From: a virus
IMG/VR virus record: IMGVR_UViG_3300044533_001042
Location: 43,781 to 107,780 of that record
Reading direction: 5' to 3' (one strand)
Length of the DNA stretch: 64,000 bases
In this document: positions 1 to 64,000 of the stretch, in pieces
How the letters are laid out: each line of letters opens with the position of its first letter
How positions within the stretch are numbered: position 1 is the stretch's first letter
Position numbers and translations under genes: made by a program
The notes under the pieces: model-generated
What the model saw: the letters and a program-made list of their open reading frames with translations, nothing else
Database searches by the model: none
Told to the model about the DNA's origin: nothing

Positions 1-2642
1 CGCAAACTTCCTCGGACAATGTTACTTGGCAAGATTCTAGCATTCCGGTGAAGATCAAAGGAGAGCAGGGGTTATCGGTCAAGGGGGATCCAGGCCAGGG
101 GCAGGTGAAGGGCGTTTCATTTACTCGTTCGGTCAGCCAGCCGAGTGCACCTTCTGGGGGCTCTTTTAGCTCGCCAAATGCCACAGCAGCCGGCTGGACA
201 GACGGGGTAACAGCAGGTACAGGCAAGCTATGGCAATCTACGAGAATCTTCACATCCGATGGCGCATCTCCTCAGCAGTCTGTGTGGTCTACACCTACTG
301 CGATTGCTAACGACGCACGTCATAAATTCCAGTTCAGTACAGATAATACATCTTGGTCAGATACGCCATTTACTGGCGCTCTGTATATGCGCTCTCTTAC
401 TAGCACCGACGGCACCAACTGGGACAACCCCGCTGGCGTATTGATCAAAGGAGAAAGAGGGGTCCAAGGGGATCCGGTATACACTTGGGTTGCTTATGCT
501 GATGATGCTTCTGGAAGCACCAATTTTACAACAGGCGCACCTGCTGGACATAAGTATATCGGGATTGCGACTAATCAAGCTTCGCCTACAGAGTCACTGA
601 GCCCTGCCAGTTATAGCTGGACAATCATTAGAGGTGATAATGGCGCTGATGGTTGCTCTCTTGTCCTTTCCAAAGAGTCTATTGTAATACCTGCAAGCAG
701 TGATGGTACTGTGGACTTAAACGCATTAGCGACTGCTTCTAAGAACATAGTTGGTAAAGTCATCAAAGGTGGCACAGATGATACAGCTAACTGGTCATGC
801 CTAGTCTCTTCGTCTAATACGTCTAATTTGAATACCACAGAGAATTGGTCAAGTGCGTCGCAGACTATCTCCTTATTCAGTGCGGGCGCTACGCTAGAGA
901 CGTTGACTTGGACTTTTTCTCGTACTAATTACGCAACGCTTACTAAGACGTGCACTGTCACTAAGTCTAAGCAAGGTGCGCAGAGCACGCAGGCAGGACC
1001 TAAGGGTGCCAGTAACTACCGTATTTACGCCTACGTAGCGAACAACTCCGCTATTATGCCGGCCGCGCCAGCTAATGGGAATGCGATAGCTTCTATTTCG
1101 GTATCCGGCACGTCAATGGCGACTTGGTACCAACAACCGCCTACGCTAGGTGCTAATAACGTAATGTATCAGTGCGACGGAACGTCACCTGAAGGAAGTA
1201 GCGCGATTACGTGGACCACTCCTTACCTGTCGACATTGAAGGTAGGCTCACTCGATGCGTGGGCGGTAAATACTGGCAGCTTAACATCTTCTTCTTCTAA
1301 TTCCTCTTACTTGACAATCAATGAGAAGGACAAAGGGACACGAGGCACGTGGGCGTATGGCGTTGCATATTTGGTTGATCAGACGGTAGAGTATGGCGGA
1401 AGTATTTATAGAAATGTTACATCTACTAGCACGCAGGCACCGGGCACAAGCTATTGGACACTTTTAGGTACGGCTGGTGATTCCCACGAATTTAGGGTGC
1501 GCAACTCCGGGGGTCTAATGGCCGCCATAGGGGATACCACTAGCGGCACTGCTTTTGAATCAGTGTTTTACGCAAACCCATATTCTCTGAGTGCAACGCA
1601 CGCGACCAATAGAGCAACAGTAGGTTTCTTCAATGAGCTGATTATTGACGCTACCTATGCCAGCAACAGCCATACGTACGGATTAGTGCATAGGTCTAGG
1701 GACCCTAGTAACAACACCTTGATGGCGGCTGTACTCGGATGGGATGGGACCGGCGCTGGCGTAACTGGCCTGCCTAACATTCATACTAGTTTCTATGGCT
1801 CTCAGAGGGACACTGCTGCTGGCTCAGATACTCTAGTGTATCTAAACTATAGCTCATCTGGAACTCGTTACGCGGGTAGCTTTGAGTTTGGTGGCAACTC
1901 TACCATACTAGGGAGTGCAAGCTTTGCAGCTAGCTTCAATGGCTCTACGAACACTACAGGAACAGCGTGGATCAACGGTAAGGTAGACATCACAGCGCCA
2001 GTAGTATCTCTCAGCAAGTCATTCGCAAGCTATAGTGCTAACTCCGCTGGTACCATCAACTCCACCGCTGACCTAGGACTCTCTTACCTAACCGGAGCTG
2101 GCCAGTCCTATGGCGGTTACTTTTCATTATCTGTCAGTGGCGTGGTCACTTCTGCTTATATCGCTACTCCGGGATACTCCGTTAAAGGCGTCGGTAGAGC
2201 TTACTTCTCTACAGCGGCTCAGTCAGTCGATTTATGTAACGGAACAGATGCACTCTCAGCGAACGGGAACATCACTGCTTCTGGCAACGTCACTGCCTAC
2301 GACGGCTCTGATATTCGCTGGAAAGAAAATGTGCAGCCGATAAGGGATCCGATTCGTAAACTACTGCGCTTATCAGGGAATACTGTGACGTGGTCTGATG
2401 AGTATTACTCTACTCAAAATGCTAAGTATTTCAAGAAGGAGGATGTTGCTGTTATTGCCCAAGAAGTTGCAGCAGTGCTACCAGAAGCTGTGCATCAACA
2501 AGATGATGGGTATTTACGAGTGGCGTATCAGAAGCTCATCCCGCTGCTCATAGAGGGCTTCAAGGCGCAACAGACCGAGATTGACGATCTTAAATCGATT
2601 ATAAAGGAGTTACGTGATGACATTAGTCGCAACGCCCTTTAA
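1..2642 (+). CDS. Tail fibre/host-specificity protein with C-terminal S74 chaperone domain (5' truncated)
   Basis: The frame is open from the window edge (first full codon at base 3), so the gene starts upstream. The N-terminal part has collagen-like KGEQG, KGDPGQG and KGERG turns, then low-complexity Ser/Thr/Gly-rich beta-type sequence typical of trimeric fibres. A WAYGVAYLVDQTVEYGGSIYR stretch (around 1350-1410) resembles carbohydrate-binding CBM5/12-type modules. From the codon at 2307 the protein ends in an S74-like intramolecular chaperone: a Ser-Asp-x-Arg-x-Lys signature (SDIRWKENV) followed by LSGNTVTWSDE and a C-terminal coiled coil. In this family the Ser/Lys pair drives self-cleavage that releases the chaperone after trimerisation; cleavage here is inferred. 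The gene overlaps the next one by about 26 bases. Confidence 0.88.
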   Translation, partial: QTSSDNVTWQDSSIPVKIKGEQGLSVKGDPGQGQVKGVSFTRSVSQPSAPSGGSFSSPNATAAGWTDGVTAGTGKLWQSTRIFTSDGASPQQSVWSTPTAIANDARHKFQFSTDNTSWSDTPFTGALYMRSLTSTDGTNWDNPAGVLIKGERGVQGDPVYTWVAYADDASGSTNFTTGAPAGHKYIGIATNQASPTESLSPASYSWTIIRGDNGADGCSLVLSKESIVIPASSDGTVDLNALATASKNIVGKVIKGGTDDTANWSCLVSSSNTSNLNTTENWSSASQTISLFSAGATLETLTWTFSRTNYATLTKTCTVTKSKQGAQSTQAGPKGASNYRIYAYVANNSAIMPAAPANGNAIASISVSGTSMATWYQQPPTLGANNVMYQCDGTSPEGSSAITWTTPYLSTLKVGSLDAWAVNTGSLTSSSSNSSYLTINEKDKGTRGTWAYGVAYLVDQTVEYGGSIYRNVTSTSTQAPGTSYWTLLGTAGDSHEFRVRNSGGLMAAIGDTTSGTAFESVFYANPYSLSATHATNRATVGFFNELIIDATYASNSHTYGLVHRSRDPSNNTLMAAVLGWDGTGAGVTGLPNIHTSFYGSQRDTAAGSDTLVYLNYSSSGTRYAGSFEFGGNSTILGSASFAASFNGSTNTTGTAWINGKVDITAPVVSLSKSFASYSANSAGTINSTADLGLSYLTGAGQSYGGYFSLSVSGVVTSAYIATPGYSVKGVGRAYFSTAAQSVDLCNGTDALSANGNITASGNVTAYDGSDIRWKENVQPIRDPIRKLLRLSGNTVTWSDEYYSTQNAKYFKKEDVAVIAQEVAAVLPEAVHQQDDGYLRVAYQKLIPLLIEGFKAQQTEIDDLKSIIKELRDDISRNAL

Positions 2643-4818
2643 CGGTTCGTTATCATTATCTGCAGTGAACACTGAAAGAGGTGTGGCTTCCAATACGAAG
2701 GTGTCTCTAGACAATCTTCGAAGGCTGGCGGCGTTATCGGCAACTCTAACAGGAAACGCAGGAGGGGACGAAGCGGGTTACGCAGGCGCCCCTATTTCCT
2801 TGAGAGAACTATACGGATGTACTAGGCCTGCTGAATTATTGACGTCAAATATGTGGTCGTATTTTCCGCATGGCTTTTCCTTCTCTGGTGTGTCAACAGA
2901 TATTGCAGCCGATTACTACGAGATATTGTTCTACGCCAAAGACTGGGGCGTGTATATTGGAGGTGCCGATATCGCGCCTGCTACGTCGTTCAATCTAAAC
3001 ATTATGGACGCCAATAGCGCGTGGTTGTTGGCAGCGGCTACTCAGTATTGTGTAAAACTCTATTCCGTCAGAGGTAACTCCATGAATTACTTCTACATGA
3101 CGAACTACTATACTTGCTTGGATGATCCGGTCGGTGATGCGGTAGTTGTGGAGGCACAAAGAACCACCTCTGCTTTCAGATTCACTTTGACGAATAATGT
3201 CAATAAAGCCAATAAGGTCTTCTACCGAAAGTGGGTGGATGGAGTGCTTGACGCCAGCTACACAGGGGTTGCCGTGGCTGCTAACGGAGTAGTCAACGTT
3301 GACTTCTCGGGCGTGCCAGCGGGGACTGAAGTTAAAGTACTAAGGTACTACGCAGATACTTTAACAAACATTCCTAACTCCAGAGAGTGGACTACATGGA
3401 GCTTTTGTTGGCTAGCTGACGTCGTGTTCGGGGAGTCCAATAGGACGACTACTACTGTGACGGTTTCATTAGGCGCAGTGGCCAATCAGACCGGCTTTTA
3501 CTATGTTGTCACCATTGACGGTGTGGCTGCAGCTCAAGTCAAACAACCTACTGTCTCAGAGCTTAACATTCCTAAGACGCTTAACCCGGGGACAATAGTC
3601 AAAGTAACAGGGTACGCGTACCGTACTATCCCTGATGGTGAGTCTTACTCGAAGTACAATATGGCGTATACCACTTTCACATACCTATCTGCCGTTACCG
3701 GGACTATTTCACCGACGGCGAATGGTGCGCAGATGTGGATAGATGGTGACGCCTATCGGACTGATGTCGAGCTCATCTGGAGTATTGACGGAGTAGCTGA
3801 TTCACCTCAAACAATAAACAGCTCTGCGGGATTCGGCACTGGCCGAGGAGCAGTAACGCCGGGAGCTATTATCAAATGTGCGGTAGCCTCTAAGCGTGTT
3901 ACAGCTAATGGAACTGCGTGGTCACAGTATTACTATCAATGGTATTCGTATTGCTATCTTGCAGACCCGACTGTAGGCTTCAGTGAGAATTTCACGTCTT
4001 ATGTGGTGTTCACGACATCGCTACCTGCAGCTGCCACCGCAATGATCGTCTGGGTGGAGACTAACGGTGTGATCGGTTCTAGTCGTTTCCTTGCTAAGTC
4101 CGCAACGTATCGAGTGGACTGCGCCGACGGTGTATTGATCAAGTTGTATGTGCAGTCAGCGAGAGAAGTGTATCTCGATAACGCGTGGAGAACCTCCTAC
4201 AGTCTGAACTCTAGTAGCTATTCTGCTTGGTCGGTCATGCTAGACCCTGTATTGTCCAGCAAGTACTACTCTGGGGGCACGTGCGGCTGTGCGATTGCAG
4301 CTCATGCTTCGGCTACTGGGCGCCAAGTATATATGCGAATAAATGGATCATGGAGCTCAGTCACTTCGTATAACAATGCTGCAAGGAGCGTATCGTCACC
4401 GACCACAGATATCGCACCTGGCTTTAAGGGCAACATCGCTGTTCAAGACTACAACATTATAGCTGCAGGGTCTTACTACTCTAATTTTGCGTACCTCTAC
4501 ACGGAAGCGGAGCTGACAGCTTTAGGACCTTTGGTCGCTATGCCTACAAGTGTAGCTGGCTCAGCTGTGTCGAAATCAGGTACAACTGTGACTTGCTCGT
4601 GGTCGAGCGTTTACGCTGGTGCTACATACACTTACTTCTGGAAGGCATGGTACTGGAGCGGCGCAGCTTGGGTTGAAATCACAAGCGGCAACACCACCTC
4701 TACTTCTTTCACCTTTACAGGCTACACAGGCTACTACTGCGGCTTTACTGTGTACGCACAATCCGGCGAAGGCTACGTGAACCCTCAATGGACTCCTGTC
4801 TCTTACTTAATGGTATGA
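2617..4818 (+). CDS. Fibre-associated structural protein with repeated beta-sandwich-like modules
   Basis: About 733 residues. The first 70 residues match a motif common in phage virion proteins (SLSLSAVNTERG...SLDNLRRLAAL...ISLRELYG), often found at the N-terminus of fibre or baseplate-associated proteins. The rest looks like several degenerate fibronectin-like beta modules, each with Trp/Tyr-rich strands and a recurring pattern of 'W...Y..YLADP'. ATG 2617 follows AAGGAG with good spacing; an in-frame GTG at 2614 is the alternative. It overlaps the fibre gene upstream and shares ATGA with the protease downstream. Probably a virion surface protein; exact role unknown. Confidence 0.7.
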   Translation: MTLVATPFNGSLSLSAVNTERGVASNTKVSLDNLRRLAALSATLTGNAGGDEAGYAGAPISLRELYGCTRPAELLTSNMWSYFPHGFSFSGVSTDIAADYYEILFYAKDWGVYIGGADIAPATSFNLNIMDANSAWLLAAATQYCVKLYSVRGNSMNYFYMTNYYTCLDDPVGDAVVVEAQRTTSAFRFTLTNNVNKANKVFYRKWVDGVLDASYTGVAVAANGVVNVDFSGVPAGTEVKVLRYYADTLTNIPNSREWTTWSFCWLADVVFGESNRTTTTVTVSLGAVANQTGFYYVVTIDGVAAAQVKQPTVSELNIPKTLNPGTIVKVTGYAYRTIPDGESYSKYNMAYTTFTYLSAVTGTISPTANGAQMWIDGDAYRTDVELIWSIDGVADSPQTINSSAGFGTGRGAVTPGAIIKCAVASKRVTANGTAWSQYYYQWYSYCYLADPTVGFSENFTSYVVFTTSLPAAATAMIVWVETNGVIGSSRFLAKSATYRVDCADGVLIKLYVQSAREVYLDNAWRTSYSLNSSSYSAWSVMLDPVLSSKYYSGGTCGCAIAAHASATGRQVYMRINGSWSSVTSYNNAARSVSSPTTDIAPGFKGNIAVQDYNIIAAGSYYSNFAYLYTEAELTALGPLVAMPTSVAGSAVSKSGTTVTCSWSSVYAGATYTYFWKAWYWSGAAWVEITSGNTTSTSFTFTGYTGYYCGFTVYAQSGEGYVNPQWTPVSYLMV

Positions 4819-6167
4819 TTATGATTATGATTAGATTTTTATTCTTGACGTTGATACTGTTCTCGGCAGATGTCTCGGCTGACTTTCAAAGAGACACACT
4901 TATCATCGGCTTTCATAAAGAAGCAGATAGAGAAGGTATCCTCAAGTCTGTTAAAGGCGAGTTGAAGACGATGATCGATGGCGATACAATGTCTGTTACT
5001 CTCCCTAGAGGTAGTAATTTGGAGCTACTGTCCCGAATACTCCTTAAAAAGTCTGGCGTCAAGTATGTAGAGAAGAACCAGATCTACAAGACAGACGCCA
5101 CTGCAAATGATACGTACGCCAACAGTTCATATTTGTGGGGCATGTTCGGCACATACGGCAGCGGTGCTAGCTCGGCGTGGGCGAATGGTAGAACAGATTG
5201 TAGTAGCGTAGTCGTAGGTATCACTGATACAGGTACGTATAATCTGCATGAGGACTTAATCGATAACATCTGGTCCAATCCTGGAGAGAGCTTTAACACC
5301 TATGACGATGATGCCAATGGTTACAAAGACGATCTTTACGGATGGGACTTCGATGGCAACAACTCCTCGATATATGACTCAGGAGGAATGGAGCTGACAT
5401 GGAACGGCTCTGCCTACGTGCCACGATACTCTAGCGACATTACTGGAGCGTCTGTAACGCAGTCTGCAAATTCTCACGGCTCTCATGTTGCGGGAACGAT
5501 TGCAGGGAGAGGAGGGAATTCAATCGGTGTTGCAGGTATCTGTTGGACGGCGAAGATCATGACGCTTAAGGTCTGCGAGAAAGGCGCCTGCTACACAGAT
5601 GCAGCTGCTAGAGCTTTGAATTATGCAGCCTACATGAAGAACTACAAAAGCGTCCCTATCGTGGCGATCAACGCATCGTGGGGAGGTAGCACTTCACCGT
5701 CTACTGCGTTGTCGTCAGCTATTGATGCTATAAATTCTGCAGGAATACTGTTCGTAACTTCTGCAGGTAACTCTACGGTAAATCTCAATTCAACGCCGGT
5801 GTATCCTGTATGTTACTCCCAAGCAAACGTCATAGGCGTTGCAGCAATCGACAGCGCAGGCGCCTTGGCTTCCTTTAGTAATTATGGAAGTAACTGTGTA
5901 GAACTTGGTGCACCCGGTGTCAGTATCAACTCTTCCGTCCCTTCTTTCGATCCAACGACTCGTGAGTGGAGCTCAAAATATATGTCCTTTAACGGGACTT
6001 CTATGGCGGCGCCTCATGTCACAGGAGCTGCAGCTCTTTACAAAGCGTATCATCCTGCTGCAACAATGACAGATATCAAGAATGCTCTACTTGCAGGAAC
6101 AACAACAACATCGCTGGCGTCGCCTAAGACGTCTAGCGGTAACCGACTTTATATTGGAGGCTTTTAA
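4815..6167 (+). CDS. Secreted subtilisin-like serine protease (peptidase S8)
   Basis: About 450 residues. The N-terminus (MIMIMIRFLFLTLILFSADVSA) is a clear Sec-type signal peptide, followed by an inhibitor-like propeptide of about 70 residues. The catalytic domain has the full S8 triad: Asp in GITDTGTYNLHEDL, His in SHGSHVAGTIAG, Ser in GTSMAAPHVTGAAAL, plus the oxyanion Asn in TSAGNS. ATG 4815 overlaps the previous stop (ATGA) and directly starts the hydrophobic leader; ATG 4788 would place extra residues in front. Subtilisins are rare in phage tail modules. Possible roles are cleaving host surface protein, processing fibres, or acting during lysis; none is shown by the sequence. Confidence 0.88.
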   Translation: MIMIMIRFLFLTLILFSADVSADFQRDTLIIGFHKEADREGILKSVKGELKTMIDGDTMSVTLPRGSNLELLSRILLKKSGVKYVEKNQIYKTDATANDTYANSSYLWGMFGTYGSGASSAWANGRTDCSSVVVGITDTGTYNLHEDLIDNIWSNPGESFNTYDDDANGYKDDLYGWDFDGNNSSIYDSGGMELTWNGSAYVPRYSSDITGASVTQSANSHGSHVAGTIAGRGGNSIGVAGICWTAKIMTLKVCEKGACYTDAAARALNYAAYMKNYKSVPIVAINASWGGSTSPSTALSSAIDAINSAGILFVTSAGNSTVNLNSTPVYPVCYSQANVIGVAAIDSAGALASFSNYGSNCVELGAPGVSINSSVPSFDPTTREWSSKYMSFNGTSMAAPHVTGAAALYKAYHPAATMTDIKNALLAGTTTTSLASPKTSSGNRLYIGGF

Positions 6168-6646
6168 TGTTTATTTATTTTCCACAACCAGATAAAGGCT
6201 ACTTATCGGCGTCTGCTGATGGTATCTTATTCCCCATCTTTGAATTAGGCGTAAACGACAGTCTTATTGTTGAGCGCTACCGCATCATCAACGGTGTATT
6301 GGCCGACATCTATATTGGTAAAACAGATCAGGAGGTGGTGGACATGCTAGCGCCACCTCCTGTCATGGCAGGAGCGCCTGTTTCGTCTCAAGATATTGCA
6401 ATTGCCACCGCCTTGGCTTCTCCCTTAAATCCTGTGGCATTCAAGCTGCGGTTCACCACAGACGAGCGTGTCGCGATTTACGCCAGCACTGACGCGTATG
6501 TTGTGGACTTCCTTAGAATTCTTGATGATGCACGTTTAGCCAAGGTGATCAAGATTGACCAGACTCTCAATGACGGCGTAGCCCGTTTAGTAGAGCTAAA
6601 TTTGTTAACAGCAGAACGCGCTTCTGAAATCCTTAATTGGTGCTGA
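6167..6646 (+). CDS. Hypothetical tail-module protein
   Basis: 159 residues, starting in a TAATG overlap with the protease stop. No domain recognised. The C-terminus (LVELNLLTAERASEILNWC) resembles short helical tails seen in fibre-associated and tail assembly proteins. Position between a fibre-module protease and an acetyltransferase-like gene suggests a virion or assembly role. Confidence 0.6.
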   Translation: MFIYFPQPDKGYLSASADGILFPIFELGVNDSLIVERYRIINGVLADIYIGKTDQEVVDMLAPPPVMAGAPVSSQDIAIATALASPLNPVAFKLRFTTDERVAIYASTDAYVVDFLRILDDARLAKVIKIDQTLNDGVARLVELNLLTAERASEILNWC

Positions 6647-6648
6647 TT

Positions 6649-7119
6649 ATGGAGTTTAAGCGGCTTAGTAATCTTAGCGAGCTTCGCCGCTGTCTGACCA
6701 TCTCTATCGCGCAATACAAGAAAGATCAAATTCCTGAGTTTCCAATAGATGAAAGCTACTCGCTACAGAGTCTTATGGGTCTATCTCGCAGAGGGCTTTT
6801 CAGGGTGCAGTACGACGGTAAAGATCTAGTAGGGTGGTTATCGGCGGTGGAAGGCGGGTGTCCTCTATATAGCCGTAGAAAGACACTCACACTGGCAGGA
6901 TACCATACGTCGTTGCGCGGTAGAAAGGCAGTGAAGGCACTAGTAGAAGCGCAGTATCTTGTGCTAGACTACGCAGAGGCTTTGAAATACGAAGTAGTCA
7001 CTGCAAATAGTGTTCTCAGCACTCGCGCAGTATTCAATAGAATCTTAGGGGAGTACGATTGGTTCGACAGAGGAGGAACGATGGTGGCTGTTACGACACA
7101 CTACAGGAGAAGTGCATGA
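6649..7119 (+). CDS. GNAT-like acyltransferase (tentative)
   Basis: 156 residues from ATG 6649. The pattern LFRVQYDGKDLVGWLSAVEGG...LAGYHTSLRGRKAVKALVEAQYLVLDYAEALKYEVVTANSVL fits the beta-strand then pyrophosphate-loop then helix layout of GNAT N-acetyltransferases, and phages often carry one near the tail or lysis genes. The acetyl-CoA loop is not canonical, so the call is by pattern only. Stop overlaps the next start (ATGA). Confidence 0.45.
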   Translation: MEFKRLSNLSELRRCLTISIAQYKKDQIPEFPIDESYSLQSLMGLSRRGLFRVQYDGKDLVGWLSAVEGGCPLYSRRKTLTLAGYHTSLRGRKAVKALVEAQYLVLDYAEALKYEVVTANSVLSTRAVFNRILGEYDWFDRGGTMVAVTTHYRRSA

Positions 7120-7316
7120 AGTATCTTAAAAACAGACTAAAAGAACCGTCAACGTGGATGGGATTGCTCCCTGCAACGTTGACCTTATTAACATCTTTCC
7201 ATCTTGTGGAGTTGACTCCGGAGCAATATGATGCGATTAAGAATATTGTTATTGTATTGCTATGCGGCGGCTTAGTCGCTACTAAGGATAGTAACGGTGA
7301 CGGCATTCCTGACTAG
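7116..7316 (+). CDS. Holin-like small membrane protein (tentative)
   Basis: 66 residues from ATG 7116, which overlaps the previous stop and follows AGGAGA. Two hydrophobic segments (about residues 13-28 and 42-55) flank a polar LTPEQYDA turn; the tail KDSNGDGIPD is acidic. Size, topology and location at the end of the structural module fit a holin, but no family signature is visible. Confidence 0.5.
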   Translation: MKYLKNRLKEPSTWMGLLPATLTLLTSFHLVELTPEQYDAIKNIVIVLLCGGLVATKDSNGDGIPD

Positions 7317-7450
7317 CCACGCGAGTGTACTAGTTCTGCAGCCGCTGTGGGCGCGTGTGGCGCGTTTTTCGGCGGCGCGGGTGAGAGTCACGGGGCAGCG
7401 TGGTGGGCAGACTGGGCGCGTGTCGCCAAAATTCACAACAACGAGTAAGG
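7317..7450 (+). other. GC-rich intergenic island A
   Basis: Gene-free stretch between the structural block and the early block, strongly G/C rich and G-biased on this strand, unlike flanking DNA. It shares about 20 of 23 positions at 7396-7418 with 57099-57121 of island D (core GGTGGGCAGA) and carries a GCGCG...AAATT motif seen in all four islands. Confidence 0.7.
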
Positions 7451-7455
7451 CAATT

Positions 7456-7644
7456 ATGAATAAAGAATTCAAGATAAGCGAAGTAAAGGCGGCGGCAGAG
7501 TTCCTGAGAAGCCTCAATGAAGTTAAGCTAGATGAGCTGGTGCTAATAGACGATAATGGCGAAGCAGTTGACTTCTCGGCGAAGATAGCTAGGTGGAGAT
7601 TCATAGGACTGAATAATCGAGACTTTGTACTCGCGCATTTTTAG
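7456..7644 (+). CDS. Hypothetical protein, 62 aa
   Basis: Starts at ATG 7456 after GTAAGG; upstream in-frame codons run through the GC-rich island and are unlikely to be coding. Helical, acidic/basic mix (EVKAAAEFLRSLNEVKLDELVLIDDNGEAVDFSAKIARW). No family recognised. Ends just before the first phage-type promoter. Confidence 0.6.
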   Translation: MNKEFKISEVKAAAEFLRSLNEVKLDELVLIDDNGEAVDFSAKIARWRFIGLNNRDFVLAHF

Positions 7645-7656
7645 GTATCTTATATG
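7632..7656 (+). promoter_or_regulatory. Phage RNA polymerase-type promoter 1
   Basis: CGCGCA element, then GTATCTTATATGA. Shares the core with promoters at 8533, 9153, 11023 and 44818. TATAT followed by G mirrors the TATA/G initiation region of T7-type promoters. Confidence 0.65.
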
Positions 7657-7659
7657 ATA

Positions 7660-7681
7660 TGGATAACAATCCCGTTATTCA
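7660..7681 (+). promoter_or_regulatory. 5' hairpin with AATCCC loop
   Basis: Eight-pair stem (GGATAAC/GTTATTC plus a T-A pair) closing C-AATCCC-G. It lies at the expected transcript start of promoter 1 and covers ATG 7659, arguing against that ATG as the start of the next gene. Confidence 0.6.
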
Positions 7682-7700
7682 GTCATTTAGGAGAACTATT

Positions 7701-8198
7701 ATGAACAATTTTATCGAACTAAAAGAATGGGAGGGTTCTGTAGAGGAATTCAATAGTGCGCTGAACCTCAGCTGCACCACTACGCCCATAGTAGACATCG
7801 GTCCTGGCGCTGTAGTCAAGCACTGCATGGAGGTGACAACTAAAACACCTCTATTCCTGGCAGCCGGGAAGCTATACAGGACTTACGAGGAAGCCGCAAA
7901 CTCCGTCAGTCTTGAGTTCCAGACGGAGAGGGTCAAATCAGTGATCCATGTTAACTTCATAGTTGCTAATCTGGCCGCGCTAAAGCGTATGTCAAAAGCA
8001 GAGGCAAAAAGGAGAGGGGAACTGTACACCAAGCTTGCTCTCGGTAGACTGTTGAAAGTTGCACCTATTGAGGCTTTGCATAAGTGGGAACGGGCTAAAC
8101 TAATTGAAGTGCATGCGGAGTTAACTGTTATAGGTCTCGATGTAAAGTATCTCAGTAGACTCACGGATAATGAAATAATCAAAGCGATTAAGTTGTGA
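7701..8198 (+). CDS. Hypothetical protein, 165 aa
   Basis: ATG 7701 has an ideal TAGGAG ribosome-binding site; the upstream in-frame ATG 7659 lies in a hairpin and has no such site. Soluble, helix-rich C-terminal half (KRMSKAEAKRRGELYTKLALGRLLK). No family recognised. First gene after promoter 1. Confidence 0.7.
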   Translation: MNNFIELKEWEGSVEEFNSALNLSCTTTPIVDIGPGAVVKHCMEVTTKTPLFLAAGKLYRTYEEAANSVSLEFQTERVKSVIHVNFIVANLAALKRMSKAEAKRRGELYTKLALGRLLKVAPIEALHKWERAKLIEVHAELTVIGLDVKYLSRLTDNEIIKAIKL

Positions 8199-8208
8199 TG
8201 TAGTGGCA

Positions 8209-8230
8209 GGCGTAGGAATGGTTCTGCGCC
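8209..8230 (+). promoter_or_regulatory. Hairpin with ATGG tetraloop
   Basis: Nine-pair stem GGCGTAGGA/TTCTGCGCC closing ATGG. A second copy at 8560-8581 keeps the fold with a C-G to A-T change in the stem. Confidence 0.6.
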
Positions 8231-8257
8231 TTTTATCAATCTAGTGGAGTAAATATT

Positions 8258-8530
8258 ATGTTATTTGAGACTTACGAAGTATTGCCTGGGATGCCAACCT
8301 TTGCAACCCCAAAAGAACTGTCCAGCCGTTATTGGCAATCACAATTCGCAATTCTGTATATTGTGAATAAGAATGGGGAGCCACAAGCAGCTTGCTTGCC
8401 GACAACAGACAACAAAGTGAAAGCAGTGTGGCAGAAGGCTGGGTGCAAAGTGTTAACACCAGCTGAGAAGGCCTTCGGCATTGTCGGTTCAGAAGAGTAC
8501 AACAGTTGGGTGCGTTCCATAAGAGTGTAA
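8258..8530 (+). CDS. Hypothetical protein, 90 aa
   Basis: ATG 8258 follows GTGGAG with moderate spacing. Soluble protein (YWQSQFAILYIVNKNGEPQAACLPTTDNKVKAVWQKAGCKVLTPAE). No family recognised. Followed directly by promoter 2. Confidence 0.65.
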   Translation: MLFETYEVLPGMPTFATPKELSSRYWQSQFAILYIVNKNGEPQAACLPTTDNKVKAVWQKAGCKVLTPAEKAFGIVGSEEYNSWVRSIRV

Positions 8531-8532
8531 AT

Positions 8533-8560
8533 GCGCAGAAAGCAGTATCTTATATGAAAG
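8533..8560 (+). promoter_or_regulatory. Phage RNA polymerase-type promoter 2
   Basis: GCGCAGAAAGCA then GTATCTTATATGAAAG, one of five near-identical sites. The ATGG hairpin (8560-8581) begins right at the end of the core. Confidence 0.7.
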
Positions 8561-8581
8561 GAGTAGAAATGGTTCTGCTCC
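8560..8581 (+). promoter_or_regulatory. 5' hairpin with ATGG tetraloop
   Basis: Stem GGAGTAGAA/TTCTGCTCC with loop ATGG. Differs from 8209-8230 by paired changes (third pair A-T versus C-G), supporting an RNA structure at the start of the promoter 2 transcript. Confidence 0.62.
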
Positions 8582-8600
8582 TAACTTTAGCGAGGGCGTT

Positions 8601-8771
8601 ATGATTAGTTTAAAACTATGTGCAGTATTGGAAGTTCAAGATGTAGAAGATTTGACAGAGATTTTAACAGCAGCAGGGGTTGCCTTTAAAGAATTGAGTG
8701 GCGACAGCGAAGACCATTTCAATTCTTTGGCAGAACGGGTAGAGAAAATCTTAGCAGGGATGAGCGTATGA
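8601..8771 (+). CDS. Hypothetical protein, 56 aa
   Basis: Small acidic helical protein (MISLKLCAVLEVQDVEDLTEILTAAG...). Starts after GCGAGGGC and shares ATGA with the next gene, so the pair is translationally coupled. No family recognised. Confidence 0.6.
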   Translation: MISLKLCAVLEVQDVEDLTEILTAAGVAFKELSGDSEDHFNSLAERVEKILAGMSV

Positions 8772-8932
8772 GCACGTATGGGTTGGCATGTATTTGGACA
8801 ACGCTGCTTGCAACGGTAGCGTATGCAGCGGTGATCTTGTATCACGAGTTCCACGAAGGTCTCATTGCCACGAAGAAATGGCGCTTGCGTGACAAGCTCT
8901 ACTTCGCAGTTGGTCCACGGGCACGCAATTAA
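8768..8932 (+). CDS. Small single-pass membrane protein, 54 aa
   Basis: Hydrophobic segment at about residues 5-24 (GLACIWTTLLATVAYAAVIL), then a basic cytoplasmic-type tail. ATGA overlap with the gene upstream. Function unknown. Confidence 0.6.
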   Translation: MSTYGLACIWTTLLATVAYAAVILYHEFHEGLIATKKWRLRDKLYFAVGPRARN

Positions 8933-8956
8933 TTGAATCCATTTGGGAGTATTACC

Positions 8957-9151
8957 ATGTCATCAGTAAAATCTAAAGAAGAAGTTGTCATCACCACTCC
9001 AGATCGCAATCACGGGTATTGTGATGAATGTGGTGGAGTAGAGCGTTACGATTCGTTTTACCATTTCTCCAGCGCAACAAACAAGCATGTACATGTGTGC
9101 GTGCATTGTGTGCTGAAGGACAAGTTTCAGTCTAAATTGGTAGACATGTAA
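8957..9151 (+). CDS. Small zinc-finger-like protein, 64 aa
   Basis: From ATG 8957 after the recurrent leader GGAGTATTACCATG. Two Cys pairs (YCDECGG and CVHC) with His residues nearby (HVHVCVHC) look like a treble-clef or ribbon zinc site. Could bind nucleic acid or a host regulator; role unknown. Confidence 0.65.
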   Translation: MSSVKSKEEVVITTPDRNHGYCDECGGVERYDSFYHFSSATNKHVHVCVHCVLKDKFQSKLVDM

Positions 9152-9152
9152 A

Positions 9153-9182
9153 CGCGCAAAAGGGGATATCTTATATGAAAGA
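9153..9182 (+). promoter_or_regulatory. Phage RNA polymerase-type promoter 3
   Basis: CGCGCAAAAGGG then ATATCTTATATGAAAG. The transcript would begin with a GAAAGAGATA.../TATCCCTTC hairpin and then the GACC-AATTCC-GGTC hairpin. Confidence 0.7.
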
Positions 9183-9202
9183 GATAAAGATATCCCTTCA
9201 AC

Positions 9203-9216
9203 GACCAATTCCGGTC
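9203..9216 (+). promoter_or_regulatory. AATTCC-loop hairpin
   Basis: Stem GACC/GGTC with loop AATTCC, in the leader of the next gene. Related copies lie at 11069-11083 and 11416-11429. Confidence 0.6.
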
Positions 9217-9242
9217 ACAATTAAATTATTCGGAGTATTACC

Positions 9243-9509
9243 ATGAAAGCATTAACACAAGAAGTAACAGCAGCAGCAGCAGGAACAGTAGCAGGAACAG
9301 CAGTGGCAACACAAATGGCGCCAGTAGTTTTGAGCGTTGGTCTTGCAGCGGTAGAATCACAAATCGCAGTAACAGCACTTGGTATGGAAGTTGTATTACC
9401 ATTTGTAGCACGTTCAGCAGCTGCGGCAGTTGTAACAGTTAACCCAATCATTCTCGGTGCAGCTGTCGGTTTGACAGTTTACAGCTTGGTGAAATGGTTC
9501 AACAGATAA
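9243..9509 (+). CDS. Hydrophobic Ala-rich membrane protein, 88 aa (paralogue of 12469)
   Basis: Two long hydrophobic stretches (about 6-38 and 44-84). The C-terminal 45 residues are almost identical to the gene at 12469 (LGMEVVLPFVARSAAAAVVTVNP...). Likely inner-membrane protein; could modify the host envelope early in infection. No family recognised. Confidence 0.7.
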   Translation: MKALTQEVTAAAAGTVAGTAVATQMAPVVLSVGLAAVESQIAVTALGMEVVLPFVARSAAAAVVTVNPIILGAAVGLTVYSLVKWFNR

Positions 9510-9510
9510 T

Positions 9511-9581
9511 GCGGTAACGGATATCCCGTTTCATCAGACCGCAGTCCATTCAGGTAGAGAAACAATTCCGTTTCTCTACTT
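9511..9581 (+). promoter_or_regulatory. Double hairpin: ATATC-loop then AATTCC-loop
   Basis: First element 9511-9542: outer GCGGT/ACCGC enclosing ACGG-ATATC-CCGT. Second element 9552-9581: 12-pair stem ending GAGAAAC-AATTCC-GTTTCTC. The same arrangement recurs at 10640-10700, 11889-11947 and 12377-12444. Could be an RNA processing or termination signal. Confidence 0.6.
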
Positions 9582-9624
9582 TACACATTTTATTATTATT
9601 ATTATTATTATTCGGAGTATTACC

Positions 9625-9915
9625 ATGTTACCATTAGCAATCTTAGGCACAGCAGTTGCAGTTTCATTAGCAATCAAAGCAGTAAAAAGCGTATTAGAAG
9701 TTAAAACAGCAGCAGCAGAATTAGTTGAAGTAACAGCTGATGCAGTAGTATCTTCAGTAATCGTTGGTATGGTTTCTGAAGCTTTCTTTGGAGCAGCATT
9801 CTTACCAACTGCAATTCTTTCTTTCAAAATCTTCATGGCAATGTACCTTGTGGGGTGGGTGCTAATGTGCGGATTTATTCTCTTTGTTCTTTCAGCATCA
9901 TCATCACGTATTTAA
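9625..9915 (+). CDS. Small membrane protein, 96 aa (paralogue of 10725)
   Basis: Hydrophobic N- and C-terminal segments around an amphipathic middle (MLPLAILGTAVAVSLAIKAV...). The first 121 nucleotides are identical to 10725-10845, pointing to recent duplication or gene conversion. Function unknown. Confidence 0.7.
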   Translation: MLPLAILGTAVAVSLAIKAVKSVLEVKTAAAELVEVTADAVVSSVIVGMVSEAFFGAAFLPTAILSFKIFMAMYLVGWVLMCGFILFVLSASSSRI

Positions 9916-9938
9916 TTCAATTTACCAGGAGCATTACA

Positions 9939-10136
9939 ATGAACACTACAGTAGACATGTTACAAACATTAAGAGCAAACACCGGTCTTGACTTCAGCAT
10001 TGAATTGTTTGAAACGGCGGATGCGCTCGACAAAGAGCACGAAGCATTCCAAGCTGAATATGCAGCGAAAGCAGCTGCACGTGAAGCACAAATGGCAGCA
10101 ATGCGTGCAAGAATGGCAGCCAGGGCTGCCAACTAA
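9939..10136 (+). CDS. Coiled-coil Ala/Arg-rich protein, 65 aa
   Basis: ATG 9939 after CCAGGAGC; the longer frame upstream runs into the previous gene. The C-terminal half is a probable alpha-helix of Ala, Arg, Met and Gln (AKAAAREAQMAAMRARMAARAAN). Function unknown. Confidence 0.65.
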   Translation: MNTTVDMLQTLRANTGLDFSIELFETADALDKEHEAFQAEYAAKAAAREAQMAAMRARMAARAAN

Positions 10137-10162
10137 TCAATTAAACATTTTGGAGAATTACG

Positions 10163-10633
10163 ATGGACTTGGGCAATTTAGTATTTCAAGCAGAGATACA
10201 CGGTGTAGAAGTATGGATCAATCACGAAGCCAACCATGAGTTGGATGTGGTTGCTGGTGGTGGTGCTGCAATACGGGCAATGTTACCAGAAGTAGGCAAC
10301 GCGTCTGTAGTTACAGAAAGAGCTGTGGCAGTACTTGGTATTTCACTTGTAACAACTGCACCAACCGATGAAGTTAACTTTGTTGTGTTGCATGAAATTG
10401 GGCATATCTTGAGCGGACACATCGCTGAAGGGTATCGTCTGATTTCAGAACGAGATGAACCAGCTGCTGACGCGGTTGCGATGTCTTTAGGTGCGTCTCC
10501 AGAAGCTGGTATTGATTTCTTGAAGAAAGCGTATCAAACGTTTAAGACTACGGAAAAAAGTCTACTTCGTCGTATGTGGGTCTGGTGCATGACCGAGATA
10601 CGCGTTCACAAGCTTGCAAAATTAATCAACTAA
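10163..10633 (+). CDS. Putative small zinc metalloprotease (HEIGH motif)
   Basis: 156 residues. HEIGH at residues 77-81 matches the HExxH zinc site of zincins, and a downstream ERDEPAADAVA (residues 96-106) supplies the third ligand glutamate and the usual E-x-x-AD helix. Length is at the lower end for such minimal proteases. No signal peptide, so probably cytoplasmic. Placed among early-type genes, it may cleave a host protein; substrate unknown. Confidence 0.7.
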   Translation: MDLGNLVFQAEIHGVEVWINHEANHELDVVAGGGAAIRAMLPEVGNASVVTERAVAVLGISLVTTAPTDEVNFVVLHEIGHILSGHIAEGYRLISERDEPAADAVAMSLGASPEAGIDFLKKAYQTFKTTEKSLLRRMWVWCMTEIRVHKLAKLIN

Positions 10634-10639
10634 CCAGCA

Positions 10640-10700
10640 GCAGATATCCTGCGCCACAATCTGGTCATTCAGGTAGAGAGACAATTCCGTCTCTCTACTT
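10640..10700 (+). promoter_or_regulatory. Double hairpin: ATATC-loop then AATTCC-loop
   Basis: GCAG-ATATC-CTGC at 10640-10652; then a 12-pair stem GTAGAGAGAC-AATTCC-GTCTCTCTAC at 10671-10700. Compared with 9552-9581 one stem pair changes A-T to G-C on both sides. Confidence 0.6.
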
Positions 10701-10724
10701 TAAACACAATTCAGGAGTATTATC

Positions 10725-11012
10725 ATGTTACCATTAGCAATCTTAGGCACAGCAGTTGCAGTTTCATTAGCAATCAAAGCAGTAAAAAGCGTATTAGAAG
10801 TTAAAACAGCAGCAGCAGAATTAGTTGAAGTAACAGCTGATGCAGCAGTGTCTGCTTCAATTATTGGCGTTATTGCAGAAGCGTACTGCGGAGCAGCATT
10901 CCTTCCAGTCGCGATTCTTTCTTTCAAAGTGTTGATGGCAATCTATCTCGTTGGGTGGATGTTGATGTGTGGGTTGATCATCGCTATTTTCTCTTCAGTG
11001 TCACGAGTGTAA
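10725..11012 (+). CDS. Small membrane protein, 95 aa (paralogue of 9625)
   Basis: N-terminal 40 codons identical in DNA to the gene at 9625, diverging afterwards while keeping hydrophobicity (VLMAIYLVGWMLMCGLIIAIF). Function unknown. Confidence 0.7.
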   Translation: MLPLAILGTAVAVSLAIKAVKSVLEVKTAAAELVEVTADAAVSASIIGVIAEAYCGAAFLPVAILSFKVLMAIYLVGWMLMCGLIIAIFSSVSRV

Positions 11013-11022
11013 GCAGCAAATA

Positions 11023-11049
11023 CGCGGAAAGCAGTATCTTATATGAAAG
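11023..11049 (+). promoter_or_regulatory. Phage RNA polymerase-type promoter 4
   Basis: CGCGGAAAGCA then GTATCTTATATGAAAG, matching promoters 2 and 3. Confidence 0.7.
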
Positions 11050-11083
11050 AGATAAAGGTATCCTTTCATGACCAATTCGGTCA
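11045..11083 (+). promoter_or_regulatory. Two 5' hairpins downstream of promoter 4
   Basis: 11045-11067 folds GAAAG/CTTTC and GATA/TATC around an AAGG loop with one bulged A; 11069-11083 is TGACC-AATTC-GGTCA. They would form the very 5' end of the transcript. Confidence 0.55.
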
Positions 11084-11108
11084 CAATTATTTTATTCGGA
11101 GATTCAAA

Positions 11109-11384
11109 ATGAGCACATTAGTATTGGCAAAAGAAGTAGTAGCAGCAGCGTTGAAATTAGGTATGGTCTTTAACGAAGTGGCTTATGACCGCTTCAACTA
11201 CGATGACAGTCGCCGTGATGAAATGGGTCGTATCAGTGTCGGCATCACAGAAGTGCAATTAAGCGTCCTCAGCTATGACGCTGACCGCGCTGCGTATTTG
11301 GCAGAGCAGTTCGGTGGAATGGAGTTGACAGGTGATGCTGATATTGGGTACTCTGTCGTCAAATTCTTTAAAGCTGCTGCGTAA
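11109..11384 (+). CDS. Hypothetical protein, 91 aa (shares a domain with 11461)
   Basis: ATG 11109 after CGGAGATTC. Residues 40-88 (GRISVGITEVQLSVL...LTGDADIGYSVVKF) align with the C-terminal part of the next gene (RIRVSEVNLQLL...VTGSMRGYVVS), so the two share a small domain of unknown function. Confidence 0.65.
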   Translation: MSTLVLAKEVVAAALKLGMVFNEVAYDRFNYDDSRRDEMGRISVGITEVQLSVLSYDADRAAYLAEQFGGMELTGDADIGYSVVKFFKAAA

Positions 11385-11415
11385 GCGGCACCTGCATCAT
11401 AAGATGTTCCTTCAA

Positions 11416-11429
11416 GACCAATTCCGGTC
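11416..11429 (+). promoter_or_regulatory. AATTCC-loop hairpin
   Basis: Stem GACC/GGTC with loop AATTCC in the leader of gene 11461, same as 9203-9216. Confidence 0.55.
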
Positions 11430-11460
11430 ACAATTATTTTATCTTATTTGGAGTATTACC

Positions 11461-11895
11461 ATGAACTTATTGAACACAACAGCAGCAACTACAGCAAACA
11501 ACGTTCGTATCCGTTTCGAAGACAATGGCACCCGTATTGAAATGCGTGGTGAGTTTGCAGCCATCCGCGAAGTAATCGCAAACAACCCAGGAGTATGCAT
11601 CGACATGGACATGTATCAAGAAGGTCTCGACGAAGTAGTCGGAGGTATCTTCAATCGTGATGCGCAACGCATCATCCTTAAGTTGATCTCAATGGGTGTT
11701 GAGCTTGAAAGAGACGGCTACAACACTTTCCGTGAAACAGGTCTAATGAACAACGGATTTGTTCGCATTCGTGTATCAGAAGTAAATCTTCAGTTGCTAG
11801 CTGGAGAATCAATGGCTCGCCAAACAGCTGTAGCGGATGCAATCGGTGCATCAGTTACAGGCTCAATGCGCGGTTATGTAGTATCAATGCGGTAA
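11461..11895 (+). CDS. Hypothetical protein, 144 aa
   Basis: ATG 11461 after the GGAGTATTACC leader; the longer upstream frame overlaps the preceding gene and leader. C-terminal domain shared with gene 11109. Its stop codon lies inside the following ATATC-loop hairpin, so the hairpin and translation end are linked. Confidence 0.68.
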   Translation: MNLLNTTAATTANNVRIRFEDNGTRIEMRGEFAAIREVIANNPGVCIDMDMYQEGLDEVVGGIFNRDAQRIILKLISMGVELERDGYNTFRETGLMNNGFVRIRVSEVNLQLLAGESMARQTAVADAIGASVTGSMRGYVVSMR

Positions 11896-11947
11896 CGGAT
11901 ATCCCGTTTCATCAGACCGCTGCAGAGAGACAATTCCGTCTCTCTGC
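11889..11947 (+). promoter_or_regulatory. Double hairpin: ATATC-loop then AATTCC-loop
   Basis: GCGGT/ACCGC enclosing ACGG-ATATC-CCGT (11889-11920), then GCAGAGAGAC-AATTCC-GTCTCTCTGC (11922-11947). The lower stem of the second hairpin differs from its relatives with pairing kept. Confidence 0.6.
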
Positions 11948-11971
11948 CTTATCCCCTTTAGGAGTATTATC

Positions 11972-12124
11972 ATGAACACAGAATTACCATTAGTAGAAGA
12001 CACTAGAAGTCTTGAAGAACGTTTAAATGCCACAATCGAGATGGCATTGAAACAAATCGCGCAAGAGCGCAAATCAGCTCGTGAAGAAGACAACTTCTTC
12101 AGAACACTTTTATCATCAAACTAG
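11972..12124 (+). CDS. Small helical protein, 50 aa
   Basis: Charged amphipathic helix (SLEERLNATIEMALKQIAQERKSAREED). Preceded by TAGGAGTATTATC. Function unknown. Confidence 0.6.
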   Translation: MNTELPLVEDTRSLEERLNATIEMALKQIAQERKSAREEDNFFRTLLSSN

Positions 12125-12134
12125 GAGAGCCGCA

Positions 12135-12371
12135 ATGAGCACAATTAAATTATTTGGTACCACTTTCGACGTAACATACACTACGAAAGCCGGAGCAGTA
12201 GTGTTCGAAAATGAGGCAGTAAGAGGACACGTGTACAATGGCATTGCGTACCTTGCCGGAGGCTGTGAAGCCCTCGGTCGCATCGTTGAAGGCAGAGAAG
12301 ACTCTGTCTACATCGTTGGCGTGGAAGAAAGAGAATTGGGCGGCTACGCTCAACTGTACATCAACGTATAA
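12135..12371 (+). CDS. Hypothetical protein, 78 aa
   Basis: ATG 12135 after AGGAGAGCC, ten bases past the previous stop. Beta-rich pattern (MSTIKLFGTTFDVTYTTKAG...YAQLYINV). No family recognised. Confidence 0.62.
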   Translation: MSTIKLFGTTFDVTYTTKAGAVVFENEAVRGHVYNGIAYLAGGCEALGRIVEGREDSVYIVGVEERELGGYAQLYINV

Positions 12372-12376
12372 CTGAG

Positions 12377-12444
12377 GCAGCGGATATCCCGTTTTACCAG
12401 ACCACAGTCTATTCAGGTAGAGAGACAATTCCGTCTCTCTACTT
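12377..12444 (+). promoter_or_regulatory. Double hairpin: ATATC-loop then AATTCC-loop
   Basis: GCGG-ATATC-CCGT near 12380-12392, then GTAGAGAGAC-AATTCC-GTCTCTCTAC at 12415-12444. Fourth copy of the arrangement. Confidence 0.58.
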
Positions 12445-12468
12445 TAAACACAATTTAGGAGTATTATC

Positions 12469-12735
12469 ATGAAAGTAGTAACACAAGACACAGCAGCAGT
12501 AGCATTCGGAGCAGCAGCAGGAACAGCAGTGGCAACACAAATGGCGCCAATGGTCGTCAGCGTAGGTTTGGCTGCAGTAGAAACCCAAGTGGCAGTGACA
12601 GCACTTGGTATGGAAGTTGTATTACCATTCGTGGCCCGTTCAGCAGCAGCAGCAGTTGTAACGGTTAATCCAATTATCTTAGGCGCCGCTGTAGGCTTGA
12701 CAGTTTACAGCTTGGTGAAATGGTTCAACAAATGA
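12469..12735 (+). CDS. Hydrophobic Ala-rich membrane protein, 88 aa (paralogue of 9243)
   Basis: Almost the same protein as gene 9243, with most changes in the N-terminal third. ATGA overlap with the next gene. Confidence 0.7.
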   Translation: MKVVTQDTAAVAFGAAAGTAVATQMAPMVVSVGLAAVETQVAVTALGMEVVLPFVARSAAAAVVTVNPIILGAAVGLTVYSLVKWFNK

Positions 12736-12839
12736 AACTAATTCATGTGATGTTATTAATCGCGTTTATCGCAGCTTTGGCACCTGTGAAATTTGCGTAC
12801 TTTATCGCAGTCCTTTATGCAATCATGACGGGAGGTTAA
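12732..12839 (+). CDS. Tiny hydrophobic peptide, 35 aa
   Basis: MKLIHVMLLIAFIAALAPVK then FAYFIAVLYAIMTGG: one or two membrane segments. Starts in an ATGA overlap and ends two bases before the next ATG, so it sits in a translationally coupled run. Function unknown. Confidence 0.55.
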   Translation: MKLIHVMLLIAFIAALAPVKFAYFIAVLYAIMTGG

Positions 12840-12840
12840 T

Positions 12841-13185
12841 ATGCCAGCTTTATTATTGGTAGGTGGTTTGTTCGTTCTAGTTGTCGGTCTGTGCTCCCGA
12901 CAATACAACAAGACTGTAGCGGAATTAGTAGAGTCTACAGAGAAGGCTTTAGCTGCAGCAAGAATCTCTGGAACGTTGCAAGTGGACTGTTTGTCTTGGG
13001 ACCCTAAGACTAAGGAGTACTACGCAGACACTCAAAAGCTCACACTCGCTACCATTATCTTGGTTGAGAGAGATGTGGTGTTAGACGATTGCATGTATCG
13101 TGCAATATCTGTGACGCCTAGAGAGCGTCCCATCTTAGTAGTTCCTCATGTCTTCGCTCTAGTAGAGCGTTGCAAAGCTCTTTAA
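12841..13185 (+). CDS. Membrane-anchored hypothetical protein, 114 aa
   Basis: N-terminal hydrophobic anchor (ALLLVGGLFVLVVGLC) followed by a soluble domain with Cys residues. Last gene before a strong terminator. Confidence 0.65.
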   Translation: MPALLLVGGLFVLVVGLCSRQYNKTVAELVESTEKALAAARISGTLQVDCLSWDPKTKEYYADTQKLTLATIILVERDVVLDDCMYRAISVTPRERPILVVPHVFALVERCKAL

Positions 13186-13192
13186 CTGACTA

Positions 13193-13239
13193 TACAGACC
13201 ACCCTTCGGGGTGGTCTGTACTCCCCTTATTTTTTTTTT
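13193..13239 (+). terminator. Intrinsic-type terminator with TTCG loop
   Basis: Perfect 12-pair stem (CAGACCACCC/GGGTGGTCTG plus TA/TA) with TTCG loop, then CTTATTTTTTTTT. Ends the early-type block. Related poly-T terminators at 45142, 53450 and 56454. Confidence 0.85.
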
Positions 13240-13253
13240 CTTACAGGAAGCTT

Positions 13254-13616
13254 ATGACAGATTTCGGCTGTATAGTACTGGCGTTATTGATGGAAAGCCA
13301 GAATCAAGGTCTTAACACTAACTTAGGAGTAGCGAATGTAATATTAGACAGAGGAGGAAAGCCTTGCAGCGTAGTTACAGCGCCTGGGCAGTTCTCTTGG
13401 TACCCGCGTCATCGTTTAAGGCCGTTCAAGGCTAAGAATCCTGCTGAAGCAAAAGCAGTGTTGCTAGCTAAGAGGGCGGCCAGGGCGGCGCTACACGGGG
13501 CCAGAGCGAAGGGCATGAAAGGCAAGAAGTTCAAATTCTTCAATACGAGGAAGAAAGGGAAGCGCTTCAAGACTAAGAACTTGATGGTCGCTTCAGGTGA
13601 TTTAGTTTTCTATTAG
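13254..13616 (+). CDS. SleB-like cell wall hydrolase (probable endolysin)
   Basis: 121 residues from ATG 13254, after CAGGAAGC; longer in-frame starts would cross the terminator. The N-terminal half (LALLMESQNQGLNTNLGVANVILDR...VVTAPGQFSWYPR) matches the cell-wall hydrolase SleB pattern, with the Glu of MES as likely catalytic residue and the QFSW motif. The C-terminal tail is very basic (KGMKGKKFKFFNTRKKGKRFKTKN), which could help outer-membrane or wall binding. Known family members cut peptidoglycan glycan strands. Confidence 0.72.
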   Translation: MTDFGCIVLALLMESQNQGLNTNLGVANVILDRGGKPCSVVTAPGQFSWYPRHRLRPFKAKNPAEAKAVLLAKRAARAALHGARAKGMKGKKFKFFNTRKKGKRFKTKNLMVASGDLVFY

Positions 13617-13621
13617 GGGGG

Positions 13622-13828
13622 GTGAATGTGGTAGATAATGTGTTGGCGCGTAGAGTCGCCGAAAGAGTAATGGCAGAAGAAACGGTCTCCTTTGTGGAGT
13701 ATGTGTCAGAGACTATCCCAGAGTTTGACTTGGATAAGACAGAAATCTTGAGAGAAGTCTTAAGAGACGCCACCTACGATCATCACTGGAAGGATGCGTA
13801 TTTACTGAAGGAGTCGTTAGATGACTGA
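13622..13828 (+). CDS. Hypothetical protein, 68 aa
   Basis: GTG start (13622 or 13628) behind a run of Gs that serves as ribosome-binding site; the ATG at 13626 is out of frame and stops at once. Acidic helical protein. Overlaps the next gene by eight bases. Confidence 0.55.
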   Translation: MNVVDNVLARRVAERVMAEETVSFVEYVSETIPEFDLDKTEILREVLRDATYDHHWKDAYLLKESLDD

Positions 13829-13979
13829 GACGCTTCTGGTTATCTCTATTCTAGTGAATGTGATTGTTATCCGCAATTACACAAAGCTCGATTTCAAGTA
13901 CAGAGAGCTTATCGGTGCCTTCCAGTTGTATGAGAAGGAAATCATGACGTACCCTCCTAGCAAGAGAATGGTCCAATGA
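13821..13979 (+). CDS. Small single-pass membrane protein, 52 aa
   Basis: N-terminal membrane segment (TLLVISILVNVIVI) then a charged tail. Follows AAGGAG. Located after the lysin, so a spanin-like role is possible but unsupported by motif. Confidence 0.55.
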   Translation: MTETLLVISILVNVIVIRNYTKLDFKYRELIGAFQLYEKEIMTYPPSKRMVQ

Positions 13980-14194
13980 TAGTTGATGAAACGTATGTGA
14001 TGGGGCGTCTAGGAATAGACAGCATACAGATGAAGTGTGCAAGGTATTCTGGTCGGATACCTGACCGCGCTGAGTGGGAACTAGATGATATCGAAGTATA
14101 TCTGAAAGCGTGGGAGCGTTCGCTTCGTGCTAAGAAGAAAGACATAGACAGGGATGCGAATCATTCCTGCGTGTCGAGGGTAGTGCCCAGTTAA
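13976..14194 (+). CDS. Hypothetical protein, 72 aa
   Basis: Starts in an ATGA overlap. Charged soluble protein (RIPDRAEWELDDIEVYLKAWERSLRAKKKDIDRD). No family recognised. Confidence 0.6.
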   Translation: MIVDETYVMGRLGIDSIQMKCARYSGRIPDRAEWELDDIEVYLKAWERSLRAKKKDIDRDANHSCVSRVVPS

Positions 14195-14282
14195 GCTGTT
14201 AGGGACTTTAGTGTATTTCCTTTATCTTTTTAAATTCAACTCAAATTAGCTGTTCGTATCTGCGATCACAGTGAGGACCATT

Positions 14283-14393
14283 ATGTTAATTGCTGTTATT
14301 GCAGGTGCTGTTTTATTGGGGCCTAGTGTCCCTGCAATCGTTGTATCAAGCGTTATTTATCTTGTAGCGAAAGGAGTCCACGATGCTGGTTAG
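14283..14393 (+). CDS. Tiny membrane peptide, 36 aa
   Basis: MLIAVIAGAVLLGPSVPAIV then VSSVIYLVAKGVHDAG, nearly all hydrophobic. Preceded by GTGAGGACC. Overlaps the next small gene. Confidence 0.5.
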   Translation: MLIAVIAGAVLLGPSVPAIVVSSVIYLVAKGVHDAG

Positions 14394-14478
14394 ATTCCTC
14401 GTAATTTACTTAGTGTCGGCAGTAGTCTGTCAATTATCTGGCAAGCCACGCAAGCCACCTGCGCACAAGAAAAGGTAA
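14383..14478 (+). CDS. Tiny membrane peptide, 31 aa
   Basis: AAGGAG upstream. Hydrophobic start (MLVRFLVIYLVSAVVC) then a basic Pro/Lys tail (GKPRKPPAHKKR). Ends just before the pseudoknot in the RNA polymerase leader. Confidence 0.5.
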   Translation: MLVRFLVIYLVSAVVCQLSGKPRKPPAHKKR

Positions 14479-14491
14479 CATTACATTTCCG

Positions 14492-14518
14492 ATATCCTAA
14501 GCATGATGTAAAACTGCT
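14492..14518 (+). ncRNA. H-type pseudoknot element, copy 1
   Basis: Helix 1 ATATC/GATGT (one G-U pair); helix 2 AGCA/TGCT; linkers CTA, T and AAAAC. It ends 14 bases before the RNA polymerase ATG, immediately upstream of TTGGAG. Same architecture as six other copies. Confidence 0.65.
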
Positions 14519-14531
14519 AATTGGAGACAAT

Positions 14532-15926
14532 ATGCTTAGTGAACTTTGTCCTACTGTTACGGAGGTGTTGTTTCTGTACACAAGGGCTAAATATAATGAG
14601 CCAATAGTGTTGTCAGAGGTGCTGACAGCGCTCGGCTCGAAACTCTCCAGAGATCCCAGTTCCAGAGTAAGAGCACAAGCAGCAGCAGATCTTGTCTACG
14701 ACCTTGAAGCTGCCAGGATTCTCAAGATACAGGTAGAACGTATAGGGAAGAAGAGTGCCTACACAGTGGCTGTTCTGAATGATGAGGCTATTGTGGAGGC
14801 TTGGCGGAAGTGTTCCAAACAGAGTACTACAGTCTACCCTTCACTTATTCCTTACTCTCCTTGGACTTCTAGGACACACGATCAGCTGACTTACCCACTT
14901 ATCAAGACGCGAGCAGTATTACCGGCTGTTCCTGCAATGGTATTGGACGCTGTTAACCGTGCCCAAGCAGTAGGATGGAAAGTAAACGAGAGAGTGCTGG
15001 CAATTGCTATATGGGCGCATAAGTACCGTGAGGAAGCCTTCTCAGATATTTGGAAACAAGTCTCAAAGGAGGCAAGAATCACCAAAGGTAGAGAAGTCAA
15101 CACAGTCCTGACAATGGCGCAAGATCTGGCAGGTGCTATCTTCTACCATGGTTACTACACAGACTTCAGAGGACGTATCTATGTCGCATCTGCTTACCTC
15201 CATGAACAAGGCGCTGATGTTGCCAAAGGCCTTCTACTACGAGCTGATGCAAAACCGCTAGGAGCTATTGGCTTTAAATGGCTGAAGATATCAATTGCCA
15301 GTAACTGGGCGGGCACTTCTGCCAGAGAAGACAAAGCAAAGACTGACAAGATCCCTTTGGAGGAAAGAGTGCAGTGGGTAGATGATAATCATGAGCTAAT
15401 CATGGCGTATGCTACATCACCCAAGCTCTTTAAAGGGTGGATGGGCGCTGACAAGTGCTGGCAGTTCTTAGCAGCCTGTATGGAGTATGAAGCAGCATGG
15501 CGAAGTGGCAATCCAGAGACTTTTGTGAGCCATCTTGAGTGCTTCATAGACGGAAGCACCAATGGAAGTCAACATCTAGCTATGCTGACGAGAGATGAAA
15601 CATCTGCGCCCTATGTGAATCTTGTCAAATCAGTACTTCCTGGTGACTTGTATGCGTATGTTGCAAATTCTCTCTGGAACTTTATCGCGCTGACAATCGC
15701 AGAATTAGACCCTAAATTAGTGGCGGCTGCTGATAATTACGTCACAGTCGTTACAGAAATGAAGGCTGAAGTGCGAGCTGCAGAGCGTGGGAGTGATCTC
15801 AGAGTTGTCTTAGGGGAACGACTAAAGAACTACAGAGAGGCAAATCATTTCCTAGAAGATTCTGCTTGTTTCATATTCTGGAATCGTATCAAGGACAAGA
15901 AAGAACGTAGAAAGATAGTCAAGCGT
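14532..15926 (+). CDS. T7-type single-subunit RNA polymerase, exon 1
   Basis: Encodes residues 1-465 of a predicted 685-residue polymerase. It contains the DFRGRIYVASAY region and the catalytic Asp in FIDGSTNGSQH (D340, equivalent to T7 D537). The exon ends at Lys464-Arg465. Joined to exon 2 this gives KRGVMTIPYG, restoring the eight-residue spacing between the catalytic Lys and Tyr (T7 K631 and Y639). The protein lacks about 200 residues of the T7 N-terminal domain. Without splicing, translation reads into the intron and stops near 16073. Likely transcribes the phage from the GTATCTTATATGAAAG promoters. Confidence 0.93.
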
Positions 15927-16669
15927 TTAATTACAGGCGCTTGTAAAATCCCTTTAATTGCTGGAACAGCCCAATGGTGTGATGCTAATGGCCAATCAGC
16001 AGCCAAGGTTTCAAATAATGCTGGGAAGTATGGTTTGAAAGAAGGTTCAACGACTAGCCGTAAGGCGTACTGACAAGTGTCAGGAAACGGGGGAGGTAGC
16101 TATTTGCTATCGTGATATAGTCTGGCCTGCATCGGAATATGCAGCAGTAGCTGGTCGCTACAAAAGAGGAGGTTGTATGGTAGAGTATCTCTATGATAAA
16201 GAGAATGGTGGGCTATTGCACAAGAATGGCCGCAAGGCAGGTTCGCCTAATAGCAAAGGGCATGTGCAAGTAGAGAAGAATGGCAAGAAGACAATGGTGC
16301 ATCGTATTGTGTTTGAGATGCATAAAGGAGCAGTGCCGAAAGGGAAGGTTGTTGATCATAAGGATGGAAATCCTGCTAATAACAAGATATCTAATCTGAG
16401 GGCAGCCTCAGTGGCTGAGAACCGTATTAACACGCTTCCTAATAAAGGAGCGAAGACCGGCGCTAAAGGTGTAACTGCAACGAAGTCTGGTAAATACCGT
16501 GCTAGAGTCTGTGAAGGGGGTGTTAACAAGACTGTAGGTACCTTTGCAACGGTAGAGGCTGCGGCTAATGCAGCGAAGAAAGCGAGAAAGAAGATTTTTG
16601 GCAATTTTGTCAGATAACACAAGCGACCAACTACGCGTAGAAACTAACGACATCTACGGAACACAAGCG
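15927..16669 (+). mobile_element. Group I self-splicing intron in the RNA polymerase gene
   Basis: The 5' exon ends in T (U) and the intron ends in G, as group I rules require. The last seven exon bases CAAGCGT pair with the internal guide GCGCTTG at 15937-15943, with the final U-G wobble exactly at the splice site. The core shows typical segments: AATCAGCAGCCAAGG, GTTCAACGACTA and GATATAGTC. The reading frame is restored precisely. The HNH ORF lies in the 3' part (P9 side). Confidence 0.92.
16177..16617 (+). CDS. Intron-encoded HNH homing endonuclease with AP2 domain
   Basis: 146 residues with AGAGGAGG upstream. HNH_3-type core: VHRIVFEMHKGAVPKGKVVDHKDGNPANNKISNLR, with the DHKDGNPANN active-site loop. 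The C-terminus (GVTATKSGKYRARV...KTVGTFATVEAAANAAKKARKKIFG) is an AP2 DNA-binding domain. This domain pair is typical of phage homing endonucleases that spread their intron. Confidence 0.92.
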   Translation: MVEYLYDKENGGLLHKNGRKAGSPNSKGHVQVEKNGKKTMVHRIVFEMHKGAVPKGKVVDHKDGNPANNKISNLRAASVAENRINTLPNKGAKTGAKGVTATKSGKYRARVCEGGVNKTVGTFATVEAAANAAKKARKKIFGNFVR

Positions 16670-17332
16670 GGAGTAATGACTATCCCATACGGTGCAGTTT
16701 CTTATGGGATGTCTGAGCAGGTCATAGAAGATGCCAAGAAGCACGGCATCGATTCGCTCTTAGACCTGGACAGGAAATGGGGAGCATTCATGGGAAGACT
16801 AATCTACGCTAGCTGCAAAGATAGCATGAATAAACCCATGAAGCTTCTTGAGATATTCAGTAATGCAGGGATTGCTGCTGAGAAAAGAGGTGAATTCCTC
16901 AGCTGGACTGTCCCTGTAACGGGCTTCAAAGTGGTTCAGCATTATGAAGAAGGCACTATTAAGCCTGTTATCCTGTCTTATGGACACAAGGATATCAAGA
17001 TTAGCCTACTTCACAAGGAAGAACGAGTCCCTGCTAAGCGCAAGCAAGGCCAAGGAGCAGCGCCTAATATCATTCATAGCATGGATGCAGCACACTTAAT
17101 GATGATTAAGGTGGGCTGTGAGTTCCCTGTGACAACCATCCACGACTCTTACGGATGTTTGTGTGCGGATATGGATGTATTGTTCAGAGTCGCTAGAGAG
17201 AAGTTTGTTGAGCTGTACTCTAGCGATCCACTAGTAGCGCTGATGAATGATATCTCAGGTAACTGGGAAGGTCTTGAAATCGGCTCACTTGACATCAATG
17301 CAGTATTAGAGAGCGAATATGCTTTCACTTAA
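16670..17332 (+). CDS. T7-type single-subunit RNA polymerase, exon 2
   Basis: Encodes residues 466-685. Starts GVMTIPYG (Y472, the nucleotide-selecting tyrosine) and contains the HD pair in TTIHDSYG (H623/D624, matching T7 H811/D812). It ends with the conserved LESEYAFT, close to T7's LESDFAFA. The open frame extends upstream to 16568 inside the intron, but those residues are not homologous to the polymerase. Confidence 0.93.
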   Translation, partial: GVMTIPYGAVSYGMSEQVIEDAKKHGIDSLLDLDRKWGAFMGRLIYASCKDSMNKPMKLLEIFSNAGIAAEKRGEFLSWTVPVTGFKVVQHYEEGTIKPVILSYGHKDIKISLLHKEERVPAKRKQGQGAAPNIIHSMDAAHLMMIKVGCEFPVTTIHDSYGCLCADMDVLFRVAREKFVELYSSDPLVALMNDISGNWEGLEIGSLDINAVLESEYAFT

Positions 17333-17351
17333 TCCAATTATAGAGGAAACA

Positions 17352-17654
17352 ATGGGCGGAAATGATACGTACTACGCAGCTCTGGCAGCTGAGTCACGAC
17401 CTAATTTTACACCACCTGTGCCGGTCACGACAGTGTGGGTGTTGAGTTCTGGGTATTTACATACTAAGTGGGAAGAGGGGAGTCCACGTGTAAACCTGAT
17501 TGCAGTGTACCGCAATAAGCCGAGTCTAGACAGACTCTCCCAAGACTTAGTTGACTTTATCGATAGCGTTGCTGCTGTTAGAAGCATTGGTGCTGGCGAG
17601 ATAGTGATGGTCAATGGTGAGGCTCTTAGCTTAGAAGAAAAGGAGCTAGAATGA
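17352..17654 (+). CDS. Hypothetical protein, 100 aa
   Basis: ATG 17352 with AGAGGAAAC is preferred to ATG 17319, which overlaps the polymerase. Soluble, beta-rich start and acidic end (VMVNGEALSLEEKELE). ATGA overlap with the next gene. Confidence 0.6.
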   Translation: MGGNDTYYAALAAESRPNFTPPVPVTTVWVLSSGYLHTKWEEGSPRVNLIAVYRNKPSLDRLSQDLVDFIDSVAAVRSIGAGEIVMVNGEALSLEEKELE

Positions 17655-17875
17655 GTGATTGGAAGTTTGTCGTTGTAGACACTGACACCTCTAAGAAGGA
17701 CGCAGAAACAACCGAATTCAAAGATATTATGGTCAGATTCAGCCTGCCTAACTTTGGATTCGACAAGTACCACCTCCTCGCTGAGAAGAGTAAGATTGTC
17801 CAAAAGGTAACTACGCAGGAGCAGCTCTGCACTTTAGCTGTGTTGATTAACAAAGGAGGAACAGATGGTGATTAA
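17651..17875 (+). CDS. Hypothetical protein, 74 aa
   Basis: MSDWKFVVVDTDTSKKDAET...; no family recognised. Overlaps genes on both sides. Confidence 0.6.
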   Translation: MSDWKFVVVDTDTSKKDAETTEFKDIMVRFSLPNFGFDKYHLLAEKSKIVQKVTTQEQLCTLAVLINKGGTDGD

Positions 17876-18062
17876 GCAGGAACGCCTCAAAGCGTATGTA
17901 TTTGAGGCAAATGACGGAACCCACTTGGGGGAAGTGCAAGTGGGCGAGGATGGGTTGATGCAAGTGTTTATTGACATTGACTACTTAACGTTGGAGCAGT
18001 TTAAGGAAACTGTTTCAGCACTTAACGGCGTATTGGATGGAGTGAGAAATGCAAGTATTTAA
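17865..18062 (+). CDS. Hypothetical protein, 65 aa
   Basis: AAAGGAGG upstream inside the previous gene. Beta-rich then helical (YLTLEQFKETVSALNGVLDGV). No family recognised. Confidence 0.58.
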   Translation: MVIKQERLKAYVFEANDGTHLGEVQVGEDGLMQVFIDIDYLTLEQFKETVSALNGVLDGVRNASI

Positions 18063-18393
18063 AGATATTTCAGAAATGGCAGAAGTGCCTGAAGATTTGT
18101 GGGCGCACATGCTGCAAATCTGTCCTGAAGACAAATTCATGGACTATCTAGGAGGTGATGTATTTCTGTTGGAAACACTAGATGATTTAGCGCAGGTGGC
18201 TGTGTGGGATCTTGACAGTGATGGTGCTACTTTAGCATCTGCTGCTGGCGGCTTTGATGTGGCGGAAGAGCTCCCAGGCGGGGAGCATGCAGTATTTGTA
18301 AGTATTACCAGTAACTCAGGGGGAGCCACTTTCTTCATCCCTAAACAACTTTGGACTGCAAATGTCCTTGAATCAATTCAATTAACTAACTAA
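18049..18393 (+). CDS. Hypothetical acidic protein, 114 aa
   Basis: Strongly acidic (ETLDDLAQVAVWDLDSDGATLAS). Directly upstream of the ssDNA-binding genes. No family recognised. Confidence 0.6.
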   Translation: MQVFKDISEMAEVPEDLWAHMLQICPEDKFMDYLGGDVFLLETLDDLAQVAVWDLDSDGATLASAAGGFDVAEELPGGEHAVFVSITSNSGGATFFIPKQLWTANVLESIQLTN

Positions 18394-18402
18394 GGAACTA
18401 TC

Positions 18403-18894
18403 ATGGCTCGTGAAACAACAACTCTAGATGTAACATTCTTATTCGCTAACTTGAGCGACAAACCTCGTAAAGACTTAAGCTCCAAGTTAGCTTGGTCTGT
18501 CCGCTGCGAGTTCGATAAAGCTTTGTTACCTCAGGTAAAAGAGTTGGGCATTCACATTAAGAAGGAAGTGGATGATAACACAGACGCTGTAACTTACAGC
18601 TTCACTGCGAAACAAAATTACCTGAATCCTAGAACAGGTGAACCGTTCCGCAAACCTAACATCCTCGACGCCAAGAATAAGATCCTAAAGGGGGAGTTGA
18701 TCGGTAATGGGTCGACTGGTAAGGTCAAAATCAGCACCTTTGAATACAACTTTGAAGGCAAGAAGGGTGTTGCAGCGACCTTAGAGGCAATGAAGGTCAT
18801 TAACCTTGTCGAATACGTACGCGAGGAAGACCCTGACTTTGCAGTAAATGAAGATGAATCTGATGACTTTCCGGAAGATGATTCTGATTTCTAA
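18403..18894 (+). CDS. gp2.5-like single-stranded DNA-binding protein, copy 1
   Basis: 163 residues. The basic aromatic core (SFTAKQNYLNPRTGEPFRKPNI...GNGSTGKVKISTFEYNFEGKKGVAATLEAMKVINLVEY) resembles the OB-fold of T7 gp2.5/DUF2815-type proteins. The tail DESDDFPEDDSDF is acidic and ends in Phe, the hallmark by which gp2.5 contacts polymerase and helicase. Shorter than T7 gp2.5 (232). A second copy follows 98 bases downstream. Confidence 0.75.
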   Translation: MARETTTLDVTFLFANLSDKPRKDLSSKLAWSVRCEFDKALLPQVKELGIHIKKEVDDNTDAVTYSFTAKQNYLNPRTGEPFRKPNILDAKNKILKGELIGNGSTGKVKISTFEYNFEGKKGVAATLEAMKVINLVEYVREEDPDFAVNEDESDDFPEDDSDF

Positions 18895-18945
18895 GCAGTA
18901 AAAGAGAGAGGCGCAGTCTCTAATCTGTGTCACCGTAGTATCTGT

Positions 18946-18969
18946 GAGGGCGGCAATCCCGTCGTCCTC
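18946..18969 (+). promoter_or_regulatory. AATCCC-loop hairpin
   Basis: Nine-pair stem GAGGGCGGC/GTCGTCCTC with two G-U pairs, loop AATCCC closed by C-G. Sits between the two ssDNA-binding genes; a GTATCT remnant lies just before it. Confidence 0.58.
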
Positions 18970-18992
18970 TAACCCTATATTGGAGATGTATC

Positions 18993-19484
18993 ATGGCTCG
19001 TGAAACAACAACTTTGGCAGTAACATTCTTATTCCCTAACTTGTCTGACAAACCTCGTAAAGACTTAAGCTCCAAGTTGGCTTGGTCTGTGCGTTGTGAG
19101 TTCGACAAAGAATTGTTGCCAACTGTCAAAGCATTGGGCATCCACATTAAGAAGGAAGTGGATGATAACACAGACGCTGTAACCTACAGCTTCACTGCTA
19201 AACAAAATTACCTGAATCCTAAAACAGGTGAACCGTTCCGCAAACCTAATATCTTGAACGCTAAGAACAAGATCCTAAAGGGCGAGTTGATCGGTAACGG
19301 CTCAACAGGCCTCATTAAGATCAGCACCTTTGAATACAACTTTGAAGGTAAGAAGGGTATTGCAGCGACCTTAGAGGCAATGAAGGTCATTAACCTTGTC
19401 GAATACGTACGCGAGGAAGACCCTGATTTCGCAGTAAATGAGGACGATGACGATGACTTCCCAGAAGACAACGGCGACTATTAA
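18993..19484 (+). CDS. gp2.5-like single-stranded DNA-binding protein, copy 2
   Basis: Same length as copy 1 and most residues identical. The acidic tail is re-shaped (EDDDDDFPEDNGDY) and ends in Tyr instead of Phe. Tandem duplication; the different terminal aromatic residue and tail suggest the copies contact partners differently. Confidence 0.74.
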   Translation: MARETTTLAVTFLFPNLSDKPRKDLSSKLAWSVRCEFDKELLPTVKALGIHIKKEVDDNTDAVTYSFTAKQNYLNPKTGEPFRKPNILNAKNKILKGELIGNGSTGLIKISTFEYNFEGKKGIAATLEAMKVINLVEYVREEDPDFAVNEDDDDDFPEDNGDY

Positions 19485-19514
19485 GATCTTTCAACTTCAA
19501 CCACGAGGTAGTAA

Positions 19515-20057
19515 ATGAGCAGTAAATTCGTATATGAGTATTCTAACGGTGTAGGTGCCTTAGAAACTACTGAGAACTTCGTTCATGTCGAAGATCATGT
19601 TACAGGTCTTGTAACAGTTACACGCAAGGACAACAGCGAAGTAGTTTGTGTTCTTGACACTTCTGAGCAGTTCGCTACATGGCGTGACATGCTAGAGCGT
19701 GATTTTGCGTGGAAACCAGACATGGTGGCGCACAATACTGCTTATGCTGATTTGATCGCACCACTAACTAAAGTGGCCTCTGCTGTTAATCCTTCACATT
19801 ACAAGGGGTACGTGAAGGACATGCAATGGATGGAGACAATGGGTCATCTACCTAACTTCAGAGATCTCAGCAATGGTAAATTCTATGCAGCGATTGAGCT
19901 GCAGATCAGAAAGTATCTAGACCGTTTGGGGAAGAAAGATGCCGGAGTGCAAGAGCTACTTAAAGCACGCTGGTACACCGACTACCTCATCGCTTGTATG
20001 CACACTGGTCGTGTAGTGAGTGTTGAAGAAGTTCAAACAATCATTTCAACAATTTAG
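19515..20057 (+). CDS. DUF3310 protein (T7 gp1.7 nucleotide-kinase related)
   Basis: 180 residues. C-terminal half has the DUF3310 signature: NPSHYKG...MQWMET...FYAAIELQIRKYLDRLGKKDAGVQELLKARWYTDYLI. The T7 member gp1.7 is a nucleotide kinase acting on dGMP/dTMP. N-terminal half has no recognised domain. Confidence 0.72.
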   Translation: MSSKFVYEYSNGVGALETTENFVHVEDHVTGLVTVTRKDNSEVVCVLDTSEQFATWRDMLERDFAWKPDMVAHNTAYADLIAPLTKVASAVNPSHYKGYVKDMQWMETMGHLPNFRDLSNGKFYAAIELQIRKYLDRLGKKDAGVQELLKARWYTDYLIACMHTGRVVSVEEVQTIISTI

Positions 20058-20063
20058 GATATC

Positions 20064-20079
20064 TGCACAGGGAAGTGCA
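20064..20079 (+). promoter_or_regulatory. Leader hairpin before gene 20100
   Basis: TGCAC/GTGCA stem with AGGGAA loop, 20 bases upstream of the next ATG. Confidence 0.4.
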
Positions 20080-20099
20080 ATCTTTATAGGAGTAGTTTT

Positions 20100-20291
20100 A
20101 TGTTTTGTGTAATGTGTGAGAACCACGATAGTGGTAAAACCTTTCTTATCAAAGAAACAGGCAGCAGACCTAGTGTGGCAAATCTACATCGAATGTTAAG
20201 AGCTGATTTGACTGACGATCAGATGGGCATGGTCCGTAATGGCACGCGCCAAAGAGCCGGGGCTGTAAGCTATTGGGTGGCAAAGATATGA
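20100..20291 (+). CDS. Small hypothetical protein, 63 aa
   Basis: Layout RPSVANLHRMLRADLTDDQ...Y-WVAKI resembles PTVDELCNYIARD...Y-HIVEV in gene 24840 and PTVDDLRLAFP...YTISEI in gene 48873, suggesting a small repeated phage domain. Shares ATGA with the DNA polymerase start. Confidence 0.58.
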   Translation: MFCVMCENHDSGKTFLIKETGSRPSVANLHRMLRADLTDDQMGMVRNGTRQRAGAVSYWVAKI

Positions 20292-22222
20292 ACTTGCTAT
20301 TTGACATAGAGACTGACAACCTCTTAAAAGATGTCACAACTATGTGGATCTTTCACGCTAAAGACCTCGACACAGGTGAGAAGTATACCTTTCTGCAGGG
20401 CGACGAAGGCTGGAGAGTACTGCTCGATCATGCTAAGAAATTGGTAGGGCACAATATCATCAACTATGACCTTGCAGTACTTCGTAAGTTATTCCACTAC
20501 TCGCCTCCGAAATATTGTAGAATCGTTGACACGCTGATACTCAGCCAGGTATTAGACTATTGGCGGTTCGGTCCTGGAGCCGGGCATTCTCTGGCTCGTT
20601 GGGGTGAGTTTCTTGGCTGTGCTAAAGGGGATTACCACGATTGGACTCACTACACAGAAGAGATGTTGACGTACTGTGAGCAAGACGTAGAGGTGAGTCA
20701 TAAGGTCTACACACATTTAATGGCTGAATTCGCTAAGAAGAATGTAGATGTACTTAAGGGCAAGCTGAAACGTTATCTCGAGATTGAGCACACAGTAGCT
20801 GATTTTGTGTCTAGAGCGAATGAAGCTGGTTGGGCGTTTGACCTGGACAAAGCCACTGTGCTGCGCGATAGTTTGCAATTAGAGCTTGACAACGCGTACC
20901 TTACGTTAGAGACCAAGCTTGGGTGGAAGATAACCGCACCAGATGCCTGCAAAGGCGAGGTAAAGGTGCATCACCCTTTGTGGATCAAGAATGGGAACTA
21001 CAATCATCATCAGGCTAAATGGTTCGATATTGACCCTATAGCAGGTAATGACCCGGATCCACTAATGGACGGTCCCTACACTAAATGTGTAGCAGAGAAG
21101 CTTTCATTGAATAGTGTGTATGATGTGAAGCTCTTCTTGCACAGGCTGGGTTGGAAACCGATGGATTGGAATTATAAGATGAATCCAGAAACCGGAAAGA
21201 AAGAGAAGTCATCTCCAAAGATCACTCTAGAGTCTTTGGAGTTCCTCGGAGGAGATGGCGCGTTATATATGCATTTCTTGACTGTAAAGTCACGTCATGC
21301 TGTTGTCAATACTTGGATTAAGGAGTGTAAAAATGGTAGGGTTCACGGAGACTGCATGTTGGTTGGCACTCCTAGTATGCGGAGTCGTCATAGTATTATC
21401 GTTAACGTGCCTGCAAGTACTAGCGCTTATGGTAAAGAGATGCGTGAGTTATTTATGGCAGATCCTGGCTATGTACTCATTGGAGCTGATTCATCAGGAA
21501 ACCAAGCACGATCTCTCGCGCATTATCTTGACAATGAAGATTTCACCAACACACTCTTGAGCGGTGACATCCACGCCTTTAATGCAGCTAACATTGACAA
21601 GGTGCTGACTGGCATGGGCATCAGCTGGGATGAATACTTGATTGATAAGGGCGCTGCTGCGGATGAGAAGCATACCTTGGAAGAAGTCTTGTTCGGTAAG
21701 AAAAGAGGGGCAGCTAAGCGTATCTTGTATGCCTTCTTATTCGGAGCAGCAGGCGGTAAGTTGTGGAGCTATATCTTCGGGACTCAAGACAGCACTCTCG
21801 GCAATGAATTCAAGGATGGTTTTACGAAGTCAGTGCCAGGGTTCGAGGGTCTGCTGAAACGACTCAATGACACTTTTGTCCAAGCTAAGAAGAAAGGAGA
21901 CCCGTACATTCCTTCACTGGCCGGCAATCGTATCTACGTAGATAGCAAACACAAGCTGTTGGTGTATCTGCTACAGTCAGCTGAGAAGATTACTTGTATG
22001 TCAGCTGTGGCGTGGATGATGCAGAAATTTGAGGAAGAAGGGATTGAGTACAAGCCGTGTATTATTATGCACGATGAGTGCCAATTCATGGTTCTTGAGA
22101 AGGATGCTACGCGTGCTGCAGAGCTAGCTGCGCTGGCCTTTGCAGAGGGACCAAAACAGTTCAACGTCATGATTATGGCAGGTGAGGCCAAGATTGGGCA
22201 TAACTGGCAGGAGACTCACTGA
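20288..22222 (+). CDS. T7-type family A DNA polymerase with 3'-5' exonuclease
   Basis: 644 residues from ATG 20288 (ATGA overlap); the TTG at 20273 is less likely. Exonuclease motifs intact: FDIETDN, NIINYD, YCEQDVE. Polymerase motif A is IGADSSGNQARSLAHY, with Gln at the usually conserved Glu of DYSxIELR. Motif B is RGAAKRILYAFLFGAAGG (Arg-x3-Lys-x3-Tyr kept) and motif C is MHDECQ. A loop before GPYTKCVAEKLSLNSVYDVKLFLHRLGW aligns with the T7 thioredoxin-binding segment but is shorter. A thioredoxin gene lies at 30944. Confidence 0.95.
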   Translation: MNLLFDIETDNLLKDVTTMWIFHAKDLDTGEKYTFLQGDEGWRVLLDHAKKLVGHNIINYDLAVLRKLFHYSPPKYCRIVDTLILSQVLDYWRFGPGAGHSLARWGEFLGCAKGDYHDWTHYTEEMLTYCEQDVEVSHKVYTHLMAEFAKKNVDVLKGKLKRYLEIEHTVADFVSRANEAGWAFDLDKATVLRDSLQLELDNAYLTLETKLGWKITAPDACKGEVKVHHPLWIKNGNYNHHQAKWFDIDPIAGNDPDPLMDGPYTKCVAEKLSLNSVYDVKLFLHRLGWKPMDWNYKMNPETGKKEKSSPKITLESLEFLGGDGALYMHFLTVKSRHAVVNTWIKECKNGRVHGDCMLVGTPSMRSRHSIIVNVPASTSAYGKEMRELFMADPGYVLIGADSSGNQARSLAHYLDNEDFTNTLLSGDIHAFNAANIDKVLTGMGISWDEYLIDKGAAADEKHTLEEVLFGKKRGAAKRILYAFLFGAAGGKLWSYIFGTQDSTLGNEFKDGFTKSVPGFEGLLKRLNDTFVQAKKKGDPYIPSLAGNRIYVDSKHKLLVYLLQSAEKITCMSAVAWMMQKFEEEGIEYKPCIIMHDECQFMVLEKDATRAAELAALAFAEGPKQFNVMIMAGEAKIGHNWQETH

Positions 22223-22389
22223 TGAATCAGCGATTGAGGGACAAAGTGGAACTGATGATTGGCTTTTGGGAAGAGAATCTCGTTGTAGTGGATGCGGAGA
22301 TTGAACTTCAAAACAGCATCAAGTCAGCGCTACAAAGTGCAATCTCGGCATTCAAGAGAAAGCTCGCAGAACCTGTTAGCGAAGACTAA
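22222..22389 (+). CDS. Small helical protein, 55 aa
   Basis: Starts in TGATG with the polymerase stop, so translation is coupled. Amphipathic helix (VELMIGFWEENLVVVDAEIELQNSIKSAL). Function unknown. Confidence 0.58.
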   Translation: MNQRLRDKVELMIGFWEENLVVVDAEIELQNSIKSALQSAISAFKRKLAEPVSED

Positions 22390-22400
22390 CATAAGGCACC

Positions 22401-22426
22401 GCCACAGGCCTATTCGAAACTGTGGC
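22401..22426 (+). promoter_or_regulatory. Leader hairpin GCCACAG/CTGTGGC
   Basis: Seven-pair perfect stem with a 12-base loop in the gap before gene 22449. Confidence 0.5.
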
Positions 22427-22448
22427 ACCACTCCGATAGAGGTAATTT

Positions 22449-22652
22449 ATGGAATTTATGATGTTTGTACAACAACAAGGGCAAGGCGGCTTTGAGCTTA
22501 CAAAGCTATTTCAAGAAGGCTGGCGGATAGATAGAGTCGCTGCTATCATCCAAGGTGCGGCCTCTCATGGTGCATCAGTGCATGCTTCAATAAAGCTGCC
22601 TGGTGAAGCGCACTACTTACTAACACGTGGGGAAGAACATGCAAGTCAGTGA
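22449..22652 (+). CDS. Small protein with L...GW...Y-LL-R motif, 67 aa
   Basis: FELTKLFQEGWRID...ASIKLPGEAHYLLTR resembles gene 48503 (LNRELAEGWHII...YYTLIREI). This 'L..L..GW' layout is found in many phage and bacterial small proteins of unknown role. Confidence 0.58.
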   Translation: MEFMMFVQQQGQGGFELTKLFQEGWRIDRVAAIIQGAASHGASVHASIKLPGEAHYLLTRGEEHASQ

Positions 22653-22926
22653 ATTATTGTTTTCAATGCTGGCCGAGGAGGCCTGTGAAGTAGGTCAAGC
22701 AGCCGGTAAGTGCATCAGATTTACGCCACACCACACTTACGCGTCTTATCATGAGTCTAATCTGGACCGGCTCAAAGATGAGGTGATTGACCTCATCGCG
22801 GTGTATTACTTAGCCATGCTGGAAATAGGTGAGCAGCCTAGTATCGATGACGATGTCGTGCTAGACAGGGCGCGGCGTAAGTCCCAAACGTTGCATATCA
22901 GTCGCAGCATGGGAGTTATTGAATGA
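22639..22926 (+). CDS. MazG-like nucleoside triphosphate pyrophosphohydrolase
   Basis: 95 residues from ATG 22639. Two metal-binding motifs of the all-alpha NTP pyrophosphatase fold: EEACE in LAEEACEVGQAAGKCIRF and DEVID in LKDEVIDLIAVYYLAMLE. Phage relatives hydrolyse dNTPs or alarmone-type nucleotides; in this replication block it may shape nucleotide pools. Confidence 0.75.
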   Translation: MQVSELLFSMLAEEACEVGQAAGKCIRFTPHHTYASYHESNLDRLKDEVIDLIAVYYLAMLEIGEQPSIDDDVVLDRARRKSQTLHISRSMGVIE

Positions 22927-23207
22927 GTGAGGGTGCCAGCAATTACTGTGTAGTAAGCCCTGATGGCAGTGTAAACTACTTCAGCCATCAGCTTTCTGCA
23001 GAAGTTTACCTGTATAAGATTCCTGGTGCTACTTTAATAGAAGTAGACGGCCCTTTAACTCAGGAAAAGCTGCCGAGAACTGTAAGTGTTGAAGACATGC
23101 AGCTCTTTAGCAGGGCTGTGCGGACTTGTCTAGACCGTACTATTGGCTCTGATTTCAGATGGGAGCTAGTTACGTTGGCTAAGAAATTTAACATAAAGGT
23201 GGATTAA
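22923..23207 (+). CDS. Hypothetical protein, 94 aa
   Basis: ATGA overlap with the MazG-like gene. No family recognised (NYCVVSPDGSVNYFSHQLSAEVYLY...). Confidence 0.6.
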   Translation: MSEGASNYCVVSPDGSVNYFSHQLSAEVYLYKIPGATLIEVDGPLTQEKLPRTVSVEDMQLFSRAVRTCLDRTIGSDFRWELVTLAKKFNIKVD

Positions 23208-23419
23208 TGAAGTTGAGAATGACTGCGTATAAATCGATGGCGCCTGCGCATGCTGTCAGAGTTGATGTCAACGCTTCTAGTTGTGCTCTTGGCACAGCCT
23301 TCAGTAAGGCTGTCGGAGACTGCTCCGAGAATGAGTATTTCACGATGTGGGCACAGTTGACTGCCTTCATTGGGGAATCGAAGGGTGGGGATTCTTTTAT
23401 CTATTACTGGGTGGACTAA
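23207..23419 (+). CDS. Hypothetical protein, 70 aa
   Basis: TAATG overlap on both sides. MKLRMTAYKSMAPAHAVRVDV...; no family recognised. Confidence 0.58.
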   Translation: MKLRMTAYKSMAPAHAVRVDVNASSCALGTAFSKAVGDCSENEYFTMWAQLTAFIGESKGGDSFIYYWVD

Positions 23420-23721
23420 TGCCTACTAATATTGTTGTGATGCCTAATAACGTCAAACGGGAGTTTCTGAAGCCGTTGGAAGCTCTCGAGTACTTCGAAG
23501 CGAACAATGCAACTGCCTTGTTGTGTGCCAAAGAAGGCTGCGGTGTTAGCACCTTGCCGCCTGAATCAAATATCGATATGGACAGCATTGCCCTAATAAG
23601 TGGTGATGAAGTCAAAGTGGCCGTTTATGTGTTCGAGCGTTATTTCAACAGTACATTCAGAGACGGTTCAACCGCTGACGAATGTGCAATTTCAATTTAC
23701 AATAAACTGGTGGGAAGATGA
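23419..23721 (+). CDS. Hypothetical protein, 100 aa
   Basis: ATG 23419 in TAATG context is preferred to the upstream GTG 23347. Acidic C-terminal region. No family recognised. Confidence 0.6.
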   Translation: MPTNIVVMPNNVKREFLKPLEALEYFEANNATALLCAKEGCGVSTLPPESNIDMDSIALISGDEVKVAVYVFERYFNSTFRDGSTADECAISIYNKLVGR

Positions 23722-24635
23722 GTGAATTTAAAGTAGTACACGGGGAAGATGTTGAAGGGCTGTTTGATCACGAAGAAAAAGCACGTGCGTTCTTTCACAA
23801 CATGTGGGGGCATCGAATCCTAAAAGGCGACGAAGTCATCAAAGAAAGAGAAGCAATCAAACCAGGCGACATTGTAGCGTTGCTGGACATTGACGTTTAT
23901 CTGCACAAGTCTTGCTTCGGCAGAGATGGGCTCCATTTGCATCTCTACCAAGAGGAGGATGGCACAAAGGTCTACTCAGAGGCACAAGATGCTGAGTACT
24001 TAGACGCAATCATTGACGTGTTTCAGAACCAAGTGCGTCAAACAATGAGTGCTACATTTGCCACACACAGAAGGGGCGCTACAAAGGGTGTAGGTAATTT
24101 CCGTCAAGATATGTTCCCTGCCTACAAGGCTAACCGGTCACGCAATGTGACAAACAAGTTTGTGCCTTTGCTCCGCGAGTGGGCTATCGAGAACGGCTAC
24201 GCTGTTGAAGCTCACGGACAAGAGGCAGATGATTACCTACGCATCTGGGCAGAAGAGCATCGTTTACGCGGTGAAGAATTCTGCGTAGTGTCTATTGATA
24301 AAGATTTAAAATGTATTCCAGGGTATCATTATAACCCTTGGACCAACACGCATCTGCATCAGACCGAAGAGGACGCGATGCAGTTGTATTATCGACAAAT
24401 CATGATGGGGGACAGTACAGATGGTATTAAAGGAATTCCTAAACTCGGCCCTAAGACAGCTGAGAAACTTACAGCGCACTGCAAAACGCACGAAGACTAC
24501 CGCATGGCGTGTATTGACGCGTATATGGCGGCGTTTCCGGAAGATGAATGGTTGGAGCAGCTCGAGCTTAATGGAGCGTTGATCCATATCAAGCGCAGCT
24601 ATGACGATAAGTTTACAACTGAAGAGTGGTTCTAG
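23718..24635 (+). CDS. 5'-3' exonuclease (FEN/T7 gp6-like)
   Basis: 305 residues. Catalytic acidic clusters LLDIDVYLHK, GQEADDYLRIWAEEH and SIDKDLK, followed by a helix-three-turn-helix DNA-binding motif GDSTDGIKGIPKLGPKTAEKL. T7 gp6 removes RNA primers and degrades host DNA for nucleotides. Next comes a GC-rich island. Confidence 0.9.
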   Translation: MSEFKVVHGEDVEGLFDHEEKARAFFHNMWGHRILKGDEVIKEREAIKPGDIVALLDIDVYLHKSCFGRDGLHLHLYQEEDGTKVYSEAQDAEYLDAIIDVFQNQVRQTMSATFATHRRGATKGVGNFRQDMFPAYKANRSRNVTNKFVPLLREWAIENGYAVEAHGQEADDYLRIWAEEHRLRGEEFCVVSIDKDLKCIPGYHYNPWTNTHLHQTEEDAMQLYYRQIMMGDSTDGIKGIPKLGPKTAEKLTAHCKTHEDYRMACIDAYMAAFPEDEWLEQLELNGALIHIKRSYDDKFTTEEWF

Positions 24636-24645
24636 CTTAGCACTG

Positions 24646-24800
24646 CTTCGACGTGTCTAGGCCGCAAGCGCGTAGTCAAATTTGCGCGTTCGCGGGGCGG
24701 CGTGGCTGTCGGCGCGGCGGCGGAAAAACGTGGCGTGGCGGCGCGGTCTGGTGGCCAGTTTGGTGCGCTCGCGTTGCCGTGTCACACAAAAATTTCAGCT
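24646..24800 (+). other. GC-rich intergenic island B
   Basis: Gene-free stretch, strongly G-biased (CGCGGGGCGGCGTGGC). Contains GCGCGTAGTCAAATTTGCGC at 24668, the motif shared with islands C and D, and a second AAAAATTTC near 24789. Open frames through it have a composition unlike the phage's proteins. Confidence 0.7.
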
Positions 24801-24839
24801 GTATCAATCTCGGTACAGCTCATCTAATAGGAGTCTATT

Positions 24840-25082
24840 ATGTTTATTTTATTCAGTGCAGATGATGAAAACGATCAAGTAGTGAAAGAGCTGTCTTTCG
24901 ACCACATGCCCACCGTTGATGAACTTTGTAACTACATTGCTCGTGATGCGGACATTGATATAGAGGCTGTTGTAGCCAACTCCCTGCTAGGTAAAGGGTG
25001 GCATGACGGTGATCATACGTTATACCACATTGTTGAAGTTACAGAGGAAGTTAACACTGAGTGGAGACCTGATAATGCTTAA
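24840..25082 (+). CDS. Hypothetical acidic protein, 80 aa
   Basis: TAGGAG upstream. PTVDELCNYIARDADIDIEAV...YHIVEVTEE layout shared with genes 20100 and 48873. First gene after island B. Confidence 0.6.
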   Translation: MFILFSADDENDQVVKELSFDHMPTVDELCNYIARDADIDIEAVVANSLLGKGWHDGDHTLYHIVEVTEEVNTEWRPDNA

Positions 25083-25380
25083 ATGGTCCATGATCTGCGG
25101 TATCGGTCTGTTATGCTATGTAGTCTTGACATCGGACAGCGAAGCTCACGGCTCATCTCACCCTCGTTGGAGTCATGAGGTTGATGACAAAGGCGTCGAG
25201 TACATGCGCTGCAGTGGCTACCTTGTGTCGCAGGTCCCTTACGTCTATGAGCACCGCATCCTCACTCACTTCTTCAAGCCAGATGAGCTACGCGAGTATA
25301 AGTGGTCTGTGGACCGTATTGTCGCCTTTGCAGAGTTCGGCAAATTTATCAAATCGAGAGGTGCACTATGTCGCAAGTAA
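25075..25380 (+). CDS. Probable secreted protein, 101 aa
   Basis: From ATG 25075 the N-terminus (KWSMICGIGLLCYVVLTSDSEAHG) looks like a signal peptide with cleavage near SEA-H. Mature part is polar with two Cys. Function unknown. Confidence 0.58.
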   Translation: MLKWSMICGIGLLCYVVLTSDSEAHGSSHPRWSHEVDDKGVEYMRCSGYLVSQVPYVYEHRILTHFFKPDELREYKWSVDRIVAFAEFGKFIKSRGALCRK

Positions 25381-25805
25381 CATTCAACGGGCACTGGCAA
25401 TACCCTACACAGATGGGCGGAGCTGAATATGTTGGATTCGTCTACATTATCCACGATCTTCCTGAGAATAAGATGTACATAGGGAAGAAGGACTATTTCG
25501 TTAAGAGAGGCGCTCAGAAGGGAGCTCCTAGTAAGTGGAGAGACTATGTCAGTAGTAACAAAGACCTCGCAGCAACCGTGGAGAAATATGGAAAGGAGTC
25601 TTTCGACTTCTATGTGCTGGGTGAGTACAAGACTGCAAGCGGTCTCATTTACGCCGAGACCTGGTCTCTATGTAGCGTGGATGCACCGTGCAAGACCAAC
25701 TGGATCAATAAGCGAGTGGAAGAAGTTTCTTGGTTCATAAAAGAGCCTGTAACAGACGCCCACAAGGCTGAACTTATTAGATTAAACGCGTTATTGGAGG
25801 GCTAA
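25368..25805 (+). CDS. GIY-YIG-like nuclease
   Basis: 145 residues from ATG 25368. GFVYIIHDLPENKMYIGKK fits the degenerate GIY-YIG core of phage endonucleases, followed by the usual W..Y..S...L...V..YG...F pattern and ETW. Could be a free-standing homing nuclease. It also occupies the place before the primase where T7 has its gp3 endonuclease, so a DNA-processing role is possible. Confidence 0.7.
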   Translation: MSQVTFNGHWQYPTQMGGAEYVGFVYIIHDLPENKMYIGKKDYFVKRGAQKGAPSKWRDYVSSNKDLAATVEKYGKESFDFYVLGEYKTASGLIYAETWSLCSVDAPCKTNWINKRVEEVSWFIKEPVTDAHKAELIRLNALLEG

Positions 25806-25806
25806 C

Positions 25807-25983
25807 ATGTGGTGGTGTATAAGATGTTTGGACGGTGTTCTTGACATAACGTCAGGCGCAGTAGTAAAGTCTGTACTTCAGAAATATCACGTCACTCATA
25901 AGACACACTCTGTGAAACCGGCTAGAAACAAAGCGCCTAAACGTCAAGCTTGTTGGCGAGGTAAGAGAGTGCGACATGGCTAA
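25807..25983 (+). CDS. Small basic protein, 58 aa
   Basis: MWWCIRCLDGV... with CxxC near the start and a basic tail (KPARNKAPKRQACWRGKRVRHG). Overlaps the primase start by eight bases. Function unknown. Confidence 0.5.
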   Translation: MWWCIRCLDGVLDITSGAVVKSVLQKYHVTHKTHSVKPARNKAPKRQACWRGKRVRHG

Positions 25984-28900
25984 ACACGTAAGCTGCGATG
26001 TGTGTGGCAGCAGTGATGGCAAGGTGGAATACGGGCCTGATGATTGGTGGTGTTTCGTCTGCAACAAAGGTAAACGCCCTGGTGGTAAGAACAGGGATTC
26101 TTTCGAAGTAGAAGAGGAGCTGTATGTGAGCGGGCATGAAAAAATAGCAGACATTCAAGGTCTGCCGATTAGAGGCTTTAAAGAACGTGAAATTACCAAA
26201 AGTGTTACAGAGTTCTTCGGGGTAAGAGCTGAGGTGGCAGCAGATGGTACTGTAGCAAAACACTTCTACCCATATGGCGATAAAGCCTTTAAGTGCCGCG
26301 TTGTAGAAGATAAGGAGTTCTACTGGGTCGGTAAATCTGATGAACTGTTCGGTCGTGATAAATTCTCTAGTGATGGCAAACGTCTCATTATCACAGAAGG
26401 CGAGTTAGATGCGATGAGTATCGCTCAAGCGGCCCACAGTAAGTATAATAAGATTTACCCTGTAGTATCTCTGCCAAGTGCTTCTGGCACAAAGGCGCTG
26501 CTGAAACATCGTGACTGGGTCCGCTCATTCGCTGAAGTTGTCCTTTGCTTAGATAATGATGAAGCTGGGCAGAAGTGTCTAGCAGAGTGTATCAAGATTA
26601 TCGGTGCCGAGAAGATCAAGATAGCGAAGCTCCCAGTCAAAGACGCATCTGAGATGTTGACGACCAAAGGGTCCCCAGCCCTTATGACAGCGATCTTCGA
26701 AGCCGGCAGATATACACCTGCAGGGATTGTCAGTAAAGAGGAGATCTGGAAAGCTCTCGTCGAGTACAATGAAGCTGAGAGCTTGCCTTACCCGCCATGT
26801 CTAGGGGGCTTAAACTCTAAGTTAAAGGGCATGAGAATGGGTGAAATCGCCCTCTTCATTAGTGGCACAGGCTGTTTTGCGCCAGGCACTATGATTCGGA
26901 TGTTAGACGGAGGAGTGTCCTGCGTTGAAGACATCGAGGTTGGTGACTATGTAATGGGCCCTTGTAATATGCCCCGCGAAGTTCTGACGCTGTTTACAGG
27001 TGAAGAACTCATGCATCGCATTACATTGGAAGATGGCACTTCCTTTGTATGCAACGATTCTCATCGACTAGCTATACGAACCAATGGCGAGATGTTCCCT
27101 GTATTAGTCAGTGAGTATCTTACTTGGCCCGAAAAGAAACGCCGTCAAGCCAGACAGTATAAGGCAGGCAACATGATCGGCTTTAGTTTCGTAGTAGAGC
27201 CAATAGGCATCGGCGAGTTTTACGGATTTGAAGTTAACGCGGACAACCGTTTTGTGCTGGGAAATGGCGTTATTACTTACAATTCAGGTAAGTCTACTAT
27301 GTTACGCGAGACAATGCTGCATATCATTCAGACGACACAAGACGCGATAGGAATTATCGCGCTAGAAGAGTCGCCTGCGGAGACCGCTAGAAAGTTAGCT
27401 GGGATGCAGCTAATGCGTAACCCTGCAGCAGAAGAGATCTCCATCGAGGATTTGCAACCAGCTTTCGAAGATGTTTTCGGAAACGACAGAGTATTCTGTC
27501 TAGATCATCAAGGATCGATGGCTGACGTGTCTATTGTGAATCAGCTGGAGTATATGGCGCTTATGGGTTGTAAGTATCTCTTCATTGATCACATTACCAT
27601 TTTGGTCTCAGAAGGTGCGGAGGATCTCACCGGTAACGAAGCTGTTGACAAGATCATGAATCATCTACTGCGCATTGTCAAGAAGCACAATGTCTGGATT
27701 GGGCTGGTGAGCCATCTGAGAAAGGCCCAATCGGGGCAGAAGTCATTCGAGGAGGGGAGACTGCCTTCTATAGATGATATCAGAGGTTGCTTAGCGTACG
27801 ATACAGGAATTTTGTTATCTAATGGAAGAGCGAGGGCAGTGCAGGATATCAAAGTTGGCGACCTGTTAATGGGCGATGATGGTCTGCCTCGTGAAGTGTT
27901 ACGCCTATTTGATGGCGAGCAACAGATGTACCGTATCACCACCAAGACCTCTAATGATTCGTTCATTTGCAATGAGGACCATATCTTAACTCTGTCACAC
28001 AATGATCGCATGAGAGATGTCCGTCTTGGTGATTTTTTGAAGGAGTCAGAAAATTGGCAGTTTAGGTGCAAACAGCACTACTCTACAGGTTATGAGTTGC
28101 CTGAAATCCCTGTCTTGATTCCTGCGTATTCATTCGGAGCTTGGCTTGGCGATGGTTCGAAGTCTGCCTTCCGAATAATGGATGCCAGTGATCTTGGTAT
28201 TTCAAACAGAGTAGCTGGCGAGATTGGCGCTGAATTATTAGCGCCTTCTGATCCAAACCGGGAGTACTTCAACTTCAACACGGGACTGAAAGGTGAAATG
28301 CTTGACAAACTTCGTCAACTAGGCGTGTGGGAGAATAAGCATGTACCTGACGTCTATGTATTTAACTCTAAGGCGGTAAGGTACAATTTGCTCGCTGGCT
28401 TGATTGATACAGATGGCTGTTATAATGTGAAAGACAATGCCTACTACTTCTACCAGAAGTGTGAGGACACTGCTCGAAAGGTGGTCAGAATTGCACGTTC
28501 ACTAGGCTTGTATTCCACTGTACACCCTAGAATAATTTCTGGTAGCTATACAGGTTCTAACGGAAGCACTATCTTTGAAGTGGCAATCTCAGGAGATATT
28601 AAAAAGATTCCTGCACAGAAATCCACTAGAATTGTTGCTAAGGTCCGTCGCACGGATCCTTTGAAGCGTGGTATTCTTATTGAGAAGCTTGATGTGCAGC
28701 CTTACTTCGGCTTTCAGCTAAGCGGAAACGGCAGGTTCCTATTAGAGAATCATACAGTGACACACAACTCTGGATCTATCAAGCAGATTTCCTTCGACAT
28801 AATCTCTTTCGCTCGTAATCTTATCGCTGAAGATCCTAAGGAGCGTAATACAATCCTCATGCGTGTACTTAAATCGCGCTACACAGGTCTGACAGGGAAT

Positions 28901-28984
28901 GTCAGAGGGGCACAATACCATTATGACACAGGGCGGCTAGAGCTAGCTGACTTTGACCCAGATGGTGACATGGTAGAATTTTAG
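25976..28984 (+). CDS. Primase-helicase (T7 gp4-like) precursor with two inteins
   Basis: 1002-residue precursor; about 538 residues after splicing, close to T7 gp4 (566). N-terminal zinc finger (CDVC...CFVC), TOPRIM primase (IITEGELDAMS, LCLDNDEAGQK), then a RecA-like hexameric helicase. Intein 1 splits Walker A (GTG/SGKST); intein 2 splits a second conserved helicase motif (DIRG/SGSIKQIS). Walker B region LFIDHI. Acts at the replication fork, laying primers and unwinding DNA. Confidence 0.95.
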   Translation: MAKHVSCDVCGSSDGKVEYGPDDWWCFVCNKGKRPGGKNRDSFEVEEELYVSGHEKIADIQGLPIRGFKEREITKSVTEFFGVRAEVAADGTVAKHFYPYGDKAFKCRVVEDKEFYWVGKSDELFGRDKFSSDGKRLIITEGELDAMSIAQAAHSKYNKIYPVVSLPSASGTKALLKHRDWVRSFAEVVLCLDNDEAGQKCLAECIKIIGAEKIKIAKLPVKDASEMLTTKGSPALMTAIFEAGRYTPAGIVSKEEIWKALVEYNEAESLPYPPCLGGLNSKLKGMRMGEIALFISGTGCFAPGTMIRMLDGGVSCVEDIEVGDYVMGPCNMPREVLTLFTGEELMHRITLEDGTSFVCNDSHRLAIRTNGEMFPVLVSEYLTWPEKKRRQARQYKAGNMIGFSFVVEPIGIGEFYGFEVNADNRFVLGNGVITYNSGKSTMLRETMLHIIQTTQDAIGIIALEESPAETARKLAGMQLMRNPAAEEISIEDLQPAFEDVFGNDRVFCLDHQGSMADVSIVNQLEYMALMGCKYLFIDHITILVSEGAEDLTGNEAVDKIMNHLLRIVKKHNVWIGLVSHLRKAQSGQKSFEEGRLPSIDDIRGCLAYDTGILLSNGRARAVQDIKVGDLLMGDDGLPREVLRLFDGEQQMYRITTKTSNDSFICNEDHILTLSHNDRMRDVRLGDFLKESENWQFRCKQHYSTGYELPEIPVLIPAYSFGAWLGDGSKSAFRIMDASDLGISNRVAGEIGAELLAPSDPNREYFNFNTGLKGEMLDKLRQLGVWENKHVPDVYVFNSKAVRYNLLAGLIDTDGCYNVKDNAYYFYQKCEDTARKVVRIARSLGLYSTVHPRIISGSYTGSNGSTIFEVAISGDIKKIPAQKSTRIVAKVRRTDPLKRGILIEKLDVQPYFGFQLSGNGRFLLENHTVTHNSGSIKQISFDIISFARNLIAEDPKERNTILMRVLKSRYTGLTGNVRGAQYHYDTGRLELADFDPDGDMVEF
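26873..27283 (+). mobile_element. Mini-intein 1 in helicase Walker A
   Basis: 137 residues (precursor 300-436). Starts at Cys (CFAPGTMIRMLDGG), has block-B-like NDSHRL and block F GEFYGFEVNADNRFVLGNG, and ends VITYN before Ser. No homing endonuclease domain. The penultimate residue is Tyr instead of the usual His. Confidence 0.9.
27788..28768 (+). mobile_element. Intein 2 with LAGLIDADG endonuclease
   Basis: 327 residues (precursor 605-931). Starts CLAYDTGILLSNGR, has NEDHIL block B, two LAGLIDADG-type motifs (FGAWLGDGS and LLAGLIDTDGCY), block F PYFGFQLSGNGRFLLENH and the canonical ending THN before Ser. A full homing intein. Confidence 0.93.
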
Positions 28985-28993
28985 TAACAACCA

Positions 28994-29015
28994 GGGCGCG
29001 ACATCCGTCGCGTCC
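28994..29015 (+). promoter_or_regulatory. Leader hairpin with ATCC loop
   Basis: Nine-pair stem GGGCGCGAC/GTCGCGTCC closed by C-G over ATCC, in the gap before gene 29039. Similar geometry to the AATTCC family. Confidence 0.5.
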
Positions 29016-29038
29016 AACCTTCCAATAGGAGTAACTAG

Positions 29039-29467
29039 ATGTCAACAATTGCATTCGATGGCACAATCATCGCTACGGATTCACAAGTCACAGATGGTGC
29101 ATTTGTGTTTGGCAGTATGCAGAAGCTGTACTATTTAAAGGGCGGTGCTATTGTGGCACTGTGCGGTTCGCTTAGTCTCTATTCTGCGGTAGTAGACTGG
29201 TTAGACGGTGGGGTAAAGCCTGAGATCAAGGAGGGAGACAACCTTAATGGAATCATTGTCCATCCTGACGGTACCTTTTTTGAGATATCATCTCAACTAC
29301 GAATCTTTGAGACCTGTATTCCCTGGGCCGGCGGTAGCGGCCAGAATATCGCGTTAGCGGCTATGCGCTGCGGTAAGAATGCTGCAGAGGCAGTAGCGCT
29401 AGCTTGTGAGATGGACATATACAGCGGTGGCCCTGTAGTGCGTGACACTGTTAATTTAGATATCTGA
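29039..29467 (+). CDS. HslV/proteasome-beta-like Ntn-hydrolase protein
   Basis: 142 residues. N-terminus MSTIAFDGTIIATDSQVTDG... resembles the HslV/20S-beta start in which Thr becomes the catalytic residue; later GGSGQNIALAAMRCGKNAAEAVALACEMDIYSGGPV matches the family's helix pair. Phage homologues are known but their function is unclear. No HslU ATPase is visible nearby. Confidence 0.7.
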   Translation: MSTIAFDGTIIATDSQVTDGAFVFGSMQKLYYLKGGAIVALCGSLSLYSAVVDWLDGGVKPEIKEGDNLNGIIVHPDGTFFEISSQLRIFETCIPWAGGSGQNIALAAMRCGKNAAEAVALACEMDIYSGGPVVRDTVNLDI

Positions 29468-29480
29468 TCAGGAGATAAAG

Positions 29481-30941
29481 ATGACACCTTCGAAGTACCA
29501 AAGCGCAATATATGACTGGGTCGGTAATGGCCAAGGCAGCGCTGTAATTGAAGCCGTGGCGGGCAGTGGAAAGACGAGTACAATATTGGAGGTGCTGAAG
29601 TTAATACCTTGCACGTCTGCAGTACTGATGTTAGCTTTCAATAAATCTATCGCTGATGAGCTAAAGTCCAGAGTGCCGCCTCATGTAGTTGTAAAGACCT
29701 TCAATGGTCTAGGCCACTCTATTCTAAGTAAACGGTTAGGCAAGCTTGAGCTATCATCATGGAAAATGAGAGACATCGTGAGGGCCTCAATGGAGAAGGA
29801 AGAATTTACTGAATTCGGAACGGAGGTCATAGCCTTGGCTAACTTCGCTCGCAGAGTTGGTCTTTCTGCCTCTCCTGATGAGACTAAGTGGGAAGATGTC
29901 TTGCACCATTTCGGTATCACAATAGAACTTGACATTCGTGAAGAGGCTATCAATTACGCTAGAGCAGCTCTCAACAGAAGCGTAGAAATGGCTATTCATG
30001 AGAAGATAGTTGATTTTGATGATCAGATCTACATACCTTCAATGCGTAAAGGGTTCGCTGCTGATACATATGATTGGGTGTTTGTGGATGAGGCTCAAGA
30101 CGCCTCTAAGACACGTATCAAGTTAGCCAAACTCAGTCTGAATCCTGGAGGGCGTGTAGTAGCCTGCGGTGACTCTTCTCAGGCCATCTATGGGTTTACA
30201 GGTGCTGACTCTGATGCAATGAATTCCTTCTCAGAGGTATTTAATGCCTGTAAGTTTCCTTTGTCAATCTCTTACCGTTGCGCTAAAAGTATTGTGAGAG
30301 CTGCTCAGAAGGTAATGCCGGCAATCGAGTTCTCCGATACAGCCAAAGAAGGTGCTGTGGAGTACTACGGACTTGACTGGAAACTTGGCATATTCACAAT
30401 CGGTGATATGGTCGTAAGCAGACGTAACGCACCGTTAATGTCGCTGGCATGGAAACTTGTCGGGTCAGGTGTTGGCTGCCGTATCCTTGGTAGAGACATC
30501 TCTAGCGGCTTAACCTCTCTGATCAAGAAGTTACGTGCTAAATCTCTCCCAGAATTAGGGGGCAAGCTCCGCAAGTGGCTGGCAGATGAGAAAGCCAATC
30601 TAGACCCTGAGAAGGACGCTGTGCTAATTGATCAGCTCACTGATAAGGCAAACTGTATAACTACGCTGCTGCAGACGCAGTCGGTAGACACGGTGCAGGG
30701 ATTGATTGGTGTAATAGAGGGGATGTTCTCAGACGACACATCTGATGCTTCCTCGACCATTACCTTGTGCAGTGTCCATAAGAGTAAGGGGCTTGAAGCT
30801 GACAGAGTGTTTATCCTGAATCCTCAAGATATGCCATTGGCTTCAGCCAAGCTACCTTGGCAAGTAGAACAGGAGTATAACCTTCTGTATGTAGCTATCA
30901 CACGCGCAAAAAGTATCTTAACTTTTATTGAGATGGAGTGA
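29481..30941 (+). CDS. UvrD/Rep-like superfamily 1 DNA helicase
   Basis: 486 residues. Walker A EAVAGSGKTSTI, motif Ia AFNKSIADEL, motif II FVDEAQDAS, motif III GDSSQAIYGFTGAD, motif IV SISYRC, motif V SVHKSKGLEADRVFIL, motif VI LLYVAITRAK. Unwinds DNA in repair, recombination or replication restart. Confidence 0.93.
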   Translation: MTPSKYQSAIYDWVGNGQGSAVIEAVAGSGKTSTILEVLKLIPCTSAVLMLAFNKSIADELKSRVPPHVVVKTFNGLGHSILSKRLGKLELSSWKMRDIVRASMEKEEFTEFGTEVIALANFARRVGLSASPDETKWEDVLHHFGITIELDIREEAINYARAALNRSVEMAIHEKIVDFDDQIYIPSMRKGFAADTYDWVFVDEAQDASKTRIKLAKLSLNPGGRVVACGDSSQAIYGFTGADSDAMNSFSEVFNACKFPLSISYRCAKSIVRAAQKVMPAIEFSDTAKEGAVEYYGLDWKLGIFTIGDMVVSRRNAPLMSLAWKLVGSGVGCRILGRDISSGLTSLIKKLRAKSLPELGGKLRKWLADEKANLDPEKDAVLIDQLTDKANCITTLLQTQSVDTVQGLIGVIEGMFSDDTSDASSTITLCSVHKSKGLEADRVFILNPQDMPLASAKLPWQVEQEYNLLYVAITRAKSILTFIEME

Positions 30942-30943
30942 AT

Positions 30944-31267
30944 ATGACAGTTGTAGTAAATGAAGCAAACTTTGACAAGATTGTCTTGGAGGCTAAGAGG
31001 CCTGTCCTGGTGGTCTTTAGGGCGGACTGGTGCGATGCTTGCAAGATGATAATGCCCACATTAGATGGGTTATCCTTGAGCATGAAAGATTCATTAGTGA
31101 TCGGTAAAATTGATGTTGAGGATAATCCGATGCTTACACAGCAAAAAGGAGTCAGAGGGCTGCCAACCTTGAAGCTATTCGATGACGGCAAGCTTCTGGC
31201 GACAAAGGTCGGAGCATTGAGTGACACTAAGCTGTTTGAATTTCTCGGGAACTACTTAGACTTGTAG
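30944..31267 (+). CDS. Thioredoxin-like protein with WCDAC site
   Basis: 107 residues with ATG 30944 placed five bases after GGAG. Thioredoxin fold with FRADWCDACKMIMPTLDGL and the cis-Pro motif GLPTLKLF. The active site is CDAC instead of CGPC. Possible roles: electron donor for the ribonucleotide reductase just downstream, or processivity clamp for the phage DNA polymerase, as host thioredoxin does for T7. Confidence 0.9.
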   Translation: MTVVVNEANFDKIVLEAKRPVLVVFRADWCDACKMIMPTLDGLSLSMKDSLVIGKIDVEDNPMLTQQKGVRGLPTLKLFDDGKLLATKVGALSDTKLFEFLGNYLDL

Positions 31268-31280
31268 ACGAGAGACATTA

Positions 31281-31310
31281 GTGCGCGTAGCTGCCTACTG
31301 CGCGTACTTT
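31281..31310 (+). terminator. Hairpin followed by T-rich run
   Basis: Ten-pair stem GTGCGCGTAG/CTGCGCGTAC (with G-U pairs) and a seven-base loop, then TTTCTT. Could attenuate transcription between thioredoxin and nrdB. Confidence 0.5.
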
Positions 31311-31341
31311 CTTAAAAGGCAAATTATAATTAAAGGATACC

Positions 31342-32349
31342 ATGTTAGACACATTAATACGTTCGCACGCGTTGCCACAGATAATGACGCGTAAGGACAT
31401 CTACACAGTAGATTACCCTCGCGCTATCCAGTTCGCACAAGAGCAGGCGTCTATTTACTGGCCACCAGAAGAGATCGCTGTTGAAAAGGATCTACACGAC
31501 ATCAAGACTAACTTCACCCACGCAGAGTATCACGGCATTGTAAGTACTCTCAAACTATTCACGCTGTATGAGTTGCGCGTTGGTCAAGATTATTGGCTGA
31601 ATTACGTTTGCAAGGTCTTCCCACGACCTGATATCCAACGAATGGCAACAACCTTCGGATTCTTTGAAATCGGGGTGCATGCGCCTTTCTATGACAAGAT
31701 CAATGTGGTGCTGGGGCTCAGCAATGACGAGTTCTACCTTTCGTATCTAGAAGATCCTGTCTTGGAGTCTCGGATCAAATGGATTGAAAGCAAATGCGCC
31801 AAGAAAGGGAATGTCGAAGAAGTGCTTACATCTGTAGGGAGCTTCTCAATGGTAGAGGGCGCTGTCCTTTACTCTAACTTCGCATTCTTGAAGCATTTCA
31901 ATAATGCAGGAAAGAACAAGCTATCTGCTGTGAACTCAGGTATCGACTTCAGCGCTCTTGATGAGACAATCCACTCCTTAGCTGGGGCTTGGTTGTTCCG
32001 TCAAACAGCTGAAGAGGCTGGGATCGATATGACAAAGATCCGTAAGGATCTAGAACAGACAGCTCGCGTCATCAGAGAGCACGAAGAGATCATCATCAAT
32101 AAAATCTTCGAATATGGCCCTATTGAGGGGATTACCGCTCACATGCTAATTGCCTTTGTCGAACACCGTCTGGACATGTGCTTGATCAATTTAGGCTTTG
32201 AAGCGATTTTCAATCCAGCTAATACATCTATCCAGGAATGGTTCTACAATGACTTAAATTCATCAATCCTGCATGACTTTTTCGTATCTCAAGGCAGCGA
32301 CTACAACCGCTCTTGGGACAAATCTAAATTCACTTGGAATCAACAATGA
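31342..32349 (+). CDS. nrdB: Class Ia ribonucleotide reductase small subunit
   Basis: 335 residues. Ferritin-like NrdB with the iron ligands in ASIYWPPEEI, FFEIGVHAPFY and SLAGAWLFRQTAEEAGI, and AFVEHRLDMCL in the C-terminal helices. Makes the tyrosyl radical used by NrdA. Ends in an ATGA overlap with a small gene. Confidence 0.93.
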   Translation: MLDTLIRSHALPQIMTRKDIYTVDYPRAIQFAQEQASIYWPPEEIAVEKDLHDIKTNFTHAEYHGIVSTLKLFTLYELRVGQDYWLNYVCKVFPRPDIQRMATTFGFFEIGVHAPFYDKINVVLGLSNDEFYLSYLEDPVLESRIKWIESKCAKKGNVEEVLTSVGSFSMVEGAVLYSNFAFLKHFNNAGKNKLSAVNSGIDFSALDETIHSLAGAWLFRQTAEEAGIDMTKIRKDLEQTARVIREHEEIIINKIFEYGPIEGITAHMLIAFVEHRLDMCLINLGFEAIFNPANTSIQEWFYNDLNSSILHDFFVSQGSDYNRSWDKSKFTWNQQ

Positions 32350-32543
32350 GCACAATCTCTGATCAGCGCCAGCCCACACGTGGCACAACTGCTACACAGA
32401 AGAAGCAATCTCCCCAGCCGACGAAACCCACAGGCACCGCCGGTTCACAAAGAAAGGGAACGTGGGCGATGTATACTGACATTACGTATATCGGCGCAGA
32501 CTGCAGCACCGACACATCATCTAGCAGTGATAGCTGCGATTAA
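32346..32543 (+). CDS. Small Ser/Thr-rich protein between nrdB and nrdA, 65 aa
   Basis: Low-complexity, Gln/Thr/Pro-rich N-terminus and a C-terminal CSTDTSSSSDSCD with two Cys. Coupled to nrdB by ATGA. Function unknown. Confidence 0.55.
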   Translation: MSTISDQRQPTRGTTATQKKQSPQPTKPTGTAGSQRKGTWAMYTDITYIGADCSTDTSSSSDSCD

Positions 32544-32561
32544 TCTAACAAGGAGCCGTAC

Positions 32562-34283
32562 ATGACAGAAACAATCTTTAGAAAATTAGCAGATGAACGC
32601 AAGCGCCTTCAGGAAGCTGACCGATTACCGCCTTGGATGATAACCGCAAGTTGGCAGTTGCTTAAGGACAAGTACGTAACACCAGCGCACCCTGACTTCA
32701 GAGCAATCTGCAATCGAGTAGCTGCTGCGGCAGCAGCGCACACTCCAGACCCTGAGAATTGGGCACCCAAGTTCTTCGAGTTACTATGGAAAGGCTGGTT
32801 GGCAGGTAGCACACCTGTTGTGGCTAATATGGGTGTATCAGGAAACAGTCAGCCTGTAAGTTGTTCAGGCAATACAATTCACGATGAGGTATGGGACTTT
32901 TATGAATCACAGAAAGAATTGGGATGTTTGTCCCAGCGTGGCTACGGGACATCAAGCTATCTCGGTGAAATTAGAGAACGTGGTGCAGACATCTCAGATG
33001 TGCCAGGTGGAGCTTCAGGAGTTGTTCCGGTCTTTCGAGACTGTGTTCAAGTCGCTCAAGACATCAGCCAAGGAAGTCAGCGAAGAGGAGCCTGGGCTGG
33101 CTACATAGAGATCAACCACCCTGACGTCCCTGAGCTCTTGACATACATAAAGAACAACCCTGAAGACGCTAACATCGGTTGGATCATTGACGAGGAGTTC
33201 ATTCAAGCTCTCCAAGACGGAGATGAGGTCGCCAATGAACTATTCAAAGAGACTATTGCGTTACGGATGATGCCTGGAAAGGGCTACTACTTCTTCAGAG
33301 ACAAGGTCAACGCAGCGAATCCGCAAATGTACAAAGACAGAGGCCTTAAAGTAAAGGCGTCGAATCTGTGCACTGAGATCGCATTGTTCGCCGGGCTAGA
33401 CTACACCTCAGGGGAAGAGTACACGTTCAGCTGTGTGTTGAGCTCTATGAATGCGGCCTACTACGATGAGTGGAAAGGTACAGATGCTGTATTTGTAGCT
33501 ACTGTGTTTCTTGACTGTATTAATCAGGAACAAATCGCTCGTGGTAAAAAGCTCAAAGGGTTCGAGAATATCGTAAGATTCGCTGAGGACAGCAGAGCGC
33601 TCGGTCTAGGTGTCTTAGGCTTTCATACGTATTTGCAGGATCATTCTATTCCGTTTGGTTCGTTAGAAGCTCACTACTTCAATCAGAACATCTTTAAAGA
33701 ACTGCATGATGAGTCTCTAAGAGCGTCGCAGTGGATGGCAAAGGAGTGGGGAGAGCCTAAATGGTGCAAAGGTTACGGTGTCAGAAATACTCATCGTATC
33801 GCTATTGCACCTAATTTGTCTTCTTCACTATTGGCAGGAGGGCACAGCCAAGGAATTGAACCTATCTACAAGAACGCTTATGTGCAAAGCACAGCAGCTG
33901 GAAAGGTAGAGAGAGCTTCCCCTGCGCTCAGAAAGATTATGAAAGAGCGGGGGATTGACACTCGTGCAGCTGCAAAGCGCATCATGGAGAACAGTGGCAG
34001 TGTTCAAACAGAAGATTGGCTGACTCCTCACGAGAAGCAGGTCTTCTTAACAGCTTTTGAGATTCCTCAAGAGGACATTCTTCGGTTAGCGTCTACACGC
34101 CAGAAATATATCGATCAGGCTCAATCGATCAATCTATTCTTCAGCGCAGATGAGAAAGAAGAGTATATCTCGGCAATCCACAAGCAAGCGTTTCTAGACC
34201 CCAACATCAAGAGCCTGTATTACGTCAGATCTGAGAAGGGTGTTCTTGCTAACGTAAAAGAGTGTATCGCTTGCCATGCGTAA
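32562..34283 (+). CDS. nrdA: Class I ribonucleotide reductase large subunit (short form)
   Basis: 573 residues, well below the 750 or so of most NrdA, with no N-terminal ATP-cone. Active-site features present: first redox Cys in QPVSCSGN, radical site SNLCTEIAL (Asn, Cys, Glu), second redox Cys in FSCVLSSMN, and C-terminal CIAC pair that takes electrons from thioredoxin. Absence of the ATP-cone suggests no dATP shut-off. Confidence 0.92.
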   Translation: MTETIFRKLADERKRLQEADRLPPWMITASWQLLKDKYVTPAHPDFRAICNRVAAAAAAHTPDPENWAPKFFELLWKGWLAGSTPVVANMGVSGNSQPVSCSGNTIHDEVWDFYESQKELGCLSQRGYGTSSYLGEIRERGADISDVPGGASGVVPVFRDCVQVAQDISQGSQRRGAWAGYIEINHPDVPELLTYIKNNPEDANIGWIIDEEFIQALQDGDEVANELFKETIALRMMPGKGYYFFRDKVNAANPQMYKDRGLKVKASNLCTEIALFAGLDYTSGEEYTFSCVLSSMNAAYYDEWKGTDAVFVATVFLDCINQEQIARGKKLKGFENIVRFAEDSRALGLGVLGFHTYLQDHSIPFGSLEAHYFNQNIFKELHDESLRASQWMAKEWGEPKWCKGYGVRNTHRIAIAPNLSSSLLAGGHSQGIEPIYKNAYVQSTAAGKVERASPALRKIMKERGIDTRAAAKRIMENSGSVQTEDWLTPHEKQVFLTAFEIPQEDILRLASTRQKYIDQAQSINLFFSADEKEEYISAIHKQAFLDPNIKSLYYVRSEKGVLANVKECIACHA

Positions 34284-34431
34284 GATTTACTACTGGGCTT
34301 GCGGTACGTGGTGTGACCAAGACGACATCGAGGAGTACCTGACATTCATGTCAGACGCTTATGGTGTCGTCAACGTCTCATATTCAATGTCAGAAGAAGA
34401 AATCTGGCAAACTATTATTTCACTTAATTAA
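34276..34431 (+). CDS. Small Cys-containing protein, 51 aa
   Basis: MRKIYYWACGTWCDQDDIEEYL... starts within the last codons of nrdA. The ACGTWC segment could be a redox pair, but spacing is not that of glutaredoxin. Function unknown. Confidence 0.52.
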   Translation: MRKIYYWACGTWCDQDDIEEYLTFMSDAYGVVNVSYSMSEEEIWQTIISLN

Positions 34432-34440
34432 GGATCCAAA

Positions 34441-34893
34441 ATGACTATTCAAGTTCAAAAAGTAACACCTTCAATTGTCTCTACAATTGCTGTTGATGTA
34501 GCTGATATGTCTCGTTTCGCTGTAGCTACTGCGCTTTCACGGTTCATCTTTGATGACTGTGCGGGGCAAATCGCTTATGACAACCTGTTCTTGACATCTG
34601 ATAAGGTGTGGATACTGAAAGGGTTTGATCATCACTTTGAAGTAAAGTTGTGCAGTCCTGCTTCTGTCACAGCTCCTGCGAAAGAGACCCCTGTAGAAGT
34701 AGCACCGGCGGAGGAGGCGCTCGTGATCACTATTGCCAAGGCGCCTGGTGTATACTTTAATACTAAGGCAGGCAAATGGCAAGCGCAGTACCGTCGTTTA
34801 AATGCAGAAGGCGTCAATAAGACTGTCTATGTAGGACAGTACGACTCTCAGCAAGACGCTATTTACGCTAGAAGAGTAGCGATGGCGCTTTAA
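34441..34893 (+). CDS. AP2-domain protein, 150 aa
   Basis: N-terminal half unrecognised, then a Pro/Ala/Glu linker and a C-terminal AP2 DNA-binding domain (GVYFNTKAGKWQAQYRRL...KTVYVGQYDSQQDAIYARRV) like that of the intron endonuclease at 16177, but without an HNH domain. Could be a DNA-binding regulator or a homing-nuclease remnant. Confidence 0.75.
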   Translation: MTIQVQKVTPSIVSTIAVDVADMSRFAVATALSRFIFDDCAGQIAYDNLFLTSDKVWILKGFDHHFEVKLCSPASVTAPAKETPVEVAPAEEALVITIAKAPGVYFNTKAGKWQAQYRRLNAEGVNKTVYVGQYDSQQDAIYARRVAMAL

Positions 34894-34900
34894 GCAACAC

Positions 34901-34927
34901 TGACCTGAACATGTCATTAAACTGTTC
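34901..34927 (+). ncRNA. H-type pseudoknot element, copy 2
   Basis: Helix 1 TGAC/GTCA, helix 2 GAACA/TGTTC; linkers CT, T and TTAAAC. Lies 34 bases before ATG 34961. Confidence 0.68.
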
Positions 34928-34960
34928 AATTACATTAACCCATCTTTATAGGAATTTACC

Positions 34961-35404
34961 ATGAAATATCTCCAAAGAGAACCTCAACACTTCACTCTCT
35001 CAGGCAAGAGAGTTGCAACATTCACGGAATTTCACCGGGAAGGATTAGCCACTATTCGTGTCGTAGAATGGGTGAAAGGGGCTGATGTAGAAGAGTTCGT
35101 AAAAGCTCTAGAAGGGATGCTGCTCTGGACACGAGTAGAATGTGCGGTGGCTGCCAGCCCTGAGCGGCCTTTGGCACTGCCAATCACCCAGTTTGACGGT
35201 TCACCTGGCGATATAATTTCAGAAGCGGTGATAGAGCCAGACGGTATCTTGATACTGACCCAACAGCACCCAGTGCTTTCGAGAGTTCTCGGAGTTTCTG
35301 TTATTGCCTCCATGCGTAAGGAAGGTCAATCACTTCTATTCCGGGCGTTGACATCTGCGGATGCACCGGCTTCTAAAATCGTAAAACCTTCACAATCCAT
35401 TTAA
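34961..35404 (+). CDS. Hypothetical protein, 147 aa
   Basis: Soluble alpha/beta protein (FHREGLATIRVVEWVKGADVEEFVKALEGMLL...). Follows a pseudoknot leader and TAGGAA. No family recognised. Confidence 0.65.
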   Translation: MKYLQREPQHFTLSGKRVATFTEFHREGLATIRVVEWVKGADVEEFVKALEGMLLWTRVECAVAASPERPLALPITQFDGSPGDIISEAVIEPDGILILTQQHPVLSRVLGVSVIASMRKEGQSLLFRALTSADAPASKIVKPSQSI

Positions 35405-35418
35405 CCTAGGAGTTTATC

Positions 35419-36693
35419 ATGTTTGAATCAGCATTAGAAATTGGCGCAGTATCTCTCTCACTTGGTGCAGCAGTTGGCACCGCAGTTGCAGTCTCAATGG
35501 CCTTCCGTAAGGTAGTCCCCGCAAGCACTGTCCACATCGTTCAGCGTGGCAAATCAGTTAAGTCTTACAGCTCTCACTCAGAACATGGCTCAGTCTACTA
35601 TGGCTGGCCTAGCTGGGTGCCTGTCGTGGGGACTTTCAAGACATCGATCTGTGAAGCCATCTTTACTGTGCGTCTCGATAACTATGAGGCGTATGATGAG
35701 GCTAGACTTCCGTTCAGCATCGATGCCGCAGCCTTCTTTAGAGTAGTAGACGCAGAAAAGGCTGCACAGCGTACTACTAGCCCTGAACAACTTGACATAC
35801 AGCTCAAGTCAGTACTTCAAGGCGCGGTAAGGCGTATTCTTGCTACAGGTACACTCTCTCAGATTATGGAGAGTCGTTCTGAACTGTCCGAACGCTTTAC
35901 CGTTGAAGTAGCAGAACAGGTCAAAGAGTGGGGCGTTGAGCTCACTAAATCAATCGAATTCATGGATATCAAAGATTCTTCAGGATCTAAAGTTATCCAC
36001 AACATGATGGAGAAAGAGCGTAGTCGAATCGAGTCAGAAGCTAGACAGTCGGTGGCACTCAACGAGAAGACTGCTGAATTGTACGAAGTCAACGCGGCGC
36101 GGGAAGTTCAGGTAGAGAAAGCCAAGGCTGAAGAGGCCGTAGGTATTCGTATTGCTCAACGCGACTTACAAATCGGCATAGAACAACAAAAGTCTAAACA
36201 GGCTATTGAAGAAGCTTCCAAGGCCACCACCGTCGCTCGAATGGCAGTTCAAAGAGTGCAGGAAGAAGCTGCAGCTGATATCCAGAAGGCTGTACAGGTG
36301 ACAACAGCGAGTGCGTTACTTGAAGTTGTTCGCTTAAATGCCGAAGGTCTCGAACTGGAAGGTAGAGCAAAAGCTGCCGCAGAGCTAGCTTCATTAATGG
36401 CGCCGGTAGAGGCCCAGCTCAAATTAGCAGAGGAAATCGGCAGTAACGAGGCTTATCAGAAGTACTTGATTGATGTCAAGAAAGTGGAAGCTTCCAAAGA
36501 TGTCGGTATCTCGATGGCTACGGCCTTGCAGTCAGCTGACTTGAAAGTCATTGCTGGTGGCGGCGAATCTCTGCTAGGTTCCACGCAGGGTCTTTTAAGC
36601 AAATTCTCTACAGACGGTGGATTGCAGCTTAACGGTCTGCTCTCAGCTCTCGAGGGAACTAAACTTGGTGACTTGCTGGGGATGAAGAAATGA
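35419..36693 (+). CDS. SPFH/Band 7 (flotillin/prohibitin-like) protein
   Basis: 424 residues. N-terminal membrane anchor (IGAVSLSLGAAVGTAVAVSMAF), SPFH domain (about 35-190: VPASTVHIVQRG...PFSIDAAAFFRVVDAEKAA...VRRILATGTLSQIMESRSEL...VEVAEQVKEWGVEL), then a long Ala/Glu/Lys/Arg coiled coil (190-350) and a Gly/Leu tail. Forms membrane-bound rings in its families. May protect the membrane or phage proteins from host proteases, as host HflKC does; role here inferred. Confidence 0.9.
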   Translation: MFESALEIGAVSLSLGAAVGTAVAVSMAFRKVVPASTVHIVQRGKSVKSYSSHSEHGSVYYGWPSWVPVVGTFKTSICEAIFTVRLDNYEAYDEARLPFSIDAAAFFRVVDAEKAAQRTTSPEQLDIQLKSVLQGAVRRILATGTLSQIMESRSELSERFTVEVAEQVKEWGVELTKSIEFMDIKDSSGSKVIHNMMEKERSRIESEARQSVALNEKTAELYEVNAAREVQVEKAKAEEAVGIRIAQRDLQIGIEQQKSKQAIEEASKATTVARMAVQRVQEEAAADIQKAVQVTTASALLEVVRLNAEGLELEGRAKAAAELASLMAPVEAQLKLAEEIGSNEAYQKYLIDVKKVEASKDVGISMATALQSADLKVIAGGGESLLGSTQGLLSKFSTDGGLQLNGLLSALEGTKLGDLLGMKK

Positions 36694-36893
36694 GCTGTGC
36701 GGTAGAGGCAGGCAAGCAGTATCGCACAAGGGCAGGGAGAGAAGTGGAGGTGATCAGGATCACTCGTGGGTTCTCTTATGCTGTCGTAGGGATCGTTGCT
36801 GGTGACAGTCACTATTCTTTCTGGGACCTCTATGGTAAGACGTGGAGCTCTGCTCATTGTGATGACGATCTTGTGCTTCGGGAGGAGAAATGA
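36690..36893 (+). CDS. Small beta-rich protein, 67 aa
   Basis: YRTRAGREVEVIRITRGFSYAVVG...FWDLYGK resembles the small barrel-like phage proteins also seen at 49282 (FTATGHPVEIFRVDDTYIYGII...RWWLSG). ATGA overlaps on both sides. Confidence 0.58.
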   Translation: MSCAVEAGKQYRTRAGREVEVIRITRGFSYAVVGIVAGDSHYSFWDLYGKTWSSAHCDDDLVLREEK

Positions 36894-37069
36894 GCTATGT
36901 ATTGGTAGCAGTAGCTAGCCTTTTAATCGGGAGTCTGATGGATACATTCCTGCTGCTCCTCTTAACAGGTGTTGTGCTTATTTGGGTAATTATTCCGTAT
37001 GTACTGTTCGGTGCGTACGGGTTCTTTATAACAGCTGGTGCTGTAATTTACGGAGTAACAAGACGATGA
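36890..37069 (+). CDS. Small multi-pass membrane protein, 59 aa
   Basis: Almost entirely hydrophobic, two to three membrane segments. Translationally coupled to both neighbours. Follows the SPFH gene, so a membrane partner role is possible. Confidence 0.55.
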   Translation: MSYVLVAVASLLIGSLMDTFLLLLLTGVVLIWVIIPYVLFGAYGFFITAGAVIYGVTRR

Positions 37070-37194
37070 AAATCCTTAAACTGATGGAAGGTATGGTGCG
37101 TTGTGCGCAATGTGGTGCTCCGATGTATGCTGTGTGGGGTCTTTATTGTAGCAAACACTGTGAAGCTTTAGGTGAATGTGGGGAGTATGAGTAA
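37066..37194 (+). CDS. Zinc-ribbon-like microprotein, 42 aa
   Basis: CAQCGAP...YCSKHCEALGECGEYE gives two Cys pairs typical of a zinc knuckle. ATGA start overlap. Confidence 0.55.
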   Translation: MKILKLMEGMVRCAQCGAPMYAVWGLYCSKHCEALGECGEYE

Positions 37195-37433
37195 TGATAT
37201 GGCGTGAAAACAAACTCAGACGTGAGCTTGACGAGCAGAAGGCGATTGTGAAGCAGCTCAAGTTAGAGTTACGACAAGCTAAACAAGCGCACTCGTATAT
37301 GCACGATTGTAGAGAGCAGTTGCTAGCGCGTGCAGAAATTGCTGCGGATATTCTAGCTGGCGACAGAGGCTGGAAAGAGAGTGCCACAACCCGCATCGCT
37401 GAATTACCTGCTTTTGTGAAGGCAAAGAAATAG
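37194..37433 (+). CDS. Coiled-coil protein, 79 aa
   Basis: NKLRRELDEQKAIVKQLKLELRQAKQ forms a clear heptad-type coiled coil. TAATG overlap upstream. Function unknown. Confidence 0.6.
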   Translation: MIWRENKLRRELDEQKAIVKQLKLELRQAKQAHSYMHDCREQLLARAEIAADILAGDRGWKESATTRIAELPAFVKAKK

Positions 37434-37446
37434 CGAATATCTCGCT
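37432..37446 (+). promoter_or_regulatory. ATATC-loop hairpin
   Basis: AGCGA-ATATC-TCGCT, overlapping the previous stop codon and two bases before pseudoknot copy 3. Confidence 0.55.
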
Positions 37447-37447
37447 A

Positions 37448-37474
37448 AAGGCCTGGTCATGCCTTCAACTGACC
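37448..37474 (+). ncRNA. H-type pseudoknot element, copy 3
   Basis: Helix 1 AAGGC/GCCTT, helix 2 GGTCA/TGACC; linkers CT, T, CAAC. Ten perfect pairs in 27 bases; the clearest copy. Lies 18 bases before ATG 37493. Confidence 0.72.
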
Positions 37475-37492
37475 GCATATTGGAGACAGAAG

Positions 37493-37690
37493 ATGTTTGA
37501 AGTATTTATTGTGTTGCTCATTGTAGTTCTAGTAGCCTTGGTGGTTGCACTTGCTCATTATGGCGCTAAGCTGACACAAGAATTAGAAGCTGAAAGAGCC
37601 ATGCACGCGGCTACTCAGTTTATGTTGAATGAACTACAGGCCAACACAGCTGTGCCAGAGATTGTTAAGCGTAAACCAAGAACGAAGTAA
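37493..37690 (+). CDS. Single-pass membrane protein, 65 aa
   Basis: N-terminal membrane helix (VFIVLLIVVLVALVVALAHY), then a charged helix and basic tail (KRKPRTK). Lies between two pseudoknots. Function unknown. Confidence 0.6.
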   Translation: MFEVFIVLLIVVLVALVVALAHYGAKLTQELEAERAMHAATQFMLNELQANTAVPEIVKRKPRTK

Positions 37691-37700
37691 TTCCTGTAAC

Positions 37701-37725
37701 GACCTGAGCATGTCACTAAACTGCT
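37701..37725 (+). ncRNA. H-type pseudoknot element, copy 4
   Basis: Helix 1 GAC/GTC only three pairs, helix 2 AGCA/TGCT; linkers CT(G), T, ACTAAAC. Weakest copy, but conserved linkers kept. Confidence 0.55.
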
Positions 37726-37741
37726 ATTTGGAGATTCAACT

Positions 37742-38023
37742 ATGATGAACAGAGATGACGCAATTAAGAAGACAGACTACAACATTGCCGATCGTGATGA
37801 AGCGGTCGAAAGAATAATGCAGCGCACAATGGTCGATGTTTCAGATGCCATTTACGAAGCAGTGGAGCAGTGCGAGTATTCCTGCAAGGTTTCTTTCTCT
37901 CCATTTGACAATCCTGTTTGGAATGCAGAATTACTGAAGAGAGTGGCGTACGAGTTGCGTTGCGAATCTTTTGATGTCTCTAAGAACGGTGCTGGCCTCT
38001 TGATACGGTGGACCAAACTATGA
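37742..38023 (+). CDS. Hypothetical protein, 93 aa
   Basis: Follows TTGGAG. Helical, with RVAYELRCESFDVSKNGAGLLIRW near the end. No family recognised. Confidence 0.6.
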   Translation: MMNRDDAIKKTDYNIADRDEAVERIMQRTMVDVSDAIYEAVEQCEYSCKVSFSPFDNPVWNAELLKRVAYELRCESFDVSKNGAGLLIRWTKL

Positions 38024-38190
38024 AGATGGCATTATGCATCGTTGTTAGCCAAATTATCACCTTTTCGCCATTAGGGGCGAGAATACCCAACTATACAGCG
38101 TCTGTGCAAGAGATGCCTATGAAGGACTGTGTTATCGTCAAGAAGGCGGTAGCTAAAGTCAATCACGTAATTTGCGAGGAAAAGAAATGA
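38020..38190 (+). CDS. Small, possibly exported protein, 56 aa
   Basis: N-terminal hydrophobic stretch (MALCIVVSQIITFSPLGA) could be a leader; two Cys in the rest (MKDCVIVKKAVAKVNHVICEE). ATGA overlaps on both sides. Confidence 0.5.
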   Translation: MKMALCIVVSQIITFSPLGARIPNYTASVQEMPMKDCVIVKKAVAKVNHVICEEKK

Positions 38191-38990
38191 TCACTATACG
38201 CGCTGGCGACAAAGATGAATCTGCTGTAGTCGCTTCACTATCAGCATTAGCTGTAGACAAGCTCATAGCAGGAGACATGACTGCTCTTGGATTTGCCAAT
38301 GAAGCAGGTCCATCCTTGAGAGAGAGGGCGATGGTAGCACTCAATCTCGGGATGTTTCAGAATGTAAATGCGCCAGAAGAAGTAGGCCTTGTTGTACTTG
38401 ATCCGCAATTGCCTCGCCAGTACATACTGCGAATGATGGTAATGCGTGATGGAGATCCCATGCAAGTGCCTTCAGAATTATCTTGGCTTTCACCGATGAT
38501 TACTATGGCGGAGAAAAATCAGGCGTCTATTGGCGTCAGACAACCTTTCTGTTATATTACCGTCCGGCATGGAGAGGTCACATCTGAGCAAGATGATGAG
38601 TGGCACACGGATGGGTTCTCGACCAGAATAACTCATTTACCGGAGCAGAACTATATCTACGCCAACACGTCACCTACTGAGTGGGCGCGTCAAGGCTTTT
38701 ACATCCCGTCTGACTTCAACCCGCTTGTGCACAATCTGCATCGTTACTTAGCTGCACGTGTTCAAGAAGAAAACATAAGAACTGCGGTGCCACGAATGGT
38801 ATACGCAATAGACCCTTATGTGCTTCATCGCCGTCCGCCTGTGACTGCAGGCATTACGCGTACCTTTGTCAGAATCTCTTTCACACCGATCGAGATCTTA
38901 GATGATGCGCACACACCGAATCCACTTCTTCCCTGTCGAACATACGGTAAGGACGGAGTATCTATTCGCAATAAATTGAAGGAGTACTAG
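38187..38990 (+). CDS. Putative 2-oxoglutarate/Fe(II) oxygenase-like protein
   Basis: 267 residues. EWHTDGFS gives an H-x-D metal pair, YVLHRRPPV a distal His, and RTFVRISF a possible substrate-binding Arg, in the order of a double-stranded beta-helix oxygenase. The gene sits directly before the NAD adenylyltransferase gene. Domain call is by motif order only; substrate unknown. Confidence 0.5.
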   Translation: MITIRAGDKDESAVVASLSALAVDKLIAGDMTALGFANEAGPSLRERAMVALNLGMFQNVNAPEEVGLVVLDPQLPRQYILRMMVMRDGDPMQVPSELSWLSPMITMAEKNQASIGVRQPFCYITVRHGEVTSEQDDEWHTDGFSTRITHLPEQNYIYANTSPTEWARQGFYIPSDFNPLVHNLHRYLAARVQEENIRTAVPRMVYAIDPYVLHRRPPVTAGITRTFVRISFTPIEILDDAHTPNPLLPCRTYGKDGVSIRNKLKEY

Positions 38991-38991
38991 T

Positions 38992-39951
38992 ATGAAGAAG
39001 TTAGGTGTTTTTATTGGAAGGTTTCAGCCTTTACACGCTGGACATGTCAGCATCGTAGCTGAAATGGTCACTAAATGTGATTTAGTTCTTGTATTAATCG
39101 GTTCTGCAAATGTAGAACCATCTCTACGTAACCCATACACCTTCGCAGAGCGTAGAGAACATTTCAGACGCATGTTTGGTTCCCGCGTCTTAGTGGCACC
39201 TTTGAATGATCATCCATACGATGATGATGCTTGGCAGAAAGAAGTAAGAGCCACCATCGGAATCTATCTAGGTGAAGATGCTTGCAATGTAACCTTGTTC
39301 GGACACGCCAAGGACGGCAATGACTACCTCTATTGGTTCCCTGAGTACCACTATCAAGAGATGGAGAACAGCCACCACGTCTCAGGTACCGAAATCCGAG
39401 AGCAATTACTTCTTGAGCGCAATTTGCCTGAATCGGTACTTGAGGAGTATGCGTATACTGAGTCCGAGAAAGCTATGTTCAAAGACTATCCGTACGCCGA
39501 CTCACTTCATTTTGTAACTGCAGACACGGTCTTGACCTGTAATGGCAAGATACTTCTAATTCGGAGGAAGAACTCCCCTGGACGTGGTTCATGGGCGCTT
39601 CCTGGAGGGTTCAAGAATGCGAACGAGTCAGCGCTAGCCTGCGCCAAAAGAGAGTTAGAGGAAGAGACTGGTGTCCGAAATGCTCGCTTCAGAGGAAGTG
39701 AAACCTTTCATTGTCCTTCCCGCCATATGCAGAACAATGGCATCCCGCGTGTCACTATCGCGTTCTGGGCTACGCTAGAAGAATACATAGCGCCAATAGC
39801 AGCGGATGACGCCGAAGATTGTGCTTGGCTTGAGGTGCAGTCTGCGATAGATACACTGAGATTGTTCAGCGATCATCGTGCTATTATCTGCAAAATGTTG
39901 GATGTGAAATTAACCCCTGCCCACGTAACTGGTGCAGTTTATCATAGTTGA
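38992..39951 (+). CDS. Bifunctional NMN adenylyltransferase/Nudix hydrolase
   Basis: 319 residues. N-terminal nucleotidyltransferase with GRFQPLHAGH (H-x-G-H) and SGTEIRE signature makes NAD from NMN and ATP. C-terminal Nudix domain with GGFKNANESALACAKRELEEETGV (G-x5-E-x7-REUxEExGU) usually hydrolyses ADP-ribose. Works with the NAMPT gene at 40844 to salvage nicotinamide into NAD. Confidence 0.93.
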   Translation: MKKLGVFIGRFQPLHAGHVSIVAEMVTKCDLVLVLIGSANVEPSLRNPYTFAERREHFRRMFGSRVLVAPLNDHPYDDDAWQKEVRATIGIYLGEDACNVTLFGHAKDGNDYLYWFPEYHYQEMENSHHVSGTEIREQLLLERNLPESVLEEYAYTESEKAMFKDYPYADSLHFVTADTVLTCNGKILLIRRKNSPGRGSWALPGGFKNANESALACAKRELEEETGVRNARFRGSETFHCPSRHMQNNGIPRVTIAFWATLEEYIAPIAADDAEDCAWLEVQSAIDTLRLFSDHRAIICKMLDVKLTPAHVTGAVYHS

Positions 39952-39960
39952 GGAGGAAGC

Positions 39961-40140
39961 ATGTGTGGCAATTTAAGAGAGACTAATTGGAACGCGATTT
40001 TGACAGGCTGGGCGAAAGGAAAGAGTAAGGAAGAGGTGAAAAAGTTCATGAAAGACCCTTACCAAATCGCTAACGCTAAAAGAGCGGCTGAAGAGAACCT
40101 CGATTACAATAATGATGACCACAATTGGTATGAGCGGTAA
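39961..40140 (+). CDS. Small hypothetical protein, 59 aa
   Basis: AGGAGGAAGC upstream. Basic helix then Asp/Asn-rich tail (NLDYNNDDHNWYER). Function unknown. Confidence 0.58.
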   Translation: MCGNLRETNWNAILTGWAKGKSKEEVKKFMKDPYQIANAKRAAEENLDYNNDDHNWYER

Positions 40141-40153
40141 TTAGCGGTAAAAT

Positions 40154-40177
40154 AGCCTCGTCAATTCCGGCGGGGCT
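40154..40177 (+). promoter_or_regulatory. AATTCC-loop hairpin
   Basis: Nine-pair stem AGCCTCGTC/GGCGGGGCT with two T-G pairs, loop AATTCC closed by C-G, followed by TTCTTTA. Could also work as a terminator. Confidence 0.6.
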
Positions 40178-40196
40178 TTCTTTATAGGAGTGTAGT

Positions 40197-40496
40197 ATGT
40201 ACAGTAAGTTAGAAGTACCGACTGATGCCAAGTACATTGTCGTATTGGCTGTGCAAGAAGTAGCGGAAGTTTTAGCAGTCCTTCATGGAAACGAGTTCAG
40301 TAAAGCGCAGGAAGTGGCCGAGCTAGCCGTCGCTGAGTGGCTAGCCGAGTGGAAAGAAGATGATGACAACTACGCACCAAGTGAGCCCTATATTGTCGAT
40401 ACAGATGTAGGCCTTTTTGATGTGGAGCAGGTTGTTATCGAGCGGCTATTCTATGATGGCTCTAACTTCGCCATTCAAATCAACTTTGTGGGGTAA
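40197..40496 (+). CDS. Hypothetical acidic protein, 99 aa
   Basis: Helical N-terminal half, acidic (AEWKEDDDNYAPSEPYIVDTDVG). Upstream TAGGAG. No family recognised. Confidence 0.6.
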   Translation: MYSKLEVPTDAKYIVVLAVQEVAEVLAVLHGNEFSKAQEVAELAVAEWLAEWKEDDDNYAPSEPYIVDTDVGLFDVEQVVIERLFYDGSNFAIQINFVG

Positions 40497-40502
40497 GAAA
40501 TA

Positions 40503-40847
40503 ATGGATGTAGATGACTTTATCGATCATGGGCCAGACACAGTGACGTATGCGAGATTTGCGTTACTACTGATGCGGCTCCCAGCAATCAATCAGATAGC
40601 CTTCAAGGAGCTTATCGCAGAGTACAAGCTATTCTGCACCTTCGAGGGCAATCGCTACCGCGTCACAGGCGCTAGTAGAATGGGCGACATCTGGTTACAC
40701 AGTCACCCTGAAGCTACTGTAGGGTATGAGAAAAGAGTTGATGTCGCTGACTGCAGCAGCTTCAGCAAAAGCTACTACCCTGAAAGAAACCCTAACACCT
40801 ACGCCGAAGACAACGCGGCTAATCTGACTAGAGGAGAACAACAATGA
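40503..40847 (+). CDS. Hypothetical protein, 114 aa
   Basis: Short helical domain followed by FEGNRYRVTGASRMGDIWLHS. ATGA overlap with the NAMPT gene. No family recognised. Confidence 0.6.
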   Translation: MDVDDFIDHGPDTVTYARFALLLMRLPAINQIAFKELIAEYKLFCTFEGNRYRVTGASRMGDIWLHSHPEATVGYEKRVDVADCSSFSKSYYPERNPNTYAEDNAANLTRGEQQ

Positions 40848-42163
40848 GTCACAATTTAATCTTAAACGCTGACAGCTACAAAGCTTCACATGCAGCATTC
40901 TACCCAGAAGGCAGCACAGGCCAGTTCGCCTATATCGAAGCGAGAGTAGCAAACGAAGCTACTTGCTTCTTTGGTCTTCAAATGTTCATCCGTGAGTATC
41001 TCTCAACGCCTGTTACTCACGGGGATATAAGAGAAGCGGAGAAACTCTTCTCCGCGCATGGGGTGCCCTTTAATAAGATTGGTTGGGAGATTATTGTGGA
41101 CGAGCACAATGGCTTTCTGCCACTGCTAATACAAGGCTTACCTGAAGGCTCTGTGGTACCATCTCGGACACCCTTAGTGGTGATTGAGACAACAGATCCA
41201 AGACTGTTCTGGCTAGCGTCGTATATTGAAACGGCGTTGCAGAGAGCTATCTGGTATCCTACAACGATTGCCTCTAACGGCCTAAAGGCTCGATTGCTGT
41301 TGGAATCGTTGTATGCACAGACTTCAGATGTACCTGAAATGGCTGCGTACGCTCTCCATGACTTTGGTGCCAGGGGCGTAACTTCCAGAGAGTCAGCTGC
41401 AATTGGTGGTGTGGCACATTTAGTTAACTTCCAAGGAACTGATAACCTGCAAGCGCTGATAATGGCGCGTGACAATTACTTCTGCAGAATGGCTGGCTTC
41501 TCTATCCCTGCGACGGAACATAGTGTTCAATGTGCGTACGGAAGGGACAATCAGGGAGGATATTTACGTAGAGTACTAGATGCTATCCCTGATGGTGGCA
41601 TAGTGTCAATCGTGTTAGACGGATATGATATCTACAATGATACCTCCATGTTCTGTAATGTCTTCGGTGCAGAAATTCAGAGAAGAAAAATCAAGGCTGT
41701 TATCCGCCCTGACAGTGGTGATGCTGTCGAAGTAATCCCTCTAATCCTGGAGATACTTGACGCGTATTTTGAAAGCACAGTTAACTCGAAAGGCTACAAG
41801 GTCTTGAGCAATGTCGGCATCATTCAAGGGGATGGTATTGACTTCGAGACGTTAGTAAAGCTGACACAAGTAGTGGAACAAGAAGGTTACGCAGCCGAGA
41901 ATGTCGTGTATGGTTCTGGAGGCGGCTTGCTACAGAAACTAAACAGAGACACCTATAAGTTTGCTCAAAAGACTTCAGCGATGGAGATCAATGGCAAATG
42001 GGTGGATACTGTGAAAGACCCTGTCACAGACCCTGGTAAGCGCTCTAAGGGCGGCAGATTGACACATCCAGACTTTGTTGACTATTACTTCAATGGTCAG
42101 CCGTACTGTGATGATTCCCTTGAAGACATTCGCAAGAGAGCAAGAGCAGGTGTTATATGCTAA
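40844..42163 (+). CDS. nadV: Nicotinamide phosphoribosyltransferase (NAMPT/NadV)
   Basis: 439 residues. Family motifs: NADSYKASH, FGLQMFI, LHDFGARGVTSRESAAIGGVAHLVNFQGTDN, IPATEHSV, SIVLDGYDIY, VIRPDSGD, IQGDGI, YGSGGGLLQK and DPVTDPGKRSKGGR. Makes NMN from nicotinamide and PRPP; the adenylyltransferase at 38992 then makes NAD. Such pairs can counter host defences that deplete NAD and supply NAD for infection. Confidence 0.95.
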   Translation: MSHNLILNADSYKASHAAFYPEGSTGQFAYIEARVANEATCFFGLQMFIREYLSTPVTHGDIREAEKLFSAHGVPFNKIGWEIIVDEHNGFLPLLIQGLPEGSVVPSRTPLVVIETTDPRLFWLASYIETALQRAIWYPTTIASNGLKARLLLESLYAQTSDVPEMAAYALHDFGARGVTSRESAAIGGVAHLVNFQGTDNLQALIMARDNYFCRMAGFSIPATEHSVQCAYGRDNQGGYLRRVLDAIPDGGIVSIVLDGYDIYNDTSMFCNVFGAEIQRRKIKAVIRPDSGDAVEVIPLILEILDAYFESTVNSKGYKVLSNVGIIQGDGIDFETLVKLTQVVEQEGYAAENVVYGSGGGLLQKLNRDTYKFAQKTSAMEINGKWVDTVKDPVTDPGKRSKGGRLTHPDFVDYYFNGQPYCDDSLEDIRKRARAGVIC

Positions 42164-42318
42164 TGCCGTTGCATATCGCTGAGATGGCCTTACGTGAAGA
42201 GATTGAGGAAGTCAAAAGGGAGTTGAAGATGTCAGAGCAGCGCACTGATCACCTTCGTAGAAAGCTAACCGCTAAACGTAAGATGCTAGATGTCATCTCC
42301 GAGGCGGTGCAGAAATGA
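42157..42318 (+). CDS. Small coiled-coil protein, 53 aa
   Basis: Charged helix (EEIEEVKRELKMSEQRTDHLRRKL). Overlaps NAMPT's stop and shares ATGA with the next gene. Confidence 0.55.
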   Translation: MLMPLHIAEMALREEIEEVKRELKMSEQRTDHLRRKLTAKRKMLDVISEAVQK

Positions 42319-42509
42319 AGGGGCTACGTGTTAAGATTCCTTGTCGAACCGATGCAGGCGCCTATTCTACGGGGCGCTGTGTCTCGTACCCTTTCCCTGT
42401 TCTACGCATAGAGGATGGAGTAGACACCTTTATGGTTCTAGTTCAGGTCGGGACTTTGTTCAAGCGGTTCTATACGGATGAGCTGGAGTGCTTGCACAAT
42501 GAGTACTAG
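42315..42509 (+). CDS. Small beta-rich protein, 64 aa
   Basis: MKGLRVKIPCRTDAGAYSTG...; beta-strand rich. No family recognised. Confidence 0.55.
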   Translation: MKGLRVKIPCRTDAGAYSTGRCVSYPFPVLRIEDGVDTFMVLVQVGTLFKRFYTDELECLHNEY

Positions 42510-42717
42510 CCTGACCAATCTGAAAGCAGAACTAAAGGATCTCTTGGAGCGCTATGATGCTACAATTCAGTTTGAATGTGCGGATTGCAGTGATCTCCAT
42601 GGTGTTTATGACGCCAAGTTGCAGGTGACTGTGAGGGAGTCAAAGAAGAGCTGGAAAGAAACCGTTGTAATTGAAACAGCTGGCTACACAATGTCAGCAT
42701 TAGATTTGGAGGAATAA
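42499..42717 (+). CDS. Hypothetical protein, 72 aa
   Basis: ATG 42499 inside the end of the previous gene. Helical start then beta part with CADC. No family recognised. Confidence 0.55.
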   Translation: MSTSLTNLKAELKDLLERYDATIQFECADCSDLHGVYDAKLQVTVRESKKSWKETVVIETAGYTMSALDLEE

Positions 42718-42921
42718 ATGATATTGTTTTTGAAGTTAGCGTTTATCATGGCGCAAGTGTTAGGGTTGTCCGCAGAGCTACGTGCGCTTGTAAGTTTAGA
42801 ACACTGGCAGACCCAGTATGCAGCTATTACTGTGTTTGGATTCAGATGGGTCGCGATGTCGGGTCTCATTCTTCTTGTGTGCAACCATGACTTTAGCAAT
42901 TGGCCGAGAAATAAGTCATGA
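42718..42921 (+). CDS. Small membrane protein, 67 aa
   Basis: Two hydrophobic segments (ILFLKLAFIMAQVLGL and WVAMSGLILLVC). Directly abuts the previous stop. Function unknown. Confidence 0.55.
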   Translation: MILFLKLAFIMAQVLGLSAELRALVSLEHWQTQYAAITVFGFRWVAMSGLILLVCNHDFSNWPRNKS

Positions 42922-43172
42922 CATACAATTCACGAATGTGGCTCAATGAGATTGACAGTCATTTCACCGGTGCAGTGGTGTGCCATGATGGTGTTGTGGC
43001 CAACCAAGGAAAGCCTGCGGAGAGATATACCTTCGTAGAGATCGCCAGTTGCCATGGCAAGGTGAGATTACATGCCGATAAGAACTTCGGGATGTCTGCG
43101 TTCATAGCTAAGCTAGAACTGCTCCAAAGTGAGCTGTCCTATTTTATTGATTATTTGAAAGAGGAAGAGTAA
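42918..43172 (+). CDS. Hypothetical protein, 84 aa
   Basis: ATGA overlap. Beta-rich N-terminal half, helical end (AKLELLQSELSYFIDYLKEEE). No family recognised. Confidence 0.58.
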   Translation: MTYNSRMWLNEIDSHFTGAVVCHDGVVANQGKPAERYTFVEIASCHGKVRLHADKNFGMSAFIAKLELLQSELSYFIDYLKEEE

Positions 43173-43176
43173 CCTC

Positions 43177-43205
43177 AAGGGCCTGGACATGCTCCTTAAC
43201 TGTCC
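43177..43205 (+). ncRNA. H-type pseudoknot element, copy 5
   Basis: Helix 1 AAGGGC with GC-T-CCTT (one bulged T), helix 2 GGACA/TGTCC; linkers CT, T, AAC. Lies 20 bases before ATG 43226. Confidence 0.66.
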
Positions 43206-43225
43206 GCAACTACAGGAGGCGAATC

Positions 43226-43414
43226 ATGAGCGTAATGCAGTATTGTGAAGTAATGATGAGGACACGCGAAATGCCTATCAGACCTCAAAGAACCGAGAAG
43301 GCAGAGTTGACGCATCCTGAGCCGCGTCAGAAACCAACACGTAGACAGCTTGAAGAGTCTGCATGGCGTGGCGCATCAAGTCTGAGTGGAGCGGTGTATG
43401 GCTGCTCAAACTAA
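43226..43414 (+). CDS. Hypothetical basic protein, 62 aa
   Basis: AGGAGGCG upstream. Arg/Pro/Gln-rich and probably disordered (PEPRQKPTRRQLEESAWRGAS). Function unknown. Confidence 0.55.
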   Translation: MSVMQYCEVMMRTREMPIRPQRTEKAELTHPEPRQKPTRRQLEESAWRGASSLSGAVYGCSN

Positions 43415-43502
43415 GAAAGTCCCGCTAACATGGTGGGAGTTTAAACGAAGATGCAAAGAAGCATTGCACAATGGCCCTAAGAGAGGTTGGTATGGCAGAT
43501 AA
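43398..43502 (+). CDS. Tiny basic protein, 34 aa
   Basis: MAAQTKKVPLTWWEFKRRCK then EALHNGPKRGWYGR; overlaps genes on both sides. Function unknown. Confidence 0.45.
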   Translation: MAAQTKKVPLTWWEFKRRCKEALHNGPKRGWYGR

Positions 43503-43686
43503 GCGTAACGAAGATGTAGCAATTATTCAACTCGGCGAAATCCGAATGAGAGTCACCCTGGAAGATGGAGTGCTACGGGATGTAGTGATCGGGGGCTATG
43601 ATATAGCCCATTTATTGAGCGAAGAAGCGTGTGATGAGATCCACGCAGAATTTATTAACCACTGTAAAGAGAGAAATGCACAATGA
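43492..43686 (+). CDS. Hypothetical protein, 64 aa
   Basis: ATG 43492 with AGAGAGG upstream is preferred to ATG 43471. Beta then helical (IQLGEIRMRVTLEDGVLRDVVIGGYDIAHLL). No family recognised. Confidence 0.55.
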   Translation: MADKRNEDVAIIQLGEIRMRVTLEDGVLRDVVIGGYDIAHLLSEEACDEIHAEFINHCKERNAQ

Positions 43687-44072
43687 GTATAATTTACCAA
43701 CCAATACCAGAGTCACTCCGTGAAGGCTACAATGCGCTGGCGACGTGGGAGTTCATGCAAGGGCGGTTACTTGGGCCTGATCAAGTCCTTGCAAGAGATG
43801 CAGCTGTTAAATCGGCAGGCTGGACAATCCAGTACTTGAACATGAGCGAGAATATCTGTAGTCCGCTTGTGGAGTACCCTGATTGCAAAACAGCCTTTGG
43901 TGCCATTATCGCAAGTATTGAAGAACAACAGACTGGTGAGTTTGGTGTGATGGAGATCAATACATCAGGGGAGCTTTCACACATGGGTGCAGCACTTATC
44001 TTCTTCTTGTTAGTGCAGCCTGGTATTGGGTTCCTTATTGTAGGGAATGTCCCTCCTGCTGTGGTGCACTGA
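43683..44072 (+). CDS. Hypothetical protein with C-terminal hydrophobic segment, 129 aa
   Basis: ATGA overlap. Soluble first 100 residues, then ALIFFLLVQPGIGFLIVGNV. No family recognised. Confidence 0.58.
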   Translation: MSIIYQPIPESLREGYNALATWEFMQGRLLGPDQVLARDAAVKSAGWTIQYLNMSENICSPLVEYPDCKTAFGAIIASIEEQQTGEFGVMEINTSGELSHMGAALIFFLLVQPGIGFLIVGNVPPAVVH

Positions 44073-44074
44073 TA

Positions 44075-44287
44075 ATGAAGATAGAAATAAAAGCAGCAAC
44101 AGCGCGATTAGTAATAGATCCGCACCACGTGGCAGTGATGGACTTGAACACAGCCTCACAGCGCTTGGTAATTAGAAATGCTAACGGTAGTGAGTTAGCA
44201 TCTATTGGGCCTTCTGCTTTCCTGGCAGTCTCTTTTGAGGAGTGTGAGCGTATCTTCAATGAGTACAGCGAATGGGTGGAAGAATGA
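44075..44287 (+). CDS. Hypothetical protein, 70 aa
   Basis: Beta-rich (KIEIKAATARLVIDPHHVAVMDL) with an acidic helix at the end. No family recognised. Confidence 0.55.
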   Translation: MKIEIKAATARLVIDPHHVAVMDLNTASQRLVIRNANGSELASIGPSAFLAVSFEECERIFNEYSEWVEE

Positions 44288-44652
44288 TGCAGCAATCTAT
44301 GTTAAGGATCGCGGGTGAGTCTTTTACCTGTAATTGTGGGTGTAATGTGTTTCATCCTTCAGCACCTTTTGAAGGTAAAGAGACATTTCAGTGTAATGGC
44401 TGTAATTTAGAGTATGCAACGGAGGTTGATGTGGTTATTGATGAGAAGTACAATTATGTGATGTTGAGCTGGAACCCAGCGCAGAATGAGCTGGCAGTAG
44501 AGAACATCTGGATTGGCAAAGAACCTGAGCCAGATGATATATTCTTCATTGATTCTGATATTGACTTGCAGAATCTTGATGACCTTTACGCTGGTCTACA
44601 GATTACTACTGTCGGCCACACTGTTTATAAACTAGAAAAGAGAGGTGCATGA
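44284..44652 (+). CDS. Zinc-ribbon protein, 122 aa
   Basis: From ATG 44284. TCNCGCNVF and FQCNGCNLEY form a Cys4 zinc ribbon near the start, then an acidic C-terminal domain. Could bind nucleic acid; role unknown. Confidence 0.62.
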   Translation: MMQQSMLRIAGESFTCNCGCNVFHPSAPFEGKETFQCNGCNLEYATEVDVVIDEKYNYVMLSWNPAQNELAVENIWIGKEPEPDDIFFIDSDIDLQNLDDLYAGLQITTVGHTVYKLEKRGA

Positions 44653-44810
44653 TGCCAGCGTTCAGATTAGTAGTTGTGACAAAAGACCAGCCTGAACACA
44701 TCCAAGATGTGAGAGATGTTATCATCAAGTTAACGCCAGAGCAATGTGAACAGTTGTCTTTGCGCGATGACGAAGTTGTGTTCGATGTAAGTGTTGACCT
44801 GAAGGGCTAA
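44649..44810 (+). CDS. Small hypothetical protein, 53 aa
   Basis: ATGATG overlap with the previous stop. Beta/alpha (FRLVVVTKDQPEHIQDVRDVIIKL). Ends just before promoter 5. Confidence 0.52.
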   Translation: MMPAFRLVVVTKDQPEHIQDVRDVIIKLTPEQCEQLSLRDDEVVFDVSVDLKG

Positions 44811-44817
44811 AAGAGGA

Positions 44818-44865
44818 CGCGCAAATGAGGGTATCTTATATGAAAGAAAGAAACAATTCCGTTTC
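44818..44865 (+). promoter_or_regulatory. Phage RNA polymerase-type promoter 5 with AATTCC-loop hairpin
   Basis: CGCGCA element and GTATCTTATATGAAAG (to 44846), then GAAAC-AATTCC-GTTTC at 44850-44865. The only site of this family found by eye downstream of the RNA polymerase gene. Confidence 0.7.
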
Positions 44866-44887
44866 AATCTAAATTGGAGATACTCTC

Positions 44888-45139
44888 ATGCACGCAGCTA
44901 TTAAAGCATTATGTTACGAAGAACAAGGTTATCTTATTTTTACTGGAGATATTACCGAGATGGAAGAAGAAGTTCGCTTCTCACTCAGCGAGGAAATCTA
45001 CGCAGCGGGCTTGACTATATGGGATGACATGGTCAGACTGGCTTGGAAAGGTGACGTACTAGTGGCGTCCTGGGTATTCGGGATGTCATTACAAGAAGCC
45101 TTAGATTGGCCTGGAAAGTATTCAACACCGGCAGGTTAA
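44888..45139 (+). CDS. Hypothetical acidic protein, 83 aa
   Basis: Single gene between promoter 5 and a poly-T terminator, so a compact transcription unit. Acidic (GDITEMEEEVRFSLSEEIYAAG). Function unknown. Confidence 0.65.
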   Translation: MHAAIKALCYEEQGYLIFTGDITEMEEEVRFSLSEEIYAAGLTIWDDMVRLAWKGDVLVASWVFGMSLQEALDWPGKYSTPAG

Positions 45140-45141
45140 TG

Positions 45142-45206
45142 CACCCTCCTCATCTTACTTCCCTAACGGGAGGTAGGGTGAGGCTATCCACCTATTTTTT
45201 TTTTTT
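45142..45206 (+). terminator. Intrinsic-type terminator
   Basis: Outer CACCCT/AGGGTG around ACTTCCC-TAAC-GGGAGGT, then CCTA and twelve T. Confidence 0.75.
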
Positions 45207-45224
45207 CTACTAAGGAGTTACCAC

Positions 45225-45563
45225 ATGCATTCTTTTCTTCAAAGCGAAGCCTACGCTTCATTCGTCCTCTCAATGGCTGTCTATAAAGAAAGCTTGGGCA
45301 TCATCACCATCAGCGATGCAGAGATTACACAGGTGTTAAATGTAATGCCTGATGTCAAATCTGCATTCAGTCATTTCTGCGGCATTGCTGACCAAATTCA
45401 CACTACTGATGGGCAGGTCGCTACATATGAGATCTATCAATCAGAACCCAACCACAACAATGTAGGAGTATTTATGATCCCACTTAGTGACACTGGCCGT
45501 CTACAACTCAACTTCCTTGTGGCTGAAGTTTACAAAGCGCCTATCATCCAAATGGTGCGCTAA
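45225..45563 (+). CDS. Hypothetical protein, 112 aa
   Basis: Starts after AAGGAG, right behind the terminator. Soluble (SFLQSEAYASFVLSMAVYKE...). No family recognised. Confidence 0.62.
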   Translation: MHSFLQSEAYASFVLSMAVYKESLGIITISDAEITQVLNVMPDVKSAFSHFCGIADQIHTTDGQVATYEIYQSEPNHNNVGVFMIPLSDTGRLQLNFLVAEVYKAPIIQMVR

Positions 45564-45564
45564 G

Positions 45565-45744
45565 ATGAACATTGTCATGGACCAGAAAGAGCTTGTCAAG
45601 ATTATCGAGGCGCATATTCATTCGCGCCTTCATGATCCTAAGGCTAAACTGAAAGTAACCTTTGAGGCCAATACTCTTGGCGTTAAAGCCAACATCACTG
45701 TCGTAGAAATCAAACCTAGACCATTCGAGGAAAATTATGCTTGA
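45565..45744 (+). CDS. Small hypothetical protein, 59 aa
   Basis: Starts at ATG 45565 one base after the previous stop. Helix then two beta-strands (KLKVTFEANTLGVKANITVVEI). Overlaps the ligase start. Confidence 0.55.
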   Translation: MNIVMDQKELVKIIEAHIHSRLHDPKAKLKVTFEANTLGVKANITVVEIKPRPFEENYA

Positions 45745-47008
45745 AGTAATTGACGCAATCGCTGCAACCCCTGGAACACTTGATAAAGTGGCCTTACTAG
45801 CTCAACACAACTGTGAAGAGCTGAGAAGAGTCTTAGTCGCGGCGTACGATACACGCTTGCGCTACTACATTATCGATCCGGAGATGCCTTCTGGCGCTGG
45901 TATCCATGACTTAGGGGATGATACATGGTGCTTGTTGGCGAAATTATCTAACCGTCAGGCTGGTCGTAAGGAGTTGCTAGAGCACATGATGGGGTTAAAT
46001 CCATCCGCTCAGGAGCTATTGCGTCGCGTTATCAACAAAGACTTACGAGCTGACATTGGGGACAGTCTTATCAACCGTGCCATCCCAGGACTAATTTACC
46101 AACCGACTTACATGCGCTGCAGTACTGTGAATGAAGTTGATTTGCGCTTGTGGCCTTGGACGTCTGGGGTCTTCTCCCAAGAGAAATTAGATGGCATGTT
46201 TGTTAACATCGACTATCTCGGTGATGCGGTCGTTCTGCATACGCGGCAAGGGCATGTATTCGACTCTGCCTATTTCAAAGAGCTCATCAATGACATCAAG
46301 GGCGTCTTAAAAGAAGGTGTCCAGTATCACGGCGAGCTAATGCTAGAGCCTATCGTAGGAGGTCCTTTCATGGCGCGGAAGACCTCTAATGGTATCTTCA
46401 ACTCTTGCCTCAAGAAAGGGACAGGAATTCCAGAAGGTTATCGGCCTGTGGCTATCCTGTGGGATATCAAGGACTCTTCAATGTTCTACTTAGACCGTTA
46501 CAACTTCGTCAAGGAATTGTGCGAAAAGACAACATTGAAGACTATCCGTCTTGTGCCTACTAAAATGGCAGCAAGTCATGCAGAGGCGCTTGAGCACTTC
46601 AAAGAAATCACTGCAGCTGGTGGGGAAGGCTCTGTCGTCAAGAAGGCATACTTTCTGTGGCGAGACGGCACTAGTAGGGATCAGGTGAAACTCAAGAAAG
46701 AAGCGACCTGCGAACTCAGAGTGACAGGCTACAAGCCTGGAAAGGGTGCCTTTGCCGCTACATTCGGAAGTCTGGAATGCATCAGCGAAGAAGGTGATCT
46801 CGTCGTGAATGTGAGTGGATTTACTGAGGCTGAGCGACAAATGATTTGGAATAATATTGATGACTACATGTTTAACGTCATTACTGTGAAGTTCGAATCG
46901 GTGTCTCAGGATAAGAAAGGAAAGTACAGCTTATCTCAACCGCGTTTTGAAGAACTGCGTCTTGACAAAGATGACGCGGACACATTAGACTATATTAAGG
47001 GGTTATAG
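45737..47008 (+). CDS. ATP-dependent DNA ligase
   Basis: 423 residues. Adenylation motif I EKLDGMF (active Lys), motif III YHGELMLE, motif IV GEGSVVKK and motif V RDQVKLKKE are in order, followed by an OB domain (ATFGSLECISEEGDLVVNVSGF). Seals nicks during replication and recombination; related to T7-type ligases. Confidence 0.92.
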   Translation: MLEVIDAIAATPGTLDKVALLAQHNCEELRRVLVAAYDTRLRYYIIDPEMPSGAGIHDLGDDTWCLLAKLSNRQAGRKELLEHMMGLNPSAQELLRRVINKDLRADIGDSLINRAIPGLIYQPTYMRCSTVNEVDLRLWPWTSGVFSQEKLDGMFVNIDYLGDAVVLHTRQGHVFDSAYFKELINDIKGVLKEGVQYHGELMLEPIVGGPFMARKTSNGIFNSCLKKGTGIPEGYRPVAILWDIKDSSMFYLDRYNFVKELCEKTTLKTIRLVPTKMAASHAEALEHFKEITAAGGEGSVVKKAYFLWRDGTSRDQVKLKKEATCELRVTGYKPGKGAFAATFGSLECISEEGDLVVNVSGFTEAERQMIWNNIDDYMFNVITVKFESVSQDKKGKYSLSQPRFEELRLDKDDADTLDYIKGL

Positions 47009-47009
47009 T

Positions 47010-47357
47010 ATGCCAACAACGATTGAAGAGTTACTTGAGGCAGCTTACGAGAAAATAGGCTACTTGACATTGACGGAAGAAGATGACGTCTCCGGGCCGA
47101 AGGAAGTATACACGCTGGGCTTACATGCGCGGGTGTACTACCAAAACAAGGCGGCGCATGAGTTTAGCGGTCCCGTGTATGACATGCTGAACACAATAAT
47201 GGTGGACCCAGTGACTGATGAAGTTAGGGTTTCCTTTGAGACAGCCAGTAGCTGTTGCGGTATTTCAGCTTGTGTAAACACTGAAATCACCCCTCTGAAG
47301 CTATCTTCGCCGATCCCTCCCCACCTCATCGTAAAGTTCTACAAGGAGGTTAGATGA
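47010..47357 (+). CDS. Hypothetical protein, 115 aa
   Basis: Contains SSCCGISACVN. No family recognised. ATGA overlap with the next gene. Confidence 0.58.
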   Translation: MPTTIEELLEAAYEKIGYLTLTEEDDVSGPKEVYTLGLHARVYYQNKAAHEFSGPVYDMLNTIMVDPVTDEVRVSFETASSCCGISACVNTEITPLKLSSPIPPHLIVKFYKEVR

Positions 47358-47545
47358 AAGTCTGGATTCTTACCAGAACGGAGAGCAGCATCGCAGAAGT
47401 GCTAGCTGTATGGGCGCATCGACCTATCGGCATTGAGCTGGCAGAGTGGGTGCCTCCAGAGGTAATCGACGCGCTATTACTGCTCCAAGCCATTTCAGAT
47501 GGTGACTACTTGTTTGATCTGGTTGTGGCAGAAATCATTAATTAA
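47354..47545 (+). CDS. Hypothetical protein, 63 aa
   Basis: MKVWILTRTESSIAEVLAVW...; no family recognised. Followed by pseudoknot copy 6. Confidence 0.55.
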   Translation: MKVWILTRTESSIAEVLAVWAHRPIGIELAEWVPPEVIDALLLLQAISDGDYLFDLVVAEIIN

Positions 47546-47550
47546 TCTAC

Positions 47551-47577
47551 AAGCCTGGGCATGCTTCTTAACTGCCT
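47551..47577 (+). ncRNA. H-type pseudoknot element, copy 6
   Basis: Helix 1 AAGC/GCTT, helix 2 GGGCA/TGCCT (one G-U); linkers CT, T, CTTAAC. Lies 23 bases before ATG 47601. Confidence 0.67.
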
Positions 47578-47600
47578 TTAAATCCTTTAGGAGAGATACA

Positions 47601-48167
47601 ATGGCTTTAAAATTAGTAAGAATCAACTCAGAAGCAGGCGACTTCCACGCAATCGTGTCCACGGCAGTTGATGTAGCGTACTTCAAAGGTCTAGAAGGTG
47701 CGCCTATTATGCAAGACGTGGAGGCAGCGGAGCAATTGGCTGTCACCCTTCCTCACGAGTCAGAACTGTGCATTAAGCAGCTTGAGGAAGTAGCGAATGC
47801 GTTCAAGGCGCTTACAATCCCAGCTACAGCGGAAATCGATACTTTGTGGAAGAAGTTGAAGAGAAGAGAAAATTTCATCATTAATAAGCTGCTTGGTGAA
47901 GGAAAGTTTGCCGCGCATGTGCTCTTCTGTAATCCAGATGGTGTGTCAGTAGTGGACTCTTTCTTTACTTCGACATACGAAGCTAACATACGAGAAGGGT
48001 TTGAGTATCTTCTCTATCGAGTGGAGGGATTCTCGGACAGCTCGGACCTGGAAATAAATACATGGAGAGAGGAAGAGCTAGACCCTGGCTGCAATACTTA
48101 TATCGTAGAAGTGTCACATTCTGCGGTAGACTGTAGCTATCAATTAAACATTGTGGAGTTAAACTGA
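47601..48167 (+). CDS. Hypothetical protein, 188 aa
   Basis: ATG 47601 after TAGGAG. The C-terminal half (FAAHVLFCNPDGVSVVDSFFTS...CSYQLNIVELN) weakly resembles gene 50697 (YMAHVLYTTRYCSAVVDTYMGS...YYVNIVAIN). No family recognised. Confidence 0.62.
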   Translation: MALKLVRINSEAGDFHAIVSTAVDVAYFKGLEGAPIMQDVEAAEQLAVTLPHESELCIKQLEEVANAFKALTIPATAEIDTLWKKLKRRENFIINKLLGEGKFAAHVLFCNPDGVSVVDSFFTSTYEANIREGFEYLLYRVEGFSDSSDLEINTWREEELDPGCNTYIVEVSHSAVDCSYQLNIVELN

Positions 48168-48493
48168 TGAGGGACGCTATCAAGTTTTATGTTCAAAATA
48201 GCCCTGCAGGGTTGGGGAGAGTCTTCTTGGACTTATTAGTGGATACCGCCTTAACTGACGACTGGGAGGTTACAGTGGAGCTGTCTGAGCAAGTTCCGGA
48301 GTTTGTGGACACTGTCACTCCTTGGGGGCATGTACCTAACACCAATGACCAGACTAAAACATTGGTATTGCGTAAGGATGGGTTCTGTTTTACGTTAAGT
48401 CACTCAGGTATGCATGGGATATACCAAAAAGAGCCTGTCAAGGATCTCACAGATCCTTTGGCATTGTCATTAATGTTGCTGTTTGGAAATTAA
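48167..48493 (+). CDS. Hypothetical protein, 108 aa
   Basis: Starts immediately at the previous stop. No family recognised. Confidence 0.58.
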   Translation: MRDAIKFYVQNSPAGLGRVFLDLLVDTALTDDWEVTVELSEQVPEFVDTVTPWGHVPNTNDQTKTLVLRKDGFCFTLSHSGMHGIYQKEPVKDLTDPLALSLMLLFGN

Positions 48494-48502
48494 GGAGATA
48501 AA

Positions 48503-48676
48503 ATGGTACAAGAAACAAAAGTAGCAGTATTAGTGCAACATATGCAAATAAGCTTAAACGCGCTTAACAGAGAACTGGCAGAAGGCTGGCACATCATTGG
48601 TGCTATGCACTTGCCAGGAACAGATCTTCTATTTCCTGGTGCGATATATTACACTCTGATACGGGAGATCGACTAA
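48503..48676 (+). CDS. Small protein with L...GW motif, 57 aa
   Basis: AAGGAG upstream. SLNALNRELAEGWHIIGA...YYTLIREID matches the layout of gene 22449. Role unknown. Confidence 0.57.
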   Translation: MVQETKVAVLVQHMQISLNALNRELAEGWHIIGAMHLPGTDLLFPGAIYYTLIREID

Positions 48677-48876
48677 TGGAAGAACAAAACACCTTTATTT
48701 GCACACCAATGTTTGATAACGATGACGAATTAGTGGAAGGTGCTGATTTGCCTCCTGAAATGAAGAAAGACCCACAGTATTTAGCAGCAGTCCGTAATGG
48801 CTTCTGTTATGACACCTACGAAGAGGCATTTGCTGCCTCAGTAGCTATCCGCAATTTTGCAAGGAGTTTGAGATGA
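48676..48876 (+). CDS. Hypothetical acidic protein, 66 aa
   Basis: TAATGG overlap. Acidic N-terminal part, helical end (YEEAFAASVAIRNFARSLR). No family recognised. Confidence 0.55.
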   Translation: MEEQNTFICTPMFDNDDELVEGADLPPEMKKDPQYLAAVRNGFCYDTYEEAFAASVAIRNFARSLR

Positions 48877-49295
48877 GCATTGAAGACGTTATCAAGAAGT
48901 CAATCGGAGCACCCCTTCGTGTCAACCAACGTAGTATCACAGTACGTGTCCCTGCAGCGTTAGAGACTCTCCGCAGCGAGCTAGATTGCACCATGCAATC
49001 ACTCGTAGGTGCGATGGTGGCCGATGGCTTGGTGAAGGCTCGTAAGTGCATGTCTTCAACCCAGCCTGCTATATTGTGGCTATTGCACTCTAGTATTGGG
49101 GTGGTCGCTATCTGGGAGGCACGGCCTACTGTTGACGACTTGCGTCTTGCATTTCCCGCAAGCACCTCTTACGACGCGCTATTTAGCTTGGCAGGCATGC
49201 GCTGCTATATAGTCGGTGATCGGGAATACACCATCTCTGAAATTCCACTAACCGCCAATATTTCACACAAAGGAGGCAACAATGGCAATGGGTAA
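48873..49295 (+). CDS. Hypothetical protein, 140 aa
   Basis: C-terminal PTVDDLRLAFPASTSYDAL...YTISEIPL shares the layout of genes 20100 and 24840. N-terminal part contains RSITVRVPAALETLRSELD. No family recognised. Confidence 0.57.
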   Translation: MSIEDVIKKSIGAPLRVNQRSITVRVPAALETLRSELDCTMQSLVGAMVADGLVKARKCMSSTQPAILWLLHSSIGVVAIWEARPTVDDLRLAFPASTSYDALFSLAGMRCYIVGDREYTISEIPLTANISHKGGNNGNG

Positions 49296-49791
49296 TTATG
49301 GGCAGAACAAACCTGCTATCAAGGTATCACAAAAGATGTTCACAGCAACTGGACATCCTGTGGAGATATTCAGAGTCGATGATACGTACATCTACGGAAT
49401 CATTGACTTCGTGGATGATGTACCTGAAATCCACAGATGGTGGTTGTCGGGTATCAGTCCTAACAATGTGGATTGGTCACTGCGGCCAACTCAAGTGTTC
49501 ACTGTGAAGAGCTTGTGCGAAACCAAGAGTGGAAAGGCGGTGCGTCTATTTGCTGAAATAGATGAGGCAATACATGGAGCGTACTTGGACAAAGGTGAGT
49601 GGCTGCCTTTACGGTGGTCTACTAGCGGTGAAGCAATCTACGCTGATGAGAGTGAGGGCTTGGATCTTTGTCGCTTAAAGACCAACAAGAGTTTTGTTCC
49701 TCAGTACATCAAGGAGCGGTACACTAAGGTTCAGGAGGATCAACATCCCTTCTGTCCCGCAAGTGAGTGTAAGCGCGGGGCTATTCAGTAA
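49282..49791 (+). CDS. Hypothetical protein, 169 aa
   Basis: AAAGGAGG five bases before ATG 49282, overlapping the previous gene by 14 bases. Beta-rich N-terminal part resembling gene 36690, and Cys-rich end (HPFCPASECKRG). No family recognised. Confidence 0.6.
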   Translation: MAMGNYGQNKPAIKVSQKMFTATGHPVEIFRVDDTYIYGIIDFVDDVPEIHRWWLSGISPNNVDWSLRPTQVFTVKSLCETKSGKAVRLFAEIDEAIHGAYLDKGEWLPLRWSTSGEAIYADESEGLDLCRLKTNKSFVPQYIKERYTKVQEDQHPFCPASECKRGAIQ

Positions 49792-49794
49792 CCG

Positions 49795-49920
49795 CGTAAG
49801 TCCTCTCCCGCGTCTGCGAATTTCGCGGCGGCGGCGTGTTCGTGCCGTGTCGGGGCGCGGGGGCGGCTAGAAATGTGTGCGGCGGCGGTGGCGTGCGCCC
49901 TCGCTGTCGATACATAATGA
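49795..49920 (+). other. GC-rich intergenic island C
   Basis: G-rich, gene-free, with GCGTCTGCGAATTTCGCGG near 49810 and GTGTCGG, motifs shared with islands B and D. Ends CATAATGAT, as island D does near 57160. Confidence 0.68.
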
Positions 49921-50029
49921 TAGGAGCGCGTCAGACGTGGATTTGACGTGTTCGGGGTTGAACTCCCTATAACTTATCTTAACTAATTTTATTTAAACGG
50001 CGAAAGCCAAATCCTTTAGGAGTGTTACA
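49921..50029 (+). promoter_or_regulatory. Leader of gene 50030 with small hairpins
   Basis: Contains CGTCA/TGACG, GGGG-TTGAA-CTCC and GGC-GAAA-GCC (a GNRA-type loop), then TTTAGGAGTG before the ATG. No promoter core found. Confidence 0.4.
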
Positions 50030-50611
50030 ATGAGCATTAAAATCGAAATCAATGGCGAAATGGTAGAGTTCAACACAATGGCAGAAGCAACTAAAGCTCA
50101 TTCTGCTTACACTGCGTCTATCGAATTGTTACCTGCTGTCAACGTATTGACTAACAACAACGAAGCTTTAAGCCAGTGGATCATTGACAACCGTATTGCT
50201 TTAGTTGGTTTAACCAAAGTTGATACATCAACAGCTAAGAAAGAATTAGCTGACCATATCGCTGCTTCAGGCGATGCTTGGTTGATTGCTAATGCAGAAC
50301 GCATTTCAATCGCTGTAGCTAAACCAACTGCAACTGAATTAGCTGTTAAGGTTGCTGCCGGTATTCAAACTTTAGCTTCTGGCAATCCAGAAGTTGCTGC
50401 GTTTGTTACAACCAATTATGAAGCAATTCGTGAGGCTGTGAAGCCTAAATTGAACGAAGCAGCTACAACAGGTCGTGACTTGTACTTAGCTGACGTTAAA
50501 GCAGCTAAAGAAATCAGTGCAGCTCATGGCAATGCTTGCCGTTCAAAATATGCTTTGTATAAAGCAGCTGTTGCTGACGGTACTGTTGAAGAATTCGTAA
50601 AAGGCTTCTAA
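50030..50611 (+). CDS. Abundant-type hypothetical protein, 193 aa (paralogue of 52631)
   Basis: Alpha-helical, Ala/Lys/Glu-rich. The C-terminal 65 residues are nearly identical in gene 52631 (AVKPKLNEAA...EEFVKGF). It has a strong ribosome-binding site and is followed by a strong hairpin, consistent with high expression (inference). No family recognised. Confidence 0.7.
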   Translation: MSIKIEINGEMVEFNTMAEATKAHSAYTASIELLPAVNVLTNNNEALSQWIIDNRIALVGLTKVDTSTAKKELADHIAASGDAWLIANAERISIAVAKPTATELAVKVAAGIQTLASGNPEVAAFVTTNYEAIREAVKPKLNEAATTGRDLYLADVKAAKEISAAHGNACRSKYALYKAAVADGTVEEFVKGF

Positions 50612-50621
50612 GAAGCAAATT

Positions 50622-50654
50622 AACCCCCGTAGTCCATAATGGATTGCGGGGGTT
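50622..50654 (+). terminator. Strong 15-pair hairpin
   Basis: AACCCCCGTAGTCCA paired with TGGATTGCGGGGGTT over loop TAA, 10 bases after the stop. No poly-T follows, so it may be a stability element or a phage-polymerase terminator. Confidence 0.68.
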
Positions 50655-50696
50655 AAACGTTTAACGTAGTATTTAATTAACTAGTGGAGATTCAAA

Positions 50697-51020
50697 ATGA
50701 TTGAGCAAGCTATCAAAGACGCAGTACGCAACGCAACTATCGGAACTAAATACATGGCACATGTCTTGTATACTACGAGATATTGCAGCGCTGTTGTAGA
50801 CACTTACATGGGCAGTCCCTTGACCGATTGGGAGTTCGCGCTTACTACCGCCGCAGAAAGAGCGGAGCAGTGGTGCGAAGGGCAACATGTTGAAGACATC
50901 CGTGTATCAGATGTGACAAGTTATTCCTGTAACGAATGTTGCATTGAGCTGTTGCTCCCACCTACGCTGCTAGACAATCTGGATGCGAAGTACTATGTCA
51001 ACATCGTGGCAATCAACTAG
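50697..51020 (+). CDS. Hypothetical protein, 107 aa
   Basis: GTGGAG upstream. Cys-rich C-terminal part (SYSCNECCIELLL). Weak similarity to the C-terminal half of gene 47601. Confidence 0.58.
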   Translation: MIEQAIKDAVRNATIGTKYMAHVLYTTRYCSAVVDTYMGSPLTDWEFALTTAAERAEQWCEGQHVEDIRVSDVTSYSCNECCIELLLPPTLLDNLDAKYYVNIVAIN

Positions 51021-51030
51021 GAGAATTAGA

Positions 51031-51414
51031 ATGGTAACTACATTCACAGCGTTAGAGCTCAACATGATGGCTTACGCAGCGGAAATGGCGTTTGATTTAG
51101 CGTACACCGAGAAAGAGGAATCTTACTCAGCGGAGTTTGTGGACACTCTAGACAATCTGCTTGACAAGTTGAAAGGTCTTGCCACAGAGTATCCTGCTAA
51201 GCTTCCTGGCATCTACGAGAAGGAAGAGCCAGCTTATGTTGAGACTGTCTTCTCTTTGACAGACTTGACACCTGAACAGTTCAATGACTTGGCGTATTGT
51301 GTAGACGTCTACATTGAGAACATTGGAGATGTTGAAGCTGACGATCCTGACTGTTTTGCGAGAATTACACGATTGCCTAAAGCACTTAACAACCACCTAG
51401 GAGTTTCAAAATGA
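51031..51414 (+). CDS. Hypothetical acidic protein, 127 aa
   Basis: ATG 51031 after TAGGAG. Acidic and helical (FVDTLDNLLDKLKGLATEYPAKLPGIYEKEEPAYVE). No family recognised. Confidence 0.6.
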   Translation: MVTTFTALELNMMAYAAEMAFDLAYTEKEESYSAEFVDTLDNLLDKLKGLATEYPAKLPGIYEKEEPAYVETVFSLTDLTPEQFNDLAYCVDVYIENIGDVEADDPDCFARITRLPKALNNHLGVSK

Positions 51415-52067
51415 GTATCGATATCGTATTATTAGATGACATCATCGCAGCAATGCCTTCTGATCGCCGTATAGACAGAGGTGTTGTAATCACTCAGGAT
51501 AACTTCGCAACTGTTCCAGGCTACTTGCAGGGTGATGTGATTGAGCTGTTAGTGGCGCTGTACGGTGAGCACTCTGGATTTGGATTCGGTTACAAGGAGT
51601 GGGGTGGCTGGTTTCCTAAGGCTGAAGATGTTAGCTTCAGCATGACCGTTCCTTGGGACTTGGAATTTGCCTTGTTGGCTGGCTTCAAGGTGCCAGGAGA
51701 TGGTCCTGCTGAATGGCCTCTCAACAACTTCTTAGAAGAAGCTGGGGTTATATTAGAAGACGTAGACCATCTGAGCTTATCGAGCCGAACATACCTCTCT
51801 GCAGAACATGCGGCGAATCCTGAAGTAGTCGCTTTAGCCAAGTTCATTAACTCTGAAGTAGCTGCGCTTACTAAGATGGTCAACGTGAAAGAATGGTGGG
51901 GGAGAAACATGGACATTCCTTTATCGGAAGACATGATCCGCGCTATTGAACAAACAGAAATGCTAGTTCACAGCCGCCATTACGAAGGTCAAGCGTCCGA
52001 GTGGGCGTTGAGATACACAGTGAATGGTTCATTTGATTTGTCTTACAAATCCGAAGGAGGATACTAA
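51411..52067 (+). CDS. Hypothetical protein, 218 aa
   Basis: ATGA overlap. Contains an aromatic Gly-rich patch (GFGFGYKEWGGWFPKAEDVSF) and a long helical middle. No family recognised. Confidence 0.62.
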   Translation: MSIDIVLLDDIIAAMPSDRRIDRGVVITQDNFATVPGYLQGDVIELLVALYGEHSGFGFGYKEWGGWFPKAEDVSFSMTVPWDLEFALLAGFKVPGDGPAEWPLNNFLEEAGVILEDVDHLSLSSRTYLSAEHAANPEVVALAKFINSEVAALTKMVNVKEWWGRNMDIPLSEDMIRAIEQTEMLVHSRHYEGQASEWALRYTVNGSFDLSYKSEGGY

Positions 52068-52068
52068 G

Positions 52069-52359
52069 ATGGCAGCGCTAATCGTTACATTGTCAATTAC
52101 ATCTGCGGCTGACAAAGAGCTCCGCATGCACGGGCCCTTCGACTATGAAGAATTCGAAACAGATGACTACATTGAGTCTGTCGAGATGTTGAATACAGCA
52201 GACACTCGCATCCGGATTGGTGACAACTGGATGTACTGCTGGAATGATTGTAAAGGTCTCGGCCCACTTGTACGTTATTTGTGGAAGCTAGACGACAACG
52301 ACTTTAATCTGAACATGTTAAGTGACAGGCTAGAGGAGTACGGGAGTCTTGTATTATGA
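52069..52359 (+). CDS. Hypothetical acidic protein, 96 aa
   Basis: ATG 52069 immediately after the previous stop, with GAAGGAGG upstream. Acidic. No family recognised. Confidence 0.6.
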   Translation: MAALIVTLSITSAADKELRMHGPFDYEEFETDDYIESVEMLNTADTRIRIGDNWMYCWNDCKGLGPLVRYLWKLDDNDFNLNMLSDRLEEYGSLVL

Positions 52360-52541
52360 CCAGCGACTTCGAGCTATCCATCGTGTGTCTTAGTGGTAGC
52401 GTGCTGGTCCTGATCGAAACTGTGAAGGTCAATAAATTGACCGATTGGGAATTCGTGGGGACTGACAATTGTCCGATCGAGTTGAAAGAGGACTATGATA
52501 GACTTATCAAGTTCTTCAATTTAGTGGGTGCCCCCGCGTAG
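52356..52541 (+). CDS. Hypothetical protein, 61 aa
   Basis: ATGA overlap. FELSIVCLSGSVLVLIETVK...; no family recognised. Followed by pseudoknot copy 7. Confidence 0.55.
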   Translation: MTSDFELSIVCLSGSVLVLIETVKVNKLTDWEFVGTDNCPIELKEDYDRLIKFFNLVGAPA

Positions 52542-52550
52542 TATTGTGTT

Positions 52551-52578
52551 AAGGCCTGAGCATGCCTTTCAACTGCTC
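52551..52578 (+). ncRNA. H-type pseudoknot element, copy 7
   Basis: Helix 1 AAGGC/GCCTT, helix 2 GAGCA/TGCTC; linkers CT, T, TCAAC. Helix 2 differs from copy 3 at two pairs with pairing kept. Confidence 0.7.
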
Positions 52579-52630
52579 ATAACTTTATTTAATGGGGACT
52601 CGTTCCTCGCAAATCCTTAGGAGTGTTACA

Positions 52631-53212
52631 ATGAGCATTAAAATCGAAATCAACGGCGTTATGACTGAATTCTCTACAATGGCTGAAGCTACCAAAGCTC
52701 ACTCAGCGGCCCAAGCAGCAATTGAATTGAAGCCAGCGGTAGACATCATCACCAAAGACAACGCAGAGATCACTGCTTGGATTCTAGACAACCGTACTGC
52801 GCTTATGGGCATTACTAAGAGCGATGCAGCTGCTGTCAAGAAAGAGCTAGCGGACCATTTAGCTGCTACAGGTGACGCGTGGTTCATCGCCAATGCCGAC
52901 CGTATTTCTATCGCAATGCCGAAGCTTTCTACAGCTGAATTGGCTGCGAAGATTGCGTCAGGTGTTAAAGAATTGGCGAAAGGTGATGAAGATTTAGCTG
53001 TGTTTGTAACTGCCAATTACGAAGCAATTAAAGAGGCTGTGAAGCCTAAATTGAACGAAGCCGCAGCTGCTGGTAGAGATCTGTACTTGGCAGATTGTAA
53101 GGCAGCTAAAGAAATCTCAGCCGCTCATGGTAATGCTTGCCGCGCTAAGTATGCTTTGTATAAAGCAGCTGTAGCTGACGGTACTGTTGAAGAATTCGTA
53201 AAGGGGTTCTAA
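52631..53212 (+). CDS. Abundant-type hypothetical protein, 193 aa (paralogue of 50030)
   Basis: ATG 52631 after TTAGGAGTG. Same length as gene 50030 and similar throughout; the duplicates flank five unrelated genes. No family recognised. Confidence 0.7.
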   Translation: MSIKIEINGVMTEFSTMAEATKAHSAAQAAIELKPAVDIITKDNAEITAWILDNRTALMGITKSDAAAVKKELADHLAATGDAWFIANADRISIAMPKLSTAELAAKIASGVKELAKGDEDLAVFVTANYEAIKEAVKPKLNEAAAAGRDLYLADCKAAKEISAAHGNACRAKYALYKAAVADGTVEEFVKGF

Positions 53213-53213
53213 T

Positions 53214-53438
53214 ATGGGAGAACAGCAAATGTATTACAATGTTTGTATTCGTGTCAATGTAGATGTGCGAGTGCTGGATGTGGAATGCAATGAAGTCTCT
53301 GATCCAGTGTTTGAGCGCATTGTGGAGCTCGATGCAGAGCTAAGCAGGGTGTTAGCTGAGTTGAAGGAGGCTGTGGCCTGCATGCGTGTTGAGAAAGACG
53401 CGCAATCAATCGTCAATCTCTGTCTCACTGGCGAGTAG
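53214..53438 (+). CDS. Hypothetical protein, 74 aa
   Basis: Starts one base after the previous stop. Acidic heptad-like helix (FERIVELDAELSRVLAELKEAV). Precedes a terminator. Confidence 0.58.
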   Translation: MGEQQMYYNVCIRVNVDVRVLDVECNEVSDPVFERIVELDAELSRVLAELKEAVACMRVEKDAQSIVNLCLTGE

Positions 53439-53448
53439 TTCTTTAACC

Positions 53449-53495
53449 GGAGGGCTGTCATTACGGCAGTCCTCTCCTTCCTATTTTTTTTTTTT
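53449..53495 (+). terminator. Intrinsic-type terminator
   Basis: Ten-pair stem GAGGGCTGTC/GGCAGTCCTC with ATTAC loop, then CCTTCCTA and twelve T. Confidence 0.78.
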
Positions 53496-53505
53496 GTGAG
53501 CAAGT

Positions 53506-53700
53506 ATGGGCACGTTAATTACCGTGGTTGATCCTCGGACGAAGTGGGCACCGAGAAGGTATGTGGCAAGGGGTTCAGATTGTCAGGGCGTAGCAGTGTG
53601 TGTATCTTTCATTAAGCGGCATGCAGCTCTAAGGCTGGCGCGACAATTAACCCAAGCGGAAGTTTGGGACAGCATTACCAATACAGTAATATTTCCTTAG
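53506..53700 (+). CDS. Hypothetical protein, 64 aa
   Basis: Starts just after the terminator. Basic (VDPRTKWAPRRYVARGSDCQG). No family recognised. Confidence 0.52.
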   Translation: MGTLITVVDPRTKWAPRRYVARGSDCQGVAVCVSFIKRHAALRLARQLTQAEVWDSITNTVIFP

Positions 53701-53711
53701 GAGACAATACT

Positions 53712-53987
53712 ATGAAGATTTTATTAGCAGCGTTAACCTTGACAGGTTGCTGTACAATAGGGCAACAGCCGCATGAAGGCTTCTATACCGATGAGTGTGG
53801 TGTTCGCAAATTCGCAGCATCTGGTAGGCATACTGCGACAAGTAGCAATTACCAAAATGGTCCATCGTGGATTCAGCAATATGACTCTCATGGCCGGTTG
53901 CATATGCATCCTCCAGGCGAACCGTATTCTTACGCGCCCATTACGAACAACACTGTAATTCCATTATCTAGACTACCTCGGAGATGA
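53712..53987 (+). CDS. Probable lipoprotein, 91 aa
   Basis: MKILLAALTLTGCC has a short hydrophobic leader and an L-T-G-C lipobox, so it should be lipidated and anchored in the envelope. The mature part is polar, His/Pro-rich. Could act in superinfection exclusion or lysis; role unknown. Confidence 0.66.
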   Translation: MKILLAALTLTGCCTIGQQPHEGFYTDECGVRKFAASGRHTATSSNYQNGPSWIQQYDSHGRLHMHPPGEPYSYAPITNNTVIPLSRLPRR

Positions 53988-54901
53988 GCATGTATTTTGT
54001 GACAGGAGAAATCCACGGCGGTGAACAGAATGTTAGATACAAGAGTTACGCAGTCGCAGTCGGGGTTGCAAAGAAGTTAAGAAATGGCGTGGTCAAAGAT
54101 GAGGACGGTCTCATTGTATTTCCTACTGCGCCCAAGACAACGCCAAGATGGATTCAGAATCCTCGCTACTGGACTGAAGAAGTAAGAATAGTAAAGACAC
54201 TTCCAGGCGTGGTAGACGAGGAGGACTACAGAGAGTCCAAGAGAGCTACATATCTGACCTATACAGATTTATTGTTAGATGTTGCCTCTGCTATCTGGAC
54301 AGAGCATAACGGGCAAATCCCTGCTAATTATTGGGTACGCCATAAAGTAGGCCCTCAGGGCTTCAGAGATGTCAACGACAATCGGCTATGTAATTTAGAG
54401 TTGACGTTAGCGCGTAATTTCTATGACTACAGATTGCCGGTTAATGCCATGCCAGGAGGGCTAACTCCTCTTAGTCTTACTAAGTTTAATGAGTGGTTCC
54501 ATTATGACGAAGAAACAGGTGTGCTGTTCTCACGCAGACCGTACATCTCAGTCTATGGGGTCAGAGACATGACTAATAAGCGTCCTGTAGTACGTGAAAG
54601 AAGCGGCGGCTACTATTACGATATTGCAACGACATGTTATATCTCCGTCAATGGCAGAGTCCCTCCTCTTATGTACGTAGGCTTCATTGATTTGAATCCT
54701 AACAATTTGGCGCTCAGTAACCTAGGACTGTTCCACTGTGATTATAGTGTGGATTGCCTTAAAAGGGACTATGAGGTGAGAGGAGATTCTGATGTATTCT
54801 TGAAAGTTCTAAATATTAAAGTGACTACTTGGCCGCTATCTGTACCAGGTGCTAAGCTGTCGCATATCGGTGTTGTTAAATTACTTAAAGGCGAGGAATA
54901 G
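53984..54901 (+). CDS. Protein with two degenerate HNH-like repeats, 305 aa
   Basis: Two segments follow the layout of HNH_3 homing nucleases: NGQIPANYWVRHKVG...DNRLCNLEL (about 110-135) and NGRVPPLMYVGFIDLNPNNLALSNL (about 220-245). The second lacks the catalytic His. Could be a decayed free-standing homing nuclease or a DNA-binding derivative. Confidence 0.5.
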   Translation: MSMYFVTGEIHGGEQNVRYKSYAVAVGVAKKLRNGVVKDEDGLIVFPTAPKTTPRWIQNPRYWTEEVRIVKTLPGVVDEEDYRESKRATYLTYTDLLLDVASAIWTEHNGQIPANYWVRHKVGPQGFRDVNDNRLCNLELTLARNFYDYRLPVNAMPGGLTPLSLTKFNEWFHYDEETGVLFSRRPYISVYGVRDMTNKRPVVRERSGGYYYDIATTCYISVNGRVPPLMYVGFIDLNPNNLALSNLGLFHCDYSVDCLKRDYEVRGDSDVFLKVLNIKVTTWPLSVPGAKLSHIGVVKLLKGEE

Positions 54902-54903
54902 TA

Positions 54904-55287
54904 ATGTTTTTGGAAGCGTTAACAGTAGCAGTAGCAAACAGCATGGCATGGGAAATGAAGAGAGAACAGCTACCTTCAGGCCTCTGCTATGTGGCAGAAT
55001 GTCAGCTTGTAACTCGTAATGAGGAAGGGCAATTAAGAGCTAAGACGCGGTTGATTGTGAGTCCAAATCGTGCATTGATCGGGTCTTCTAATTTAGAAGA
55101 AGGTCGCTCTAACATTGAAGCGTTATTTAGCGCTTGGGGAAATAGCCAGAATCCTCAAGTGCTTCCAGCGGCTTTAGAGATCCTTCCGGGAACTGTAGGA
55201 CCTCTTCGGTTTGTTGGATGGACCGAGAGTAGAACGCGTCTAGTTACGGTAGACGCTCAGAATTCTCTCTATGTGTACGAGGTGTGA
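54904..55287 (+). CDS. Hypothetical protein, 127 aa
   Basis: Soluble alpha/beta protein; no family recognised. Two bases after the previous stop. Confidence 0.58.
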   Translation: MFLEALTVAVANSMAWEMKREQLPSGLCYVAECQLVTRNEEGQLRAKTRLIVSPNRALIGSSNLEEGRSNIEALFSAWGNSQNPQVLPAALEILPGTVGPLRFVGWTESRTRLVTVDAQNSLYVYEV

Positions 55288-55289
55288 TT

Positions 55290-55568
55290 ATGAGTTATTT
55301 CTTGGCTGTTGTGTTGACATTAATCTTGATGTATTGGTGGTATTCAAGAGTACCTCCTTTGTCAGAAGAAGAACTGATGTTCGAGCTGGCTACTCGTCGT
55401 TTTGACTGGGAACTATCTCCTGATAAGAGATCGTGGCAGTGTGCTGATGGTACGATTGTGTATTTCGTTAGTGCCAACAGGGTGGAAGTATGCGGCTACC
55501 CCACTTCAGATTCGTTGAGTGGGTTGGCGTTCAAGCAAGCAGTTATTAACAATTTCAGGATGTCTTAA
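55290..55568 (+). CDS. Membrane-anchored hypothetical protein, 92 aa
   Basis: ATG 55290 starts a membrane helix (YFLAVVLTLILMYWWY), then a soluble domain. No family recognised. Confidence 0.57.
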   Translation: MSYFLAVVLTLILMYWWYSRVPPLSEEELMFELATRRFDWELSPDKRSWQCADGTIVYFVSANRVEVCGYPTSDSLSGLAFKQAVINNFRMS

Positions 55569-55569
55569 T

Positions 55570-55752
55570 ATGGTAAAGATAGATGTTCCCAGTGGCAGTA
55601 ATGGCAGAGTGTTGATTGTCGAACCTCTCCAGCGAATAGCCCCTTACAAGGGAGAGAGCTGTTTCCATTTAGACTTTTCAGTAATTACTCCTCGAGGATT
55701 ATCCTTTGAGGAAATTTCCAAACTTGTAGCAGCAATAGAGGCAATTTTATGA
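55570..55752 (+). CDS. Small hypothetical protein, 60 aa
   Basis: ATG 55570 right after the previous stop. Beta-rich then helix (GLSFEEISKLVAAIEAIL). ATGATG overlap with RNase H. Confidence 0.55.
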   Translation: MVKIDVPSGSNGRVLIVEPLQRIAPYKGESCFHLDFSVITPRGLSFEEISKLVAAIEAIL

Positions 55753-56213
55753 TGGTAACAGAGATATACACAGACGGTGCTTGTTTAGGTAATCCAGGGC
55801 CTGGCGGATGGGCGTGGGACTTCATGAGAGGTGATGTAAAGGTATGTTTCGGCAGTGGTGGCGACTACCATACGACAAACAATCGCATGGAGTTGATGGC
55901 AGTGATTGACGCCTTAGAACGATTGCCGCTAGAGGATGGTGTGGTGCGTAAGTTGTATACAGATTCGAAGTATGTGCTTGAAGGCTTTACTAAATGGCTA
56001 GCAGGGTGGCAAGCTAAGGGTTGGAAATTGGCTAACGGGAAACCTGTCAAGAATGCTGATTTGTGGGAGAGACTGCATATCGCGCATGCTCCTCATGATA
56101 TTGAGTGGGTGTGGGTCAAAGGCCATTCAGGTATTGAGGGAAATGAGTTGGTCGATAAAAGAGCTTCGAAGTCAGCTAGAAGCTTCGCCGATGTTTTAGC
56201 GCAGGGGTTGTAA
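55749..56213 (+). CDS. rnhA: Ribonuclease HI
   Basis: 154 residues, typical length. Catalytic residues in order: Asp in YTDGACLGNPGPGG, Glu in NNRMELMAV, Asp in LYTDSKYV, His in VKGHSGIEGNE and Asp in ELVDKRA. Removes RNA primers from Okazaki fragments and R-loops. Confidence 0.95.
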   Translation: MMVTEIYTDGACLGNPGPGGWAWDFMRGDVKVCFGSGGDYHTTNNRMELMAVIDALERLPLEDGVVRKLYTDSKYVLEGFTKWLAGWQAKGWKLANGKPVKNADLWERLHIAHAPHDIEWVWVKGHSGIEGNELVDKRASKSARSFADVLAQGL

Positions 56214-56214
56214 G

Positions 56215-56334
56215 ATGGTGCTCTTGAAGAATATCATGTCAGCTATCGAGGAATGTGGTGATTGTTCTTTGTCAGTAGTAGATAACAATGGCAGGGTGTT
56301 TATGTGGGAGCGTGAGCGAGCGCTACTCCTTTGA
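56215..56334 (+). CDS. Small hypothetical protein, 39 aa
   Basis: Starts one base after the RNase H stop. MVLLKNIMSAIEECGDCSLS...; CGDC pair. Function unknown. Confidence 0.42.
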   Translation: MVLLKNIMSAIEECGDCSLSVVDNNGRVFMWERERALLL

Positions 56335-56431
56335 TGCAGAATTTGTTGCTGGTACTAAAGTGAAGCTGACAGAGCTGAGTACAAGCGGGTCAGGCCTGAA
56401 TTGCTCTTTGAAGGGGCTCGTGCCTCGCTAG
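56312..56431 (+). CDS. Possible small protein with GTG start, 39 aa
   Basis: Frame from GTG 56312 reads SERYSFDAEFVAGTKVKL...SLKGLVPR and has ordinary phage-like composition, but the ribosome-binding site is poorly spaced. Could instead be joined to the previous frame by a shift. Confidence 0.3.
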   Translation: MSERYSFDAEFVAGTKVKLTELSTSGSGLNCSLKGLVPR

Positions 56432-56453
56432 CAGTGAGACATTAACAGTTACC

Positions 56454-56498
56454 GGCAGGTGCTCTCTTCGGAGGGTGCCTGCTACCTATTTTTTTTTT
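56454..56498 (+). terminator. Intrinsic-type terminator with TTCG loop
   Basis: Twelve-pair stem GCAGGTGCTCTC/GAGGGTGCCTGC (with G-U pairs), TTCG loop, then TACCTA and ten T. Confidence 0.78.
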
Positions 56499-56513
56499 GT
56501 GAGGGAGAGGAAG

Positions 56514-56855
56514 ATGATGAAGACAGTGTATATAGGAGTTAAAGTAGAGCAAGGGGTAGCTGCATGGGGCGCTGCATGGGCGGGAGGAAGTGATAGCGGA
56601 ATACTCACTGGCTATAAATACCTTCCCAGTAAGAAGAAGATACGTGAAGAGGCAATCAGGATTATCACTAGCCAGCCACCTCTAAAGTTATACGCCAGAG
56701 GTCGGACAAAGGAACCATTTGAGCATATTACAGTTCATACTACTAATTGGGCATGGGAGCTAGAGCATGAGAAGATGCTAGAGGGGAAGCTCCAAGCGCA
56801 GGCAGATGCCTTGGCGAGCAGAGCTGTCCATAATGCCTTAAACTTAGACATCTAG
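56514..56855 (+). CDS. Hypothetical protein, 113 aa
   Basis: ATGATG 56514 after GGGAGAGGAAG; upstream in-frame codons cross the terminator. KTVYIGVKVEQGVAAWGAAWAGGSDSG... then a C-terminal helix. Last gene before the long gene-free block. Confidence 0.6.
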   Translation: MMKTVYIGVKVEQGVAAWGAAWAGGSDSGILTGYKYLPSKKKIREEAIRIITSQPPLKLYARGRTKEPFEHITVHTTNWAWELEHEKMLEGKLQAQADALASRAVHNALNLDI

Positions 56856-56937
56856 TAAGCCAAACCTTACCCTCAGTAAGCCAAACCTTACCCTCAGTAA
56901 GCCAAACCTTACCCTCAGTAAGCCAAACCTTACCCTC
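56854..56937 (+). repeat. Four tandem 21-bp repeats, each a hairpin
   Basis: Four exact copies of a 21-bp unit containing GTAAG-CCAAAC-CTTAC, a five-pair stem with six-base loop. Immediately follows the last gene. The minus-strand reading gives a repeated GKVWLTE peptide but no gene. Confidence 0.9.
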
Positions 56938-56984
56938 CGCAGGTCTCGCGAGGTAACGAGCGCCAGGTCTCGCCAGCACTGGAA

Positions 56985-57185
56985 AGTCCCGGAGGCCTTG
57001 CGGCGCATGGGCTGGCGGGGGGCGCGAAACTGGCCGCGTGTGGCACGAAACTGGGGCTGGGCGCGAGTCAAAATTTCGCGGCGCGTGGCGTGTCGGGCCA
57101 GCGCGGTGGGCAGAACGGGCGGCGGCGGGTGTGGCGGCGGCGAAACGGTGCGCCTGCATAATGATGGGTCACAAAACGCGGAGTA
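56985..57185 (+). other. GC-rich intergenic island D
   Basis: Longest and most G-rich island. GCGCGAGTCAAAATTTCGCG starts at 57061, GTGTCGG at 57090, GGTGGGCAGAACGGGCG at 57105. Shares these with islands A, B and C; no gene-like frame. Confidence 0.72.
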
Positions 57186-57207
57186 ATTCGCGGCAGACCC
57201 CTTATGT

Positions 57208-57790
57208 ATCTCTTATCCTAGGCTTGAATCGGCCTAAGGGATGAGAGATTGAGTAGACTAGGATATCGACCCTTATTGAGGGCGACAGTATGTGGTTGGG
57301 GGAGCGCAAGCAACCCCGCTAGTCGAAAGAAAGGCTCGAGAAGAGCGAGAAGGTATGGGTATCGTAGGTTGCGTTAAGGTGTATCAGTCCTAATCAGACT
57401 GTTATTGCTGCAATCAAACAAATGAGTAGGTGGAGAGATACCATCACGGCATAGGGGCAACCTATGAAGTCAACCCTCATTGGCGATATAATCAATTTTG
57501 GTATCACCACCAGAAGCGATGTGGATTGTGCAGTTGATAGCTTTGAGTATAACTTTCATATGAGCGAGTCTAAATGAGAGTAACACAAAGAATAAAAGTA
57601 CAGCAATGTGCCTTTAGGCGAGGAAGCACCCTCCCAATAGTTAATCTTCATCATTACTCTTGACTAAGCTGTCAAGTGACCCCCGCCAGATCTTTACAGA
57701 TAGGTGGAGAGTAATGATTAAGGTCAGTTATTGACTACTAGACCAGCGCCTATCTTCGAGACCACACCTCGAATAGGTCGGGCATCGCCC
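57208..57790 (+). ncRNA. Candidate large structured non-coding RNA
   Basis: About 580 gene-free bases that can be folded almost end to end. Clear helices: 16 pairs at 57208-57249; a three-way junction closed by GACTAG/CTAGTC (57256-57324), one arm GGGG-A-GC-GCAA-GC-AA-CCCC with a GNRA loop; GGTATC/GATACC (57358-57442) enclosing CAGTC/GACTG and GGTTGC/GCAATC; CATAGG/CCTATG (57450-57466); 57481-57509; an 11-pair helix 57650-57718 enclosing two hairpins; TTCGAG/CTCGAA with CCTA/TAGG (57749-57777); GGGC-ATC-GCCC (57780-57790). Resembles the large ornate RNAs known from some phages in size and setting; no family match can be claimed. Confidence 0.6.
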
Positions 57791-57794
57791 TCGC

Positions 57795-58170
57795 CAGAGC
57801 CTCTTTAAAGATTCTGAAAAGCCCTTTAGGAAATCTATAATAATTATTATTATGGAAATCTTTAAAGGGCTGAAAAGTTGACTTTAAAGAACCATTATGG
57901 GTGTTAAAGGCCTTTAAAGACTATTATGGTACTTTAAAGGTCATTAAAGGCCATAATGGAAATTATGATAATAATTATTACAATATACTATTAAAGTACT
58001 TTAAAGTATCTATAAAGGAGCTTTAAAGAGACTGAAAAGAAGCTTTAAAGAACCATAATGGGTGTTAGAGTGCCATAATGGGTGTTAGAGTTAATATCAC
58101 AATAATCATTAATAATTACTATTAAAGATAATCCCTTAGAGTCCTTTAAAGGAGAGACTACTTTATGTGG
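57795..58170 (+). repeat. AT-rich palindrome array (CTTTAAAG and CCATAATGG)
   Basis: Roughly ten copies of (C)TTTAAAG, several ATAATGG(GTGTTA) units and ATAATAATTATTAT palindromes. Larger inverted repeats include GCCCTTTA/TAAAGGGC (57821-57870) and GGCCTTTAA/TTAAAGGCC near 57919-57953. It lies directly upstream of the terminase genes, which suggests an origin or genome-end/packaging region; T7 has short CCTAAAG-type arrays beside its terminal repeats. Confidence 0.65.
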
Positions 58171-58306
58171 AACAACACCAACGAGAGCACTTCAGAGACG
58201 CAATACATTATCACCAGCTGTTTTAACACTCCTTAGGATTTACAGCAAGCGATATAAGATTGTGTCCCTAAAGTGCTCTTAAAGTTAAAAGCTAATCAAG
58301 GAGGCT
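58171..58306 (+). other. Terminase leader region
   Basis: No gene. A minus-strand ATCTTATATC at 58251-58260 resembles the promoter core but lacks the GAAAG end. AAGGAGG at 58298 serves the terminase small-subunit gene. Confidence 0.4.
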
Positions 58307-58309
58307 GTG

Positions 58310-58732
58310 ATGTTCACAGACACTTATACAAATTCAATCCACTTACAGCCAAAGAGCAAATCATTGCCTGATAATTTTGTGGTGCAACAATACAAGGCCG
58401 GAGGAGGCGCTGCTAAGGATCGCTTAGCTGCCCTGGCATTCGATCCCATCGCTGAGTTGGTGATATCACATCGTCGCTTAGAGCTCGAAATAGAGCGGAT
58501 GGAGAAGTGGAGGGATGGCATTGAAGTCCCCTTAACAGGCTCTGGAAAGCCAATGAGCTACCGTCCTGAGGTCCACCATAAACTGTACGATAATCTGTCT
58601 AAGATTAGTGAATCGTTACTGCGTTATGGTTATGGCAGAGTCAGCGAAACAGCTATTCTGCAGACTCAACAGATAGCACCTCTGGTCATTACATTGAGCG
58701 ATGATGACTACAATGCTGTAGTGGGCGATTAG
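58310..58732 (+). CDS. Terminase small subunit (by position and size)
   Basis: 140 residues from ATG 58310, five bases after AAGGAGG. Helical central region (DPIAELVISHRRLELEIERMEKWRDG...HHKLYDNLSKISESLLRYGYGR) resembles small terminase oligomerisation helices; no HTH seen clearly. It directly precedes the large subunit. Confidence 0.62.
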   Translation: MFTDTYTNSIHLQPKSKSLPDNFVVQQYKAGGGAAKDRLAALAFDPIAELVISHRRLELEIERMEKWRDGIEVPLTGSGKPMSYRPEVHHKLYDNLSKISESLLRYGYGRVSETAILQTQQIAPLVITLSDDDYNAVVGD

Positions 58733-58734
58733 CT

Positions 58735-60090
58735 ATGGTGACTCTGCATAAGACCCAATCAGCTGTCTTTAAAGAAGCTTTACTGCTCGATAATAAACGC
58801 TTCACAGCTGTATGCTGTAGTCGAGGTTGGGGAAAGAGCTATGTGGCGGCTGTTATTGGTGTCACTGCAGCTTACGAGCTTCTTCACTTGCCTAAGCACA
58901 TCCCTAACAAATATGTGTATATCATTGCACCGACCTACCAGGACGTTGTGGATATTTATTATCCTCTTTTAGCCTTCGACTTAGGGTTAGAAGAAAGATG
59001 TACAAGTATCAGTAAGCAGTCTGGACAGTTCATATTCGCTAATGGTACAGAGATTAGATTGCTCTCCTATGAAGCGATAGAGCGCATCAGGGGTCGTGGT
59101 GCTTATTTTGTGATATGGGATGAGGTCTCCAGCTGCAAGAAAGGCATAGCGCCGCAAGAGGCCTGGGAGGGCTCTGTTCTGCCAGCTATTACATCGCGGT
59201 GGAGTCAGCTAAGAGTTGACATGATAAAGCAGAACCACCCGCAAGAGGGCGCTGGCCTGAAGGCGGGAAGAGCCCTCTTTATCTCAACACCTAAAGGATA
59301 TAACTACTTCCACAAGCTCTGTATGAACCATGAAAGCGATTCTGCATGGGGCTACTTCACATTTGATTACACCCATTCCCCCTATCTAGACCCTGAAGAG
59401 ATATTACGTCTCAAGGCTAGTATGGATCCGATAACGTTCGCTAGTGAGTACTTGGCATTGTTCAAGGAATCTGGTAATAGCGTATTCTATTGCTTTGACC
59501 GAGCTATCCACGTCCGTAAAGACCTGGAAGATCTCGGTGAAGAAGAAGATGTTCATATTGCTATCGATTTCAACGTTGCATTACAGTGTTCAGCTGTCTT
59601 TGTTGTACGAGGCGGGCAGATGCACTTTATTGATCAGTTCAAAGGTCATCCAGACACTGAAGAACTGGCAAAGGCCATTGTGGGCCGGTATAAGAACGGT
59701 AAACGTAAAGTATACTCCTACCCAGATCCAAGTGGACGGGCTAGAAAGACTTCTTCTCCGGTTGGCCGAACAGACTTTAGCATATTAGAATCACATGGCA
59801 TTCATACACTTGCACATTCGAAGGCACCACCTATTGTGGATAGCGTTCAAGCAGTGAATAGAATGCTAAAAAATGCAAATGGTGATACTAACCTGTATGT
59901 TCATCCACGCTGCAACGATGTTATCTTGAGTCTGGAAAGGACAAGATGGCTAGACAATAACCAAGACACCGCCTCTATTGACAAGAGTGAGGGCGTAGAG
60001 CATTTCTCGGACGGTGTCCGCTATGCTTGCGAGTACCTCTATCCAGTCCGTAGTGGCGTCAAATCAACATCACGAGGGAGAAGATTCTAA
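58735..60090 (+). CDS. Terminase large subunit
   Basis: 451 residues. ATPase: Walker A-type CCSRGWGKSYV, Walker B YFVIWDEVS, coupling motif LFISTPKG. RNase H-like nuclease: HIAIDFNVAL, and HFSDGVRYACEY with a late Asp. Packages and cuts concatemeric DNA at the portal. Confidence 0.93.
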   Translation: MVTLHKTQSAVFKEALLLDNKRFTAVCCSRGWGKSYVAAVIGVTAAYELLHLPKHIPNKYVYIIAPTYQDVVDIYYPLLAFDLGLEERCTSISKQSGQFIFANGTEIRLLSYEAIERIRGRGAYFVIWDEVSSCKKGIAPQEAWEGSVLPAITSRWSQLRVDMIKQNHPQEGAGLKAGRALFISTPKGYNYFHKLCMNHESDSAWGYFTFDYTHSPYLDPEEILRLKASMDPITFASEYLALFKESGNSVFYCFDRAIHVRKDLEDLGEEEDVHIAIDFNVALQCSAVFVVRGGQMHFIDQFKGHPDTEELAKAIVGRYKNGKRKVYSYPDPSGRARKTSSPVGRTDFSILESHGIHTLAHSKAPPIVDSVQAVNRMLKNANGDTNLYVHPRCNDVILSLERTRWLDNNQDTASIDKSEGVEHFSDGVRYACEYLYPVRSGVKSTSRGRRF

Positions 60091-60482
60091 TGGACTCACA
60101 AGACGTTACAAATGTTATTTTAGCTGTAGTAGGCTTCTTAGTCACTACATTGTTCACGATGGCTGCGTCAAAGATTAAAGATATGCAGACACACCTCAAT
60201 GGCACCTACAAAGAGGTCAACGACCTTAAGTTGCTGGTAGCCTCTGACTATGTGAAGAAAAGCGAGCTGAGCAGCATGTTCAAAGAGATATCTCAGAAAT
60301 TGGACAAGCTAGAGGACCTCGAGATTGGTATGGTAAAACATTACGCCACCAAGGCTGACCTTAAAGGCCTGGGTGACTCCTTAGGGGGAAAGTTAGATAG
60401 AATTATCCAGGACATGAAGCTCAAAGTGGACCGCTCCAATTTACCTCCTAAGTGTGCTAATGGATTTCTGAAGGAGGACTGA
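60090..60482 (+). CDS. Membrane-anchored coiled-coil protein, 130 aa
   Basis: N-terminal membrane segment (VILAVVGFLVTTLFTMAAS), then heptad-rich helices (KKSELSSMFKEISQKLDKLEDLE). Starts at the last base of the terminase stop codon. Paired with the next gene of similar design; spanin-like or virion-associated role possible. Confidence 0.6.
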   Translation: MDSQDVTNVILAVVGFLVTTLFTMAASKIKDMQTHLNGTYKEVNDLKLLVASDYVKKSELSSMFKEISQKLDKLEDLEIGMVKHYATKADLKGLGDSLGGKLDRIIQDMKLKVDRSNLPPKCANGFLKED

Positions 60483-60790
60483 TGACTGCAGGTGGACCTA
60501 TTATCTGGGGCGTAATTGCCCTCAGCGCAGTGGCTGTGTGGTTGATTCTTCTATTGAAGAATATGGCCGAGAAGGCTGCAGAAGAGCGTGCGATTATCCA
60601 CAAGCAACAAAAAGCTAACCTCAGAGAAATCACAGGATTGCGCGATAAGTTGGACATATTAGAGTCGGACATGATCACTCAAGAGGATCTGGAAGGGTTC
60701 GTCGGCCAGCTGAGGCATGATGTAGAAAGCTTAATGGGTAAAATGGCAAATAAGATGGAAGGCTTCTTTAAGGAGGTCCGTAATGGCTAG
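60482..60790 (+). CDS. Membrane-anchored coiled-coil protein, 102 aa
   Basis: N-terminal membrane helix (IIWGVIALSAVAVWLILLL), then a charged coiled coil. Coupled to the previous gene. Function unknown. Confidence 0.6.
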   Translation: MTAGGPIIWGVIALSAVAVWLILLLKNMAEKAAEERAIIHKQQKANLREITGLRDKLDILESDMITQEDLEGFVGQLRHDVESLMGKMANKMEGFFKEVRNG

Positions 60791-61370
60791 AGGTAAAATA
60801 AAGACTATTACATCCGACTTAACGTCTGATGATGGCGGCGTTCTTTGGTCGCAGATTATTGGTGAGCAATTAGAGTTACCTGTAACTGTGGCCTTTGTCG
60901 AAGATGTGACAGCTGGATATGTATTCGAAGCTGTAGTAATGGAAGCCGATAACTTCGAGAGTCAGAATTCCGCACCCTCGAATGTTCGCGTGGAAGGCGT
61001 TAATACGACATTGATAGTTCGTCTGCCAGTCAGCAGAGGTGTCTGGGATGCTGCTACTGCATACAACTCAGAAGAATTAGTAACTTACAACGGGCTTACA
61101 TATGAGCGTCAGGGTGGAGTTGCCACAATAGACGCAACAGCTCCTGATACATCGCCTGTATGGATAGTAGCTGCCAAGAATGTTGTGTACGTGCAGTTTC
61201 CTAAGACGCTGGGTGCCAATTGGAGTATACGCCCTAGTGTGACCTCGAATGTTTATGGTTTCTTTGAGATAAGCGTGACAGAGCCTAGTAACAGTACCTT
61301 TGTAAGAACTTGGAAGCCTGTGAGAGGAATGGTTGAGTTGCTGTTTAGCCCTACTCAACTGGTTAATTGA
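60783..61370 (+). CDS. Tail protein with CBM5/12-like module, 195 aa
   Basis: AAGGAGG upstream, overlapping the previous gene. Residues 80-125 (GVWDAATAYNSEELVTYNGLTYERQGG...SPVWIV) follow the W..Y..G..V.Y.G..Y pattern of carbohydrate-binding modules found in fibres. Probably a tail or adhesion protein. Confidence 0.62.
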   Translation: MARGKIKTITSDLTSDDGGVLWSQIIGEQLELPVTVAFVEDVTAGYVFEAVVMEADNFESQNSAPSNVRVEGVNTTLIVRLPVSRGVWDAATAYNSEELVTYNGLTYERQGGVATIDATAPDTSPVWIVAAKNVVYVQFPKTLGANWSIRPSVTSNVYGFFEISVTEPSNSTFVRTWKPVRGMVELLFSPTQLVN

Positions 61371-61795
61371 TTATCCAGAAACCGGTCATCCGGGGTGTTG
61401 TAGCTACTCGCAGTCCCAATAGCGATCAGCATCCTTTGCGACCATACGCGCTCCCTGCTTTCAGCAAGGTGCATGTTTCTGTATTTCAGAGCTTACAAGC
61501 GGCCGCCTACGCAGCAGTTTCTACTCTATGCTCAGAAGTTAGTAGCTTACAAGCGACTGTTACTACTGCATTACACAGATCTGTTGCTGAGCCTATTGGC
61601 TTCCAAGAAATTGTCACATCAGCGCTGCACATTGTTGTCACGGAGCCGCTAGAGCTTTCTATGACAGCCTTGTCAGCTACAGCCAGCGCAATGGTGGATG
61701 ACTATTTCCAATCAGATTATATCTTCCATGCCTACGCAGGCAGAGATAGAGACGTTTATTTAACCCCTAATTACTGCGACGGGTATATTCAATGA
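61367..61795 (+). CDS. Hypothetical structural protein, 142 aa (TTG start)
   Basis: The frame is coding-like for 142 residues; the only start consistent with the previous stop is TTG 61367 (TTGATT overlap). Ala/Ser/Thr-rich. Position suggests a virion protein. Confidence 0.5.
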   Translation: MIIQKPVIRGVVATRSPNSDQHPLRPYALPAFSKVHVSVFQSLQAAAYAAVSTLCSEVSSLQATVTTALHRSVAEPIGFQEIVTSALHIVVTEPLELSMTALSATASAMVDDYFQSDYIFHAYAGRDRDVYLTPNYCDGYIQ

Positions 61796-62220
61796 TGAAA
61801 GAAGATGTGTTTTTAAAAGGGACCGTCGAAGTCACTATCAACGGTGAATTAGCGGAGACAATCCCAAATATGGTGGTGGCAACTGGCAAGGCGCTCGTTA
61901 TTGACCATTTGACAAGAGCTGCGGCACCTATTATTTCCTTTATGGGAGTAGGCTCGTCAACAACGGCCCCTGATGTAGCGGATATCGGGCTAGGGGAGCC
62001 TGTGGCGAGAGCTGCAACTAGTGTCACAATTGACACCACTGCAACAACCAATGATACTGCTAATTTCTTGTCACTGTTCAACTTGACAGGAACTATTGCA
62101 GAGACAGGCTTGTTTACAGCAGAAACAGGTGGCATTATGCTCTCTCATGCCAATATAGGACCTTACACGCTTACACCAGCTGATGACCTGGTCATTACTT
62201 GGAAGGTTCAAGCAGTATGA
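61792..62220 (+). CDS. Hypothetical tail-module protein, 142 aa
   Basis: ATGATG overlap. TINGELAETIPNMVVATGKALVIDHLTRAA...MGVGSSTTAPDVADIGLGEPVARA follows a pattern common in phage tail/fibre-associated proteins ('n.v...G...i..l......y.g.G.......D..L..E'). Role inferred. Confidence 0.6.
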   Translation: MMKEDVFLKGTVEVTINGELAETIPNMVVATGKALVIDHLTRAAAPIISFMGVGSSTTAPDVADIGLGEPVARAATSVTIDTTATTNDTANFLSLFNLTGTIAETGLFTAETGGIMLSHANIGPYTLTPADDLVITWKVQAV

Positions 62221-62588
62221 TCCCGTTGACATTACGTTCAGAGAAGGGCAGTGCGCTTACGCATAATGAGATGGATGAGAATTTGAGAGCTTTAGCGCGG
62301 ATACCTCATTATATCCATTTAGTCAGCACGGGTCCTTTAGCACCCAAAACAGGAACTGTGCCGTATTCCCATCCTGTTCCCATTTCCATTAAGAGCGGCT
62401 ACGTGACCTGTGATGGTACGGTATCTCTCATCCTCAGAAAGAACAACGCGCTGGTAGGCACTTTTACGAGTGTGGTGCCAGTGGCTGTGACATGCGAGCT
62501 TACACCTACTGATGTGTTAACTGTCGATATCGATAGCGCTTCAGGCGGAGAAAGTGCAACTTTACATCTAACTTACGAGAATAACTAA
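62217..62588 (+). CDS. Hypothetical tail-fibre-type protein, 123 aa
   Basis: ATGA overlap. IPLTLRSEKGSALTHNEMDENLRALA is the common fibre-N-terminus motif (LR..KG..LT..E.D.N), followed by a beta domain. Confidence 0.6.
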   Translation: MIPLTLRSEKGSALTHNEMDENLRALARIPHYIHLVSTGPLAPKTGTVPYSHPVPISIKSGYVTCDGTVSLILRKNNALVGTFTSVVPVAVTCELTPTDVLTVDIDSASGGESATLHLTYENN

Positions 62589-64000
62589 TGACCTTTACCG
62601 TAACATCCCCAGGCCCAAATACTGTACAAATTACTGCGTCTAATGCAGGTGCCACTGCAGGCACACTGAATCTCTTCAAAGGAGCTTCAGGCTTCATGAA
62701 GAAAGTCGAAAATGCCATCACAGGTGTGGCGCCGGTCGCTACTACCGGGTGGACATTGTACGACACCGTGTCCACGCAAGCCATCGCCTCTGTCACATAT
62801 GATCTGCCATGGATCAAGCAAGTCTACCGTTCATTGAATGCGGATGGCGTTACTTACAAGTATATCATTCTGAAATGGGATCTTGATAAGATGCAATTGC
62901 GCTCCTCAGTTTGCGAAAACTGGGACTTAGTGAACCATGTCCCAGTAAATGAATGCTGGACATTCAGTGACTGCGCTACAGTGCCTTTTAAGATGGACTC
63001 AACAGATTTCTTGATCTTTGTGAACCCACGTTGGTTGGCCTTCCAGAGTTATATCAATGGTGAATCTACGAACTGGATGGGCTGTTTCGAAACAGCTCGC
63101 GAAGATGTTGCCGACACAGCGGCTGCCAATTACCCTTGCTTCGGCTGGGTTTCATCTACATTGATGAATATTGGCGCAGTAAGTCTATCAGCAAAACCGA
63201 TTGGAAACAGCGACCATACCTTAATTTCTTTCCCACGAACACGCGGCGGCGCTACAGGCGTCAACGCCGCAAAAGGCTGGGCGGGAGATTTCGGTGCGGC
63301 ACAGTACCCTCATTGGTTAGCCACAACAGGCGCTGCATTCTCGTATTATCTCGGGAGCGCTATTAATAAATTTGTCGCCAACACATGGGACACTACGAAG
63401 CGGCTTGTTCTGCCAATCAAACCAATTCATGATTACGCTGCGACGTATATCAGCAACTATGGTCAAATCTATGGCTTGAAATTGTTATCACCAGCAGGTG
63501 AGAATATGAACAAGATCAAGATCAATACAGACGCAGTGGGCAACTATGACCCTACCGGGACTTTGACAGACCATTGGTTATTGAATTTGCACTATCGCAG
63601 CCCTAACGATACAACTACTGTCGGTTGGTCTGCCAACCCTGACTGGGGCGTCACCAACGTAACTATTGGTGCCAGCAATCGCACGACACAAGCTATGTCT
63701 ACTGGGAGATTCTACTACGCAATCTGCGAAACTTTGGCCAAAGTGGTCAAAATTGATGCGATTAATAGTAGCACCACAGATATCTTGACCGGCGGGGTGT
63801 ACAATGACATCGATTTTGATGGCGAGCGCTATATCTACGTGGCCACATCTACAGGTCTGACCCGTATTGATACCCTTGACGATACTACCACTCTCTTGGC
63901 AATTACAAATGGTGCATTTACTCTCGAAATAACTGCAGATGCTATTTGGACAGCCCCGGCTGCGGCTTCAGCTACTCCGGTTCTGACACGCGTCAATAAG
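62588..64000 (+). CDS. Large structural protein, 3' truncated at window end
   Basis: ATG 62588 in a TAATGA context; the frame is open for 471 codons to the last base. Beta-rich, with Trp/Tyr-rich strands and later blocks such as NDIDFDGERYIYVATSTGLTRIDTLDDTTTLL that look like beta-propeller or NHL-type repeats. Probably a tail or adhesion protein. Confidence 0.75.
   Translation, partial: MTFTVTSPGPNTVQITASNAGATAGTLNLFKGASGFMKKVENAITGVAPVATTGWTLYDTVSTQAIASVTYDLPWIKQVYRSLNADGVTYKYIILKWDLDKMQLRSSVCENWDLVNHVPVNECWTFSDCATVPFKMDSTDFLIFVNPRWLAFQSYINGESTNWMGCFETAREDVADTAAANYPCFGWVSSTLMNIGAVSLSAKPIGNSDHTLISFPRTRGGATGVNAAKGWAGDFGAAQYPHWLATTGAAFSYYLGSAINKFVANTWDTTKRLVLPIKPIHDYAATYISNYGQIYGLKLLSPAGENMNKIKINTDAVGNYDPTGTLTDHWLLNLHYRSPNDTTTVGWSANPDWGVTNVTIGASNRTTQAMSTGRFYYAICETLAKVVKIDAINSSTTDILTGGVYNDIDFDGERYIYVATSTGLTRIDTLDDTTTLLAITNGAFTLEITADAIWTAPAAASATPVLTRVNK

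Follow-up and report, generated by a model that had tools for sequence, protein, structure and literature searches.

A compact H-type pseudoknot family located behind stop codons in phage genomes

Seven intergenic sites in a viral genome belong to an RNA family that is widespread in phages but had not been catalogued before; its fold is an H-type pseudoknot anchored to the stop codon of the gene that precedes it. The stretch analysed (hereafter, the window) comprises 64,000 nt, i.e., positions 43,781 to 107,780 of IMG/VR record IMGVR_UViG_3300044533_001042. To our knowledge, the element ranks among the smallest conserved structured RNAs, with covariation that is visible to the eye.

The seven sites of the window and their common fold

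A preliminary description of the window had assigned all seven sites to one fold, and this was borne out by a letter pattern devoid of any pairing requirement (regex CCT(N2-4)CATG(N3-14)AACTG). In the window, it matches the seven reported sites and nothing else, all on the + strand, with 0 on the − strand and 0 in 30 first-order Markov shuffles; over the entire 107,780-base record it yields 7 forward and 0 reverse matches, and a reversed control pattern yields 0. A structural descriptor free of the regex letters recovered 5/7 sites in the window plus one false hit, vs 0.3 per shuffle. No relatives were found in the viral contig collection via the RNA polymerase protein, nor did megablast of the window against phages return a match.

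The family consensus is 25–29 nt long and consists of helix 1 (H1; 4 bp, closed by C-G), a 1-nt C linker (L1), helix 2 (H2; 5–6 bp), a 1-nt linker of T, A, or C (L2), the 3′ strand of H1, a linker NNAAAC (L3), and the 3′ strand of H2, and forms a single 10-bp pseudoknot. The conserved letters are the C linker and AAAC. Both helices of the layout first proposed were retained with amendments: the pairing of H1, described as up to 5 bp, holds over an effective length of 4 bp, and the proposed "CT" first linker is mostly a single C, with H2 often reaching 6 bp, because an A or G that follows H2 can serve as a partner for the T of "CT".

Five of the seven sites, all on the + strand, fold strongly. 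Pseudoknot 2 (34901..34928; H1 TGAC/GTCA, L1 C, H2 TGAACA/TGTTCA, L2 T, L3 TTAAAC) begins after a gap of 7 nt behind an HNH-like ORF (34441-34893), and pseudoknot 3 (37448..37475; H1 AAGGC/GCCTT, L1 C, H2 TGGTCA/TGACCG, L2 T, L3 CAAC) lies 14 nt behind the stop of ORF 37194-37433. For pseudoknot 5 (43179..43206; L1 C, H2 TGGACA/TGTCCG, L2 T, L3 CTTAAC), found 6 nt behind the stop of ORF 42918-43172, the start is better read from 43179 (H1 GGGC/GCTC) than from 43177. Pseudoknot 6 (47551..47577; H1 AAGC/GCTT, L1 CT, H2 GGGCA/TGCCT, L2 T, L3 CTTAAC) follows the stop of ORF 47354-47545 by 5 nt, and pseudoknot 7 (52551..52579; H1 AAGGC/GCCTT, L1 C, H2 TGAGCA/TGCTCA, L2 T, L3 TCAAC) that of ORF 52356-52541 by 9 nt. 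The remaining two + strand sites are weaker. Pseudoknot 4 (37701..37725; H1 GAC/GTC, H2 AGCA/TGCT), 10 nt behind the stop of ORF 37493-37690, has an H1 of 3 bp and an H2 of 4 bp. In pseudoknot 1 (14492..14518; H1 ATATC/GATGT, L1 CT, H2 AGCA/TGCT, L2 T), H1 contains one G.U pair and H2 has just 4 bp; this copy indeed precedes the RNA polymerase gene, as had been noticed, at 13 nt from its start codon (14532), and the nearest upstream ORF stop is ~98 nt away. At 6/7 sites, the fold begins 5–14 nt 3′ of the upstream stop; the copy at 14492 is not stop-anchored.

Covariation, RNA strand, and spread among phages

The covariation evidence for the fold is decisive, upholding across phages the claim of a compact pseudoknot family with covarying helices. 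In 69 diverse sequences, pairing was 96.2%, vs 73.3% after shuffling and 25–37% with partners slid, at a covariation score of 0.653 vs 0.185. H1 pairing in unselected letter matches amounted to 96/87/74% (shuffled, 41/40/42%), and an independent set with a different L2 gave pairing of 100/99/80% (vs 48/41/47%). When the near-invariant C-G pair is swapped to U-A, at least 120 viral stretches match, compared to 6 for a version with a U.U mismatch. Moreover, G.U is commoner than A.C (37:13), a sign of RNA on this strand, and extra copies located by structure occur on the same strand as known ones vs the opposite strand at 30:3. A DNA-level site, at which a DNA-binding protein would recognize interleaved inverted repeats, would be consistent with letters conserved at fixed spacing; the strand specificity, the tolerance of G.U above A.C, and a placement tied to stop codons render this reading highly improbable.

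Further homologues with covariation were sought in phage sequences and found: several hundred phage contigs carry the same 25–29 nt H-type pseudoknot, as do named phages with hosts among the Bacillota, Actinomycetota, Cyanobacteriota, and Pseudomonadota; carriers include phages that infect Staphylococcus, Lactobacillus, Mycobacterium, Arthrobacter, cyanobacteria, roseobacters, and others. Across 85k bacterial and archaeal genomes, a strict 20-letter pattern gave 5 matches; among the matches listed, the sequence around the motif offers no convincing H1, for which reason these were not taken as a chromosomal element. No description of the motif was found in the open-access literature, where searches covered its sequence, pseudoknots of phages, RNAs resistant to exonucleases, and elements behind stop codons.

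Searches of Rfam 15, the families of which include preQ1-I/II/III, STAXI, PhotoRC, wcaG, and HDV-like RNAs, gave no match of the motif to any family for the window, for 16 loci, for 6 loci at E<=5, or for two short stretches at E<=10; apart from a group I intron, tRNAs, and a tmRNA, the hits were chance matches to other kinds of RNA. This bears on a ligand-sensing (preQ1-like) riboswitch or self-cleaving ribozyme, to which a compact pseudoknot with an A-rich linker would be suited, theta ribozymes also being found next to phage tRNAs (PMC10879173). Such an identity is very unlikely, given the lack of an Rfam match for the short stretches even at the most permissive threshold and neighbouring genes that share no pathway; furthermore, a theta ribozyme abuts the tRNA 3′ end as a nested double pseudoknot, whereas the present fold lies 5′ of the tRNA across a 3–12 nt gap.

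Position relative to stop codons, start codons, and tRNA genes

An upstream stop codon could be identified for 240 pseudoknots, among which the fold begins exactly 5–6 nt 3′ of the stop in 28.3% of cases (vs 2.0% at slid positions) and less than 5 nt from it in only 2.1%. The 5–9 nt range accounts for 43.8% (vs 5.7% slid), a spacing shared with recoding pseudoknots. Approximately 5 nt is the spacing from which recoding pseudoknots contact the ribosome. The sharp lower bound at this distance would fit a ribosome-level insulator, i.e., a fold positioned where mRNA enters the terminating ribosome, which affects termination, recycling, or 70S sliding so as to exclude ribosomes from the next start or tRNA. 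However, copies behind an extra hairpin or 20–100 nt from the stop are common, and a fold that simply has to remain outside the ribosome would account for the spacing just as well; we therefore consider an insulator rather improbable. Stop-codon readthrough or frameshifting, akin to that promoted by MuLV or luteovirus pseudoknots, would likewise draw on the 5–8 nt spacing and a BWYV-like layout. This was rejected, with no open extended frame behind the stop and no slippery site: the stops are mostly TAA (106/152), the post-stop 0 frame closes at a median of 8 codons (often immediately via a tandem stop), the +1/−1 frames are not consistently better, and many copies precede tRNAs, such that a recoding signal is scarcely credible.

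Longer stop-to-fold gaps usually hold a hairpin, which is significantly stable in 62% of contexts with a gap of at least 18 nt; these hairpins mostly abut the pseudoknot and are without a U tract. An intrinsic terminator was also rejected, a GC hairpin with a U tract within 80 nt being found in only 2/161 cases upstream and 2/161 downstream. In Streptomyces phage Riptide, the place of the pseudoknot at a DUF932 homologue is taken by a GC hairpin and a short run of T, an observation that is suggestive only.

On the downstream side, stop-anchored copies are followed by the next start at widely varying distances (quartiles 34/146/281 nt, as estimated with a crude start finder). The sites had been characterized as lying upstream of ribosome-binding sites; this holds for many copies, including all seven in the window (start codon ~13–52 nt downstream, with a Shine-Dalgarno [SD] motif), and SD motifs are enriched within the first 20 nt 3′ of the pseudoknot. 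Yet the anchor is the upstream stop, other copies have no start nearby, and ~10% lie 3–13 nt before a tRNA gene, where no ribosome-binding site follows. Of 112 first-after-CDS tRNAs in fetched loci, 51 have a pseudoknot directly upstream, mostly 3–12 nt away, and 42 of these 51 follow a DUF932 gene; a cassette of DUF932 gene, pseudoknot, and tRNA-Asp recurs dozens of times. Independent cases include SSB-tRNA-Gly in Arthrobacter phage Molivia, as well as Arg, Leu, Trp, Ala, and Ser tRNAs.

Recurrent upstream genes (Hsp20, DUF932, gp2.5-like SSB) retain the pseudoknot while downstream genes vary, and an adjacent ssb gene, where present, is upstream of the pseudoknot. Junction pairs share the upstream gene in 56 instances vs the downstream gene in 46. 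The pseudoknot also precedes scaffold/capsid genes in Staphylococcus, Lactobacillus, and D6E phages and is conserved upstream of phrog_11667. In T4-like cyanophages, the Hsp20 stop and the pseudoknot are separated by a TATAAT, which could place the fold at a 5′ end; a promoter at fixed distance was discarded as a general feature, having been seen in this one cyanophage group only.

These downstream associations suggest a 5′-leader element of the following gene, in which translation initiation would be controlled, or the 5′ end of a processed downstream mRNA guarded, either by the fold alone or by a bound protein (an SSB-like phage protein in the manner of T4 gp32, or a ribosomal protein). The nearby start codons at 7/7 window sites, the SD enrichment, the phrog_11667 and scaffold genes, and the T4 gene 32 operator, which has the same topology upstream of its ribosome-binding site (PMC535899), all favour this. 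Set against it are the anchoring to the stop rather than the start, the copies before tRNA genes or distant from any start, the location of the SD outside the fold, and downstream genes and hosts too diverse for a single phage repressor; a leader function is accordingly possible, if unlikely.

A candidate 3′-end RNase roadblock and known systems

From fold and position, we infer as the best explanation, held tentatively and at somewhat short of even confidence, that the pseudoknot is a candidate RNase roadblock, which would seal the upstream cistron at its 3′ end immediately outside the terminating ribosome. The element would belong to this 3′ end, as near to the stop as the terminating ribosome permits. 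The ribosome would shield the message up to the stop and the pseudoknot would begin just past it, thereby leaving no naked RNA for endonucleases, which are known to cleave behind stop codons (RNase E at ~10 nt, RNase LS at 20–25 nt; PMC3997798, PMC3014915). Downstream cuts might be made by RNase P at a tRNA or by RNases in the next cistron, leaving the pseudoknot as the mRNA 3′ end; where it lies directly 5′ of a tRNA, RNase P cleavage would yield precisely this. Exonucleases (3′-5′) arriving from the cut or decayed downstream part would then halt at the fold. The upstream message would thus be stabilized and the decay of adjacent phage genes uncoupled, as with REP elements for malE, the mRNA of which is shielded from PNPase/RNase II by an intercistronic 3′ structure (PMC5927463).

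Among the functions initially suggested, RNA processing or stability agrees best with the data. The wide variety of neighbouring genes, phage types, and hosts makes a ligand, or a phage-specific protein regulating the downstream gene, a poorer fit. Several observations speak against a roadblock: (i) all seven window copies and many others also precede an SD and start, making a downstream role possible, (ii) downstream-gene families are nearly as many as upstream ones by junction pairs, and (iii) there are the copies before scaffold/capsid genes, the cyanophage TATAAT, and the unanchored site at 14492. In addition, an ordinary hairpin would be enough for this purpose; the conserved C linker and AAAC therefore suggest a more specific reader.

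A broader proposal, which we regard as plausible but less likely than not, is a new phage-specific RNA class in which a minimal pseudoknot would dock on the terminating ribosome at its exit side and seal cistrons against host RNases. It would be convergent or horizontally spread in phages of at least four bacterial phyla and, when combined with tRNAs, would form cassettes of gene, pseudoknot, and tRNA for processing by RNase P. If true, this would be a phage counterpart of the exonuclease-resistant RNAs of eukaryotic viruses. The sharp rule of stop-codon anchoring opens a long-standing question, how phages protect polycistronic mRNAs and let their parts decay differentially, to tests in laboratory strains with a part of 30 nt, and the pseudoknot may serve as a compact mRNA-stabilizing tag.

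With respect to known systems, BWYV-type luteovirus frameshift pseudoknots and preQ1-I riboswitches are also compact H-type folds with a short linker 1, a 1-nt junction, and an A-rich linker 3. The luteovirus type differs in its slippery site and open extended frame, and the resemblance to preQ1-I, originally proposed as one of layout only, remains so without an Rfam preQ1 or other riboswitch match. The STAXI motif (RF01728) shares pseudoknots, sometimes in tandem, linked to ssb and mobile elements (PMC2864571), but is built with UUCG tetraloops and arranged in tandem arrays in Enterobacteriales, whereas the present family has no Rfam match. Theta (HDV-like) ribozymes are likewise small pseudoknotted RNAs by phage tRNAs (PMC10879173); however, they are defined by a nested double pseudoknot with a catalytic C and a cleavage site at the tRNA 3′ end, whereas the present element is a single pseudoknot of 25–29 nt, located 5′ of tRNAs where these are adjacent and mostly not near them.

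The T4/T2 gene 32 operator is also an intercistronic H-type pseudoknot of ~28 nt in phage mRNA, with a 1-nt linker 1 and an H2 of 6–7 bp (PMC535899, PMC3014915). It shares no sequence with the family (no CC, no AAAC linker), the family letter pattern is absent from T4, and the operator serves one gene per phage, 67 nt before its own start and followed by UUAAA repeats. The present family, by contrast, is multicopy and lies behind the stops of unrelated genes, with diverse downstream genes and not as a leader of the phage's own ssb with UUAAA before the SD. The malE-malF REP, one of the 3′ protective structures of operons, is similarly intercistronic, post-stop, without a U tract, and proposed to block 3′-5′ exonucleases (PMC5927463); structured RNA directly behind stops within transcripts and lacking a U tract, the hallmark of a REP-like 3′ protective element, is what was found here. 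REP elements are palindromic hairpins of bacterial chromosomes, whereas the present element is a sequence-conserved phage pseudoknot at a fixed 5–6 nt from the stop.

A seven-member pseudoknot family in the source record

The window corresponds to bases 43,781-107,780 of a 107,780-base virus record, in which are encoded a single-subunit RNA polymerase, a family-A-type DNA polymerase, a primase-helicase, a ribonucleotide reductase, and a nicotinamide phosphoribosyltransferase (NAMPT). The preliminary description had proposed that seven window sites (14492, 34901, 37448, 37701, 43177, 47551, and 52551) share one H-type pseudoknot fold. A letters-only pattern, CCT(N2-4)CATG(N3-14)AACTG, matched exactly these sites, each time on the + strand, with no match across 30 window shuffles; over the whole record it gave seven forward and no reverse matches, and a reversed control pattern gave none, thus bearing out the family. 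A structural descriptor recovered five of the seven (0.3 matches per shuffle), and a relaxed structural descriptor detected no pseudoknot in the remaining 43.8 kb of the record. Folding is strong at five sites, whereas 14492 and 37701, though they retain the conserved letters, form shorter helices.

Other features of the window were also recorded. A group I intron (RF00028, 15862-16144) splits the RNA polymerase gene (14532-17332); it is followed by an HNH endonuclease ORF (16177-16617), with the polymerase resuming in ORF 16568-17332. The primase-helicase ORF (25976-28984) is predicted to contain one or two inteins, given Hint matches at residues ~295-338 and 605-679 and a LAGLIDADG/Hom_end homing endonuclease match at 790-875. 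Also encoded are an SPFH/Band 7 protein (35419-36693), a fused cytidylyltransferase-NUDIX protein adjoining the NAMPT gene in an NAD salvage module (38992-39951), and a possible RNA/DNA ligase (45737-47008).

Fold, covariation, and distribution

Scanning of viral contigs with GCCTGNNCATGCNNNNNAACTG, which fixes only the innermost pairs, returned 97 stretches, and in roughly two thirds of these both helices are formed. A second scan with CCTGNNCATGNNNNNAAACTG, leaving helix 1 (H1) free, yielded at least ~229 unique instances, 178-181 of which fold among the matches listed; as sampling relied on conserved-letter patterns, such abundances are lower bounds and diversity is undersampled. Structural searching of the fetched loci (i.e., viral-contig loci chosen for pseudoknots), using neither CATG nor helix 2 (H2) letters, brought in a further 30 same-strand copies and three opposite-strand ones. 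In these, the junction nucleotide between the H2 5' strand and the H1 3' strand (H1') may be T, A, or C, and H2 may be GAGUA/UGCUC or GAGUA/UACUC. By the letter pattern, as many as seven copies are present in a single record, compared to 0-1 for the control pattern. Pseudoknots also occur in tandem, with three within ~130 nt in L017:190-325 and two in L172:7400-7510.

The consensus reads H1 (4 bp, inner pair C-G), C, H2 (UGAGCA type, 5-6 bp), U/A/C, H1', NNAAAC, and the H2 3' strand. Among 208 unselected letter matches, H1 pairs 2-4 form in 96, 87, and 74% (vs. 41, 40, and 42% with partners shuffled), with a fifth pair at chance level. For 69 diverse sequences, 96.2% of cells are paired, compared to 73.3% when shuffled and 25-37% with partners slid by 1-3 columns; the covariation score is 0.653 (vs. 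0.185), and both sides change in three of the four pairs of H1 and three of the six of H2. This result is replicated by an independent junction-A set (n = 111, non-redundant; H1 pairs 2-4 in 100, 99, and 80% vs. 48, 41, and 47%) and by replacement of the near-invariant H2 C-G pair with U-A in at least 120 stretches (U.U in only six). The covarying helices noted in the preliminary description are borne out, and further homologues were found. Single departures from Watson-Crick pairing favour G.U (37) over A.C (13), which indicates a structure that functions at the RNA level, on this strand. Strict conservation of the C linker and of AAAC may reflect base triples or recognition by a specific reader.

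Folding copies occur in actinobacteriophages (Mycobacterium phage Labelle, Arthrobacter phage Molivia), Staphylococcus phietavirus B166 and relatives, Lactobacillus phage phiEF-1.1, phage D6E, Moorella phage MTATph1, a Christensenellales phage, Nostoc phage NMeng1, Synechococcus phages S-EIVl and S-H35, Paracoccus phage ParMal1, and Lentibacter phage ICBM1. Weaker copies were detected in Moraxella, Erwinia, and Vibrio phages, and none in T4 by the letter pattern. As hosts span phyla, the reader or enemy of the structure is expected to be something general, for instance 3'-5' exonucleases or the ribosome, and not a single phage protein.

Anchoring to the upstream stop codon

The stop codon of the preceding gene serves as the anchor point of the pseudoknot. 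In the first data set, stop-to-H1 distances peaked at 5-7 nt; of the 104 copies in the independent junction-A set, 40 lay at 5 or 6 nt and none was nearer than 5 nt. Among pooled non-redundant copies, 28.3% begin 5-6 nt behind the stop (2.0% at randomly slid positions) and 43.8% at 5-9 nt (5.7% slid), with 2.1% closer than 5 nt. The preliminary description had instead placed the family upstream of ribosome-binding sites; copies do occur before starts, but distances to the next start are broad (ORFs and starts were called by simple methods, making start calling crude). A regulator acting in the 5' leader is considered less likely than the 3'-end role proposed below.

In 86 of 146 non-redundant contexts, the pseudoknot is found within 18 nt of a stop. 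In the other 60, 62% of the gaps are filled by a significantly stable hairpin, mostly ending 0-3 nt 5' of the pseudoknot and lacking a U tract; terminators are rare on either side. With the stop codon in the A site, a fold with a 4-bp H1 starts near position +12 counted from the P site, which we take to be just beyond the mRNA channel of the ribosome. A ribosome-level insulator, considered in light of this placement, ranks slightly below a leader regulator in probability. Recoding was judged unlikely, since TAA predominates among the stops and the reading frames past them soon close.

In T4-like cyanophages (L008, L018, L037, L041, L125, L168, L169, and L205), the Hsp20 stop is followed by TATAAT(A), one or two hairpins, and the pseudoknot. 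A conserved A-tract with a TTTTCGACCC/CGGGCGTGTCG-like sequence lies 3' of several pseudoknots (L111, L149, and L190) and may be a phage promoter.

Proposed role at mRNA 3' ends and relation to known systems

Genes for Hsp20, DUF932 (phrog_1221), and a gp2.5-like SSB recur upstream despite changed downstream genes; as downstream neighbours (e.g., phrog_11667) recur as well, gene conservation alone is not decisive. Neighbouring tRNAs do better. Directly 3' of a pseudoknot are 59 tRNA genes, nearly always spaced by 3-13 nt, and in the fetched loci a pseudoknot immediately precedes 51 of the 112 tRNAs located directly after a CDS, a fraction inflated by selection of these loci for pseudoknots. 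Of the adjoining tRNAs, 45 are tRNA-Asp, and 42 lie behind a DUF932 gene. A conserved cassette of DUF932 gene, stop, pseudoknot, and tRNA-Asp(GTC) occurs in many environmental phages (L113, L122, L259, L262, and ~40 other loci). Cases with tRNA-Arg, -Leu, -Trp, -Ala, and -Ser, and with tRNA-Gly behind ssb in Arthrobacter phage Molivia, arose in other settings. These tRNA-side copies have no ribosome-binding site to regulate; RNase P cleavage at the tRNA would leave the upstream mRNA with the pseudoknot at its 3' end.

We thus tentatively infer that a 3'-end roadblock against RNases is the most likely function. Packed on the terminating ribosome, the pseudoknot would leave RNases no landing site, and following downstream cuts it would halt exonucleases. 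Cleavage behind stops is known for RNase E (~10 nt behind the rpsO stop) and for RNase LS (20-25 nt, in T4 infection) (PMC3997798, PMC3014915), and malE mRNA is protected against degradation by PNPase and RNase II through intercistronic structures behind a stop (PMC5927463).

Searching of Rfam 15 with cmscan yielded nothing relevant, either at gathering thresholds or, for small stretches, at E<=5 or 10, and searches of the open-access literature turned up no description of the motif. By sequence, size, and positional rule, the pseudoknot fits no known family tested; the novelty lies in the RNA family. Should the roadblock role be confirmed, it would constitute a new solution to an already known task, and the pseudoknot may be a functional analogue of REP elements or of the exonuclease-resistant RNAs of eukaryotic viruses.
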